From Pontederia crassipes (Eukaryota; Streptophyta; Magnoliopsida; Commelinales; Pontederiaceae): DNA of 64,000 nt. The position numbers were made by a program, and so were the translations under genes. Shown in pieces: positions 1 to 64,000 of this stretch. Where the stretch lies: assembly GCA_030549335.1 (NCBI GenBank), contig CM060191.1, positions 2,857,001 to 2,921,000 of the forward strand. Reading direction: 5' to 3'. How positions within the stretch are numbered: the first letter of the stretch is position 1; every line of letters begins with the position of its first letter. The notes under the pieces were generated by a model. The model saw nothing but the letters and a program-made list of their open reading frames with translations, was not told the DNA's origin and ran no database searches.

Positions 1-233
1 TTACAAAGAATTCTAGCATGATCCCGACGATTGTTACACCAAGTGAGTTTAGCATTAGATATGAGCATATCAAAGAAAACAGCCCTGCCATTGGCGGCCA
101 AGTCGCCTGAAGAGAGAGTGTGAGATTCTACCAAAATAAGGATGTCCGGCTTATGAGATCGGATGATGTCGTTGAGGCGATCCCGGACCCGAGAACGAAA
201 GGCCCCGCGACAATTCCACGCTATCACTTTCAT
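1..233 (-). pseudogene. LINE ORF2 start (endonuclease), partial and internally deleted
   Basis: The minus strand opens at 233 with MKVIAWNCRGAF, the N-terminal AP-endonuclease motif of L1-type plant LINE ORF2 proteins, followed by the conserved DILILVES. After about 40 residues it jumps to LTWCNNRRDHARIL, which in intact elements lies about 150 residues further on. The frame stays open but the central endonuclease is missing, including the catalytic GDFN region, so this copy cannot encode an active nuclease. It runs off the left edge of the window. The ATG overlaps the ORF1 stop as ATGA (230-233). The family assignment rests on motif recognition; the deletion is inferred from the usual motif spacing. 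Confidence 0.7.
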
Positions 234-2257
234 TTAGATTTTCCAGTACCCTGCACAACCCCAGAAACCTGTGAGTTGTGATCCAGATTTTTGACAGAGC
301 TCTTACCTTTCCTTTCTCGTGTATTCTTGAGCTTTGGTGATGGAGTTGTGGTATTCTGTTTCTTTCCACGCTGATTCCTGGGTGACTGCGTTAGCTTTAT
401 TGGCTGGATGTCTAGATCCGACGCCTCCTCGTCTGAGAGGCAAGTCTCTTCCTCGGCATCGTGAGGTTTCGCGTGGAATAGGTTTAGTACCGCTTTGGCC
501 ATGTCATCATGCTTCCCCGATCTTGACATTGTGGAATGATCAGAAGGTACAGAGGATGGCTGATGTATCCGATAGGGACCCGGCACGCGCGGAGAAGCTA
601 TATGTGCTTGGCAAGTGGTGGGGAGAGAGTTTGGGTGCGATGGAGGGCAGCAGGAGATATTGGCTGGGGTTTTACAGACAGGGGAAGAATGCGGAGGAGC
701 ATATGCAGAAGGAGCCACAACAGAAGTGTGAAAGGAATTTGGCTGATTTAGGGTTTCCATGGTGTCAGATGAAGATCTCGATTTTTGTACCTGAGAAGGC
801 AAAGATGTAATCCCCATAGTATGATCACGTGATGCAAGGCAGCCATCTGGATCCCGCGGATGTCCCTCGAGATTCGAGGCAGTGTGATGTGAAGCAGCTG
901 GACATCCAGCAGGATCCACATCTGCTGTGCACTGCACGCCATCACGTGGTCTGAGCAAATCGTCCGACAAATTTGCAGGCACCCGTTGCTGGTGGGACGA
1001 GCAATTGAGACCAGTGCCATGGCCAGATGCACGTGGCCCGCCAAGCAGCAGCGCAGGCGCCCGTTGCAGACGATGATCCTGGTGGGGTGAACGATTGAGA
1101 TCGAAGTTGCCTCTTACCCCGAGTCCGGCCATGTCCGCTGTCGGGCGACGCTGAACGTTGCCATCGCAGTGAGGGGGTTGCTGTGTGCGGCTCGTCCACA
1201 ACCAAGGTCCGAAGAGAAGGACTTGAGACAGGGGAGCCACCACACTGCCGTCCGTCCCTCGTTTGAGATGGCAAAGCTCCAATCTATGACCAACAATGCC
1301 ACACCTGTAACAAAACTCTGGCAAGTTTTCATATTGTACTTGTTGAAAGTACCTTTCTCTGGTTGGTAGTCATAGCCATGTTCCTTGTTTGATTGGCTGT
1401 CGGATGTCAATTTCCACACAAAAGCACACCAAAAAGACGTAAGTATTATTGTGGACCTCCTCCACACACAATGGAGTGCTGAATGCGGCGGCAATCCGAG
1501 CCACCACACGTTTGTTCCTAAGCTCAAGAGCCATGTTATGCATCTGAATCCAAATTGGAACAAGATGGCCATCATCATCCCCTGGTTAGAAGAATGGACG
1601 GGCTCGACCAATGTTTAACAAATGCCCCTCAAACTCCCAAGGGCCATTCGTCAAAACCTGCAAAGCAACTTCCTCGGTAGTAAAACGAAACAAGAAGTAC
1701 GACCTACCCATATGAGATATGTCAACGTCGGCCTTCCAAAGGTCTGGAAGGGCATGGCGAAGACGAAGGATCGCCGCCTGATTTCCTAAGAACCTACCCA
1801 GTAGACATCGCTTGATTTCAGCAAGAGAATCCTCGAGGTCATCCTGAGGGATAGTCACCTCATCGGTAATAGTAGCCTCCAACTCACGGATCTGTCTTGG
1901 CGAGATAGCTGCAGAGGGATCCGGCCCTCTTCCACGAACCAGATCTGCCCAGGAACGTGTAGCCTGATGGTTGGGGGGGAGGGGAATAAGTGGTGGTAAA
2001 GGATTTGTTTGGTGGGGTTCACATTGGGTATCAAGAAAGTCCAGGGGATTTGTTGGCATGGCGATCCGATCTTGAGCGCCATCTGGAAGCGAGGGATATG
2101 CGGTTGAGGGAGGCACTGGATTGGTGGTCGGAGTATTGGAGGGGGTCAAGGGATTGGTGGTTGGCGCAGTGAGGGAAGGTGGAGGAAAGGCGGCATCCGG
2201 GGGTTTTGGGGGAGGGCCAGTCATGGTGCTCACCTTGCAGTACTTAGGCCTGAACAT
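230..2257 (-). pseudogene. LINE ORF1 (DUF4283 plus zinc knuckle), two nonsense mutations
   Basis: One continuous minus-strand frame runs from the Met at 2257 (or 2224, MTGPPPKPP) to the TGA at 230-232. The N-terminal part is proline-rich. It is followed by a DUF4283 domain (LLGRFLGNQAAILRLRHALP, then FRFTTEEVALQVLTNGPWEF). Next comes a CCHC knuckle, CYRCGIVGHRLELC, near 1270-1320, and a low-complexity Ser/Pro tail. The frame is broken only by TAA at 1586-1588 (after RARPFF) and TGA at 1370-1372 (where family members have Trp in GTWLWLP). The sequence between the stops still reads as a normal DUF4283 C-terminus (WIQMHNMALELRNKR), so these are point nonsense changes, not frameshifts. DUF4283/knuckle ORF1 proteins are the RNA-binding, gag-like proteins of plant L1 LINEs. 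Confidence 0.82.
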
Positions 2258-2940
2258 CCATGCGAGGTCGGTTCAATATCTTTTTAATCAAAAAGTGAAC
2301 TTTGTTAGTGTTGGGAACCCTATATGTGATTGAGATGCTTCCGTCAGTGCTGTAAAATTCAATTTGGGCCGACCAGTCATATTGATGTCCGCCCCTTAAA
2401 AGGATATGTGATTATCTCAAACTCCTCCTTGATATTGGCCCACTTTGATTCACTCAAAATTCAAGTTCAATTGATCGACTCGACGAATTTGGATGACTTA
2501 GGCTCTATTTGGTAATACCAAAATTTTGGCACAATAAAACATTGTAAAAGCAACCACCGTTAATAAGAATATAATTCACAATATATGTAACAATAGAAGT
2601 CCTACTATTTGGCAATGATACTTTCCTACCATGTGATAATGTTATCAAATTAGAAAATCATTCCATGTAAGAATTCATGTGATTTTAGGCATAATGTATA
2701 CAAACCCAATCTGAATTACTATTAATTCCAATGAGATTTTTTTTCATACTTGTCATATTGACACTACGATGAAAACTTTTTGAAAGATAAGTATTGTTCA
2801 TAAATTGTAAGATCTCATTATATTAATCCTCAGTTACAGTGGATTCTTCTTTAAAACTCTTGTGGCATTTGTAGTATTTGTACTTCATTATTTGAATATG
2901 AGAGCTATTAATAATAATTTGATTATTGTATTTGTTAAAC
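2258..2940. other. LINE 5' flank and AT-rich intergenic DNA
   Basis: The first ~260 bases probably belong to the LINE 5' untranslated leader. The rest is AT-rich with no coding signal I can support. Confidence 0.4.
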
Positions 2941-2944
2941 TTTG

Positions 2945-3765
2945 AATTAGGAGTATAATCAATTAGCTTGCAGCACTGAGACTTCTTATGGGCAACCATT
3001 TTACAATATTCACAAACAACATTGTAATATCATTTTGACATCTTAGTGATTAGTCAAAACTTAGAACTTTGAATAGCCATATGTTGATCAATAGTATTTT
3101 GTAAGACCAATTATTCTATATTTGTTCTTCTTCGGTTAATAGAGAATATGCTTCATTAATCGTGGATAAAGGAAACATAAGTAATAGTTGAGTTCGAGTC
3201 TAGTTGAATTCATCAAACCCTTTAGAAATGTATAAAGTTTTTGTTGAGCTAGGTACTCACAATAATTTTTCAAGGCATCCATAACATGCAACTCAAGACC
3301 ATACTACTTAATTCTTTTCATATGTTTGTCAACTTTGTATAATACATTGACAAAGATAAAGAACCCTAAGTAATGATATAGACCTCATTTTGTGTACGCT
3401 CCATAGCATTGTGTTTTCCAAATAGTTCCTTCGTATTAACACAAACAATGTAAGCTACTATTTAACCCTCTTTGTTTCATTGCTCGCAATCCATGAAAAC
3501 ACAAATGCATTGCATTTCTTACATTGGAAGTGCAATGATTCATCCACTTTGTTAATAGTAAACGAACCATCCACAAAATTGTGTTTATTTTTTTATTAAT
3601 AACATGTTGAATATCCCATAACTCCAATTTATCATATCTCGTGACAAGAGAATTTGATGCACTCAAGAACAGCGGTTTCGAAGGATCAATGCTCATAGAA
3701 GCAAAATTTGAAGACGATCCAGTATTTGAAGTAGATATGATTTAAGTAGGAAAAACCCAATTGCA
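2945..3765 (-). pseudogene. Decayed Ty1-copia gag fragment
   Basis: Read on the minus strand with frameshifts, this stretch resembles a copia-type gag (UBN2 family). MSIDPSKPLFLSASNS starts it near 3696. NKHNFVDGSFTIN near 3560-3600 matches the usual NKLGFVDGS region. The stretch EYLAQQKLYTFLKGL near 3240-3275 is followed by a CCHC knuckle, CEYCKMVAHKKSQC, near 2970-3025. Stop codons and frameshifts are frequent and no protease, integrase or RT follows, so it is a non-functional relic. The order gag core, then knuckle, is what the family predicts. Confidence 0.6.
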
Positions 3766-3769
3766 AGAG

Positions 3770-5518
3770 AAAACCCTCGGATCTAAAAAAAAACACAATC
3801 GTTAAGGATAAATTGATACAAGACAAGTTCAAGTCTAACCTGCCTTCACTTCAGATCTAGATCATCAAATGTTCAACTATGATACAATATTGAGAATCTG
3901 ATATGTGATTGAGGAAATGAGTTTTTGTGAAGAATTGCAAATTATTATTAATTTCTTACACGTTAAATCATACTTTTTCATCTTTTGTGGATTTTATATT
4001 ACGAACTCAACTCATATTTCTAGAGACGCTGATATGCTACAATGTCAAATACCATTACCAGGACATCCAACAATCGTTACATAAAGGAAACTGAAAACAA
4101 ATATAATTAACTACAACTAACATTGACTAACTTCGACTATGCATATGCTATCCGCCATTTAATCAGTGAACAAAGAAAGAACATAATGTTGACGTAATAT
4201 AATTATGAAGTGACAAGGAAAATGATATAATAGAAATTAGAGCACAATAGTTTTAACAAAACAAATAAAAAAAATCTCGAATGACTCAATTTTTTATTAA
4301 AGAACACCAAAGAAGTTTTGCATAAACAAATACAATTCAAAGGGTAAGAGAATAAAATGGCTTTCTACGTTGTTTGCATGTTACAAGCAAATGTAATGTT
4401 CTCAAAGCAAAGTGAACTTTGATTGGTCATGAGAAGGAACATTATGTTGAAGAAAAATAATTACAAAGTGATAATGAAAATGATGTAATAGTGAATACAA
4501 TTGTAAAAGTATTAAGAAATTAAATAAAGTCTCAAATAGCTCAACTAATTAGAGAACATCAAATAATTTTCGCATAAAGAAATATAACTAAAAAATGAGG
4601 ATAAAGGCCGTAATATCCTGCTACTTCAATAATATATCCAAAACATCTTATGGAATTGAAATGTTTGTCAAATTTTGGAAAACATAAAATTACTTTCAAA
4701 ATGATTGGATTGTTAAGGTAAAAAATTAAAAAATATGAAATCACTTCGAAGATGATGAAATCATCATTTTAAATAGAAAAAAATATTTATATTTATGTTT
4801 TTTTATTTTTATCATATTTTACTTTTAAATTTTAATAACATGTTACTATATTAATATTTTTATTATTATTTAACATTAAATGTCAAGACTATATGATAAA
4901 ATATTTTAATTATAATATATATAGTTTATTCTCTTATAATACAATATTGACTAGGTCGAGCTTGCCCTGTATGGAATCATCTATTGATTTAAGTTGTGTG
5001 ATTACTTAAACGAGCTTTCGTGAGCGATGTTTCATAATTAGCAAAGAATATCTTCGTCTTTTAAGCAAATGTCCCGAGTTCGAACTTTTATGCATACAAA
5101 AAATTTTCGTTGGGAGTCTCACCCGTCATAATCAGATGACATCAGCTTAGTCGGGTTCGATAGTGAACCGTGACTTCAACTCGTGATGAGTGCGCTCCTT
5201 AGCCCGTGTGAACACTTTTTGAACACTAAGGTGTCAATAGAAAAAAAAACATATATATATTTTTTATTAGAACATGTGGCTTCTTCGTTAATCACATAGA
5301 AAACATCAGTCTTCTTTTCACTTTTGGATCATCTAAGCATAAGAGATAGAAGAGAGACCTAACTCCAATCATCATTTAAAAAAAGGGAATATATTTTTAT
5401 GTAAAACTATATTAATAGTTTTGTATAAATATTTTGAATATTTTTATATTTGAACCACTTTACTTTCATATATTTTAAACTTTAAATTACATTAAAACTC
5501 AAATTTAATAAAAAATAA
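3770..5518. other. AT-rich intergenic DNA with a tRNA-like B box
   Basis: No coding signal is visible. Around 4980-5230 there is a moderate-GC island with a pol III B-box-like string, gagttcgaact (about 5076-5086), preceded by ttaagcaaatgtcccg. This resembles the tRNA-related head of plant SINEs. No cloverleaf can be drawn, so it may be a degraded tRNA-derived SINE. Confidence 0.3.
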
Positions 5519-6610
5519 GGTTATTTCCTCTAATCACCCCTAAACTATCGCGAATTAACACATCTAACCCGTACTACGAACTTCATTTTTTGGGTATCTA
5601 AACTATCACGATTTTTTTAACTTGATCCTTCCGTCCAATTTCGTCGACTTTTCCGTTATTTTTTATTTTTCACATTTATGAAAAGTCCATTTATACCCCT
5701 GCTATGAATTGAATTTTATTTTTACATAAAATAATATATAATAATGAATATAAAAATAATTAAAAAAAGAAAAAAAAACACCTACGCCAAAGAGAGAGGG
5801 CCCCCCTCTCCTCTTTCCCGGTGCCGGGAAAGGGGGGGGGGTCGCCGACCCCCGACGCAGGGTGAGGTGACCCCCCTTCTTTTTCCTAGCGTCGGCGATA
5901 GTTTGGGTCGAAAATGCGTGACGGGCATACAAGGGCGCCGGGGAAACCGAAACGACGGGGGGCTCGACATCGCGGCAGCCGACGCCATCGACAAGAGGGT
6001 CGCCTGCGTCTACCTACCTCTTAGAAAGATGCCGCTGCCTCCGGCCGTGCCGGCTTTCCATCCATGGAGACGTCGGGGATCCGCTGCGAGAGCCCTATCC
6101 TCGTCGTCGTACTCGTCCTCCTCCTCCTCCTGGGAGCCGGAGCCCCGATTCTCCTGTGATTCCGAGGCCAAGCGGCGCCGGAGGGTGGCCTCCTACAAGG
6201 CCCACGGTGTCGAGAGCAAGGTGAAGGACGCCATCCACAGGGGGCTGCACTGGATCAAGGTCCGATGCAGTGGCATCGTGGAGGGGCGCTGAGATCGTCG
6301 GAACGGGATGGCGTGGGAAAGAGAAGGGGGGCGGCGATCCCCCTCTCTTTGGTGTTTTTTTTTTAATAATTTTTATATTCATTATTATATATTATTTTAT
6401 GTAAAATTAGAATTCAATTCAAAGTAGAGGTATAATGAACTTTTCATAAATGCGAAAAATAAAAAATAACGGAGAAATCGATGGAATTGAACAGAAGGAT
6501 CAAATTGAAAAAAATCACGATAGTTTAGGTATCAAAAAAAATAAAGTTCGTAATGTGGAGTTAGATGTGATAATTCACGATAGTTTAGAGGTGGTCAGAG
6601 AAAATAACCC
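5519..6610. mobile_element. MULE-like element with ~280-bp TIRs carrying a gene fragment (Pack-MULE type)
   Basis: The left arm (5519-~5830) and the reverse complement of the right arm (~6300-6610) align over nearly their whole length. Both begin GGTTATTT(C/T)CTCT and share the phrase ctaaactatcg. They keep collinear similarity down to a gagagaggg motif beside the core. The flanks are AAAAAATAA (5510-5518) and AAAAAATTA (6611-6619), an 8/9 match and so a plausible 9-bp target duplication, although the sequence is low in complexity. Long TIRs, a 9-bp duplication and a GC-rich host-derived interior are typical of Pack-MULEs. No transposase is present, so the element is non-autonomous. Confidence 0.72.
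5744..6292 (+). pseudogene. DUF3511 gene fragment captured inside the MULE
   Basis: A 182-residue frame starts inside the left TIR and enters a GC-rich core. Its last ~80 residues contain a Ser-rich stretch and then EAKRRRRVASYKAHGVESKV and HRGLHWIKVRCSGIV. This is the conserved KRRRRVAxYKxYxVExKVKxxxRxxxxWIK signature of plant DUF3511 proteins, which are small, basic and of unknown function. The first ~60 residues are TIR-encoded and unlikely to be native. The domain itself is intact in frame and stops shortly after the usual end. It may be a transcribed captured fragment or a dead one; the sequence cannot decide. Confidence 0.62.
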
Positions 6611-6901
6611 AAAAAATTATCCCAAATAAAAAATGGGAACGAGCAAGGTCATTGAAAACTTTGAGCCCATCCTTGATGGGGTCTATTTAGGATTTATAAG
6701 TATAAAAAATGTCAACTAAATGAGTAGAAACTAAATTATCCCAGCAATTCATAATAATACTTTCCAAATCGCCAAAAAAAAAAGGAAAATTCTGGTTGTG
6801 ACATGAAGACGTGTAAAGTTAGTGAACTGTGACTGAGAGATTGCATTGCAGTTAAATGGAGCCTCCTCCACTCCCTCGCGTCCTCGACTCTCTACCAAAC
6901 T
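6611..6901. other. AT-rich spacer and 5' region of the zinc-finger gene
   Basis: Short intergenic stretch between the MULE and the next start codon. An out-of-frame ATG at 6856 lies upstream of the chosen start and opens a different frame that ends at 7010. If transcribed, it would be a small upstream ORF. Confidence 0.4.
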
Positions 6902-8579
6902 ATGGAAGCCACTCCTCTGCCACTGCCCCGGAATCCTTCTCCGCTGGCTTCCCAGCTCAAGGCTCGACGTGTCCTATCACCAACGCTCCCCCGCCGCTTG
7001 CTTCTCCATGACGCCCGCCCTCATCGGATTACCAGGCGCCGCCGCGCTCCGACGCCCAGCATTAAGGCCGTCGTCGTCGACGTCGGGGCTCCCGACGCCG
7101 TAGCGCCCGTACAGATCACCTGGCAGATCGCGGTCGGCACCTTAGGTGATGTCTCAGCTTTCACCCTTTCCTTAATCAGCGGCACTCCTTCTAGTTTCAT
7201 GACCATCGTGTTAATTTCGTCTTGCCCTCTCTATGTGGAATACGCCGGTGGCTTACAGCTGGAGTCACGCCCTTCGTTGTAGCAGGCATCGAGTTCGGCA
7301 AGAGGATTGTGAGTTCGTGTTCTTCCGCATGCTCCCCGCTCCACCCTTATGTGCTTTTACTTTTATAATCGTGTTCGTGACGATACGCTGGAGCTCGTTT
7401 CTTCTGCTTGATCAAAGTTTTTTATTTGTCTTGGAAAAAAAGGTTTCTTTTTTGAGTTTGTTGAATTGAAGCACTGGTAAACTTAAGGAGTTTTGGGGCA
7501 TAATGGCATACTGGCATACTGGTTCTTTTCTTGGTATTGATTTGTTATCACATACTGCACACCAATTGCTCTACCGATTGCTTGCTCTCTATTCTTGGGG
7601 TCGTCAAGTTGTTTAGAGCATGGAGCAGTTGAAGGCTCTTCCAAGGGGGGACTGTGGGACTCGAACTTGGTTGTACTAAGCAAAATTCAACTCCACTATC
7701 CGCAACTGCTGTCGGTGTTCTATTATCGTTGGATGAAAATTCTTTGGTGCGTGAAGTGGCTTTGTGTAGTTGGAAAATGTGATCTGGACGTCTTGTTCTG
7801 TGGTAAAGTTTTTCTTACTGTGGATGAAAAAGCTCTCATATGTGAGTTAGGAACCAAGTTGTTTCACCTTGACATATGAGATCGCAGCTCAGTGAGATTG
7901 GCTGACACATGAATTGCACAAGGAGGACATATTGATGCATAATTGGAATACTCTCTTGTTCTGATGTTGGTTGTTTGGCTCTTTGGTTACATGAAGAATA
8001 GTCCTTGATAAATTGCACCATTTGCAATCTTTGCAGCTCAAACCATCCTGCCAAGTAGGTTTGGCTACCAGCGTTCCTATGGCAATGACATTCAATGGAG
8101 ATTTACCGACATTTCCTAGAATTTCCTGTCAATCATCTTTATCGTCTCAATACAATTTCTCTCATTGCTGTCTTTGTATTTTGTCCTCTCGATGTATTAT
8201 GTGCATCTGTGGATCATTTAGTCATGCATGCAAACGGATCTTTTGGGTGGAAATGCCTAGCTGAAATATCATTGGTCATTCCAGTTGCTATTCGAGTTAT
8301 GTTTCAGACTGAACAATCTTTTAATTCTTCCTTTTTTCTTCTGCTCATTATGTAGTTGGCACAAAGAAGGTGTGAAGTTTGTGGAGGCTCTGGCCTTGTT
8401 TTAAAGAAAGACTACTATGCCCGCTGCCCTGGTTGTGGTAAGTCTTTTCTAATGCTCACTAATTCAAGTATATGGTTGTAAAAGAAGTCATATCTGCTTA
8501 AGATGTCCGTCACTTTGTATTGAAAAATTCAGGTGGCTTTCTACCATGGCAGTCATGGAAGAGATTCTTCACAGGCTAG
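6902..8579 (+). CDS. Plastid-targeted small DnaJ-type Cys-rich zinc-finger protein
   Basis: Four exons: 6902-7145, 7259-7308, 8356-8437 and 8533-8579 (140 aa), all with GT-AG introns and consistent phases. Residues 1-~55 are rich in Arg, Pro, Ser and Leu with few acidic residues, which fits a chloroplast transit peptide. A hydrophobic stretch, VGTLAGVTPFVVAGIEF, spans the exon 1/2 junction. The C-terminus has two Cys pairs, RRCEVCGGSGLV and ARCPGCG, and ends in GGFLPWQSWKRFFTG. The CxxCxGxG motif is half of a DnaJ cysteine-rich domain, as in the plastid BSD2/LQY1/PSA2-like group, which acts in Rubisco or photosystem assembly. Membership in that broad group is well supported; the exact orthologue and substrate are not. 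A soluble or thylakoid-associated location is inferred. Confidence 0.75.
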
Positions 8580-9995
8580 AAACACAAAGTTGAACTGTAA
8601 ACTCTATACCCGACTTCTGTATCACTAGTTCACTACTTATAAATTTCACGTGGGTGTGTAATCAATCCTTGTTCATATCTCTTGGTGATGTACGATCAAT
8701 CCTTGTTGGTATCACTTGGCGGTGTACAATCATACTGACATGAAGCCAACAATCTTTCGTTTTTTCCACTATAACCATGATATAAACTTATCAAACTCGG
8801 AATGGATGTTTGAATGCAATTTTACTTACATATTTATGAGATTATGCTTCTTGAAGCTTTTATTCTTTTTTTAATTTGTGTCTGTTTCCATGTCTTTATA
8901 AAAATGCTTGAATTGATGTAAGTGAAAATTCATATAAACAATGACAATCACACGAGACATTAATCACATCTAAAAAAAAAGAATGGCAGTTAATATCCTC
9001 ACATTTATGCAGAATATTAATATTGTTCACTTTGAACATTGACCTAGTTAAAATGCATTCTTGTCAAGTTAAAAACACATTGTCATTTATACCTATCACC
9101 TCTCCCATCGTCATTCAGTGGTCATACAAGCTCCGCACATTTTCTTTTATACTCGGTATTTCTCCCGACATGTGATGGCAATTTTTGCGTAGTTTTTTTT
9201 TTATTTAAGAGTCTCTCCGAGTTTAAATTCAAAGTGCAATAAAAATTATGTAGAGACAAATTAATCCCTGTGTTCGAATATAAAAAAAAGAAATCATATT
9301 AAATATGAAGATGTCAAGTTGTAATTTAGTATGCAAATTTTTCGTTTCAACAAAGCATCGTAATTTATGAACGAAGGGTACGCGCTGCACGTGCCATACG
9401 AACAAAATGCCGTACTTGATATTTTTCGCCTTAACGAAAGAAAATATAATTATTACAAATTAAATCCTTTGAGAGATTTTAACATTTTAGGCTTCACATC
9501 TCAATTTCAATTGGGAAAAAAATTGTTTACATTCTTTAAATTAGAGTAATTGTTGCATTAAATATTCACTAATCTATTTCATGGATCCGAAATCCGAAAT
9601 CGCGTGCTGCTTTGCTTTGAGTAGCTTTTCTCCGTGACAAAACCCTTTTGCAGTTGCTACTTTTATGAGTGGGCCGGGGCCCCTTTCCTCTGCTTCAGGC
9701 CCGGTCACGAAAAGTTTTTGTTTTTTCAAAAACAAAAAAAGGAGAAGCTGCGGTACAATGCTCCGCGGTTGGCGACAGTTTCAGGACAAACTTTTTCGGG
9801 ACTCGGGACCTCGTCGCTTCCCGCCTATAGGTCTCTAACGCTCCACCGCGGAGCACGACACCGCAAAATAATTTGAAATTTGAGTGCCCTCCGCTCGCGT
9901 CGGCCAACTCCACAGCCCCCGACACTTCTCCGCTCCCATCCTTCCACCTCCAACTCCGTGGCCGCCGGCCGGAGATCGAATCTGTTCCCTCTTCG
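8580..9995. other. Intergenic region and 5' region of the coiled-coil gene
   Basis: 8580-9570 is AT-rich with no coding signal. From ~9600 the base composition becomes GC-rich toward the next gene, as expected for a promoter and 5' UTR. The frame extends upstream of the chosen ATG to 9873, but that extension looks like leader sequence. Confidence 0.4.
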
Positions 9996-12900
9996 ATGGC
10001 CTCCGTTCGCCCATTCTCCCACCGCTACGCCGCCGTAGACTCCTCCTCCGATCCTTCCCCGTCCTCCGACCAGAAACGCTCCGCCTCCAGCAATTCCGGG
10101 GGCGGCGGCGGCAGCTCCTCCCGCGCCCTCGTCAAGGCGCGGCCGGGCGATCTCACCTCCAACGGAAAGAATGGGCACAATTTGGGCAGCATGGTCAAGA
10201 AGCTCATGGATAGGAGGTCCAACCCGAAGCCCCGCTCGGGGCGGACGGCGCTGCCCGTCCCTGCCGATCTGATCGCAGCCGACGTGAAGAAGGCCGCCAA
10301 GGGTTCCAATTTCTCCGCCCTGTCGAGGAAGCTGTTCCAGAAAGGAGGAGCCGGCGGCGATGCTGCCCCTAAGTCGGCAGGGAAGGCGCTGACCGAGGTG
10401 AAAACCAACACGCGGACGCTGGCCATGGTGCTTCGCAGTGAGCGGGAGCTCCTCAGCCAGAACAAGGAATACGAGGAAGAGATCTCCCAGCTGCAGCTGC
10501 TGGTATCGGAGAAAGACCGAGAGGTAAAATTCTCGTCTGCTTACATATTTCACGAGCTTCTGCTAAATGAGTTCCCTTCCAACCCCTGTTTCATGAATAA
10601 AAAAAACACATTAGAAATTGATGCCCATCTAAATTGATTGCCTTTGTTGCTGAAAGATACACAATTGTGGGAATGTTTCATTTGTTTTGAAAAGCATTCT
10701 GTCGATTCATTGTCTTAATAGTTTATGTTGCTAAACTACACGAAAAAGTGTTAAAGATTTCTCTTGATGTGCCTTTATTCGTGAGAGCAGATAGAGAGGT
10801 TGAAGGATCTGTGCCTGAAGCAGAGGGAGGAGATAAAGGCACTGAAAGATGCCATACTATTTCCAGATATCATGAATACTCAATTACAAGAGCTACTGGA
10901 AAAGCAAGGGTCCGAACTCAAACAGGCAAAACGAGTTATTCCCACCCTTCAGAAGCAAGTTACTTCCCTCACCGGACAACTCAAATGTCTTGCTGAGGAT
11001 CTCGCCGAGGTTTGATTTAAATTCATCATCTCATTTGTTGCTTAATCTTCTTCATGACTAAGCATTTCTTAGTATTATTCCAAATGAAATTTCCAATATT
11101 TTCTTTTTTGCTGTTAATTTTCTACACAGCTATTAAAGCTTTGGTGCGTTTTAATTTGAAGAAATTTGTTGGTATCATTTCCTTGTATTGAATATTGATG
11201 AATAACTTGAAACCAATTATGTTTTGAGTTATCATGTCTCAAATTTCGAATTCATTAGAACAATGTCTTTTCATTCACATGTGATTTCATGGTTAATTTG
11301 TTAAGCTTTGGTTTTGAGGAATGTTTAATTAGTGATACAAGAAAGTCCTTCAAGGCATCCACAACAAAAATTTCCAAGCCAATGTTTATATATTGAGGAA
11401 ACTTAAAGGGATAGTAAATCATGAGTGTGATATTGGGTAAAGGATCAGTCATCTTGGACAAATGAAGTAACATAAGCTAGAATCTTTGCCAAGGTCCAAT
11501 TTTAACTAATAAATTTTGTTTATCTTGTATGGAACTTTTCATTTCCCCAATTGTTCCTGACCCTCAACATCACGATGGCAATAAGTCAGAGTGATAAGCA
11601 TGTTGGTAACCCAATGCACCCCAAACATTTTGCCTAATGTAATCGGCATACGATCTTCCTCTTAATTAAGTGTTGCATGTCTACCTCATGCAACAACAAC
11701 AAAGCCTTATCCCACTAGGTGGGGTCGGCTACATGGATCATACGACGCCATTCCGCTCATTCGTTGATCCATGTTCATGAGATTCGACAGTGTTTTACGC
11801 TGACTGTCGGGGCCTAACACAAACTTTCTCCTTTATCCGGGCTTGGGACCGGCTATAAAATATAGACGGAGTTAAAAATATCAAGTAAAAACCATCTAAT
11901 ATTCTCCAACTACCTGTGGCTGAGAGGGAACTTCTGATTTAACCCTTTTGTGAAATCAAACCTTAATCCTTCAAAAAGCTCTGGCTTCAAAGAAAATTTG
12001 TAGAACAAAGGATACTCATAATCCCTGAAGATCTCCTTCGTGAATCTTCATGCGGTCATGCCAAAATCTTTATTGGCTAAATGGCTAGACTTCGCAGAAA
12101 ATAAGCACTAACCATCTTGTCTAAATAGAAGTGGACAAACGAAGTGGGTCACGATAAAGAATTGCTAGATTATGAATGAGGTAGAAGCAAATGTAAATAT
12201 AATCTTTTCAGTGAAATAGCAGGTTGGACTCATCTCTATTAGTTATCTTCACATACATGATTATAACATTGTTGATTAAGAAATTCTTTCTTGTTTAAAG
12301 TTCTTATTTTCTCTTTGACATATGGAGCTGGTTTTCTGTCAACAGGTAAGGGCGGATAAATATTCTACCAAAGCATGCTTTGATGGACACCTCAGCTTTC
12401 CAAGGACACCGTCAGTGTTTGATGAGGATGATACAAATCATATGGTACGTCAAAGATCTCTTGTTGGTAAAAATTCCAGCACATATTATGCACATTAAAC
12501 TGGAATGAAACGACCTCCAGTATAATTTTGATGCTTGATTGGAGGGAAGGTATACAATGCTATAAAACTACATTGTGTTCAGAATTCTGGTTAGAATTTT
12601 TTTTAATAAAGGTAAATAGTTCTTTACAACTCGCCAGATTCGACAGATTCAAGTTCTTGAGCAAATTGTAATTGCTGTGCTTTGTATGCTCCAGGAGGAC
12701 AATTCTGATGGGCTGGTGACATCGGAATATGGTAGCCCAGATGACATGTTCCTCAAGGACCTAAACCCTTGTTTGACACCATGCTTCCCAAAGACAAAAT
12801 CTCAGGTAAATTCCCTATTTTTTACCTGAAGTTGCTTTGTAGATGACAGTGAACCGAAACCTTATCATTTGCCTTCAGTTTGAACACTTTAACCTTGTTT

Positions 12901-13295
12901 GCTTAAACAATACTTATCAGTGCTTTACACTTTACAGACAACCGAAGACTGAAACTTCATCATTTTCCTTAAGTTCAAAACACCTTCACCTTTTTCATTT
13001 AAACAACACTTAACACTGCTTTAGTATCATATTGACTTATGTGTTCTATCACGTTCAACAGGAAAATCATGAGAGTTATGAATCATATAGTTCTCCAAAC
13101 AATAATGGATCATATCAAGGCAACGCAGCAGTTGAGTTGAGCTCAGATCCGGGCAGTACTCGTACAGCAATGCTATCAAAGAGTTCAGAGCATCGCCGGG
13201 TACCTAGCATGGGTAGCTGCAGCTCGCGAAAAATTTGCAGATCAGATGAAAGCAAGTGGTCAAATGGAAAGACAAGATACCGTGATCCTTTTTAA
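9996..13295 (+). CDS. Plant-specific coiled-coil protein, function unknown
   Basis: Five exons: 9996-10523, 10791-11009, 12346-12444, 12695-12805 and 13062-13295, all phase 0 (396 aa). The Ser/Gly-rich N-terminus (1-70) is followed by a conserved block, [13 protein letters not shown], then [20 protein letters not shown] and [20 protein letters not shown]. Residues ~145-250 are a heptad-rich coiled coil ([60 protein letters not shown]). The C-terminal third is acidic, then Ser-rich, with a conserved [18 protein letters not shown] motif. I recognise this as a conserved land-plant family without an established role; some database entries give it uninformative names. The MAS start is chosen because conserved sequence begins after it. 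Intron 2 hosts an RTE-derived insertion (11691-11873). No signal peptide or membrane segment is seen. Confidence 0.85.
11691..11873 (-). mobile_element. Short RTE-derived element (copy a) in the coiled-coil gene intron
   Basis: The minus strand reads from aactccgtc... at 11873 to a (TTG)n tail at 11691. The 5' module of the LINE at 15387-18560 ends after gatcaacgaat and joins directly to gagcggaatgg of the LINE 3' end. No clear target-site duplication is seen. It lies antisense to its host gene. Confidence 0.85.
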
Positions 13296-14146
13296 TTAAA
13301 GACATAAGCAAGTGGTTACTGCAGATTTCCACATAAGCTTGTTTAGTCCTTTGTTCTCAGAGGTTTTTGCTTGTAATGCATGCAATATATTAGTGCTTAT
13401 GTATTTTACTCCATGGAGTAAAACAGTGTAATTGAATATGCCCTATATATGATTTTCCTACTCCACAATCTCTGTTTTTTTTTCTTTTATTCTTATGCTT
13501 AAACAGACTGTTTATCAGAGTCAAGTGCTTATTTGCGGTAAATTGTCAGGACATTCTGAAAAACGCACCTGGAAAAGTTTCGTTTACTTTTGATAGCTAA
13601 AATTGCAAACAAACTTGAGCAAGAATTGCATCACAAAGATGTGCATATTTGTGACTTGGAAGAACTGCAGGTGATAACTTGTGTGCTTATAAGAGATGGG
13701 AAAAAAAGAAGAAGATACTCCTCAAGAGCAAATAGATAAAGACAAATAATAAGACACATTGGAAAATAGACAGAACAAGAAAAGCAATGCAACTTGGCAA
13801 TCGTTACAAAATTTAAATAACGATTTCCTTAAAGTTAAGATCAATTTATAAAAGTATCAAGTGGAGTATTGTCTGCTTCAACTTCCACACTCCAATTTGT
13901 CTCCACTAGAAAGAACAAAAACACAAGTTCCTCAATGAGAACAAAATTACTTTTCTATAATAACAGATCTGACGAACATGGGTAAACAAGAAACACGACT
14001 GGCCTTAGACAAGAAAGCAAAGCTGCATTTGGACAGCAAAAGTCCAGGAGAGAGTAGCCCCAAGGTACCCAATTGCCTACTTGAAAAGGTTACTGCTTGG
14101 ACATTTTCAGAATTGAATCTCACTTCATAGCTAGAAACAGAAACCA
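13296..14146. other. Convergent 3' region between two genes
   Basis: Spacer between the + strand coiled-coil gene and the - strand RPS10 gene. It must contain both 3' UTRs. No further coding signal is seen. Confidence 0.4.
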
Positions 14147-17100
14147 TCAGAGCTTAACTTCCACATCCACACCAGCAGGAAGGTCGAGCTGCATCAGCGA
14201 ATCAATTGTTTGGGCAGTTGGATATAAGATATCAATTAGGCGCTGATGAGTTCGGATCTCAAAGTGGAAACGGGCATCCTTGTGTACGTGTGGCGATTTG
14301 AGCACACAGTAAATACGTTTCTTAGTGGGTAGAGGAACAGGGCCCATGGTCTTTGCATTGGTGTTGCGAGCAGCATCAAGTATCTGCTTGCATGAGTCTT
14401 CAATCAGAGGTACCCAGTATGACCGCAGTTTTATCCTTATCTTCTGTTTCGGTGCCATCTGAAAAGGAATAATATACATATAGTAAGAACTGGTGTGTAA
14501 AGAGTTTTTACAGCCAGATGCACAATGTGCATCTTTTCTGTTGAATATTTTTGGTGAAACTTTGAACATGATAATTAGTGAAAAAAAGGTTACACGTCAT
14601 TTATGACATGAGAAAGGTGGAAGAGCGCAGAACGTACTAGCATTAACTAAAGATCTAGCAAACAATCAGGCCAAATTTTCACTCAACATACAATAAAACC
14701 ATACATTGGAAATAGAAGTAATCCAATGAAGGAAGAAAAAGATGTACTATTTATTCCAAGAACTGCATATGTTTCTATAAGCAGAGAAAGTTTTGAGACA
14801 TGCAAAGTATCTAAGATGCAAAAAACAATTCATAAAGGAAAAATAAATACATACATCAAGAGGCAGTTCTAATTTAAGTTCATTGATAATTCTTACAGGT
14901 TACAATCTTTCCTCTCTAACTATCAAAAAAGTTGAATGGCTTACAGATATGTGTAAATTGAGATATCAAAGCTATGATCTAACACGTACACAGTTTATTT
15001 TCTTATGAGAAAATAAAGAAAGTAACTATAGTTAAAGGTTAAACTACTACATCATCAACTGAACCCTTTATTTACAAACATGTAATGATATCTAGCTTCT
15101 TTCACAAAATGATTGGATTGAAGTTGGATTTTTAAATCTGTTAATTTCCCAATTCTTCTAAGAGTTTTTTTTTGAAAGGAAATTCTTCTAAGAGTTAGAT
15201 TAAGTGCCAATTTACTTTTATGATGATATAACAGATTACAAAACATGATTTCATGGATCACATCTCATTTATGGCTATCAAAGGATTAGTGCAAGATTCA
15301 TAAACAATGATAAAACAATGATAATACAGCAAATTGCCGCAAACATGGAACCAAAGAAAAATACCCAAGATGCATTTATTTTATGAAACTCCGCCTATAT
15401 TTTATAGCCGGTCCCAAGCCCGGATAAAGGAGGAGGGTTGTGTTAGGCCCCGACAGCCAACATAAAATCATGTCGAATCTTATGAACATGGATCAACGAA
15501 TATATTGTGTTAATGCTAGGTCGTTACCCGTAAGTAACGCGCTGTACAGCTCGGGTACAGTGATAAGAGAGCAAAAGCCGCTGCATCCTCGCCTGAATGC
15601 AGTGTTAAATGAGCAAGGGCTACCGCACTCTAATGGACGGAGGCGGTTAAAGAAGCTAGTTCATGAGACTAAGGTCAGATTAGGTTCTTGGAACATTGGG
15701 ACGTTGAATGGGAAGCGCCTCGAGGTGGCACAAGTAATGGACCAGCGTAAGATTAGTATCTTATGCTTGCAAGAAACTAGATGGGTAGGAGAGGGAAGTA
15801 AAGAGATTAGGTTAAATGGTTCCAAACTTTGGTACACAGGTAAGGTAAATGGAAGGAATGGTGTTGGTATTATCGCGGATGCAGAATGGAGGAAGAATGT
15901 TGTGGAAGTTAAAAGGATTGAGGATCGAATCATATCCGTGAAAGTAATTGTTGGAAAGGAGACTATGAACATTATTAGTGCATATGCACCCCAAGTAGGA
16001 GCAGAATCACATCTCAAGGAGAAGTTTTGGGCAGATATGGAGGGTTTGATTGAAAGTATACCAACAACCGAGAAAGTTTATATTGGGGGAGACCTTAATG
16101 GACATGTTGGTAAAGAGGCAGGACCACATGCAAGGGTTCATGGTGGTTTTGGTTTTGGGGAGTTGAATGAGGAAGGACAAACTATTATTGATTTTTCTTT
16201 AGCATACGACCTTAAGATTATCAACACTTGTTTTAGGAAGAGAGAGGAACATTTAATCACATACAAAAGTGGAACTCATAGGTCTCAAATCGATTTTTTC
16301 TTGATAAGAAATACTGATAAAAGACGTTGCACTAATTGCAAAGTAATTCCTGGGCATGGAGTGACTACACAACATAGATTGTTAGTTCTTGATATGCAAA
16401 TAAAATGTATAAAACCAAAATCCCGAACAGTTTTTGATCGAAAGATCAAGTGGTGGCAGTTAAAGGGGGAGAAGCGAGAGACTTTTAGAAGTAAGTTATT
16501 AGAGGAAAGTGTGTGGGAGTTAGAAGGAGATGCTAGTATCATGTGGAAGAATGTGGCAAAAAAGGTTGAAATGGTTGCTAAAGCCATTTTAGGAGAATCA
16601 AAAGGTTTTGGACCACGAGATAAGGAGACTTGGTGGTGGAATGAGGAGGTCCAAGAAAAGGTGCGTAATAAGAAGAATTGTTTCAAGGCGATACACTTGG
16701 ACAATAGTTCTGACAATTGGGAAAAGTATCGTTTGGCGAAAAGGGAGGCTAAGAAGGCAGTTAGTGATGCTCGTGCTAAAGCATACGAGGGGTTTTATAA
16801 GGAGTTAGGGACAAAGGCGGGTGAACAAAGGATTTACAAGATTGCAAGGAACAAAGAGAAGGAGTCGAGAGATTTGGATCAAGTAAGATGCATAAAAAAT
16901 GAAGTTGGCAAGGTTTTAGTTACTGAAGGAGATATTAAGAACAGATGGGAAGAGTATTTCTATAAGCTATTTAATGATGGATGTGAAGGTTCGCGTTGTG
17001 ATTTGGAGGACTTGACAGTTAGCGAATGTGAGCTTAATAAGTCATTTTATCGTAGAATTAGAGTCTCGGAGGTTAGCGAAGCTCTTAAGAAAATGGAGAA

Positions 17101-18926
17101 TGGTAAAGCCGTTGGACCGGATGGTATACCGATTGAAGTTTGGAAATGTTTAGGAGAAAAAGGTGTGTTGTGGTTATGTAAACTATTTAATGAGATTTTA
17201 CGGTCGAAAAAGATGCCTGATGATTGGAGATTAAGTACATTAGTTCCTATTTACAAAAATAAAGGGGATATTCAGAATTGTGCAAATTATAGAGGGATTA
17301 AACTTATGAGTCACACTATGAAATTATGGGAAAAAGTGATTGAGCATAGATTGAGAATGGATACTAGTATTTCTGAGAGACAATTTGGGTTCATGCCAGG
17401 AAGATCCACTACAGAGGCGATTTATTTACTAAGGGGGATGATGGAGAAGTATCGAAGTAGGAGAAGAGACTTACATATGGCTTTCATTGACTTAGAGAAG
17501 GCGTATGATCGGGTACCAAGGGATGTACTTTGGAAAGCCTTGCAAAAGAAGAGGGTGAATGTTGCCTACATTAAGGTAATACAAGATATGTACGATGGGG
17601 CATTGACTAGGGTTAGAACACCCGGAGGTGAGACAAATGAATTTCCTATAGAAATTGGCCTACATCAAGGATCAGCTTTAAGCCCGTATCTATTTAACTT
17701 AGTTATCGATGCTATAACCGAGAGTATCACAGAGGAGGTACCTAAGTGCATGCTATTTGCGGATGATATAGTACTTTTAGCGGATTCAAGAGAAGAGATT
17801 AATACAAAATTGGAAATATGGAGAAATACGTTGGAGTCAAAGGGTTTTCGTTTAAGTAGGAATAAAACAGAATATATGCATAGCAATTTCACAAATAAAC
17901 AACTTAGAGACGATTTGAAAGTTAGGTTAGGGGAGGATATAATTCCTCAAGTGACAAAGTTTAAATATTTAGGATCAATTGTAAAACAAGATTGTGAGAT
18001 TGATGACGATGTTAATCATAGAATTCAAGCTGGTTGGTGTAAGTGGAGGAAAGCCACTGGAGTTCTTTGTGATAGAAAAGTACCCAATAAAGTTAAAGGA
18101 AAATTCTATCGTACTGCTATAAGGCCAGCAGTGTTATATGGTAGTGAATGTTGGGCTATGAAGGGACAACATGAACGTAAAGTGGGGGTAGCCGAAATGA
18201 GGATGTTGAGATGGATGTGTGGTCATACAAGATTAGATAAGATTAGGAATGACCATATACGTGAACGAGTCGGAGTGGCTCCTATTAGTGAGAAAATGGT
18301 AGAGAATCGTTTGAGATGGTTTGGTCATGTTCAGAGAAGACCATTAGATGCGCCAGTAAGAAGAGTAGATCAAATAATCTGGAGTCCGATTAAAAGAGGG
18401 AGAGGGAGGCCAAGGCGGACACTTGGCGAACTAATAGAGCAAGATCTATTGGTGAATAATATACCGAAAGGTTTGGTTACTAATAGAGCGGAATGGCGTC
18501 GTATGATCCATGTAGCCGACCCCACCTAGTGGGATAAGGCTTTGTTGTTGTTGTTGTTGTTGCATTTATTTTATGAAAATTGCAGCCCGTTCTTGAAGAT
18601 ACCCTCTGCTTGCTCTTCATAAATCACATGAATTAAGTTTTGGGAACATCCAAACACTTGCAGGCATATGAATATCAGTTGTCCTAATGCATTAATCAAA
18701 ATGTGAAGCAGCAAAGTGCCATCCTTTCAACATTTAGACCATGAATGGTTTGTCGTCAAATAAATAAGCATTATAACCACTATGCTTTTGTGTGTTTACC
18801 TGAACTAAAGGATCCGTGTACTTAAGACGGTATGCAATCCAGGTTTAAACATTGCTCGAGGCAATTTGCAAAAACGATAATTCAAGATGCTCAATCATCT
18901 TTGAACATGTTGTTTCGACAATTTTG

Positions 18927-18958
<32 letters not shown>

Positions 18959-21413
18959 AGCCTTATCCCACTAGGTGGGGTCGGCTACATGGATCATACG
19001 ACGCCATTCCGCTCTATTAGTAACCAAACCTTTCGATATATTATTCACCAATAGATCTTGCTCTATTAGTTCGCCAAGTGTCCGCCTTGGCCTCCCTCTC
19101 CCTCTTTTAATCGGACTCCAGATTATTTGATCTACTCTTCTTACTGACGCATCTAATGGTCTTCTCTGAACATGACCAAACCATCTCAAACGATTCTCTA
19201 CCATTTTCTCACTAATAGGAGCCACTCCGACTCGTTCACGTATATGGTCATTCCTAATCTTATCTAATCTTGTATGACCACACATCCATCTCAACATCCT
19301 CATTTCGGCTACCCTCACTTTACGTTCATGTTGTCCCTTCATAGCCCAACATTCACTACCATATAACACTGCTGGCCTTATAGCAGTACGATAGAATTTT
19401 TCTTTAACTTTATTGGGTATTTTTCTATCACAAAGAACTCCAGTGGCTTTCCTCAACTTACACCAACCAGTTTGAATTCTATGATTAACATCGTCATCAA
19501 TCTCACCATCTTGTCTTATAATTGATCCTAAATATTTAAACTTTGTCACTTGAGGAATTATATCCTCCCCTAGCCTAACTTTCAAATCGTCTCTAAGTTG
19601 TTTATTTGTGAAATTGCTATGCATATATTCTGTTTTATTCCTACTTAAACGAAAACCCTTTGACTCCAACGTATTTCTCCATATTTCCAATTTTGTATTA
19701 ATCTCTTCTCTTGAATCCGCTAAAAGTACTATATCATCCGCAAATAGCATGCACTTAGGTACCTCCTCTGTGATACTCTCGGTTATAGCATCGATAACTA
19801 AGTTAAATAGATACGGGCTTAAAGCTGATCCTTGATGTAGGCCAATTCCTATAGGAAATTCATTTGTCTCCCCTCCGGGTGTCCTAACCCTAGTCAATGC
19901 CCCATCGTACATATCTTGTATTACCTTAATGTAGACAACACTCACCCTCTTCTTTTGCAAGGCTTTCCAAAGTACATCCATTGGTACCCGATCATACGCC
20001 TTCTCTAAGTCAATGAAAGTCATATGTAAGTCTCTTCTCCTACTTCGATACTTCTCCATCATCCCCCTTAGTAAATAAATCGCCTCTGTAGTGGATCTTC
20101 CTAGAAAGAGCAAGCATATTATCAAGTTGGGACAGGTTCGCATATTACTAGAAAGAGCAAGCATATTATCAAAGCAGCATGGAGATGTTCCTGTAGTCCT
20201 TTGTGGTGATTTAAATAGCATACCGAAGGTAGCATATCTCAGTCTATGACTTTTTATTTAATCATGCATTGGGATTTTCTCAGGTAGCTTCCTTAGTTCA
20301 TTTTCTTCTAGGGAATTATTGATGGTTGTTTTAACCTAACTCTACATGTTTCGATGATCTAAATCATTTTGTTTTTCTTGATAGAGTGCAATATACCGCC
20401 TATATTTTATAGCCGGTCCCAAGCCCGGATAAAGGAGGAGGGTTGTGTTAGGCCCCGACAGCCAGCATAAAATTCTGTCGAATCTTATGAACATGGATCA
20501 ACGAATGAAATGACGTCGTATGATCCATGTAGCCGACCCCACCTAGTGGGATAAGGCTTTGTTGTTGTTGTTGTAGTGGATCTTCCTGGCATGAACCCAA
20601 ATTGTCTCTCAGAAAGACTAGTCTCCATTCTCAATCTATGCTCAATCACTTTTTCCCATAATTTCATTGTGTGACTCATAAGTTTAATCCCTCTATAATT
20701 TGCACAATTCTGAATATCCCCTTTATTTTTGTAAATAGGAACTAATGTACTTAATCTCCAATCATCATGCATCTTTTTCGACCGTAAAATCTCATTAAAT
20801 AGTTTACATAACCACAACACACCTTTTTCTCCTAAACATTTCCAAACTTCAATCGGTATACTTTCGACAATTTTGAACAAGTATCATAATTAGAATGCAA
20901 CATTAAGATAAGATACGCAAACGAGGTGAAATCAAAACAAGACATTTCCCGAACTTCAAGGCACAAGGCAACACAGACGAAATGGAAGAAGGACGCAGCA
21001 AACAGAAGCCAGAAGGCAACCAAGCGAGAAGTGCAGAGTACCTTTTCCGCTTCGCCCACGTCAAGAGGAGACGGCTCCACAACCTGCAACGCATCCCCAT
21101 ATATTCCTGAGCGACGACATCGAAGACAAAGTGGAAAAGGCAAGAAGGGGCGGTGGAGAGGTCATCAGCTTACCTCGAGGGACGGGGTCCCCGGTTCGGT
21201 AGCGGAGGCCGCCGCGGCAGTCACGATGAGGCGCGACGGGGAGCGCGGGATGTGGGAGGAGAAGGAAGCGGACGGAAGCGAGGAGGATGAGGAGGAGGAA
21301 AGGGGAGAGAAGGAGACGGAGGAAGGCTTGGGCTTGGCGGAAATGGAGGAGGAGTTGCTGCAGAGGGGGAGGAGGCAGCTGGCGGAGGCGGAGAGCGAGG
21401 AAGCACCAGCCAT
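14147..21413 (-). CDS. RPS10: 30S ribosomal protein S10, chloroplast precursor
   Basis: Minus-strand exon 1 is 21413-21174 (80 aa) and exon 2 is 14458-14147 (103 aa), both phase 0. Exon 1 encodes a Ser/Ala-rich transit peptide, MAGASSLSASASCLLPLCSN, then TAAAASATEPGTPSLE, with a consensus GTAAGC donor. Exon 2 begins after a pyrimidine-AG acceptor with MAPKQKIRIKLRSYWVPLIE and encodes all of S10, including VLKSPHVHKDARFHFEIRTH and LPAGVDVEVKL. S10 is part of the small-subunit head and is essential for plastid translation. The 6.7-kb intron carries two RTE LINE copies in opposite orientation plus a nested chimeric insertion. A small middle exon cannot be excluded, and joining these two exons is my model, but the phases match and no other minus-strand gene lies between them. 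Confidence 0.82.
15387..18560 (+). mobile_element. Full-length RTE-clade LINE with perfect target duplication (copy b)
   Basis: The element begins (a)actccgcctatattttatag near 15387 and ends in GGGATAAGGCTTTG(TTG)n at ~18560. It is flanked by an identical 18-bp repeat, tgcatttattttatgaaa (15371-15388 and 18561-18578), the target-site duplication; the first bases are shared with the element ends. It has a ~80-nt 5' leader, one long ORF and only about 15 nt of 3' UTR before the TTG repeat, as in RTE elements. The perfect duplication and intact ORF indicate a recent insertion that may still be mobile. It lies antisense within the RPS10 intron. Confidence 0.93.
15470..18529 (+). CDS. RTE-clade LINE ORF: AP endonuclease plus reverse transcriptase
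   Basis: An uninterrupted 1,019-aa ORF from the ATG at 15470 ([19 protein letters not shown]); the frame is open from 15440 but without an ATG. The AP endonuclease spans residues ~71-310, with WNIGTL, QETRW (101-105), SAYAPQ, GGDLNGHVG (~207-214), SQIDFFLI and QHRLLV. The reverse transcriptase spans ~540-800, with GPDGIPIEVWK, ANYRGIKL, ERQFGFMPGRST, AFIDLEKAYDRVP, GLHQGSALSPYLFN and the catalytic LFADDIVLL (FADD at 763-766). The C-terminal part contains RLRWFGHVQRRP and ends ADPT. All catalytic residues I can check are present. Proteins like this are often misnamed craniofacial development protein 2-like. The enzyme nicks target DNA and primes reverse transcription on its own 3' end. Confidence 0.95.
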   Translation: MSNLMNMDQRIYCVNARSLPVSNALYSSGTVIREQKPLHPRLNAVLNEQGLPHSNGRRRLKKLVHETKVRLGSWNIGTLNGKRLEVAQVMDQRKISILCLQETRWVGEGSKEIRLNGSKLWYTGKVNGRNGVGIIADAEWRKNVVEVKRIEDRIISVKVIVGKETMNIISAYAPQVGAESHLKEKFWADMEGLIESIPTTEKVYIGGDLNGHVGKEAGPHARVHGGFGFGELNEEGQTIIDFSLAYDLKIINTCFRKREEHLITYKSGTHRSQIDFFLIRNTDKRRCTNCKVIPGHGVTTQHRLLVLDMQIKCIKPKSRTVFDRKIKWWQLKGEKRETFRSKLLEESVWELEGDASIMWKNVAKKVEMVAKAILGESKGFGPRDKETWWWNEEVQEKVRNKKNCFKAIHLDNSSDNWEKYRLAKREAKKAVSDARAKAYEGFYKELGTKAGEQRIYKIARNKEKESRDLDQVRCIKNEVGKVLVTEGDIKNRWEEYFYKLFNDGCEGSRCDLEDLTVSECELNKSFYRRIRVSEVSEALKKMENGKAVGPDGIPIEVWKCLGEKGVLWLCKLFNEILRSKKMPDDWRLSTLVPIYKNKGDIQNCANYRGIKLMSHTMKLWEKVIEHRLRMDTSISERQFGFMPGRSTTEAIYLLRGMMEKYRSRRRDLHMAFIDLEKAYDRVPRDVLWKALQKKRVNVAYIKVIQDMYDGALTRVRTPGGETNEFPIEIGLHQGSALSPYLFNLVIDAITESITEEVPKCMLFADDIVLLADSREEINTKLEIWRNTLESKGFRLSRNKTEYMHSNFTNKQLRDDLKVRLGEDIIPQVTKFKYLGSIVKQDCEIDDDVNHRIQAGWCKWRKATGVLCDRKVPNKVKGKFYRTAIRPAVLYGSECWAMKGQHERKVGVAEMRMLRWMCGHTRLDKIRNDHIRERVGVAPISEKMVENRLRWFGHVQRRPLDAPVRRVDQIIWSPIKRGRGRPRRTLGELIEQDLLVNNIPKGLVTNRAEWRRMIHVADPT
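20103..20572 (+). mobile_element. Chimeric nested insertion: transduced CCR4-like fragment plus short RTE element (copy d)
   Basis: Inserted into copy c with a 15-bp duplication, gtagtggatcttcct (20088-20102 and 20573-20587). The 3' part (20396-20572) is a short RTE derivative with a TTG tail. The 5' ~290 bases are not RTE. They encode KLGQVRILLERASILSKQHG then VPVVLCGDLNSIPK on the + strand, followed by a splice-donor-like gtagca and intron-like DNA. At the extreme 5' end a 23-nt segment (20103-20125) repeats sequence found 47 bases downstream. Confidence 0.88.
20125..20229 (+). pseudogene. Transduced exon fragment of a CCR4-type deadenylase (EEP family)
   Basis: Translation in one frame gives KLGQVRILLERASILSKQHG, then DVPVVLCGDLNSIPK, up to a gtagca donor-like boundary. 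The GDLNSIP motif and the preceding LGQVR...LLE helix are characteristic of the endonuclease/exonuclease/phosphatase domain of plant CCR4 homologues (poly(A) deadenylases). Only this exon end plus intron-like sequence is present, so it is a non-functional passenger of the retrotransposed RNA. The parent gene is not in this window. Confidence 0.75.
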
Positions 21414-21520
21414 TCTGACGACGTTGCTATGAACGCTGCGGCTGCTTCCTCTCTTCTCTTTCGCTCTGTATCTTATCCCTTGCAATAAACCACAGAGAAA
21501 AAGGGATAAAGGGCAAAAAT

Positions 21521-21576
21521 GGAGAAGAGAAGAGAAGAGAAGAGAAGAGAAATAATAATAATAATAATAATAATAA
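21521..21576. repeat. Compound microsatellite (AGAAG)n-(TAA)n
   Basis: Tandem agaag units are followed directly by about nine TAA units, just upstream of the RPS10 start. Confidence 0.9.
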
Positions 21577-21975
21577 TATACGAGTAAAAAGAAAAGTAGG
21601 TATTAAAAAAAGATCTTTTAGAAAATAAAATAATTAAAAAAGTTTGTATGGGAGTAAGCTTCTATCAAATAATTAACACATCATACTTTTAGAAAATAAA
21701 GTAATATTTTTTTATTATTTTGATTTGAAACTTTAAAGGATAAAAGAGGATATAAAATTGGAAAAATAATAAAAGTATAACTATATAAGAGATAGAAAAG
21801 AAAGAAATAATATTTTATAAATAATTTAAATTAGTTTAGGAATTTAAATTCGTATTGAAATTAAATATTACAAACGAATTCTAATTGTAAATTGCTTAGG
21901 AATTCTAACGAAAAAAAACTAATTAGCAGTATCCCTTGTAAATAGACTATACTCACGGTTTTATACCTAAATACT

Positions 21976-22225
21976 TAGGTGGTGTTTGGTTTAAAAGTAA
22001 TTATTTATGGGATAAAAATACTTATAATTTGAGCTAAAGAATAAATGTTATTCCACCATTTTAGTGGAATAATTTATCTATCTAAAATGCACTATTCACA
22101 AGGTTAAACTTTTTTTAGTGACAAGTTTGGTCTTTACCTTTTTAATGTGATAACCACCTTGTTTGGAGGGATAAAATAGAATAAGACTCTATTCTATCTT
22201 TTATTCCTAAAACAAACAGGGCCTA
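21976..22225. mobile_element. Probable hAT-type MITE
   Basis: The left end TAGGTGGTGTTTGG and the right end, read in reverse complement, TAGGCCCTGTTTG match at about 10 of 13 positions. Both resemble the TAGGG-type termini of hAT elements. The interior is AT-rich and non-coding. No intact 8-bp target duplication is seen, so the insertion is old or the ends are slightly misplaced. Confidence 0.4.
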
Positions 22226-24378
22226 GTATTAGGATTTTGGTACGAGATAAATTTGAGTGATTTTTTCTCTATTAGATGAAAATAAAATATCACTATAAAT
22301 TAGAGTGATTTTTTTTTATTTGAACTCGTAGAAAATCTATATAAACATTCCGTTTACATGTAATAGGAATTACATATGACTAAAACTCTACATTAATCTA
22401 AGAAAATAAGATAATTATATGGTGATATAAAAAAATAATTCTGAATAAGAAACATAATTTACCATAATATTTTAGTTTTTTTATTTTGGAGTGTGACGAG
22501 ACATTTTACTTCGATGTTTTTTGTGAACCTGAAAATTCACGTTATTAACACATAATGAATAAGATAAGAATTGTGCATAAATAAACGTCTTAACTAAACA
22601 AGATAAAATGAAAAAAAAACTTTGGGTCAAGTGGTTTTCTTTGTGGTTGATGTCATAAAATAATTATGGATTTAGTAGATATTAAGGCAAAAAAAAAATA
22701 ATAGAACTACGTATTGTTAAAATTCACATGATCCTTAAAATCTCTTAGGGTAAAGAGATGACTAAGGAGTTATTTGACTAAGCTTATAAGATTTAAAAAA
22801 ATCTCAGCATTTGGTAATTTAAAAATATAACTTATAAGCAGATATCAAATCTACTTATAAGTAAAAAAAACGGGAGGAGAAATGCTTATTTTCTTTCAAA
22901 AAAATAAGTCAATTAATTATATCATAACTAACTAATTATTGATAATATAAGTAGTTTTATTTAAATACGTAACTGTTTATTTTTAAAAATAAATTTTAAT
23001 AAATAAAATATTTATCAGCACTTTAACTTATCAGTTATTTTATATCAGCTAAGCCAACGACCCTAATTGCTTTTGCCTTACTAATTTACTATGCTCACCA
23101 CTCATGATGTTTTTATATTGATAAGAATGGGAAAAAATAATATATAATAACAATCAAATGATAATCTTAATCGATGGATAATTAAAAATTAGTATTTGAT
23201 TATTGATTATGATCAACCGATAATTATGGCTCATGAATAATTGATAATTACTAATAGAGACCAATTTAATTGTTATGACCGATGGAAAATGACCAACTCA
23301 TAATTATTAATTGTCATCGGGATTGATTATGACCAAATGATACATTAAATATAGATAATTGATAAATAATAATTAATGATTGGACATTCAGTGTTGATCG
23401 TTTATTAAAATATGGCTGTTTGTACATTTAAATTGTCAATTGTTCATCTTTATATTTCTAATGGTATGACTAAAAGAATAATGTCGATTTGTGGATTCAT
23501 AATTCACATGCAATTAGATATTAGGATTATTTCTTTAAATCTTTCTAACGATTTTCGGCGTCACGCTCCTAAATTTTACTCCTACTTTCTCTAATTTTGT
23601 CAACTTTTTATTTTATTTTTAAGTTTTTTATTTATGAAAAAACTAAAATACCCTCCCACAAATTATTCTCTATAAAAGAATAAAATATTTTTAAAAAAAG
23701 GATCTTTGGCATTGCTTACTTGTTAAAATAATTTATTTTGAATATCAAAAGAGAAAACGATTTATGAAATGACATTTTAGTATTTTCATAAAAAAATTAA
23801 AATAACAAAAAAAAATAGAACAAGCAGAAAGAACTGAAGTAAAAATCGTTGTGAAATATAAGAATGCCATATGAGAGTTAGACACTGAAAATAACTCAAG
23901 ATATTATTACTTACGCTACTAAGACTTATTAGTTAAATTTTTCATCCATGTAAAACATATAATTGTCTGGTCAATAATTAATAAAGCGTGTGAAGGAAGG
24001 GGATGATTTAGTGATTTGGAATTAAAAAATAAATTTGTTATAACTTTTTCCTGTTTTGACATTTAATTTGTTGAAACGTTTATAGATTTAGTAATCCATT
24101 ATACGCATATTCATTTTGACGATGCAAGAAATATCGTTCCTGCACGACATTTATAAAGTTGCATATTAGTTACATTTATTTTCACGAAAATGATTTTCCC
24201 ATAAAATTTTAAGAGAGCGAGAGAGAGAAAAAAAATGTTTTCCTGATGCTTATAAAATTGTATGGCCAATAAAAAAGACAAGTCTATGTATTATACATTA
24301 TTTTTAATCCCTTATAATATAAATATTATTGGCATAAACAATTAAGCAGCGTGTGCTTAACCATATAGACTGGTCACT

Positions 24379-24379
<1 letters not shown>

Positions 24380-24459
<80 letters not shown>
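24380..24459. repeat. (TAA)n microsatellite upstream of ADA2
   Basis: About 26 uninterrupted AAT/TAA units, ~290 bases before the ADA2 start codon. Likely polymorphic in length. Apparent poly-Ile or poly-Leu reading frames here are artefacts. Confidence 0.97.
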
Positions 24460-24460
<1 letters not shown>

Positions 24461-24749
24461 GGAGAAAAAAGAAGGCAGGAGCTACAGCAGTGCAGCAGGA
24501 AGAAAGAAGCATCAGCGCTCTTCCTCCTCCTCCTCCGCCACCTCGACCTCCTCCGTTCCTTCTCCGTTTCATTCCCTTCCAATTTTTCGCCTTCTCCGCC
24601 AAATCCTTGGCCTTAATTACCTGCTCCCGGCCTGCAACCACGATCTCCACCACCATTCCCCGCCGGCCCCAATCCGGCCTCGCCGCTAGGGTTTGCCGTC
24701 CACGGCAGTCGTCGGAACCCCCCCGCCCTAGGGTTCTCCCGCCGGAGGG

Positions 24750-27700
24750 ATGGGTCGCTCCCGCGCGGTGCCCAACTCCGGCGACGACGAGGCCAGCCAG
24801 AGGTCTGTCTCCTCACACCTCCTCCCTCATTTCTTGCTTTCATTCTCTCGTTCGAATTGATGGATCGTTTGCTGATCTTATAAGTGCGGGCGAGGGCGTC
24901 GGTCTTTTTTCACCTTTTTTTTTTAAATTTTGCTTTTGCAGCTTCAGTTGACTGATTACTATTAGTTTCTCTCAGTTATAGGTAAACATCAATCTCCGTG
25001 AACTGAACAAATACTGGCTATGATCGAATCCTCTCCCTTCCAGTAGTTTTGAATTGAAGATTTCTGTAATTTTATGAATTATCCCCTTCTTTCTATTGTA
25101 TTGCACATAAGTATGCTCGGTGAATTTAGTGACTGAAGGTGTATGTTAACTAAAGGTATCAACTTTAGATTAATCGCATAGACACGAATGGTCATTTAAA
25201 TCTTTACCACACTGGGATTACTTGTTGAGAAAACGTGAAAACAAATATATAGAAAATAAATTCTGTTCATTGAATTCTTCAGGGGGTCTTTTAGATGACA
25301 GGCAGGCTTCAATAGGTATACAGTTGATGCACCTGCACCCACATACTCAAATGGTGCGGTGCACTTTGTGATTGATGAATTGTTCTCAGGGTTGGCAAAA
25401 TTTATAGAATAAGATTGTGCAATAACCATTGTAGCCTTTGATGTATCTCACACTATATTTGATCCTTTAGCCCTCTCAACAACAACAACAACAAAGCCTT
25501 ATCCCATCGTTGATCCATGTTCATGAGATTCGACATGATTTTACGCCGGCTGTCGGAGCCTAACACAACCCTCCTCCTTTATCCGGGTTTGGGACCGGCT
25601 ATAAAACATAGGCGGAGTTCCTTTAGCCCTCTCAAGAAAAAAAAATTGGATCCTTTAGGATAAATCTAGACATCACAGTGAGTAAGACTAAGCAAGTCAA
25701 CATCATATCCTGACGCCGATTGATAAAGTACGGTTCAAATGAAATGTGTATGTGGTATGATAAAACTAGTACAAGGATTCAAGGAACTTGTTGATGTGCT
25801 CTAAAACTTGTTGTCATTTATATATATTGGTGAATGGGAAGAATGATGCCTACAAAGTTGGTAGTAAACCGTTCTGCAGTAAGATTGTTGGAGAAAATGT
25901 CCATGTGTCTATGGGAAAAGAAGAGCTGAAAAATTGTAAATGAGCATGAAAAAAGCCCAAATGGTGACAATCCCATCTGCCACTCCCTAAAAGAAAGGAA
26001 ATGGTGTGTTATATTTTCTGCATTGTAGTCATATGGCCCACAGCATGTCCATTGCAGTCAGCTCTCATGCTAAAAGCATGAAAACCACTTAATCACTTAT
26101 TAAAGAGAAGATGAACGAGGGATGCTTATTGGACTCCAAAATGTGTTAGGAAGACCAAGGAAATAGTTCAAATCCTCTTCTCAAAAAAAAAAAAGTTCAA
26201 CTCCTCATTTGTTCACGTGCCATATGGGTTATGACTTATGATCCATTGGGCCTTGGGTTGATGAATGCTCATAAAAATATCATATCATTCAATAACAGAT
26301 ATAACATGAAAAAAATTTGGCTATTTGTGTGATTTTATTAAAAGACACCGTTGCTATAATGCCTAAATTCTTTGTAAGGAAAGGATTAAGTCCCTGCATG
26401 TCAGAACTTTATTCACACACCGGTTACTGCAACCTTGGTATGAAAGAATTTTGCATATCAGGAAATGCTTAATTTCCTTTGTCGTGGATTAACACCTTTC
26501 AGCGCTGCTTGCATGCCTTAGAGCAAAAGGGCGCATGGTGCATACCTTTGTCTGCCACATTATATAGGCTGCCTCTAAATTAGTTGCCACAATGATTGTT
26601 GGTGAAATGTTCATCATTTGAGGTGTTTAATTATAAATTGGACAAGCTTGCAGTTACTAGTTTCGAATGCTAGGGTTTTAAGTCTTATCCGTAGTCCTCT
26701 ATAAATCTTCTTTGATCTGGTTAATCATCCTGTGACTTCTGTCCACTTTCCCAAAAAAAAAAAATCCTTTGCATTTTTAGTCTACTGTGATGAGTTAGTT
26801 CTTTATTCTATGTTATTTGACTCCAAGTAATTGTGAGTTTTGTTCTCTTGCATTCAATTCACTTGTTGTTTATGGTTTTTGAAATCCAATACAGTTTGGT
26901 ATTTTTTTATCATAATCTCAATATGGTGCAATGTTGTAAGTCTGATGTGACCCATTTAGTATGTTATCATAATCTTTTGTTTATATTGTTGCCTTCTTTG
27001 AATATTTTGTCTCTTTAACCATTATTATTTCTCTTCCTTTAAGCAGAACAAAGAGGAGGAGAGTTTCTTCCAGTGGGGAAGCCTTGGAAACGGTAACTTC
27101 AGGTAGGTATCCATTTGCTTGCATAAAACACCAGGAGATTATTGTATATAAGAATCATAATTTAAATAGCTATCTATTTTTTCCCCCAAACCATCTTATA
27201 TTTTTATTTTCTGAGGGAAAACAAAAGGGAAAAAAATAATGAAGGAATAGTTTATTTTTGACATCAAACAAAGAATGTGATGAAGTCTTATATTGACATG
27301 TCAATGTCAAGAGGCAGGTAACCTTTTGAGCGGTCTTGTCTTGATTGGAAACAGTGTTTGAACTATATCAAGACCTTTGTTCAATTCCTATTTGTAGTCC
27401 CTCTGAGTTTCTTGTGTGATTGCAAGAGCTTTGGCGTCGACTCCTTAAAAACTTGATCTATTTTTTAATCGAGAAAGGACAACCAGCAAGATGGTACTCA
27501 TCCAGGCTTCATTAATATTGAGAACGATTACAAGATTATGATTAAGAGAAACAAAAGCAGCTGAAACTCAGCACCAAAAGAAACAAAAAATGCCATACGG
27601 CAGAGGTGACATGTTATCTGCAGTTCTTCCATTCTCCAAGTAGGGCCCTTGCATGTGCGTTAACGTTCTCATCAAGTCATCATACCCCCCGAAGACTGAA

Positions 27701-30700
27701 TCATTCAACATGATAAATGCGAGCAAAATAATCAGGAGTTGGTATGTTTTGATTTTTTTCCTACTAGAAGTATTAGCGAATTTCTGCAAAATAAAAGATG
27801 TAGAAGTGTGAAGAAAATAATGTTTCTTTCAAGTACAGTTTGAATCGCCCTTTCTAGACAAGTTGTAACACTTTCTTTTAATGAGGTAAACAACTTTGGT
27901 ACCAAAAATAGGTAAACTTTTCCTGGTGTTTGCTTTCTTGTAAACTTTGGTACCAAAAATAGTACCCTTACTGAACTGTCCTATCACTGAGGCAGGTCCT
28001 GGAGCAAATGAAGGGAAGAAAGCTCCATTATATCATTGCAATTACTGCAACAAAGATATATCAGGGAAAATTCGTATCAAGTGCACCAAATGTCCTGATT
28101 TTGATCTATGCGTAGAATGCTTCTCTGTAGGTGCTGAAGTAACCCCACACAAAAGCAATCATCCTTACAGGGTCATGGTTGGTGCAACTAAATTTATTCG
28201 TTTTTATTGGTTGTACATGATTTTCATTTGAGTACATGTTTCTGAAGGATTTATTTCTGGGTTAATACCACTTAATACTGTTCAAAGTTACTCTAACATC
28301 TGTTTGGTCTTAATGTTCAACAACAGCCAACATGCTTCTATTATGTATTCTTTATATATAAATAAAGTTCATTGAATAGGTGACAATATTTTTGCATTTG
28401 GCAAACATATAGATGCTTGCCGATGAAATGTTGAAACATATTTCCGTCTGTAGGATTTGTCAACTGTTTGTCAGTAAAATATCAAACTATTGCAAGATTT
28501 GTTTCATAAAATGTCTCCTCCTCATTGTAACTTGGCATCTTTTACACAGCAACTATGTTTTATTTTGAGCTGGGATACTAGAGATTTGAGTGTTGTTACA
28601 TCACTGCGCTCTCATTTGTGTTTCATATACGTGCTCATAAATCCGTTTCCCCTTAACTCAGCGATGCAAGAAACATTTGTTTATGGAAAGCCTTAATCTA
28701 TTGTTATCTAGATTATATGAGCTTATGCATGAAAATGAGATGTTCTTTTTTTGAGAAGATGTTCAACAATTTCTCTTCTCAAAAAAATAAAAAAATAAAA
28801 AAATAAAATATGTTCAACCATTTCACATCTATCTTACCTCAAAAGAAAAATAATCTATTTACTTTTTCCTTCCAGCAATTAAAGGTTCCTGATTTTAACC
28901 AAGGGTTTTCTATGATCTTGAGTCTTGACGAGCCATGCATTTGTTTAGTTGCCGTTCAAAATAGTAAGAATATATTTGTTTTTTTTGGCTTATTGGATAA
29001 ATTCTTCCAACAGGACAATTTGTCCTTCCCCCTTATATGTCCAGATTGGAACGCAGATGAAGAAATATTGTTACTAGAGGTACCAAGATAATCCTCTATA
29101 GCAGTTTACTTGAGCTCCATGAACATTTTATACCAGTTTAGAATTTCATCTGTAATCTTTGTATTTCCTTTAGGGGATCGAAATGTATGGATTGGGAAAC
29201 TGGGCGGAAGTTGCTGAGCATGTTGGTACAAAGAGCAAAGCACAATGTATTGATCATTATAACACCGCGTATATGAACTCACCTTGTTACCCTCTTCCGG
29301 TATAACATTTTGTCCTAAGTTTTTTCCCTTTCAACTTATTTTTATCTAAATAGAAAGGAACTCCTTGAGTAACTGTTATTTGTTCTCAACAGGATATGTC
29401 TCGTGTTAATGGCAAGAACAGAAAGGAACTCCTTGCTATGGCTAAAGTGCAAGGTGAGAGCAAGAAAGGTTAGTGATTTGGCTTCCTCTGTTAGTTTGAA
29501 AGGAACACCTTGGTAGATTACATTTGTAGTGTGCCCTCTATGAATACAGTTGGACAATTGCACATCTCAACAGTCATTCTTTTTCATCTCAAATAAATTT
29601 CAGATCATCTGAATTATTGGCTTCTTTACTTTTATATTCAGTTGTACTATCTTTTTTTTAGAGAAAGATGTACTCTATCCTTGGATGCAATATTATATCA
29701 GCAGTTATATCTTTACTTTTCGAGGGGATGTAACAGAGATATTGTACACCTCGATTTAACCCATGAAATGCAATCAAAATCCGAGTTTGATGGACAAAAT
29801 CCCAGATATCCCTTTGAGGTGATATTGTAGTCTCATATGAAAGACATGTTCACCATTGAAGATTAGGATTTTTAACTGACTTACGAGAAGACAACAACTC
29901 CCAACTTGTGTATCAATCGAGGTGGGTGCATGAATCAAGGTGGTTGCATGGAAACGGGGACGATTATGTATGGATGGCTCTGAGGACATTGACCATCTAT
30001 TTTCTGGTTTTGCCATGGTTAGTGCAGTTTGGGCAGAGTCTGGCTGTAGGAATTTGAATTCAAGCTCAGAGATGGATCTGTAGGGCTCCTTTTGATGTGG
30101 TGGACGAGTGCATGATATCCAGACATATGGTTAAAGAGGGAGGCGGGGGTGGTGTGTTGGCAGCCTTGTGGGCATTATAGTCCAGAGAAACAGATGCACT
30201 AGTAGGAGCATTATACATGCCCATGCTTTTTCTCGAGAGTGGATGGTGGAACTATAATAACTGATCTAGACACTATATCTTGTGTATTTTGTTTTTCACG
30301 TATACACATGATATGTCACATACTAAATAAATTGGATAACTGCCCAGACAGCCATCCTTTCCCTTCTCAAAGGAAAAACAACAGTAATGAATTATGTAAC
30401 TAACATCAACTGTGAGGATCTCTGCTTCTTATCTTTGTTTCAGAGAAAACCCACACTCTTGATTCTTTAGAGATCCAATTTTGCACTTTTCCTTTCACAT
30501 ATTAACTATTGATCGGATACATTTCCTTAAGATTTTTTCCTTTTTTTTTATGTTCAGGTGTTTTCAAATTGTTGCATTGTCATTCATTACTTTCATTGTA
30601 ATAGGAACTTCATTGCCGGGCGATGCGATACCGAAGGAAGAATCTCCATTCTCGCCTGCACGGGTCAAGTGCGCTATCAGCAAGAAAGTTCTGTTAATTG

Positions 30701-33700
30701 AGAAACAATAGCACATTGACTTTTTGTTGTATCCAATTGTGATAGGATTGAGGATGTAGGCGAAGCTTCAGGGGGGCGGTCACCATCGACAATGGCTGCT
30801 GGTATCTTATAGTAGTTTTCTGATGACTAAGTAGTTGTTCCCCATTTCTGATTACTGTAGGAAATTAGCATAAATTGGGTGCTATTTGACTTGAATTTTC
30901 TATTCTGTATTCACTGTATAGGTGCAAGCAAGAAGGCCTCTAACATTGTGCAGTTAAAGGATAATTCTGATGCAACTAAACTAGAAGGTTCGTTTTAGGA
31001 TGGGGCTCCATTCCTTTGTTATCTTGCAGAATTTCGTTTGAGCAATGTTTAGTTTTCAGTTCAATCTACATGTCTTCTCAGATGCAACACAGGATCTATG
31101 CTTCTAGTGAGAAACATAGTTATTATGGATTTTCTACATTTCTCATCTTTCTGATGTTTTCTTCAAGTAGGTGACTTTAACTAATATATTTTAATACAAG
31201 TTGTTATGAACTTCTGCAATTGTCTTTTATAGTTCATCACAATCTTAGGGGGCTATGGTTTTTTCTTATATAATCTTTGGATTTATACCTGCACTTATTC
31301 ACTAGATGCTTTGCTAAATGAATTAAAATGCTGTGAATGCTACGGTGGATGTCATATCTAGTAATTGCTATTGCCAAAGTACTTAGATTATGCCTATGAG
31401 TTTAGTACACAGCCTATTATTGACATATATTACTAATCATTCTCATTTTATTGTCTTACCCTGGTTTAAGAAAGGTTTTTCTGTTTCTTTGATATCCTCT
31501 GATGCATGAGGTTGGCTCTTTATTCAATGAGCTAGCAATCTCTCTTAAAAGCTTACGGGAAGGAGTTTGTATTTTGTATTTCATTTTTCAATGGTCTGGA
31601 CTGACCATCACGTACATGATTGATGCGGATGTTTATGATTTTGAATTGACAGACACACATATGGATAGGAGTGTTGGTGTTAAGAAGCCAAAAATTTCAG
31701 GAGATGAAGAGCCTTCTATGACTGAATTAAGTGGATATAATGCTAAGAGGCAGGAATTTGACCCTGAGTACGACAATGACGCAGAACAAGCACTTGCTGA
31801 GATGGAATTCAAAGAAACTGATACTGAAACTGAGCGTGAACTGAAGTTGCGCATGCTTCGTATTTATTTGTCAAGGTATATTAGTCAAATTGACCTTATT
31901 ACTTTATCTTTCGTTAAGTTGTTGATTCTTAGATGAAACAGATGCAATCGTACGTTATAACTGAAATTAGCTCAAGCATTTCTTTTCACTGTATCTTTTT
32001 CCTAAGGAGAAAGGATCGCTGACCTTCTGTCAGTTATTCAATTTATTGAACTGGGAATAAAATTCCCCACCCCACCCCCCCACACGCACACACAACATAC
32101 AAAAAAAATCTTTAATCAAACTTTATACTAGATGAATCACATTTTTCTTTCACTATATTGATTCAATGTGAATTTCTGTGGCTTACATGTTTTAGTTCTC
32201 TGATAGGCTTGATGAGAGGAAACGAAGAAAGAATTTTATATTAGAAAGGAACCTACTTTATCCCAACCCATTGGAGAAGGATCTCTCAGACGAAGATAGA
32301 GAAGTATACAATCGTTACAAGGTGTTTATGCGCTTCCTTTCTCAAGAAGACTATGAAACACTAGTAAAGTCGGCCATTGAGGAACACAGAATTCGAAGGA
32401 GAATTAAAGAGCTTCAGGTGTGATTGTCTGTGATGCTTCATTCATTTTTCATGCTTAGATTCGCTCTAATTTTGTCATTTGATGATATTGTCTGGATTTT
32501 ATTCATTACCAGTCTCTTTTTGTTGACCTATGCAATGTCTATCTGAAGCCACAACTGGCCTAGTCCATTTCATGTATGTAGACCTAGGTATGCAACTATG
32601 AGTACTATGACATCCATATCATATTTGATAGCTTTTAATTATGAATAAAAAGATCTAAATTATTTAGGTAAAAATAATTTTGAGGGGGATTTAGTCAAAA
32701 CAATTGATTAAACAATCTTGTTTAATTTTCTAACAAAAGAAATCGTCTCACAAGGTTTATAGATTGATGATTGATAATTTGCTAGTTGCTACCTACCATG
32801 TGTTGTTGCGACTTCAATTTCTCTATTGAAGACCAGGGTTCATTTCCCGTAATTGGCGGTGTTTATTTTGGGGTTTTGATGTATTGTTCTACTTTATAAT
32901 AGGCCCTGGTCTCAGATTTTTTATTACATGGAAAGAAGAAAAAAGTTACTGTAGAGTGCCATGGATGATTGAATCTGTTCAATAAGTTTACTTCTTGTCC
33001 ACATGATGCTGTTTGAAACAATCTATTTGTCTTCTTTCTTTTTTCTTTCTATAATGTAGTCTTACTCTTATTGCTATTCATATATTGTATGTGATGCAAA
33101 ATTTCTCAGGAATGTCGCACGGCTGGATGTCGTACAATGGCTGAAGCAAAGGCATATATTGAGCAAAAGCGAAAGAAAGAAATGGAGGCAAATGCACTAA
33201 AAGCTAAGGAAAACCCGCAGGTTCTTTCTGGTAGTAAGGTGGTCAAGGCAAGCCGGCCATTGACCAAAGAAAAAGTCGAATCTGATGGCAGCCCAAGGAA
33301 CACTGTTGATAGTCACAAAGTTAAAGGTGGTGTGGGTCCAGAATCTGGTGGAAAGGACTCGGCAACAGGTCAGGGAATAACAAAATCATCTGATGAATGG
33401 GATATCACTGGGCTTCCTGGAGCGGAATTTCTCAGCGAAACTGTAAGATCTGCATCTTGGTTTCTTCTTACCATTTCACCTGTTGTACCAAACACTCTCG
33501 ATGTTTGCACATTCACTTCTAAAGTTCTAATAAAAAAATCATCACACAAACTTGGTAGCAATGAACCTCATGTTAAAAGTACATAGGCTACTGAAGCCTG
33601 AAATTTCTGTCAATTTTTCAATCTCATGCGTCTTTCTGGCAGACCAACTTGACCCTAATACACTTGTGCTGGTTTCTTTGTTGCAGGAGCACCAATTTTG

Positions 33701-33893
33701 CTGTCAGAATAGATTGCTGCCGAGTCATTTTCTTAATATGCAGGAAGTGTTAGTCCAGGAGATTCTGAAAGGAAATATTGCCAAAAAATCCGATGCCCAT
33801 GGTTTCTTTAAGGTCGACTCGGTCAAAGTCGATAAGGTGTATGATATGGTATTGAAGAAATTGGGGCAGCAAGAGGATTCTGCAGCTGTTTAA
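24750..33893 (+). CDS. ADA2: Transcriptional adaptor ADA2 (SAGA/GCN5 coactivator subunit)
   Basis: Thirteen exons: 24750-24802, 27047-27102, 27996-28177, 29014-29079, 29174-29299, 29393-29468, 30605-30668, 30746-30801, 30922-30987, 31653-31875, 32207-32417, 33110-33442 and 33687-33893. All phases agree, giving 572 aa, close to rice ADA2. The N-terminus is MGRSRAVPNSGDDEASQR. A ZZ zinc finger at ~48-92 contains LYHCNYCNKDISGKIRIKC, CPDFDLCVEC and two His. A SANT domain at ~108-158 contains WNADEEILLLEGIEMYGLG. The ADA-specific middle region (EFDPEYDNDAEQALAEMEFK, then LRIYLSRLDERKRRKNF) is complete. A C-terminal SWIRM-like domain at ~488-572 contains CCQNRLLPSHFLNMQ. ADA2 bridges GCN5 acetyltransferase to activators in the nucleus. 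Exon 7 uses a weak donor, AA|GTGCGC. Intron 1 holds an RTE-derived insertion. Confidence 0.96.
25478..25619 (-). mobile_element. Short RTE-derived element in ADA2 intron 1 (copy e)
   Basis: The 14-bp duplication cctttagccctctc (25464-25477 and 25620-25633) flanks the element. On its own strand the 5' module ends gatcaacga and joins straight to tgggataaggctttg, so only the last ~30 bases of the LINE 3' end remain: the shortest 3' module of the set. It lies antisense to ADA2. Confidence 0.92.
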
Positions 33894-35541
33894 GTAGTAT
33901 TTAGTTACGTTAACCCTTTTCAAGCCATGCCACTTAGAACGTTTGTTCCATTCCAGTTTCCTCTCACTTTTCCCTTGCGCATGTTGTAATAAAATTTCAA
34001 GATCCAATAACAATATTTGCATGTAGATTCTTTAAGGCAATATTGGTAACCTTACATCTGGAACACCTTTACAACAACAAAGTCTTACTCCACTAGGTGA
34101 GATTGACTATATGGATTATACGATGTCATTCCGTTTTATTAGTAATTATCTGGAACACCTTTGAAGAAAAAAAAAACTTACAAGTAGAGCAGGGACGTTT
34201 GTGTAGACCGATCTTGATGCTATTTCTGCCAAGCCCTTCAATAGTTATGGATTATATCTTCTCAAAAAAAATTTTTTCTGGATAATATAGCGGTTGCTCT
34301 AATGTTCTACATATAACAAAACGGAGCCTACAAAGAATAAGTAGTTCCGTTTTCTATCGTCGCCTCTTTTCTGTTAGTAGCATGCTGTGTTTTGAATCAT
34401 AATTCTTTCCCACTTTGGTGCATTTAAATGGTTTATCTAATGATGTGCAAGCGTTCGGCGTTCCGCGTGGAACGAGGTTTCTCAAGCATTTTCATGGATG
34501 GAATCAGGTGATTCAGGTCATATTTATTGATGTTGGAATCGATCAATGCTTTATTTTTTTTCTGTTGACGTGACATTTTTTAATTTTCAAACTTTTTTCT
34601 TTTACCTTTTTTTTATATGAGATAATTGATTTATTATATATAAATATTTATAATAAAATATTAATATAATATTTATTATTAAAATTAATTCATCACATCT
34701 ATTTTTTTACCACATTAATTAATTCATTTCTCATCATTAAATCTTACTCCATCTACCTCAAAATAATATGTAACTTTTAATATCCTCATGAGCCGACTCT
34801 TCATTTTTATCTTTTCTACCTGTCAGCGTTTATTTGAATAGAGTGAAATGTAATAATGATGAAAAAATTTAGATAGGAAAAAATAAATGTGTTAATTAAT
34901 TTTTTAATGAATTTTGAATTCAAAATATATTTTATACATATGAAATATAATTTTGTTAATTAATTAAAATAACATTATAAATTAAATTTCTTTAGTAAAA
35001 ATATTAAAAAATATATAATCTGAAAATAAAATAGTTTTAAAATAAATTAGATTTAATGAGATATTAATTTTTTTTAAAAGATGACAAGTAATACATAATA
35101 TTATATTAATATTTTAAAATATCAAATTATATTTAATAAATAAATTATTTTATAAGAGTAATGTGAGAGGAAAATAAGAAAAGAAAAATAAAAAGAAAAA
35201 AACGGAATGAAAAAAGGTAAACAACACGTCCAAAAAAAAAAAAAAACGAAAAAACGGAACCAACTTGATTCCAACGAAATGGTTGTTGGAAACCATGATC
35301 ACGTGACTGTGACTCCTATTTTTTATTCTCAACTTGATTCCATCAAACGTTGATTCTTATTTTGTATTCTCAAATCTCAACTTGATTTTGTCGAACGTTA
35401 AAATTAGACAGTGGTCATATCCTTTAACCGAATTGACTCGAACTAGCCGGACTTGCCCAAGGATGTCTTTTGTCTTAAGCGTTTCTTTTCTTTATTTTTA
35501 GCCTTTCTAATAGGAAAAAAGCTTCTAGAAGTATATAAATT
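33894..35541. other. ADA2 3' region and AT-rich intergenic DNA
   Basis: Contains the ADA2 3' UTR and a truncated RTE tail (34071-34147). After that comes AT-rich DNA with a run of A near 35228-35244. No coding signal is seen. Confidence 0.4.
34071..34147 (-). mobile_element. 5'-truncated RTE 3' end downstream of ADA2 (copy f)
   Basis: Only the last ~75 bases of the RTE LINE (from ttactaataa... to the TTG tail) remain, with several substitutions. It is flanked by the 15-bp duplication atctggaacaccttt (34056-34070 and 34148-34162). It inserted ~180 bases after the ADA2 stop. Confidence 0.9.
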
Positions 35542-36006
35542 GGGTTAATTCCTTTAATACTCTCTCAACTATAACTTTTCCCTTCTAATAATAAATTATA
35601 AATTTATATATTGTAGTCACCAAACTTTTATAAATTTGACACTCACGTCCTTCAATTAAATTTCATTAAATTTAATTATGAAATATCATTTTTACCCTTA
35701 GTTTCAAATTGCAATGAAACTATTTTTAAATATAAAATAATCAATATAGATAAAATGTTAATTAATAATAATGTTTCTATGCAATATTATGCTTGAGTCA
35801 ATATCTTCAACTTTTTACATCATTGTCATATTAGTAAGGGGCAAAAATGTCATTTCATAGTTATTAGAAAAAAAAAGCTTAATAAAATTTAGATTAAAGT
35901 TGCTGACGGACTTAAGTGTCACGTTAAAAAAAATTTGAGGACTAAAATTTGTAAATTGATAATTTAAAGTTAAACGTGAAAAAAGTCATAGCAGAGGAAT
36001 TAACCC
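35542..36006. mobile_element. MULE-like MITE with ~150-bp TIRs
   Basis: The left end GGGTTAATTCCTTTAATAC and the reverse complement of the right end, GGGTTAATTCCTCTGCTAT, begin arms that stay alignable for about 150 bases (caaa(c/t)ttt..., then atgaaat(a/g)(t/a)cattttt(a/g)cccctta). The flanks atataaatt (35533-35541) and atataaaat (36007-36015) match at 8 of 9, fitting a 9-bp target duplication. No coding capacity. The GGGTTA termini resemble those of the larger element at 5519-6610, which suggests related families. Confidence 0.65.
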
Positions 36007-36015
36007 ATATAAAAT

Positions 36016-36592
36016 TGAAGAAAAAGGGAACAAAAGCGTTTACGTTGCACCTGTACAACTGACGATGACGAAGGCTGGGACATTCTTCCTGCTGACAACT
36101 GACGATTTATAAATTTGTAACATGTTTGCAACAGGGTTAATTCCATTTTTTCACAAATTTCTTTTGCTAAAACTTTATAAGCTATTCTTTGCCGTCCGGA
36201 TCCACACAAGGGGAAAAAAATGTCTGATCATGTTTGCCGATTATTCCATCAAAGCCCAGAGGACGGAAACCGGAACTACGCAAAACATGCAACTCGACTA
36301 CCATTAGGCAACCTATTTGCATCCTTCTTCCCAGTTGTGTATTGAATATTAATGTCCCAAGTTCTTACTAAGTTGTGGCTTGGCAAAGCATGAAACAGAG
36401 AAAAATAAAAACAAAATTACAAAAAATAAACAGCAAAATGTGGTTACTTATGAGCATGTTGTCCAACTCCCACACCGCCGTCACCGCCGCAGTCGCCCAG
36501 CTGCCAGCAAACAGCATGCAACAACAAATCGCCGTCCCATGGACACCGCGGCGCCTAGCACTCGTCCCGTGTCCTGTTGTCGTTGTTGCTTG
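36016..36592. other. Intergenic DNA and SAP 3' region
   Basis: Spacer between the MITE and the SAP stop codon. Presumably holds the SAP 3' UTR. No other gene is seen. Confidence 0.4.
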
Positions 36593-39500
36593 TTACAAGG
36601 CTCCGAAGTCCCACAGCTGCAACCCGCCGCCGCTAGACCAGGCCGCGACATAGCGATCGCTGGCGGCCATGGCACCCCCCAACCCTCCCATCCTCTCCCT
36701 GATGCTGTACATGTACTCGCCGGTGATGGCGTCCCACACCCTGATGGCATGCCCGGAGAACACCATGGCGTAGCCCCAGTTCATGCAGCCCACCATCTCC
36801 CTACCTTGTTGATGCTGCCGTAGCGTCAGCTGCTGCTGCTGCCCCTCCCCCCTCCTCCCCGTCGCGTTGAACCGGCACACCTCCTCCAACTCCGGCACGC
36901 TTCGGACCTTGGCCACTCCACCCAGGTCGACGGCCACCACGCGGCCGTCGCACGCGTCGACCGTCTCAACCACCGCACCCCGCCGCCGGAGGTTTGCTTC
37001 GCCGAGGACGAAACCCATATTGGCATCCACGTCCACGACTTGGACGGCGGAGGCGGTGCAGCCCACCACCATTCCCGGCGCGGCTATCCTCACGCGGCCG
37101 ATGCCCTGAGCGTACCAGTCAGCCAGCACGCGCCAGCCCAGCACCGCGTCCGCGTCCGTCAAGGAGCCGCCGGCGTAGACGAGCTCCTCCGTCACGGCGT
37201 CCCACACGCGCCAGGACCGGCCGGGCACGCCCGCGAACAGGCCGATCCACCACCTGTCGTCGGCGGCGAAATCGACCAGCGTGCCGTCCTCCACGACGTT
37301 CCCAACATGCGCCCTGCGGGAAGCGCCGGAGATGGGATCGTCGTCGAGCGGCGCGACGTGGATGTCTCCGTCGTGGGAGGAGTAGACCAGGCGGGCGGGA
37401 TCGGAGAGGAGGGCCAAGCCGGAGATGGACTGGGAGAAACGGCCGAGGCGATCGCGATGCGGGTCCGGCCCGTACGTGGCCAGCTGGTGGCCGCCGACGG
37501 GGATGTCGAAGAGGATGACGGATCCGTCGAGGAAGCCGGCGGCGAGGTGGTCGTCGGAGATGGCGAGACGGCAGCAAGCGAGAGCCGGGACGGAAGGCGG
37601 AAGCAGTCGGGAGTTGACGGATCGCCGGTAACGGAAGTTGCAGCCTGTGCGGTGGAGGTGCAGGAACTCATCCCGCCAAGACGGCAGTTCAGGGCTCCGG
37701 CCACGGCGCCACACGCGGCGGGCGAGCTGCTGCCACAAGAGCTCCGAGCGCGAGACGTTACGCCACGTCGAGCACACCTGCAATTACGCGCGCGCGCGCG
37801 CACAGTTCTCAGTCACTGATTAGTCAGAACCTAGGTCAACTGCGTTGACCATCAAAGAGAGAAATACAACGAGCATAAATTTTTTTCCCAGGACAATATA
37901 ATTTGCTTAAAATTATGTACAATATTTTTTATCGATGAAAAGAATAATATACTTTTTGTTGAAATATAAATTCTCATCAGGGAAAACAGAAAAATGACAC
38001 ATTTTATACAGAAAGAGGATAAAGTGATAATGGAAAGAGAACTGGAGAGAATTTCAGCATAATAAGCAAACATCAAATAAATAAATCTCAGAATGGGGAA
38101 AGAAGAAGCCATTTTAAAATGCCAAGAAGGAAAGCTGCAAGATATCTTGTCGAACGAGTGATAAAGAAAACACAACTTGAAATTTATATCCAGCATGTTG
38201 TTGGCAAAATGTTCATATTGAGAACATCACGTCTTCCTTCGGGTTAAAAACGTACAATTCAATCAGTACATCAACTATTTCAGAGTGAACAAAGCACTAC
38301 ATAAAAACCAAAAGTACATGGAGCCTACAGGCATTCGTAGGAGATAATATGGCGGGTTTTTCTCTACGTGAGAAAAATCAGGTAAGAAAAGGGGCAGTGC
38401 TGATGAAGTGTTAATAATGATCAAATTTATTATTATAGTTTTGATTAAAAGAAATAAGGCCAAAATCCGAAATAATTCAATAATCATGAAGTGTAATCGA
38501 TAGCTGCATCAGAAACAAACTTAAAATTTAACTGACGAAGTACATAAATCCATGATTCTGAGATTACTTTTTTTATGATCATAAGGTGTAATACAAGAAA
38601 AATACTTGAGAAATCATAAGAAACTTGGCAAAAGGCAATATTTATGAACCTAAAAAACACTAAAAGTAAGAGTGCCAACCAGATTGTAAATAGGAAAACA
38701 AAACAAAAGAAAAGAAAAATACAACAAAACCTTATCTCACTAGGTGGAATTGGCTACATGAATCATACGACGTCATTCCGCTTTATTAGTAACCAAACCT
38801 TTCGGTATTATTCGTTGATCCATGTTCATAAGATTCGACATAATTTTACGCTAGCTGTCGAAAGCTAACACAACACTCCTCCTTTATCCGAGCTTGGGAT
38901 CGACTATAAAACATAGACGAAGTTAAAAGAAAAAAAAAATGACATTAAAAAAATACAAGCAGCTATTGAAATTAACGATCAGTTACAGAACTTCTGTGTG
39001 AGTTGCAATATTGTTATCCACCAAATTTGGTTTCAAAACTGTTCTCACTGAAGCGATTGCGATTCCAGGGTTTCAAAAACATTTCATAATAAAACATCCA
39101 AATTTGATTTAGCAGTTGGAGTAATAATAGACATCTCACGTTTATCTCCTAACGAATCTGTATCGAAAGAACAAACTGACCTAAAATTAATAGTCAAGCC
39201 AAATCAATGGTCAAACGACAACAAACAAAACAGATATACTCCAAATTACAGTATCAGAAAACATGAAACCGAGAGACCTTTTTGAAGATACATATCAACA
39301 GGCTGCAAATTTTATGACACGTACAAACATCATTAGTCATAACCACTACAGAACAGATGGGTAGGAAAACCATGGTGGAATATTCTCCAAACACAATATT
39401 GCTATCAAAGAGACAAAGGCTACAGACTCAATTTTATACATTTGCATCAAAGTATAAACAGTGGAAACATAAAAAATATAAACAGTCACTAGGATCTTTT

Positions 39501-42500
39501 CAAAGATAATTCCGATTAGGATAAACAAATGCGCTGTTGATTTCATGATGTCAGTGAGTATAAAATACCGTGCACGTTAGAGTTTAAACTTTCATAGATT
39601 AAGGTGCAGCACACCATACTAGTGTAAAGAAATATGAACCACAACATTTCCCGTTGAGCCGAGAAAGTGCCGCTCAAATAAAAACAAATAGATACATACA
39701 CAATTTATAATAAACCATTGATCAGTGCCTTCATTTCCCTTCTGAAGGGTTAATTCCACAAGTCTTCTTCCTGACTTCTTTCTCACGGTGAAAACAGGAC
39801 AATACATTTATAATTAATTCTGGTGAACAAAATCCTGTGCTATAAGCACTTATTTCAGCTTTTTCTGTTGGCATATTACAGCATGTCCCATTATAAACCT
39901 TATTACAAGGAGTGAGATAGCATCCTAACAGGAAAATGTTCTCTGCTGCTTTTATGATATCCTGGGAAAACAACGTGATGTGCAAAGCCATAAACGAGAA
40001 GGCCGTGAAAAGAAATTTTGTGTCAGTTTAGTCTTATGACCTCGTGAAAGGTAATGCGATTGTATCTCTAATGAAAGTAATTTTATAAGTTTTCACATAC
40101 TAATAAAACGATAGAATTAAGCTCAAACATATTGCAATATATAGTTTAGAGATCCAACTGAAGATACTTAGAGGAATCGTTCAAATCTAGATCTTCTATG
40201 GTTCTATGTCTATAGGAACGAAAAACTAAAATCAAGATTCGGCCCAAAAGAAAATTAAATCAAGATGATTTAAGAATTTACTAAAAGTTTGGTTGATTAC
40301 ATTATAAATTATAGTGACTATTCTAATAGAAGTAATAAAATTATACATGTCAATACGTTACACAAACAACTAATAAAATGACAAAAAAAAGTAAATCGTT
40401 TTGAGAGGGAATGCTAAATAATTTTAAAATGAGTTATTGAAGATATTAAAGGGAAAAATGATAAGAGATAAACATGTGATAAAGAAGTTGAATACAAGTA
40501 ATAGAAAAAGATTAAAAAGAAAATATGTTACTATATAAGTGAAACCTTGGAAGAACGAATAAATTCTGGATGAGCGTTACATGGAAAAGGTACCCATTCC
40601 ACCTGATTACTTTTTGTAAAGAAAGAAAAAAAAACATATTCTTTTTGTAATGTAAAATACCATAAGAAAAGAAGACCTTAAGAAGAAAAGCAAACCTATG
40701 AGACTATTACAACTTCGGTTGGATAATAACTTCCTGAACTTATCTATTGTTTGATAATATTTAATATCTTCATAACTGTAGAAGGTACCGTTTGATGATT
40801 GTGATTATTTACATAATTATAGTAGTGCTGTTTGATGATAGTGATTTGGCATCGTCGTATAGTTATGTAATGTATAACTAGATAATATTTCATTAGTTCT
40901 CTAAGTTCTCGAGGAAACACAAAATTACTTAACATAATTTCCATTTAAAACAACGAAGAAAACAATAGAGAAACAACAAAATATCATAGCAAGGAGAGAC
41001 TGGCCAAAAGAAAAAGAAAGAGAGTGGTTAAAGTAATAAAGTTCATATTCGGAATAAGAAAGTTCATATTCGGAATAAGAAAACCAAGAAAACATGTTAG
41101 AAAGCAGAACTTAGAAAATAGTTGTTCAGAAGGATGATAAGAGGAAACATATATTAAAGAGAAAATCAATAAAAAATTTAAATGGGATTGTTTCTTGGTG
41201 GAAATGGGAGTCGTTTAATGCTTATAAAAAGAGCTAGTCCATTAAACGTAAAATAATTTTTGGAAAATATACGTTTTCTATTTTAATTACTACTTTTCCA
41301 TAGAAGTGTCTGTAAAGTGTAAACTACAAAAGAAAAAGGCAAATAAAAAGAATTTGTTATGGGAAAAAGGCAGGAGAGCAATCTCTCATTTGCAGCCAAA
41401 GCAATCTGTAATAAAGATGGGAGAAATATTGTTATCAAACACCAATCGAGGGAAAAAAACTACTTCACATTGGAAAAAGAAAAGAAATAAATCCCCGAAA
41501 TGCAGCCTTCACCAAATTGACCCGGCATGATCGTAGCAACTGCGTAACATGCATTACAATAGCACCGAGATTGTAACGATCATGGTATATGCATGCTATG
41601 AACTCAATTTGACTATTTCTTATCAACTAACAGAAAATGCTGAGGCATGCTTGATATACAGAAGGTCCTGATAAAGAAACCCTCGGAAATACATGAGGAG
41701 AATGAAAACAAGATAAAATACAACGTTAAAAAAGAAATAGAACAAGAAAATTACTCATTATTCTATTTTCCTTTTCAACTGTTAAAGTCAATAGATGACC
41801 AATGAGACCAACTTTAAACAAGATATTAACAAAGTTTAATATAAGTGAGATCAAATAAGAAAAACACACTTGTATCCAACTTTGTAGTAAGGCAATTTTA
41901 GAGGTCTAATATTCGATTTTCATTTAAATTTATGAACTCTTTATTTTCTATTTTCTTTATTATGTACCATTTTACTACTATTAAAGTTAATAGATGATGA
42001 ATGAGATCGACTTTAAACAAATGATTAACAAAGTTTAATATAAGAATTCAGATGAAATACGGAAAACGCAGTTGTATCCAATTTAACATTAGTATATGGT
42101 AATCTTTTTACGAAGTGACGATCTAACATCAATAGCATTTAAGCAGCTGATTTGTAATATAAAGTAAAATATGTTGATTTCTTATTTATGGCAATAACAT
42201 CTCATTATTTTATCTAATCTTAAAATATGTATTTAAGAAACAAATTTGTTTTAACATTCACATGTATATTGAATGTATTTTATGGCTTAGTCACTAATTC
42301 TTTTTAAAAAATATATAAATTTCATATTATTTTATGAGTAGTTAAATTGTTTTTGTTGTCGACGATGTGTACATTATATGAAACAAATTATCTTAGTTAT
42401 TAAACTGCTACGACAGCCAACGTAAAACCCTATCGAATCTCATTCATGTAGCCGACCCCACCTAGTGGGATAAGGCTTTGTTGTTGTTGTATTAAACTGC

Positions 42501-45500
42501 TACGACTATTATTTTTATCCTTAAAAGCAAACTCTTTTTGTAGTCATAAAACTTTTCTTCTATATTAAATACAACAACAACAACAACAAAGCCTTATCCC
42601 ACTAGGTGGGGTCGGCTACATGGATCACGCTCGTTGATCCATGTTCATAAGATTCGACAGGATTTTACGCTGGCTGTCGGGACCTAACACAACCCTTCTC
42701 CTTTATCCGGGCTTGGGACCGGCTATAAAACATAGGCGGAGTTTTTCTTCTATATTAAATATTAAAACATATTACTCATTAACATTTACAACCTTGGATA
42801 TAAATACATAATCCACTATATTATTATACCAATACACACACACATATATCATATAAACATGTTTAATTAATTGATTTAACAAATTTTATTCATTACTATA
42901 CATAATCAAATTGGTGAGGGAATTTAGATGTCCCTCCTACCAACTAAGTGTACTTCTGTGGAGAAGCAGAAACGTCGACCAGGAGGGAGCCCATAATAGA
43001 TTTAATTGGGATAGGAAAATTTGTAACCTCTTCATGATTTAACCATCCATCTTATTTTTCTTAAGAATTCGTAGACATCTCAGTGAAATGTTAACAGCAC
43101 TAACTAATTACTTGTTGCAAAAAGAAGTCATGAATAGCACAACTTGAGTGAGCCAACTAAGTTAAAAGTGAAAAAAGAAAGGCAACTTAAGAGTGAGACA
43201 ACTAAGTTAAGAGTGAGAAAAAACAACTTAAGAGTGTGCCATAAACTGATAGATTCGTTGGCTATCAAAGCTATCTTTGAATGCTGCAATTATCTTTTAA
43301 TACTGCAATTGTAAACAGTTTATATACTGAAGTAACTAATTGTATAGTGCAATAATATAAATTACTGCCTTCTGATAGCTTGTTGCCTATCTAAACATCG
43401 AAGACTGAGAACAGCAATTACTTCTGGCTAACCAGAAGATGTTTGCCAACTCTTCAATCATAAGATGTCACAAACAAAAAGAACACCAACCACGTCAAGC
43501 ATTTCCGTTTTTTTTTTAAACAAGTTGATTGAGTCGAAGAGTAGAGCCGAGAACAGAAGGAAAAAATAAGAAGGGGCGGTGGGGTGGCGTGGGTGGGGAT
43601 GGGGAAAACATAAGTCGATAGCATGCAGAGGGGACCGTAATCAGATGGAGATTCCGAAGTCGTACTTAGATGTGTACGGGTGGTCCCCGGGGGAGACGGA
43701 TCTCCCAATCAGGTGATTGATATCGCTGTTCCAAACTACACTGCACATCATGCACAGAGGGCCCTAAAGAAAGATGGCAAGCCTGTCGGCAGCAGCGGGA
43801 GGGGTACAAAAACCATGCCACAGGCTAAGCTTCTTAAGGGCCACTGCTGCATTGCCTGCACCCTGCACTGCCCCTGCCATGGCGAGGGGGAAAGAAGAAT
43901 AAGGGCAAAGGACATCCCAGCAGTTGGCTGGCTGGCTGAGGCTGGCCTCATGGAACCGCAGGCAGAGAGAGATTAGTCAAGGTACAGAAGCGTATAGAGC
44001 TGTAGCAGTACGGCTCTTTGACCTATACCAAGAAAGAAAGAATTGAAAGAGGAGAGAGAGACGTCGAAAGGCGACAATATAAAACCCTACACGAAATATA
44101 TAACGTCACATCACCCCTCAAATATTAAAAAAGAAGGGCGAACAAAGTGGGGGACTTGGCCATACAGAACGCATGCAAACATAGTCCAAGCATGTCAATG
44201 GGTTTTCCTTTTTAATATGAAAAGCTAAGAATTAGAAGCTCTCGATAGTTGAGATCATCTTGTACTGGAGAACAGCTGCCTGCTGCTGCCACACCATCCA
44301 CAGATAGAGAGAAAGAGGGGTAAAAAGCAAACAGGAACAGAAGATGTGATGGGGTAAATTAGATAAGACATATGGAGGGGAGTGAAAAGGAGGCGGGGTC
44401 CATGTGAAGACTGCAGCGTGCAAAGCCAAACTTTGGAACATGAGGACGTGCGAAGGTGTGAGCAAGGAGAGAGAGAGGAGAGACAGACTGATAGGTGGAG
44501 GTGCCTTGGGCGCAGGGCAGCAGGGAGGAGAAGAGGGGGTGGAACAGATGAAACCAAGTTGTGGAGGTGGTCTTCGGAGGCAGCAAAGGCTTGATAGCTG
44601 CAGGCAGGTTCTCCACACTTAGCAGGAAATCAATAAAAAGAAAAGGCAAATGCCCCTTCTTTTCCCACACTGTCATTTCCAAGAAGAAACTGCACACGTA
44701 TATCAATATAAATATAAAAAATGTACGCATTTAGCTTCTATTTATACTAATCAATATGTTATCTCGTCCTTCCCAATGCTGATTAATTTTGCTGGCACTT
44801 CTCCCATTCAAAATTTCTTTACTTTTCCAGCATTAAAAGAAATTCAAAATTATTATTATCACTTTATTTTGGTGTCACCCCAATAAAAATACTGAAGATA
44901 CGGACCACGTCCTTGTGATTGTTACTTCTTTTTTTTTATATGCATAAACCAATGCAATCAAACCAAAGGGAATCCTTCTCTCCTCCTCCCTTCCGAACCA
45001 GTCAAAATGCATGAGTCCTGATCCACATGACTTAAACTAATTAACTTGGGGTTTGCACATCGATCCATTGAGGTTCAATTAGGGACCTGATGATGCGGAT
45101 GATGCAATTAATTAACGAAAAAAAACAAAACACCAATCACACTCCGTTTAACTTACCAATGTCTCCCCCTACACTCACTCCACAGTGTTCCTGAAATGGG
45201 TAAGAAAAGACCGCCCAAAAAAGGATCAAAACGGCAACGAAAGCGACGGGTCTCTCTCTCTCTCTCTCTCCACTTTCGAGCGTAGCTGCTGCCTGTGGAG
45301 CTTCGATCTATCTTGTGGTCTATTCCGTGCCTCTCGCTACGCTTTCTGGTATTCAATCCAATCCGTCTCATGCATTTTTACCAGTAACGGTAGCAACAGG
45401 ACAGAATCCGAGCACACTTTTTCGTTCATTTCTACGAGAGCTCATGCATTAAAACCTAAAGAAAGCAAAGCGATGGAAAAGAAAAGAAAAGTAACGAAGG

Positions 45501-46570
45501 GATGTATCGCGGAGTTAAAGCAGGCAGGCAGGCGGGGGCGCGAAACAGGCAGGCAGACGCACAGAGACAGAGAGAGAGATGGTGGGAGAGGGAGATAGAG
45601 GGGGAGAGAGGGCAGCAGGAGCTGCAACTGACGAGTTCAATGGGGTCAAAAAGGATCCGAGGAATACAGATGAAGAGAAAATATCAGAGGCTACTTCTAC
45701 TACCACCACCATCACCGCACGCCACGCCACCCGCGACCTTTTACAACTTGCTCCCACACCTCACACCCCACACCACCACCCCCATCCCATCCATCCATAT
45801 TTGCCCAGTCCTTGTCAGTCGCAATGCAGAGAGAGAAAGGACGTGACGAAGACAAGCCAGTTGAAATGACTCGCCTTGCTAAACTTAACAAAGACACGGA
45901 TATCACACCTCCTCCCATGAAAGAGGAAAAGGATAAAGCAGCAGAAGACAAACAAGCTAATATAGTGTACCATGTAGGCAACAATACATGGGAAAAAGGA
46001 GAAGCCCCAAAACCCTAGCGATCATAAAAGAAAAAAGAAGAGCAGAAACGAGTGGAAATGGAAGACAAAGAAGAGAAAAATCAAAGAAGGCATTCTCCTG
46101 AACAAGGGGAAGACGAGTTTTTGCACTCGTGCAAATTGCATCAGATGGATACCAACAACACTTCTGCGCACACACCAGTCAGAATTTAAAGATCGAACTA
46201 AATAAGGGGGAAAAAGGTAAACAAATAAGATGTAGACGTAGAAATGCGTGCTATCGGCGACTAGGCAACGCAATTAAAATGCAAAGGATTAGGGCGGACG
46301 AGAGTGAGAGAGAACCTGGAAGAGGACGGCGACGGCGGGTGCAGCGGCGAGTCTGCCGGCGGAGCGCGCAGCATCGACCGCTACCCGGACGGCCACGGCC
46401 TCCACGAAGTGCTCGGGCCAGACGGCCTCCGCGGATCTCTGCCGCGACGACGAGGAGGACGAGGAGGGATGCGAGAGCCGGCGGCGGCGCCCGGCAGCAT
46501 CTTCGACGCCTTGCACGCCCTCCCCGGCGTCGTCGCCTGCACTGCGTCCTCCCGGCGGCGAGCTTGACAT
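36593..46570 (-). CDS. SAP: STERILE APETALA-type F-box/WD-like protein
   Basis: Minus-strand exon 1 is 46570-46316 (85 aa) and exon 2 is 37777-36593 (394 aa), phase 0, 479 aa in total, close to Arabidopsis SAP. Exon 1 ends EAVWPEHFVEAVAVRVAVDA, then AGRLAAAPAVAVLFQ, with a GTTCTC donor. Exon 2 opens after TTGCAG with VCSTWRNVSRSELLWQQLAR, which completes the divergent F-box. The remainder has WD-like blades: AAGFLDGSVILFD, DGDIHVAPLDDD, WWIGLFAGVPGRSWRVWDA, AIRVWDAITGEYMYSIRERM, and the terminal LQLWDFGAL. In Arabidopsis SAP is the F-box subunit of an SCF ligase that targets PEAPOD proteins and controls organ size and floral development. Coding GC is very high. The 8.5-kb intron contains three RTE-derived insertions and a long GC-moderate, repeat-poor stretch next to exon 1. 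Confidence 0.9.
38721..38924 (-). mobile_element. Short RTE-derived element in the SAP intron (copy g)
   Basis: The longest deletion derivative. The 5' module ends gatcaacgaata and the 3' module resumes at ataccgaaagg, keeping ~100 bases of the LINE 3' end. It carries several more substitutions than the other copies and so looks older. The A-rich flanks (aaaagaaaa) make the target duplication uncertain. Confidence 0.87.
42415..42490 (+). mobile_element. Truncated short RTE-derived element in the SAP intron (copy h)
   Basis: Flanked by the 16-bp duplication attaaactgctacgac (42399-42414 and 42491-42506). It starts inside the 5' module (agccaacg...), breaks after gaatctcat and resumes at catgtagccgacc. 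It is therefore both 5'-truncated and internally deleted, and its 5' breakpoint lies outside the common cluster. Confidence 0.88.
42571..42742 (-). mobile_element. Short RTE-derived element in the SAP intron (copy i)
   Basis: Flanked by the 18-bp duplication ttttcttctatattaaat (42553-42570 and 42743-42760), identical on both sides. On its own strand gatcaacga is followed by gcg and then tgatccatgtagcc. It sits only 80 bases from copy h, in the opposite orientation. Confidence 0.92.
43560..46315. other. Repeat-poor, GC-moderate part of the SAP intron
   Basis: Unlike the rest of the 8.5-kb intron, this stretch has moderate GC. It contains purine- or pyrimidine-rich tracts, including (CT)n at 45249-45270 and gagaga/aggcaggcagg around 45520-45610, but no transposon I recognise. 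Open frames such as 43680-43976 have no recognisable domain and run antisense to the gene. The last ~700 bases before exon 1 are duplicated at 52805-53473. It may hold intronic regulatory sequence or a long transcribed leader; no function can be read from it directly. Confidence 0.4.
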
Positions 46571-46700
46571 CTGAAGTAGTAGTGAGTGCTACGTTAGGGC
46601 AAAAACAATTCCTGCAATAAAATTGATTGAGGTTGGTGGTAGCGCAGGATGAAGGTGGCCACAACGTTTTATAAGCAGCGCCTTGGAGTGTAGTTTATAT
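45625..46700. repeat. SAP 5' region, duplicated at 52805-53780 (source copy)
   Basis: From ctgcaactgacgag (45625) through exon 1 into the promoter, this segment aligns collinearly with 52805-53780. Shared phrases include catccatccatatttg..cagtcc, gaaaggacgtga and gcaggaggacgcg-type exon sequence. Further collinear blocks lie upstream: tagcccgtttgattctt at ~46772 versus ~54330, and gctgccaatttaaattttg at ~49609 versus ~54716. Confidence 0.85.
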
Positions 46701-48020
46701 ACAATATATAAAATATTATTAGTAAAGCACTTTCTAATATTTTATTATTGAGTTGTTCACGAAAAAAAATAAGTAGCCCGTTTGATTCTTTATTGTATTT
46801 AATTATTCTGATATTTAATATTATAAGTTCAGAAAAATAAAACCCTAAAAAATAGTAACTGGATCGATTATTTATTGTACAAAATGAATAAAGAAAAATA
46901 ATTTATTAAACTTTAACAAGTGTTCAAAAAAGTTTATGTGAAAGTAGTACGGTCGAAAGGATTTTTTCGATTAAAAAGATCACCTTATATCTTTTGAATA
47001 GTTTTTTAGAATTAATTATTTTTTTCAGATCGGTCCTAAATGTTTTTTTTTATAAATTTTGTATTTATAAAAATATTGATAATATGAAGTGATGTAAGTG
47101 GTGTTGTATTTTATAAATTGATATTAATTACATATTATACGTTGTAATACTATTATCTATGACTTATAGAGATTTTTATGCATTTAATGAGAAAAATGTC
47201 ATGTTTATTAAGTAATTCCATATATACTATAAGTATTTAAAGTATAATGGTAATATTAAAAATTTAAAAATTGCCTAATTTTTTCCGAATTTAAAAAGCC
47301 TAAAAATTTTATTTTGGGTCGACTTCTATATTTTTAGGTTTTCTGTTTTTGGATTTTTACTCACACCCCTACTCATATTGTGGCCTCGCGGTAGCGACTT
47401 AAGAGCGTAATAATTATAGCAATTTGTTTATCGGATGTTAATTTTACTAATTTTATAGTAATAATTATAAAATAAAAAATAATAGAGAAGAATTTGTTCT
47501 TATCCTATTATGAGATAATATTATTCTAGTGAGTGGAACTAAGAATAAATACATATTATTTTACAATTCATTAACCTTTTATCAAATAAATCCTTAGTTA
47601 TCCAGGCGAATATTAATGGAATACGTAACTTTCTCAAATATTGTCCGTTTTAAGTTTTTTTTAACCGTAAATATAATAAACATGATAAACAATTTTAGAC
47701 ATTAACAGATTAATTTAGGCATAGTTGTGTCATATTCTAAATATAATTAAGCAAAATTAGACATAAGAGAATATTGCATTAATACTGTTCTCGACACTGA
47801 CGCGAAATTATTCGACCTTAATCGATTGCTTTTATCAAAACATATCACAAAGGGGGTATTACGTTACGAATAATCCTTTCAAATTACTGATAATTTAAAT
47901 TTAAAATTCTACTTCAACACATTACTCTATTGTGAATAGGAGGATGTCTATATAGATTGCCTCTGGCAATTTGACTTATATGTTCCATCTAATTTGATTC
48001 CTTTTAATCTTACATAAATA
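46571..48020. other. SAP promoter and AT-rich upstream DNA
   Basis: The first ~200 bases are alignable with the duplicate at 53668-53837. The rest is AT-rich, with no gene or element I can support. Confidence 0.4.
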
Positions 48021-48023
48021 AAG

Positions 48024-48026
<3 letters not shown>

Positions 48027-48064
<38 letters not shown>

Positions 48065-48257
48065 CAGTGTCTCTTTCCAACATCTTTTTGCTAATCAACT
48101 ATTCAAATAAATAATATTTTAAATGTTGAAATTTAATCACTTGTGATTTGATGGGTGGACCTATTTATATATACGAGGATATCAACAATTAAAAATATTA
48201 TTATCAACATAACTAATATTATTAATTTACTGAGATTGTTATATATTATTGTCCACA

Positions 48258-48298
<41 letters not shown>

Positions 48299-48500
48299 CT
48301 TGGTGTCTCTTTCCAACATCTTTTTGCTAATCAACTATTCAAATAAATAATATTTTAAATGTTGAGATTTAATCACTTGTGATTTGATGGGTGGACCTAT
48401 TTATATATACGAGGATATCAACAATTAAAAATATTATTATCAACATAACTAATATTATTAATTTACTGAGATTGTTATATATTATTGTCCACATGATATT
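48027..48500. repeat. 236-bp-period tandem duplication with (TA)n boundaries
   Basis: 48067-48263 and 48303-48499 are direct copies with one difference that I can see (gttgaaattt versus gttgagattt). Each is preceded by a (TA)n tract (48027-48062 and 48260-48295). Near-identity indicates a recent duplication or ongoing homogenisation. There is no coding content. Confidence 0.93.
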
Positions 48501-50051
48501 ATTATGAATATTAATATATTAGTAATTTATCATCATTATTTTCATTTAAAATATATCAAATGTTTAAACAAATTTATTTAATTTTAAATTTTATCAATTT
48601 CTATTGGAATATTTAACCGAATGATAAAGTTTAGCTTGAAATTAGGAATAAAAAATATATTCTCTAATATTTTCGGATTTAATTTACTTAGTAAAAACTC
48701 TCTTGTTCTACAGGGATATTGAGCGGATCTAAATCGTTGATCCACTAATTAATAATTGACAAATGATTAAAATTTATTATTTAAATATGTCATTTATCTG
48801 AACTGATTATGCACGATGATCCAGAGGTAAATTAATTGTTGTACATTAATAATATTGTTTAAATTTTTATAGAGATTATTTATATATAATAAATAAGATA
48901 ATGCACATCATTAATATTTTAATAAAGAATATTATTATATTAAGTAATATATAATGTTGGGTAATATGCTGCGCTAAGTATCTCTGCTCTAGACATGTTA
49001 GCATCTGATTTATACATTTTCAAATTAACATAAAACATTTCTCATTCTTCAATTAACAAAAGTTATTTACACTTGGTCTGAGCACCCAAAACATAGTTCC
49101 CATCAACGTGTTTTTTGAGAATTTTAGTTATTGCTGGAAGTAAGGACGACATATTTTTTCTTATTTTCTTTTGTTTTTTGGCTTTCAATTATTTTGTAAT
49201 GTGTATATATATTTATTAATATATTATCATTCATGTTGTAAAATAAATTATTTGATTCAACATTAAATATCTTTTATATATTTAAATTAGTATTATAATA
49301 TAGTAAAATATTATTAATTTATATTTACTGATTATATTATTCATTAAATATTTTTATATTATCTTAAATACTTATAATATTTTGTAATATAGTATTTACT
49401 ATATTATAAAAATAAAGTTATTAAACTCATTGTTATTTTTATCCAAACATTTATTAAAATTTATTTATCAAATCAACTTTTTAAATTTTCATTCAAACAC
49501 TAAATCTAAGCTTTTTTTTATCGAATTAATTAATTCAGAATTCAAATTCTACGACCCAAAGACACCTTAAAAATTAATTTGTTAAGAACCACCCAGGAAA
49601 AAAAAACGCTGCCAATTTAAATTTTGTTATAGAGGTTTTAGTTGATTCCAGTATTAAAAATAAATAATTGTATCGAGTGGTTCATTTGGGTGTATATGTG
49701 TGTGCGATTTTTTCGACCTTGTACAAACGTGATGCCATCCTAAGTTTGGGACACGCGACATGCACATTGGTCATGTTTTAAAGTCTGGATCTATCGTTGT
49801 GTTTGATTAATGTGATGTCATTCCGGACACACACGTCTCATGATGATTGAGTAAACTAAACTTGCGATGAAACTTTATTGTTTACAAACTTTTAAATTTG
49901 AGAGCGACTATATTCTTAGATAAATTTGTCATTTTTTTATTTTTTACTTAAAATAATTAACTCATATAAGTAATAATTACAATAGGGGGGTTCGAATGGA
50001 GCCATGAGGAGTTTCTAAGGACAATTCACTGCACTGCTTATTATTGAATAG
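48501..50051. other. AT-rich intergenic DNA
   Basis: No coding signal. A block near 49565-49690 is homologous to 54680-54800 and marks the far end of the SAP upstream duplication. Confidence 0.4.
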
Positions 50052-50381
50052 TAAGGATGACAATATTTCCCGCCTCCTGCGGGGCTTACGGGGAATCTCC
50101 GTTTGAGACTTCAAATTCGGAGAATTTTTCCTCTATGGGAGCGAGAATGGGGGACAAACTGCCCCCGCTCCTTCTTTCGGGGATCGGGGTGGGGGCAGCT
50201 CAGTCCGTCTCACGGAGCTCCGAACTCTCGCGTCATAATATTCTATATATAAATTATTTAAATATCAATCATCAGATTATATATGCTACATCTTAACTGT
50301 TCACTCTCCCTCTCTCTCTTTATTTATATATATATATATATATATAATCTTATTTTTTTCTCTTACTTTCTTTCAAACCAA

Positions 50382-50948
50382 GGTTGTAAGATCCGGTCCG
50401 GCCGGTCAGACCGGTGTCCGGGCACTAAAACGGCCCACGGATCATTCAAAATCCGAGCATAAAGTTGACCCGCTTCGACCCGGTCAAATCCGGGTTCAAC
50501 CGGCCGACCCGATGGGTTTGACCGACCCGGCCGGGTCAACTTGTAAAATGTACAAAAAATATTAATTTTTTTAAATATCATGTATATATTTAAATTTATG
50601 TTTCAATATTCTTCTTTATCACATATATAAAATTTCATTGATATCTTTATTTTTTTATAATTACTCACAAGATTTTTTATTTAGAAAATATTCAATTGAT
50701 AATTTAATTTATTCTTACCTTATTACATTATTTGATTTGAATTATTTTATTATATTACATTATATTTTTGCTAAATAATATGTTACATATTAATAATATT
50801 ATAATAGTCACTTGAACTTATTTTGTTTTTTATTAATTTATATTATCCGGTCCGACCATTCGGTTCTACCCGGTCCAACCGGTCCGACCTGACCAGTTAG
50901 ACAATCCGGGTCGATGGCTGGGTCGGGTCTTACAATATTGTTCCAAAC
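50382..50948. mobile_element. TIR element with CCGGTCCGACCGG-type ends
   Basis: The left end TTGTAAGATCCGGTCCGGCC and the reverse complement of the right end, TTGTAAGACCCGACCCAGCC, match at about 15 of 20. Both ends are packed with ccggtc/gaccgg motifs while the middle is AT-rich, giving the whole a folded-back structure. I see no target duplication. Class unassigned, perhaps a MITE. Confidence 0.45.
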
Positions 50949-51039
50949 ATCACAATCTCTCTCCTTAACCAATAAATCCCTAACATCATTGCCCCGATTG
51001 AGGAGGAGGTGAAGCGGTGGCGTTCGACGGATGAGGACA

Positions 51040-51215
51040 GACATCAACGACACTCCATGGAGGAGGAGGGGCAGCGGCGGTGCTCGATGGAGGAGGGGCA
51101 AAGGCGACACTCGATGGAGGAGGGGCGATGGCTTCGACGTTCATCTTGAAGGAGGCAATGACAACTTGCGGGGGGTGGGTGGGGGTGGGGGTGGGGGTGG
51201 GGGGAAGGGGTGATG
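51040..51215. repeat. ~27-bp minisatellite followed by a GGGGGT tract
   Basis: Units built on ctcgatggaggaggggc recur at roughly 27-base spacing (about 51085-51135). They are followed at ~51170-51215 by (gggggt)n with at least five G-runs, which could form G-quadruplexes on the + strand. Confidence 0.7.
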
Positions 51216-51538
51216 CTCGAGGGCGGAGGAGGGCCTGCGGCTTCGACTCCCATGTCTGAGCGAGGAGGGGCTAGACGCTGGAGAGGGGACGCTCGACGAT
51301 TGGATGAGGGAGAGGTGGCGCTCGACAGCCAAACGCGGGAGAGGCGATAACACCTCTACGACTTCCATGTTTGCCATCGAGGTAACACCTCTACGAATAA
51401 TCGGGTCCCCTCGGGGATGGGGGATGAAATTCTCCTCGGACCGAGGATTCGGGACGATGTCAAAGTGTGGTCGGCGAGGTCGGGGTGGGGGAGTGTCCTG
51501 AGCCCTGAAAAGGGTAGAGTGCCACTCCTATTGAGTAG

Positions 51539-52324
51539 GCTCTAAACAACATATATATATAATTATTTATTTTGATTAATAATTTAGTAGATCATTAATA
51601 ATAAAAAACATCGCAAATTATTTCTAGAATTACTTTCTTAAACTTTCCATAGAATATAGCAATTTTTTTGCATCTAATATTGAAATATAAATTTACTGAC
51701 GTTCTTAAATTTTATCGTGATTTTCACTTTAGTCTTTTCCACATGATTTTTGTTAAATTTTATGTTATTTTTTAATTTTTATTTATGAAAAGACTAAAAT
51801 ACCCTTCCACGAATTGCCCTTTATTTTAATGTTTTTAAAGAATAAAATCATAATATAATGATAAAATATAAAAAACTTTAAATATTAAAAAAGAGGATCT
51901 TTGATATGGTTAACTTGTCAAAATATTTTATTTTAAACATTAGAACAATTCATAAAAGGGTATTTTATTCTTTTCATTAAAAATGAAAAAGTTAGCAAAA
52001 TTAGATAAGGTAAATTAAAGTGAAAACCGTAATAAAATTTAAGCATGTCATACGGTAAATTTATAATTTAGGATTAAACGCAAAATTCATTATAATTTAG
52101 GAGAGATTGAAAAAATAATAGTCCTTCTTTTTATTATTTTCAATTTTTTATACATTATTACCCTTCATAACAAATATAATAGCTTTTTATTATTACTTGA
52201 TATAGCATAGAAATGTTATTTTTAATTATCATCAATTATTTTCTAAATTTTTAATAAAAAAATAAAAAAAAGTATGGGTAAAATCATTTGACAATAACCT
52301 GTATTACATTATCATTTTTCTCCC

Positions 52325-52371
<47 letters not shown>

Positions 52372-52800
52372 GGAATATATTATTGATCATTGTGGTAACA
52401 ATGGTGTCGGTATTAAGTATCTATTGTTTAATTATTTTCCCCTTGCCGAATCTGAATAGCTCCGGCCGGCAAGAACGTGAAGTAGGTAATAAGTGAGTGA
52501 GGTCGCTTTCGTTCAGCTTCCATATCCTGCCGCGCGCAGCTGCTTCTGCTGCAGCTGCTGCCGCTCTCTGCCCGCACCAGCAGCGGCCAGCAGCTAATGC
52601 AACCAACTTGTGGGGTGAGATGGGGTGGGGGGCGAGGAGATCTGCTGCGAGTGCATCCCACTTTAACTGTTGGTTTTATGGCCGATCCGTCAGTCCCTTC
52701 CAGGACCCCCCCATCTCTCTCTCTCTCCCCCTCCTCTTTGCTCTCTCTCTCCCCCCCACCCCCCCCCCGACACCAAAACACTGAGCGCACAATAAACGGA
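51539..52800. other. AT-rich intergenic DNA, then unique GC-rich flank of the SAP duplicate
   Basis: 51700-52080 is a degraded palindromic TIR relic similar to 23540-23860. (TA)n lies at ~52337-52367. From 52440 the sequence is GC-rich and CT-rich, and it continues the intron-side flank of the SAP duplicate without an obvious match in the parental intron. Confidence 0.4.
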
Positions 52801-52804
52801 ACTG

Positions 52805-53780
52805 CAGCGAACTGACGAGTGCAATGGGGGGTCAAAAGGGATCAGAGGAATACAGACGATGAAGAGAAAAAGCAGGATCAGAGAGGAAGCTACTTCTACT
52901 ACTACTACCACCGCCACCTCCAACATCACCACCAACACACGCCACCCCCCCATCCCCACCCATCCATATTTGCTCAGTCCCTTTGTCAGTGGCAATGCAG
53001 ATGAAGAGAAAGGACGTGAAGAGGAGGAGAAGCCATGCGAAGCGTTTCGCCTTGTTAAACCACCTAACAAAGACATGGACACCGCACATCTTCCCATGAC
53101 AGGGGAAAAGGATAAAGCAGCAGACGCCATTTATGTGGGCAACAGTGGGACAAAGGAGAAGCCCTAAAAGGAAAAAAAAGAGAGAAAAAAAAACGAGAGA
53201 AATCAAAGAAGACGACGGAGCAGAAACGAAGAGGCGATGATTTGACGAACAACTGGAAGACAAAACTGTTCGGGTCCGATGGATACCGACAACACTGATG
53301 CGCGGGCACCAGTCTAAATTTTAAAGATCGAACTAAATAAGAGAAAAAAAGGGTAAATAAACAAGATGTAGACGTGGAGACGCGTGTGTTCTATCACATC
53401 GGCGACTAAGAAAAAAAAATTGGATGCAATTAACGTGGAAAAAGGACTAGGGCGGGCGTGATGGAGAGAGTGCCTGGAAGAGGACGGCGACGGCGGGTGC
53501 AGCGGCGAGTCTGTCGGCGGAGAGCGCGGCGTCGAGGGCGACGGCCTCCACGAAGTGCTTGGGCCGGACGGCCTCCGTAGATCTCTGCCGCGACGACGAG
53601 GAGGACGAGGGATGCGAGAGCCGGCGTCGGCGCCTGCACCGCGTCCTCCCGGCGGCGAGCTCCACGTCGGAAGTAGAAGTGCAACTTTAGGGCAAAAATA
53701 ATTTGCTGCAATAAAAATTATTGAGAATTGGGCCACAACGTTCTGCAAAGTACACACGGCTTGGAACATACTTTATATAT
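52805..53780. repeat. Partial duplicate of the SAP promoter, exon 1 and intron start
   Basis: Collinear with 45625-46700 in the same orientation but with many substitutions and indels, so an old duplication. It covers the proximal intron, exon 1 and proximal promoter. Exon 2 has no counterpart here. Confidence 0.85.
53474..53667 (-). pseudogene. SAP exon 1 pseudogene (duplicate)
   Basis: Aligns with SAP exon 1 (HPSSSSSSRQRSTEAV, then PKHFVEAVALDAALSADRLA and APAVAVLFQ). The start codon is changed to ACG at 53665-53667. The exon is 61 bases shorter, and that is not a multiple of three. The conserved Trp of VWPEHF is Arg. The donor after CAG is GC instead of GT. No exon 2 follows on this strand. 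A GTG at 53663-53665 opens a 72-residue frame, but nothing supports its use. The duplicate is therefore non-coding, although its promoter may still fire. Confidence 0.85.
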
Positions 53781-53837
53781 ATTAATATAATAATATTAAT
53801 AGTAAAGCAATTATTAATATTTAATTATTGATTTATT

Positions 53838-54311
53838 TAGGGCAGTAAGAAAAATTCAATCGATTTGAAAAAATCGAACCAAAAATTAAGAATTTGAATA
53901 TAATTTTGGATAATTTTTAATAAATTAAAATTCACTCGTTAAAATTAGGGTAGTAAAAATTAGTTAGTTTTTTATTTATATAATTAATACATATATTATC
54001 AATTTTTTATTATATATAGAATATTTTTTGTATAAAATTTCATACTTCTCTATCAAATTATTAAACTCTTAGTAGTATATTTTAATATAAACTTAAATAT
54101 TTTTATATTAATTTTAATTAATTTTATATTTTTAAAAATATAATTATATAAAAGTAGAGCTTCGAAAAAATTGACTCGTTAAAGAGTGATTTTTATTTTT
54201 TTTCAAAATAGTTCTAGGATGGTTTTTTTAATTTTAAAAATCGATCCGAAAAGTGACGATTGATTTTTTTCGACCGAAAACTCAACCCAACCTGAATTAC
54301 TTTCATCCCTA
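53838..54311. mobile_element. hAT-type MITE inserted in the SAP duplicate
   Basis: Begins TAGGGCAGTAAG and ends TTTCATCCCTA (reverse complement TAGGGATGAAA). It is flanked by a perfect 8-bp duplication, gatttatt (53830-53837 and 54312-54319). Removing it restores collinearity with the SAP upstream region at ~46760, so it arrived after the duplication. The termini fit the hAT TIR consensus YARNG. No coding capacity; 474 bp. Confidence 0.8.
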
Positions 54312-54319
54312 GATTTATT

Positions 54320-55420
54320 TATAAAAAAAATAATTAGTAGCCCGTTTGATTCTTATTATATATATTTTTAAAAAAAGTTAAAAAATGAGTAAAGAAAAAT
54401 ACGAGTAAACTTTAATAAATGTTCACATAAAATTAATAAATTTGTTCATCTTGTGATCAAACACGGGTGGCACAAAACTTAAGATGAGACGGATTGTACA
54501 TTAGTGAAAATTTAATTTGAGTATATTCTTAATTATTCCTTAAACTACCTCAAAGGATGTCATAATAGCGTCTCCCATTTGAATATCAAATTAATTATAT
54601 ACTAATAATTTTAAACATCGGTGAATTTCGACTTAATAGACACATTTTAGTTTGAAATTTTGAATCCATTTTTTTTATTTTACAATAATATTTCGAGCCA
54701 CCAAGGAAAAAAACCGCTGCCACTTTAAATTTTGTTCCTGATGTTTTACATGATTGGAGTATTAAAATTAAATAAGTGTATATGTATAATTATAAAATTT
54801 TGTTCCTGACGTATTATCATTACGTATATAATTTATTTGTGTGTATATGTATAATGATAAAATTTCTACCTATACCATTTATATACGAAAGCATATATGT
54901 TGTATAAATAATATACATACAGGTAAGATGAGCACGTGGAATTAATAAGAATATTGTCAAGATTTTTCACAAGTAAAATCTTAATATTCTTTCGAAAAAA
55001 ACGATCTTAATCTTAATTATATAATCATAAAAATCCAAAAGGGTCAGTAAATAATGCTACACTTTTTTTTATTCGGACATAAAATTAAAAATAAGCATAA
55101 AAGAACTATTCAATAAATTTCTTTATATAGCCATTATTCTCTCTCATGTGTAACTGTCTTAAAACTCATTACCCATGCATTTCAACTATTTCAATGCTGG
55201 AAAAATAAGTAGAAAATTCCTTTCGTCATCAACTAGGAAAGGCCGCGGTCTACACGTGGGTGGAGTATTGTGTAGCTTCCTACAACTTGCGGAGGTCTAG
55301 GAATAAAAAATTTTAAGAACATCATAGATTTCATGTTCGTTAAGAATGTTTTTGATATATTAAACTCATCATCGACCCATGGGCTAACCTCATTAGTAAC
55401 AAATATGACTTTATTCATTC
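54320..55420. other. AT-rich intergenic DNA with SAP-upstream homology blocks
   Basis: Blocks at ~54320-54350 and ~54680-54800 are homologous to SAP upstream DNA (46760-46800 and 49565-49690). The remainder has no recognisable content. Confidence 0.4.
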
Positions 55421-55429
55421 TTGGACTCC

Positions 55430-56790
55430 CTTCACTTTACTCATCCCTCTATTTGGAGGTAGGTCATCCTCTCCTCCTAAACTGCGGCTCGAGAGGAGAT
55501 CTTAAAGCTAATCGGTAATGACGGTTCGACAAATGTGATGTGTGACCCTTAGATCTTTATGCGTCCTTTAAACATAATGCCTACTTATGTAAATGTGCAT
55601 GCGACCTCTCACTAACATTACAGTTGCTGATCTTGTTCTTGGCTTTTTCTGGAATGTACAGTTGCTACATGAATTTTTTGGTCCTGGGTTCATTTTGACT
55701 ATCACCTCTATCTGCTTGCTCATTTTCGCTTGTGATGACAAGTGGATATGGACAATGGATCCTTATGGCCATGCATCCATCGAGACTGTCTATAACTATT
55801 TGTGCAACCGGGCAACTCCACTATCGATGATTGGGGACCCTACTCTGATTGTAACTTAGAGTCTCTTAGTTCCTCAAAAAATATTTTTTTTTCTTTGAAA
55901 ATTAAAACATGGCTGACTCTTACCCTTGACTTTATTTCACGATTTAATAATATGATTAATCCTACTTATTCTCTTTGTGATATTTCGCTTGAAACCATCG
56001 TGCATTTATTCTTTGATTGTTCCATTTCTAAGTCTTATTGGAATTTGTTCTCACATAGAGTACATTATGTTTTCTCAAACTATGATACTTGGCATATGGG
56101 TGCCTAGATCGAGGAGGGATTGCCCCTACTCTCTATGAAATATATGGATAATGAGGAATGATGCTCACTTTTAATTCAAGTTTTGTGCCATCTCGATAGT
56201 GTGGGAGAGGGTTTTGGTCGGACATAATGAATATATTAGACATCATTTATCTAAGGCATCCTTCTCTCTCCCGCGACCCAATTTGGGTCCGACGAAATCT
56301 CCCCCTTCGGGTTGAATTTATCTCAGCTCAGATGGACGGATCCAAACAAGCTAGGGGCGCTAACTACATCATTAGATCTGATACTGGTGGTGGTTTTCTG
56401 TGTGCAGTAGCTTTTTCTTTGGAGGCACGCTCGGCTTTGGAGATGGAGGCATGGGACTAATGAGGGGGATTTAGCGGTGCAGACAGCTCGGCTACACTCA
56501 TGTCAACTAATAGTAGTGCACGCCAAAAATTGCCCACGGAAGATTCTGAATGTCTTGCTAAATATTTGGCACTACATGGAAGGCTTTGAAGACTTTAAAT
56601 GTATACACATATATAGGTAGGTAAATCTGACTGCTGATTTTTGGCAAATCTACACCGACACTTCAAATCAAATGTATTTTGGAATGTGGATTCATCTAAT
56701 GGGTTCTTCAATATTTTGTACCAGGATAATTCATGTTATATTTTAATGGATAATCGCCTTACATTAAAAAAAGTTAATTGTTTCTTTCAT
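55430..56790 (+). pseudogene. Decayed L1-type LINE ORF2 C-terminus (zinc-binding and RNase H regions)
   Basis: In shifting + frames the order of domains is that of a plant LINE ORF2 tail. First comes GNDGSTNVMCDP (~55515-55550, usually G(D/N)GxxxxxxxDPW). Next is an RVT zinc-binding-like region, KIKTWLTLTLDFISRFNNM, then CDISLETIVHLFFDCSISKS (~55900-56040). An RNase H-like segment follows, QMDGSKQARGANYIIRSDTG then AVAFSLEARSALEMEAW (~56330-56460). The end reads IYRQVNLTADFLANLHRHF (~56610-56670), like the HIYREGNxxADxLAN motif. Several stops and frameshifts make it non-functional. The reverse transcriptase core is not present upstream. Confidence 0.65.
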
Positions 56791-58850
56791 CAAAAATAAT
56801 TTTCTTTTTGTATACATAACATTATGTTGTAGTTTATTACAATGTTGTAATTCTTTAAGGTCCAAAATATATATATTCGTTTTATTTTAAAACATCATAT
56901 TAGTGAATGTTTGATTATTAGTTCTCTCTCTTCCTCTAAATCCATAATAAATGGTTAAAAAATTAGTTGATAACAATTCGACGAGAGAATATGTCTTGAT
57001 TAGATGATAACAATTAAATATTAACGGATAATAAATATTTAATTTGATTGTAGTTTGTCAAGAATCACTTGATAATACAATGGTTTAACTAATATATAAT
57101 TAGAAAAAATGATAAAAAGATACATAAGAATATATACTTTACGATATTTTATTTTTCTATTGTTCTTACACTCGTTCTTATAGCAAATGCATTCATATTA
57201 GTTACTTTATGATATTTTATTTTGGATGATAGCATTTTTTAAAAATAGTATTTTAGAATGTTGATTTTTTTAAAAAATAAAATAAAAAATTTTAATTTAC
57301 AATATAAAGCTAAAAAATATTGCATGATGTATAAAAAGTAAATTAAATCTTTTTTCATAAAATAAATTAGGATAAATTATGAAACATCTATGATCTATAG
57401 ATTGAGAGTAGTTTATAAAATTTTATCTTTTAATTTCTAAGCTCTACTTCAAAAAATATACTTTTTTTTTATAGAAACAGGCGCCTCGTGAGTATCCTCG
57501 TGAGATGCAAATCCTCATATTTTCTGCAGGACACGTTAACCCTTTTTATGCCACTACTTATGGGAGTCGTTTGTTTGCGGAGTCAAGACGGAATCGTGTT
57601 CTTATTCCACTCAATTTCATCAAACACCCGTCCGAAACCAAGTTTCCGAGTGGAAATTGGATGGAACAAAAGTCATGCGATCCTATTTCCATCTCTCTTA
57701 ATTCCAACTTTTATGGAATCAAGAGTTTTTTTTTACTTGACGCGACATATTATTTCTTTTTTTCTTTTCTCTCGCATGATATCTTTAACAAAGGTTGCGT
57801 TTAGTTGAGAATATTTTGTGAGAACATCGCGAAATATTCCCAAACAACCATCGTAACAGAAACATTACGTGACTTTTGACGAGAACTTTTTTAGAAAAGT
57901 TCTCGTCAAAAGTTCTTGCCGAACATTTTTTTTAACTTCTCCACCGCATTTTTTGACTTTTTTAAATTTCATTTATTTTTTAATTGTTTTATAATGTATG
58001 CATATATAATTTAGGATAAATTAATACATTATTAGGGATATTATAACATAATTTATTAAATTTTATTAATTAAAAATTATAAAATAATTAGTTCTAGTAA
58101 TTAATAAATATTTTATTAATTAAACTATTCAATTATTTTTTTTAAAAATTATATTATATTTGGATCTTAAAATGTATGTAAATTATAATATTAATAACGT
58201 TTAAAAGATTTAATCAAAATAAATAAAAATAATATTAATAATATAACGATTTACATAAAATATAATATTAATAATATATTCTTATTTATTATACTTTTAT
58301 ACCTCATAAAATAATAAATTATATTTTTAATTTTCCTTTTTTATCCAAACACCCGTTAAAATTTATTCATCACATTAACTTTTTAAATCCTCATCATTAT
58401 ACTTTTTCATCCAAACACCAAACACCAACCCAAATTTTTCTATCAAATCAATTAGTTATCAGCCAAAAGAAATTGTTTAATAAACATAAATTAATTTTAA
58501 TAAAAAAATAATATAATATAACTATTACTTATTATTTCATTAAAAATTTTAATATTTCATTAAATATAATTACTTTTTTAAATGATTTTTTATATTTAAA
58601 ATATATTTTTTGACATTTTTTAATAAAAAAATATTTTATAATTTTATTTTAATTAATAATAAATTTATATTTTATAATTATATTAATTATTTTTAATTCA
58701 AAATAATAAAAAAATTCATTCCTATCCTATCAATTTTTCATCCACTTTGTCCAAATTAAATTGTCAATTCAATTATGCATGCGAACATAAAAAGAACAAC
58801 ACCGTTTTCAAACGGAGTCCCAAAGATTCAAATGTAACTTGGAACTCTCG
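56791..58850. other. AT-rich intergenic DNA with a perfect hairpin
   Basis: Mostly AT-rich and non-coding. Two overlapping frames at 57488-57808 have no recognisable domain. A MITE-like region around 57795-57860 pairs ggttgcgtttagttgag with cccaaacaacc. A perfect 19-bp hairpin follows at 57872-57913. Confidence 0.4.
57872..57913. repeat. Perfect 19-bp inverted repeat with 4-nt loop
   Basis: Arm 57872-57890 (acttttgacgagaactttt), loop ttag (57891-57894), and an exactly complementary arm 57895-57913. There are no mismatches. It lies in non-coding DNA next to a MITE-like inverted repeat. Confidence 0.95.
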
Positions 58851-58852
58851 AT

Positions 58853-59039
58853 ACAACAACAACAACAACAAAACCTTATCCCACTAGGTGGGGTCGGCTA
58901 CATGGATCATACGACACCATTCCGCATTCGTTGATCTATGTTCATGAGATTCGACAAAGTTTTACGTTGGCCGTCGAGACCTAACACAACCCTCCTCCTT
59001 TGTCCGGACTTGGACCGGCTATAAAACATAGGCGGAGTT
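58853..59039 (-). mobile_element. Short RTE-derived element 3' of TIM50 (copy j)
   Basis: Minus-strand copy with a CAA/TTG tail at 58853. The 5' module ends gatcaacgaat and joins gcggaatggtgtcg. No clear target duplication is seen. It lies ~550 bases beyond the TIM50 stop codon, in the same orientation as TIM50. Confidence 0.87.
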
Positions 59040-59595
59040 TTCAATGGTAGGTGCGAGATCATCGTTTTCAATGGTGCACAGGAACGCTGGCCACCAAGAG
59101 GCAAATACCATACTGAACTATTAGATCCCAAGAACAATAGCAAGCAAGTACACTCTTGATTTAAGCTCGATAACAGTAGAATTTATTATGCCTATCAAAT
59201 TTCGATGTAAACCCCTTGAACAACACAGGAAGAAAAAAAAAGGGGCAACAGTGCAGATTTCGCAGACTGACTGATGCAGAGATGTAGAGGGTCCAGAATC
59301 CAGATGGCCAATTAATTTATGACTAACATGACACGTTTCCTATCTCATGACATAGGGAAAAAAATTGAGCAGGACGAAAAATCAAATGGTCCTCCATCAG
59401 CACGGTTGAACTCACAAAAATGGGGAGAAAGTGGGGTTGAGGATCAACTCTGAACCTGCCCCTCCTTCCCCAATGGTGACAGGTCAATTGTGATGAAAAA
59501 AAAACTCTGAGAAACTCAAGAAAAGCTCACAAAGCTTTCTTTTTTCTCGTGATGAACATTTTCCTTCTAATACCAGTGAATGTCATCGTGCAGTT

Positions 59596-62528
59596 TCATC
59601 GCCTCCAAAGACGACTATGTTGTTTCTGTTCTTGCAGCCTCCTGCAAAAGAACAAAAACAGAGCTCCATGCATTAAAAGTTCACATAAAACTGCACAAAC
59701 CTAGTTAATCATGGCCATGGGTGCAGAGTTTTCTTTAAAAACACTTGCAAAAAAGAATTGCCTTAAATTACGAACAATAGTGTCATATATAAAGGCTTTG
59801 GCTAGTGTTTATAAAATAATATTAGGAGGGTTTTTATTTAGAACAATGGCCTCTCCTTGCAATAAAAAAAATTGTTATCAAGGGTTCATCAAGCATTATC
59901 AAGTTTGTCATTGTAATTTAAATATAATCAGCTTCATGAAATCACAATGAGAGCACAGTGATAAACATGATTGTAAATATGTATACATATAACTACAGAA
60001 AGATACAAATGTAACTAAGTATTTATGCATCTCTTAAACCATACTTGAAGCGACTAAACACACTTGTACTTATAAGATAATTTTTTTAGGACTTGTAAGA
60101 TAATTTTAATTAGCTAACTCTAGCTATATTTTAAAGATAAATTATTAACAATATTTTTTTTTCTTTTTAACAACATAAAAAGAGGTAGAAGGAAGTCTAA
60201 TACAAGTACTTCAAAATCAGCATAGGATTTCATCCTTTTACTACCTTAATGTCACAGTTTCAAACCCCATGGATATGTTACTTAAAAGGTAACTAGTTCA
60301 CAAATGAGCAAAGTTCTTACTTCTGGTGCTCTTTCGAGCGCTCTATGAACTCAGTGGGTATATCGCGACCTTGATAGGATGCAAGTACAGGTCTTATATC
60401 AGCAGGTCTATGCATGGCAACATCTGAAATAAAACAATCAGGATTAGGTTTTAACAAGATTCAAGGAAGAGAAAGTTTCAATGGATGTAGTCCATGTATA
60501 TAGTCTTGAATAGCCTACACTCAAGGAAGGGAATAAGGTCTAGAAGGGCAGTGTCATCATTTTCCAGCTTCCAGGCCTTGACAGGAACACAATTCTCAGG
60601 CTGAAGGCTACTTTCCAGAGCATGCCCACTAATGTAAAGTATCCTCGAAGGATCTCTATTCAGCTTTGAGAGGTCCTGCAAGAAATACAGGGGGAGTGAT
60701 GCAAAATGAATTTCGAAGAACATGTACCATTAGGAAATTTGTTTTGTGCCTTTCCTCAAAATATTTCAGGTTATGACTGGTGAACAATAAAAGAGTGTAA
60801 TCAACATTATTACTACTACTCATTGCTTTTGAAAAACTACAGAATAACAAGGAAATAGACATACTACCAAGATAATGTCCCAACTGCTTCAAAAGAAAAT
60901 TAAGGACTTCTATGTCCGTAAATTTATGTAGAACAAAAACCAGGTATCAATTTGAGGTGGGCACGGGGTTTTCAGCTGACTGCTGTATTATATGCCATAT
61001 CAGTCTGCTAAAATAGTTGCATCAATTCGGTATCTAGAAGTCCAACGAGTCACGACTAAATCAATTGAAGCTGGAAGCTTTTCTTTTAGGAGAGGGCAAG
61101 AGAATTAAAGGTTTAACTGCGACATTCCAGAATTAGATCATGTGACCTCCTATCGAGGTTCAAACCATAACGACTTGAAGCAATGAACCATTAAAAATTC
61201 AAACCAAACAAGCATAAAAGGGAGGATAAATAAGTAAAAAGAAAAACTAGACTATCAGCCAATACAGACACATGTCAGACCTATTTCTGGTGGAGAACAA
61301 AGTGTCAAAAGACCATAGAATCAGATTGGTGAGTTGCCAGTACCAAATCAACTGCAATGGAATAATGGTTTGATACAAAGACCTATTCATGAACACTATG
61401 AAACAATAGGGAAATGAATAAATGAATACCCAATAAGCAATCCAAAAAATTTCAAAACAAATGTCTACCCGATAATGTTTCCCATTCACATATTTTGTTG
61501 CGGCCCTTGATAATCTATAGCGGATACAACCCTTCTGATCCAGCCTTTCAATCACAGGATCAACATACTGCAAACAAAGGAATAAATAAAAGCTTACTAT
61601 GGACACTGCTATTTTGCTCATATCTTCTAAAGGAAGTTTAATCAACGTACCATGTTCAACTGATCAGAGTACACAACAATTTCATAGAACTTAGCCAGAT
61701 GCTCCAAGAAAGCATCAACTCCAGGCCTTTTAAATGTCCTCCAGCCTCTATCACGCTTTAATCAGAAAGGCACGAGTTAGAAACAACAAAAATAGGAGAA
61801 GGACAAAATTTTGTGAAATCGTCATCTCAGCGCACTAGCAGTTCAAGAAAGAATGACGTCCAAGCACTTCCCATATTATAAGTGCCTTGGTCACAAAACT
61901 ACTGGTCCAAGGCACATGAACTTATTCAAATATCTAAACAAGTAAACAACTGGCAGCAAACAGTTGAGTGCCTTTCAACAAGATAAAGGTCAGATGCAAT
62001 CTGACAATACAATCAAGGAAAAAGAACAATACTACGAACAAAAATAATATAACAAATGAAGAAGATACAGTATAAGATGTTAAAGTTCACAAGGAGGGAG
62101 AAAGTCGATCATTCTCCTCTAATATCAAAATAGTAGAAAGAAGGACAACCAAAGAACCTCTGTTAGCAGTGCACACTCCCTATCCCTACAAACAAACAAC
62201 TTTACCTTCCAATCAGAGTATACTAGTGTCTCATTGAGGTCTAGAACAAGAGTGAAAACATGTTGTTCCTGAGGAAGTAAATCAGGCAGAAGCTTCTCTG
62301 ATGATGGTTCAGTAAAACCCTAGGCAAGAAAAGTGGAAGAAAGTTGCCACAGAAATTAGCTTTATCACATAACAACAAACAACAACAAAGCCTTATCCCA
62401 CTAGGTGGGGTCGGCTACTTTATCACATAAGATTACTAAAATAAATAATCATCAAATTTTACATACCTGAACATGTTCTTCTATTGTTCTCCTTAGATCT
62501 AGGTACAGATCAAGAGCCTTTACAGGCA
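59596..62528 (-). CDS. TIM50: Mitochondrial import translocase subunit TIM50, C-terminal part
   Basis: Minus-strand exons, 5' to 3': 62528-62467, 62319-62206, 61755-61651, 61567-61469, 60675-60519, 60423-60321 and 59641-59596, with consistent phases (~228 aa). The first of these starts mid-codon, so earlier exons lie beyond 64000 or were not found up to it. The protein has [18 protein letters not shown] (FCP1/HAD-like fold with a modified DxDxT loop), [80 protein letters not shown], and ends [18 protein letters not shown]50 is the intermembrane-space receptor of the TIM23 complex and receives presequence proteins from TOM. The missing N-terminus would carry the presequence and membrane anchor. 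Introns contain RTE-derived insertions at 62373 and 62645. Confidence 0.94.
62373..62417 (-). mobile_element. Extremely truncated RTE 3' end in a TIM50 intron (copy k)
   Basis: Only ~45 bases, comprising the CAA/TTG tail plus aaagccttatcccactaggt and a few more, between a 13-bp duplication ctttatcacataa (62360-62372 and 62418-62430). It shows that reverse transcription can abort within 40 bases of the 3' end and still integrate. Confidence 0.9.
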
Positions 62529-62644
62529 CTGCAACATTAGTAAGCATATGAAAATGTAAGGACATGAACAAGCATGAGATGCAGATCATGCGAAAATAAT
62601 ATATAGATATATTTTTGTTGAGGGATATAGATATCACATTATTA

Positions 62645-62822
62645 ACTCCGCCTATGTTTTATAGCCGGTCCCAAGCCCGGATAAAGGAAGAGGGTTGTGT
62701 TAGGCCCCGACAGTCAGCGTAAAACTCTGTCGAATCTCATGAACATGGATCAATGAAGGCGTCGTATGATCCATATAGCCGACCCCACCTAGTGGGATAA
62801 GGCTTTGTTGTTGTTGTTGTTG
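62645..62822 (+). mobile_element. Short RTE-derived element in a TIM50 intron (copy l)
   Basis: Flanked by a perfect 19-bp duplication, tatagatatcacattatta (62626-62644 and 62823-62841). The 5' module ends gatcaatgaa and joins ggcgtcgtatgatcc. The 5' module contains a cgacag...ctgtcg hairpin. It lies antisense to TIM50. The perfect duplication suggests a young insertion. Confidence 0.93.
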
Positions 62823-62841
62823 TATAGATATCACATTATTA

Positions 62842-63507
62842 CAATGGGACAAAAATTTCCCATGAAAACAACATTCAGCTATTTCTATGAAGACGAGCAA
62901 GTTTATGATAAATTGGAGGAAATTTTGACAAAAGAGGTCTTACAAAACATTATAGAATGTATAGCTATAATTTCAATAGACTATCAACAACCAATCCTTG
63001 TTAAATGATTCGCAACTGCTATGTTCAATACATGCTTCAAATTGATGAAATCAAATGTCTTAATGAAGTCACAGCATTGACTATCTATCATTTTAGAATG
63101 AGAGTAAGAACATAAAGGAGCTTATGCATTTTTGTCATCATCTGTCCAGTAGTAAGCCATTCTTTTCAAAGAAAGAAAACATTCATGTTCCTTTGTGTAG
63201 ACTGCATAGCTCATACATTTGAAACATATGTACCTCTCCTGAATTTTCCTATGAAATTAAACTCTAAGTTACAAGGTTAAAGATGAATACATCCTAATAT
63301 AAGCATTGAATGCTACACTTTTTTATTGACAAATACCCTTCTACTTTTCTCAAAAACAAGATATACCCTTCCATAGCACATTCCACCATCAACCTATGGC
63401 AAGATTCTCAAAAGCAATGCACAACTTAAGGACAAAAACACAATAATATATCTGAAGGTACAAGTACTAATACAAAAAAAATATTAAATATTAAATTGAA
63501 CAACTAA
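62842..63507. other. Presumed TIM50 intron
   Basis: No TIM50 exon could be recognised on the minus strand between 62529 and 64000, so this is probably one long intron. A small + frame at 62805-63008 begins in the RTE tail and has no recognisable domain. Confidence 0.4.
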
Positions 63508-63509
63508 CA

Positions 63510-63688
63510 ACAACAACAACAACAACAAAGCCTTCTCCCACTAGGTGGGGTCGGCTACATGGATCAAACGACGCCATGTTGATCCATGTTCATGAGATTT
63601 GACAGGGTTTTACGCTGGCTGTCGGGGCCTAACACAACCCTCCTCCTTTATCCGGGCTTGGGACCGGCTATAAAACATAGGCGGAGTT
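63510..63688 (-). mobile_element. Short RTE-derived element in the presumed TIM50 intron (copy m)
   Basis: Flanked by a 17-bp duplication, aaattgaacaactaaca (63493-63509 and 63694-63710). About five extra bases (gaata) lie at its 5' junction, possibly untemplated. The 5' module ends gatcaac and joins atggcgtcg of the LINE 3' end. Confidence 0.92.
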
Positions 63689-63710
63689 GAATAAAATTGA
63701 ACAACTAACA

Positions 63711-64000
63711 TTAAGAATAAAATTGAATCATACATGTTGCAAGACAAATTGCTGAAATTCATTAGAGAAAATTCATTTGATCTGCACATCTCATTGAACA
63801 CTGCGTCCAAGTGCCAAGGCATGCCACTCACATTGCGTGTAATTCATGCATCAAGTGCAAAACAAATAGATGTTCAAAGCCCTTTCTGTGATAGGTTTAG
63901 ATCATAATCTCCTGTCATGCCACTTGGAATCACCGAATTCAGGAAATTATTGTCTTTCTAGGATGGTTACCATTCAGGCAACAATCTTAGTGCTAGTCTT
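63711..64000. other. Right edge of window, no exon recognised
   Basis: Continues the presumed TIM50 intron. Nothing else is seen. Confidence 0.35.

Follow-up and report, generated by a model that had tools for sequence, protein, structure and literature searches.

The window analysed, a 64,000-nucleotide stretch of Pontederia crassipes DNA, hosts an RTE-type LINE (15387..18562, plus strand) featuring a long open reading frame and a TTG tail, and bordered on both sides by the duplication GCATTTATTTTATGA. The ORF (15488..18529, plus strand) encodes 1013 amino acids, its ATG and stop codons being located at positions 102-104 and 3141-3143 of the element. Endonuclease (Exo_endo_phos, PF03372) and reverse transcriptase (RVT_1, PF00078) domains both score above cut-offs in this single frame, which is the domain content required of RTE-type LINEs. 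The RTE label, a probable assignment, comes from a preliminary description of this DNA and from the tail. Plant RTE families are described as ending with TTG or TTGATG repeats (PMC3747384). All breakpoints given below were mapped on this LINE, ref 1 corresponding to position 15387 of the window.

The 5' end of the LINE (15382..15441, plus strand) is a candidate ribozyme of the twister-P1 type: it matches RF03160 with 59.6 bits, below the curated cut-off of 67.2, with an E value of 4.2e-13 and the core aligned. Twister-P1 matches reaching the curated cut-off were not found in the 10 sources searched. Given twister chemistry, cleavage would presumably occur at U|AA, at or beside the first bases (AAC) of the LINE, a candidate site. 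The eight short copies of the window with a complete or nearly complete 5' end also match twister-P1 (E up to 0.01). The preliminary description had considered a structured 5' module possible, and the twister-like sequence, just below cut-off, argues for one. An internal RNA polymerase III promoter would presumably be disfavoured by the TTTT run near ref 14-17. Twister occurs in rice (PMC10226581), and a truncated twister motif at RTE 5' ends has already been announced, as in preparation, in PMC7761336; here the motif is kept in composites, of which the available part of that article makes no mention.

These short copies join the 5' and 3' ends of the LINE. BLAST and junction mapping identified eight such composites, plus a 5'-truncated one. 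The eight start at ref 1 (ref 5 in one), break at ref 111-116, rejoin at ref 3075-3144, and have 3' parts 89-100% identical to the LINE. On the minus strand are found 11691..11873 (junction 115/3100), 25477..25619 (113/3144, which has lost the 3' arm of the predicted panhandle described below), 38721..38924 (116/3075), 42571..42743 (about 113/3115; if 3 filler bases are assumed, the 3' edge is 3118), 58853..59039 (115/3102) and 63508..63688 (111/3107); on the plus strand, 20396..20577 (115/3104), located within a truncated LINE copy (18938-20861), and 62644..62823 (114/3109). The truncated composite (42411..42490, plus strand) has its junction at about 93-98/3118-3123; our guess is that it is copy h, singled out as an exception in the preliminary description. 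Two copies, both on the minus strand, consist of the 3' end only, and start at ref 3091 (34071..34145) and at ref 3126, near the base of the predicted panhandle (62371..62418).

Composites are abundant in the genome, where a strict junction pattern has 6,236 matches and the reversed pattern, used as control, has 0. Target-site duplications (TSDs) of at least 7 bp are present at 31 of the 48 full copies for which flanks were available; with shuffled flanks the mean is 1.4 of 48. Because of both figures composites cannot be attributed to chance, and their existence, claimed in the preliminary description, is confirmed. They combine TSDs with a LINE-like 3' end, as SINEs do, and are same-strand fusions set between TSDs, as are chimeras formed by LINE template switching.

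The sets of copies compared include 38 copies not selected by junction, 100 listed copies fitting the strict pattern, and 65 full copies. In the first set 5' breakpoints are tightly grouped (quartiles ref 113-116) and 3' breakpoints widely spread (3100-3110), and 32 distinct junctions were counted; 40 were found among the 100 listed strict copies. Junction and sequence are not associated overall in the full copies. The distance is 0.0574 for the 54 pairs with the same junction and 0.0578 for the other pairs (permutation p 0.49), and nearest neighbours have a common junction in 2.3 of 65 cases, against 1.75 in shuffles (p 0.29). Three junctions are carried by L012, L022 and L028, which show no difference at the positions compared; the junctions of L012 and L022 are a single base apart. 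Since copies with the same junction are no more alike elsewhere than others, the majority of junctions seem to have formed anew when the copy inserted, not to have been passed on by SINE masters, and the sample does not show descent from a single master transcript or a small number of them. The view that no single master exists, and that the reverse transcriptase jumped repeatedly and largely independently after copying about 30-100 nt, is supported; the few subfamilies with identical junctions that would have spoken against it were searched for in the sample and not found.

It is very improbable that composites are ordinary SINE families derived from several masters, each with one junction, and both the diversity of junctions in the sample and their lack of association with lineage led to rejection of few-master amplification as the main process. 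Some junctions do recur, as 115/3102 (13 of 100 listed copies) and 113/3112 (276 genome copies), and copies sharing 113/3112, 113/3110 or 118/3100 are nominally close to each other (p 0.035-0.04, uncorrected). The two 113/3112 copies of the sample are closer than random at p 0.035, uncorrected and for one of 14 classes; about 18 genome places with this junction cluster on C5. Junction 113/3112 may partly be an amplified line.

The 5' edge, where the enzyme would land, is not independent of the 3' edge, where it would take off. In the 38 copies not selected by junction the two are anti-correlated (rho -0.64, p 1.4e-5; 0 of 5000 permutations), and the same holds for the 32 distinct junctions (rho -0.63). 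Junctions simulated as independent gave rho values from -0.21 to 0.21 in 6 runs, which rules out a mapping artefact. The value obtained from the non-strict subset (rho -0.75) was set aside, as omission of strict copies biases it. Genome counts for four junctions, chosen after inspection of the sample, agree: 5' edges 113 and 115 are found in a ratio of 276:15 when the 3' edge is 3112, and of 21:74 when it is 3104 (odds ratio 65). Junction 113/3110 has 121 matches. 5' edges at 103-111 also occur, mostly paired with late take-offs, and among the 13 junction strings listed at least 3 depart from the trend, in that the common word ATGG links a 5' edge of about ref 101-105 with a 3' edge of about 3107-3111. 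Landing saturates at ref 113-118 and take-off extends to ref 3058, so register is kept only loosely past the first helix of the predicted panhandle. Of the constant 5' edge and sliding 3' edge previously described, the narrowness of the former stands, its independence of the latter does not: what is new here is that the "fixed" 5' edge shifts in the direction opposite to the 3' one.

Such coupling is not expected of a fixed RNA end, and the fixed landing site proposed in the preliminary description is not supported as stated. This weighs also on the hypothesis that the enzyme switches to another RNA, a short 5' fragment of about 113-118 nt, and lands on its 3' end; such a fragment could be shielded by a ribosome sitting on the start codon (ref 102-104), for example, or be produced by a cut at the module edge. 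Landing should then be independent of take-off, whereas the two are coupled and landings at 103-111 mostly accompany late take-offs. The hypothesis is somewhat unlikely, but has points in its favour. The ORF begins about 12-17 nt before the landing zone; L067 underwent a second jump from inside the 5' module and landed again at ref 115; U6-L1 (PMC13174262) and MGL (PMC2104539) chimeras are parallels; and, as in end-to-end jumps, junctions lacking microhomology are no rarer than expected by chance (60 of 88, versus about 55%). Such junctions are 53 among the 100 listed strict copies and 26 among the 38 not selected by junction. Microhomology is therefore rejected as a general driver of jumps. 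Microhomologies of 4 nt mark 16 of the 100 listed strict junctions, where a flat grid would give about 4.7%, and this excess indicates that common words matter at some sites, where a 4-nt word may aid jumps; all 16 cases correspond to two junctions, and microhomologies of 4 or more nt were found once in the 38 unselected copies.

Alternative splicing of the LINE RNA is hardly credible. One donor and many acceptors would resemble the narrow 5' edge and the several 3' edges; by eye, the donor side reads AATATATTG, with no GT, and AG does not precede the main 3' edges 3102, 3104 and 3110, on which grounds splicing was rejected. Landing and take-off, moreover, slide together.

In the folded 3,172-nt RNA, ref 100-113 (ACATGGATCAACGA; 15486..15499, plus strand) is predicted to pair with ref 3113-3127 (18499..18513, plus strand) in a 5'-3' panhandle, with pair probabilities of 0.93-1.0. 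The duplex has an energy of -28.6 kcal/mol, equalled by 3 of 1000 dinucleotide shuffles, and includes a 10-bp perfect inverted repeat (ref 100-109/3118-3127; 19 of 1000 shuffles). Ref 114-116 (15500..15502, plus strand), the main landing zone, is predicted to be an unpaired internal loop, and the inner end of the predicted panhandle is where the most frequent of five counted junctions (113/3112) is located. Such a panhandle, with a first helix ending at ref 113/3113, would account for the coupling as well as for the narrowness of the landing zone. LINE window 731 pairs with the 5' region as well as the 3' arm does, and 11 of 2000 random pairs of LINE windows pair as strongly as the panhandle. 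Arm conservation says little, because each arm either lies within the ORF or overlaps its beginning. Folding of ref 1-174 alone revealed nothing out of the ordinary (z 0.49). The prediction concerns one family; the search for relatives elsewhere gave 0 exact matches in viral_contigs and genome_contigs, where near records of the latter may be omitted.

The same coupling and helix-edge junctions would be expected if the inverted repeat snapped back in single-stranded cDNA and second-strand synthesis skipped the loop. Such a loop-out at the DNA level is improbable: it would presumably need 3 kb of full cDNA every time, and 12 short 3'-only copies, starting at ref 3077-3128, end in the same region as the take-offs of non-strict composites (Mann-Whitney p 0.27), which points to stops during first-strand synthesis. 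The count leaves out a spurious 25-nt hit (L054) and 3' ends extending into the LINE body. Five of the 12 start at 3126-3128, the outer base of the helix; starts at 3126-3129 are found in 5 of 12 3'-only copies and 2 of 32 composites (p 0.011).

We favour, with a probability of roughly 0.55, the reading that most short copies arise de novo during insertion, when the RTE reverse transcriptase itself jumps across the RNA panhandle and omits the ORF. Junctions not tied to lineage, TSDs and coupling of take-off and landing are observed; the crossing of a panhandle between ref 100-113 and 3113-3127 is suggested by the predicted fold. Target-primed copying would begin at the TTG tail and proceed 30-100 nt up the 3' end; the enzyme would then jump to a site just past the start codon, near the RNA 5' end, and copy through to the ribozyme-like first bases, the ORF being omitted from the product. 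The panhandle would keep the take-off zone (ref 3100-3112) adjacent to the landing zone (113-118), and a plausible trigger may be the re-forming of the RNA-RNA helix behind the enzyme, peeling young cDNA off the template.

SINE-like families are usually interpreted as descendants of transcribed masters. The abundant short class found here seems to be formed afresh with each insertion, as a by-product of the copying of the LINE. We suggest, tentatively, that a built-in panhandle could steer the enzyme, SINE-like copies possibly being the commonest 5'-complete product of the LINE, with neither SINE master nor SINE transcript. Junctions would report RNA shape in the cell, and composites offer a cheap genome-wide readout of the departure and landing sites of RTE reverse transcriptases, as well as a testable reason why RTE 5'+3' composites (Bov-A2, MAR4, RTESINE1) could arise repeatedly.

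RTE composites and LINE template jumping are already known kinds. Bov-A2, MAR4, RTESINE1 and RTE1-N1_LA are described as SINEs made of RTE 5' and 3' ends (PMC3747384) and, as the window composites, are fusions with no tRNA head; they are named families, whereas most copies sampled here have their own junction, with both sides coupled. MGL and U6-L1 chimeras similarly feature variable LINE take-off, TSDs and double switches, with switch sites reported near predicted hairpins (PMC2104539, PMC13174262); no microhomology was seen in those chimeras. Their acceptor is another RNA, whereas here it is the 5' end of the LINE itself, and landing depends on take-off. L1-mobilized snRNA pseudogenes with 3' truncations are described as complementary to the site of insertion; here, in contrast, landing follows a jump and falls in a predicted internal loop. 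The TS SINE of tobacco shares with its plant RTE partner, RTE-1_Stu, a common 3' end and a TTG tail (PMC3747384), as seen here, but its head is tRNA-related, that of the composites being the ribozyme-like 5' end of the LINE. By their description (PMC3747384), Au-like plant SINEs end in poly(T), and the tail here is TTG.

The RTE-type LINE found at 15387-18562 has an open ORF, the start codon of which is at positions 102-104 (numbering from 15387 as position 1, used for all junctions). The product matches the endonuclease/phosphatase family and RVT_1. Comparison by BLAST of this LINE to the window, with junctions set by two-segment alignment, identified eight composites, short copies in which the 5' end of the LINE is joined to its 3' end, and one 5'-truncated composite. 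In the eight, 5' breakpoints fall at 111-116 and 3' breakpoints at 3075-3144, and the breakpoints reported in the preliminary description (among them 18461, or 3075, and 18530, or 3144) proved correct within a few bases. Several window composites feature visible flanking duplications, and one (20396-20577) is inserted in a LINE missing its 5' part (18938-20861). The LINE 5' end matches the twister-P1 ribozyme model under the curated cut-off, as do 8 window composites with complete or near-complete 5' ends. Twister cleavage would presumably occur at the first bases of the element. Twister motifs at RTE 5' ends have been announced (PMC7761336), and SINEs built of RTE 5' and 3' ends are described from mammals (PMC3747384).

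In the 1.13-Gb genome, a strict junction pattern demanding a 5' edge at 115 or beyond had 6,236 matches, and 12,109, 17,934 and 1,116 were scored for a 25-mer of the 5' module, a 28-mer of the 3' end and a 29-mer of the LINE 5' continuation, respectively; all reversed words had none, and the counts, being of exact matches only, are lower bounds for the family. Sequence was read for about 298 kb of contig 1 (C1) and for the window, on contig 9. The 88 mapped entries correspond to 87 elements, as one copy is present twice (L006:5 and L053); the samples of 38 and 65 copies used below hold no double entry. The first 37 5' anchors among the contig 1 matches listed include 29 simple composites, four LINE 5' ends extending beyond 260 (L052, L055, L056, L065), one double-jump composite (L067), one copy running from 104 to the TTG tail (L070) and two loci with no recognisable 3' end (L051, L054). 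Simple composites thus stand to LINE 5' ends at about 7:1.

Junctions look re-made rather than inherited. The 29 anchored and 9 window copies, a sample independent of junction choice, feature 32 distinct junctions, and 40 were found among 100 strict-pattern matches listed. When 65 full composites were compared outside the junction, the 54 same-junction pairs lay at a distance of 0.0574, versus 0.0578 for the others (permutation p 0.49), and of the 40 closest pairs just one had a junction in common. Loci L012, L022 and L028 are identical at compared positions, yet have three junctions, those of L012 and L022 being one base apart. LINE sources exist for both composite types, as two kinds of LINE 5' end were found: young-type ends (L052, L065) and an end closer to the common composites (L056). 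Next to these data, amplification of ordinary SINE families from several masters appears very improbable. Within the small classes 113/3112, 113/3110 and 118/3100, copies are nominally more alike than expected at random (p 0.035-0.04, uncorrected, 14 classes tested), and limited re-amplification is therefore possible. About 18 places with junction 113/3112 lie tens of kb apart at 13.6-14.7 Mb on C5, and are probably a segmental array.

The two edges differ in width and are coupled. In the sample of 38, quartiles are 113.25-116 for the 5' edge and 3099.6-3110 for the 3' edge (median absolute deviation 1.0 and 5.5), with a standard-deviation ratio of 3.3 (bootstrap 1.8-8.0). The 5' edge is negatively correlated with the 3' edge (rho -0.64, p 1.4e-5, 0/5000 permutations), also when the data are limited to 3' edges below 3115 (rho -0.49, p 0.004, n=33) or to the 32 distinct junctions (rho -0.63); six runs of simulated independent junctions, mapped identically, gave rho from -0.21 to 0.21. 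In genome-wide exact counts, 5' edges 113 and 115 occur 276 and 15 times with 3' edge 3112, and 21 and 74 times with 3104, an odds ratio of 65 for junctions devoid of microhomology ambiguity, selected once the sample had been seen, and for copies not fully independent, given the C5 cluster; dropping 17 C5 places leaves 61. Junction 113/3110 had 121 exact matches.

Folding predicts a 5'-3' panhandle in the RTE RNA. The sequence at 100-109 is an exact reverse complement of that at 3118-3127; when the two 120-nt ends are shuffled, a match of this length (10 bp) is reached in 19 of 1000 trials. Folding of the entire 3,172-nt RNA extends the pairing to a helix between 100/3127 and 113/3113, at pair probabilities of 0.93-1.0. 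Beyond it come a predicted loop, in which 114-116 faces 3110-3112, and then short helices at 117-120/3106-3109 and 122-125/3101-3104. Pairing of the TTG tail with 65-76 is also predicted (probabilities 0.3-0.85). A duplex this strong was obtained in 3 of 1000 dinucleotide shuffles and in 11 of 2000 random LINE window pairs, and one further LINE window (731) pairs equally well. The helix is retained in the predicted fold of 36 out of 37 examined composites with both exact 6-base arm cores. Landings, i.e. 5' edges, cluster in the predicted loop and adjacent positions, and 113/3112, the most frequent of five junctions counted, is located at the helix end. Of 12 short 3'-only copies, 5 begin at 3126-3128, the outer helix base, a take-off point rare in composites (2 among 32 from the non-strict set; Fisher p 0.011). 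An enzyme that runs into the helix might behave in this way, though the numbers are small.

Target-site duplications flank 31 of 48 copies, versus 1.4 of 48 in the shuffled control. The short copies are plausibly explained, with a probability of about 0.55, by crossing of the panhandle: reverse transcriptase would copy the tail and the 3' arm, cross to the opposite side and end at the 5' end, possibly because the RNA strands pair again in the wake of the enzyme and strip off the short cDNA. That a built-in panhandle makes the LINE shed short SINE-like copies de novo, with neither SINE master nor transcript, is a more tentative suggestion. Zero-microhomology junctions are not depleted (60/88, about 55% expected by chance). 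Among the strict-pattern matches listed, a 4-nt microhomology class is present in excess (16 of 100), and at least 3 of 13 strings displayed depart from the trend, joining about 101-105 to 3107-3111 at the common word ATGG. Both observations lower confidence in panhandle crossing and de novo shedding, and slightly favour SINE masters and jumps onto a separate short RNA; set beside the coupled edges, the latter still seems unlikely. LINE reverse transcriptases are described as switching without homology, at times twice, and near predicted hairpins (PMC2104539). The literature searched, which covered few subscription journals, yielded no description of junctions coupled in this way or of jumps guided by a 5'-3' panhandle; in this sense the coupling and the proposed steering are new.

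A few contig 1 copies are unusual. In the double-jump composite L067 (C1:2782398-2782720) an extra piece of 5' module (about 73-115) is inserted, and both module pieces end at the landing site CGAAT (115). In L070 (C1:2866591-2866913) the module reaches the start codon (104) and passes directly into a TTG tail, which is the sole 3' sequence, and in L054 (C1:850640-850966) it extends to about 120, followed by A-rich sequence without LINE 3' end. L012, L021, L026 and L051 carry an extra partial 5' end (1 to about 17-24), separated by some 2 nt from the complete 5' end that follows; this additional piece, just upstream of the element start, may reflect either several jumps at the 5' end of the RNA or nested insertion.
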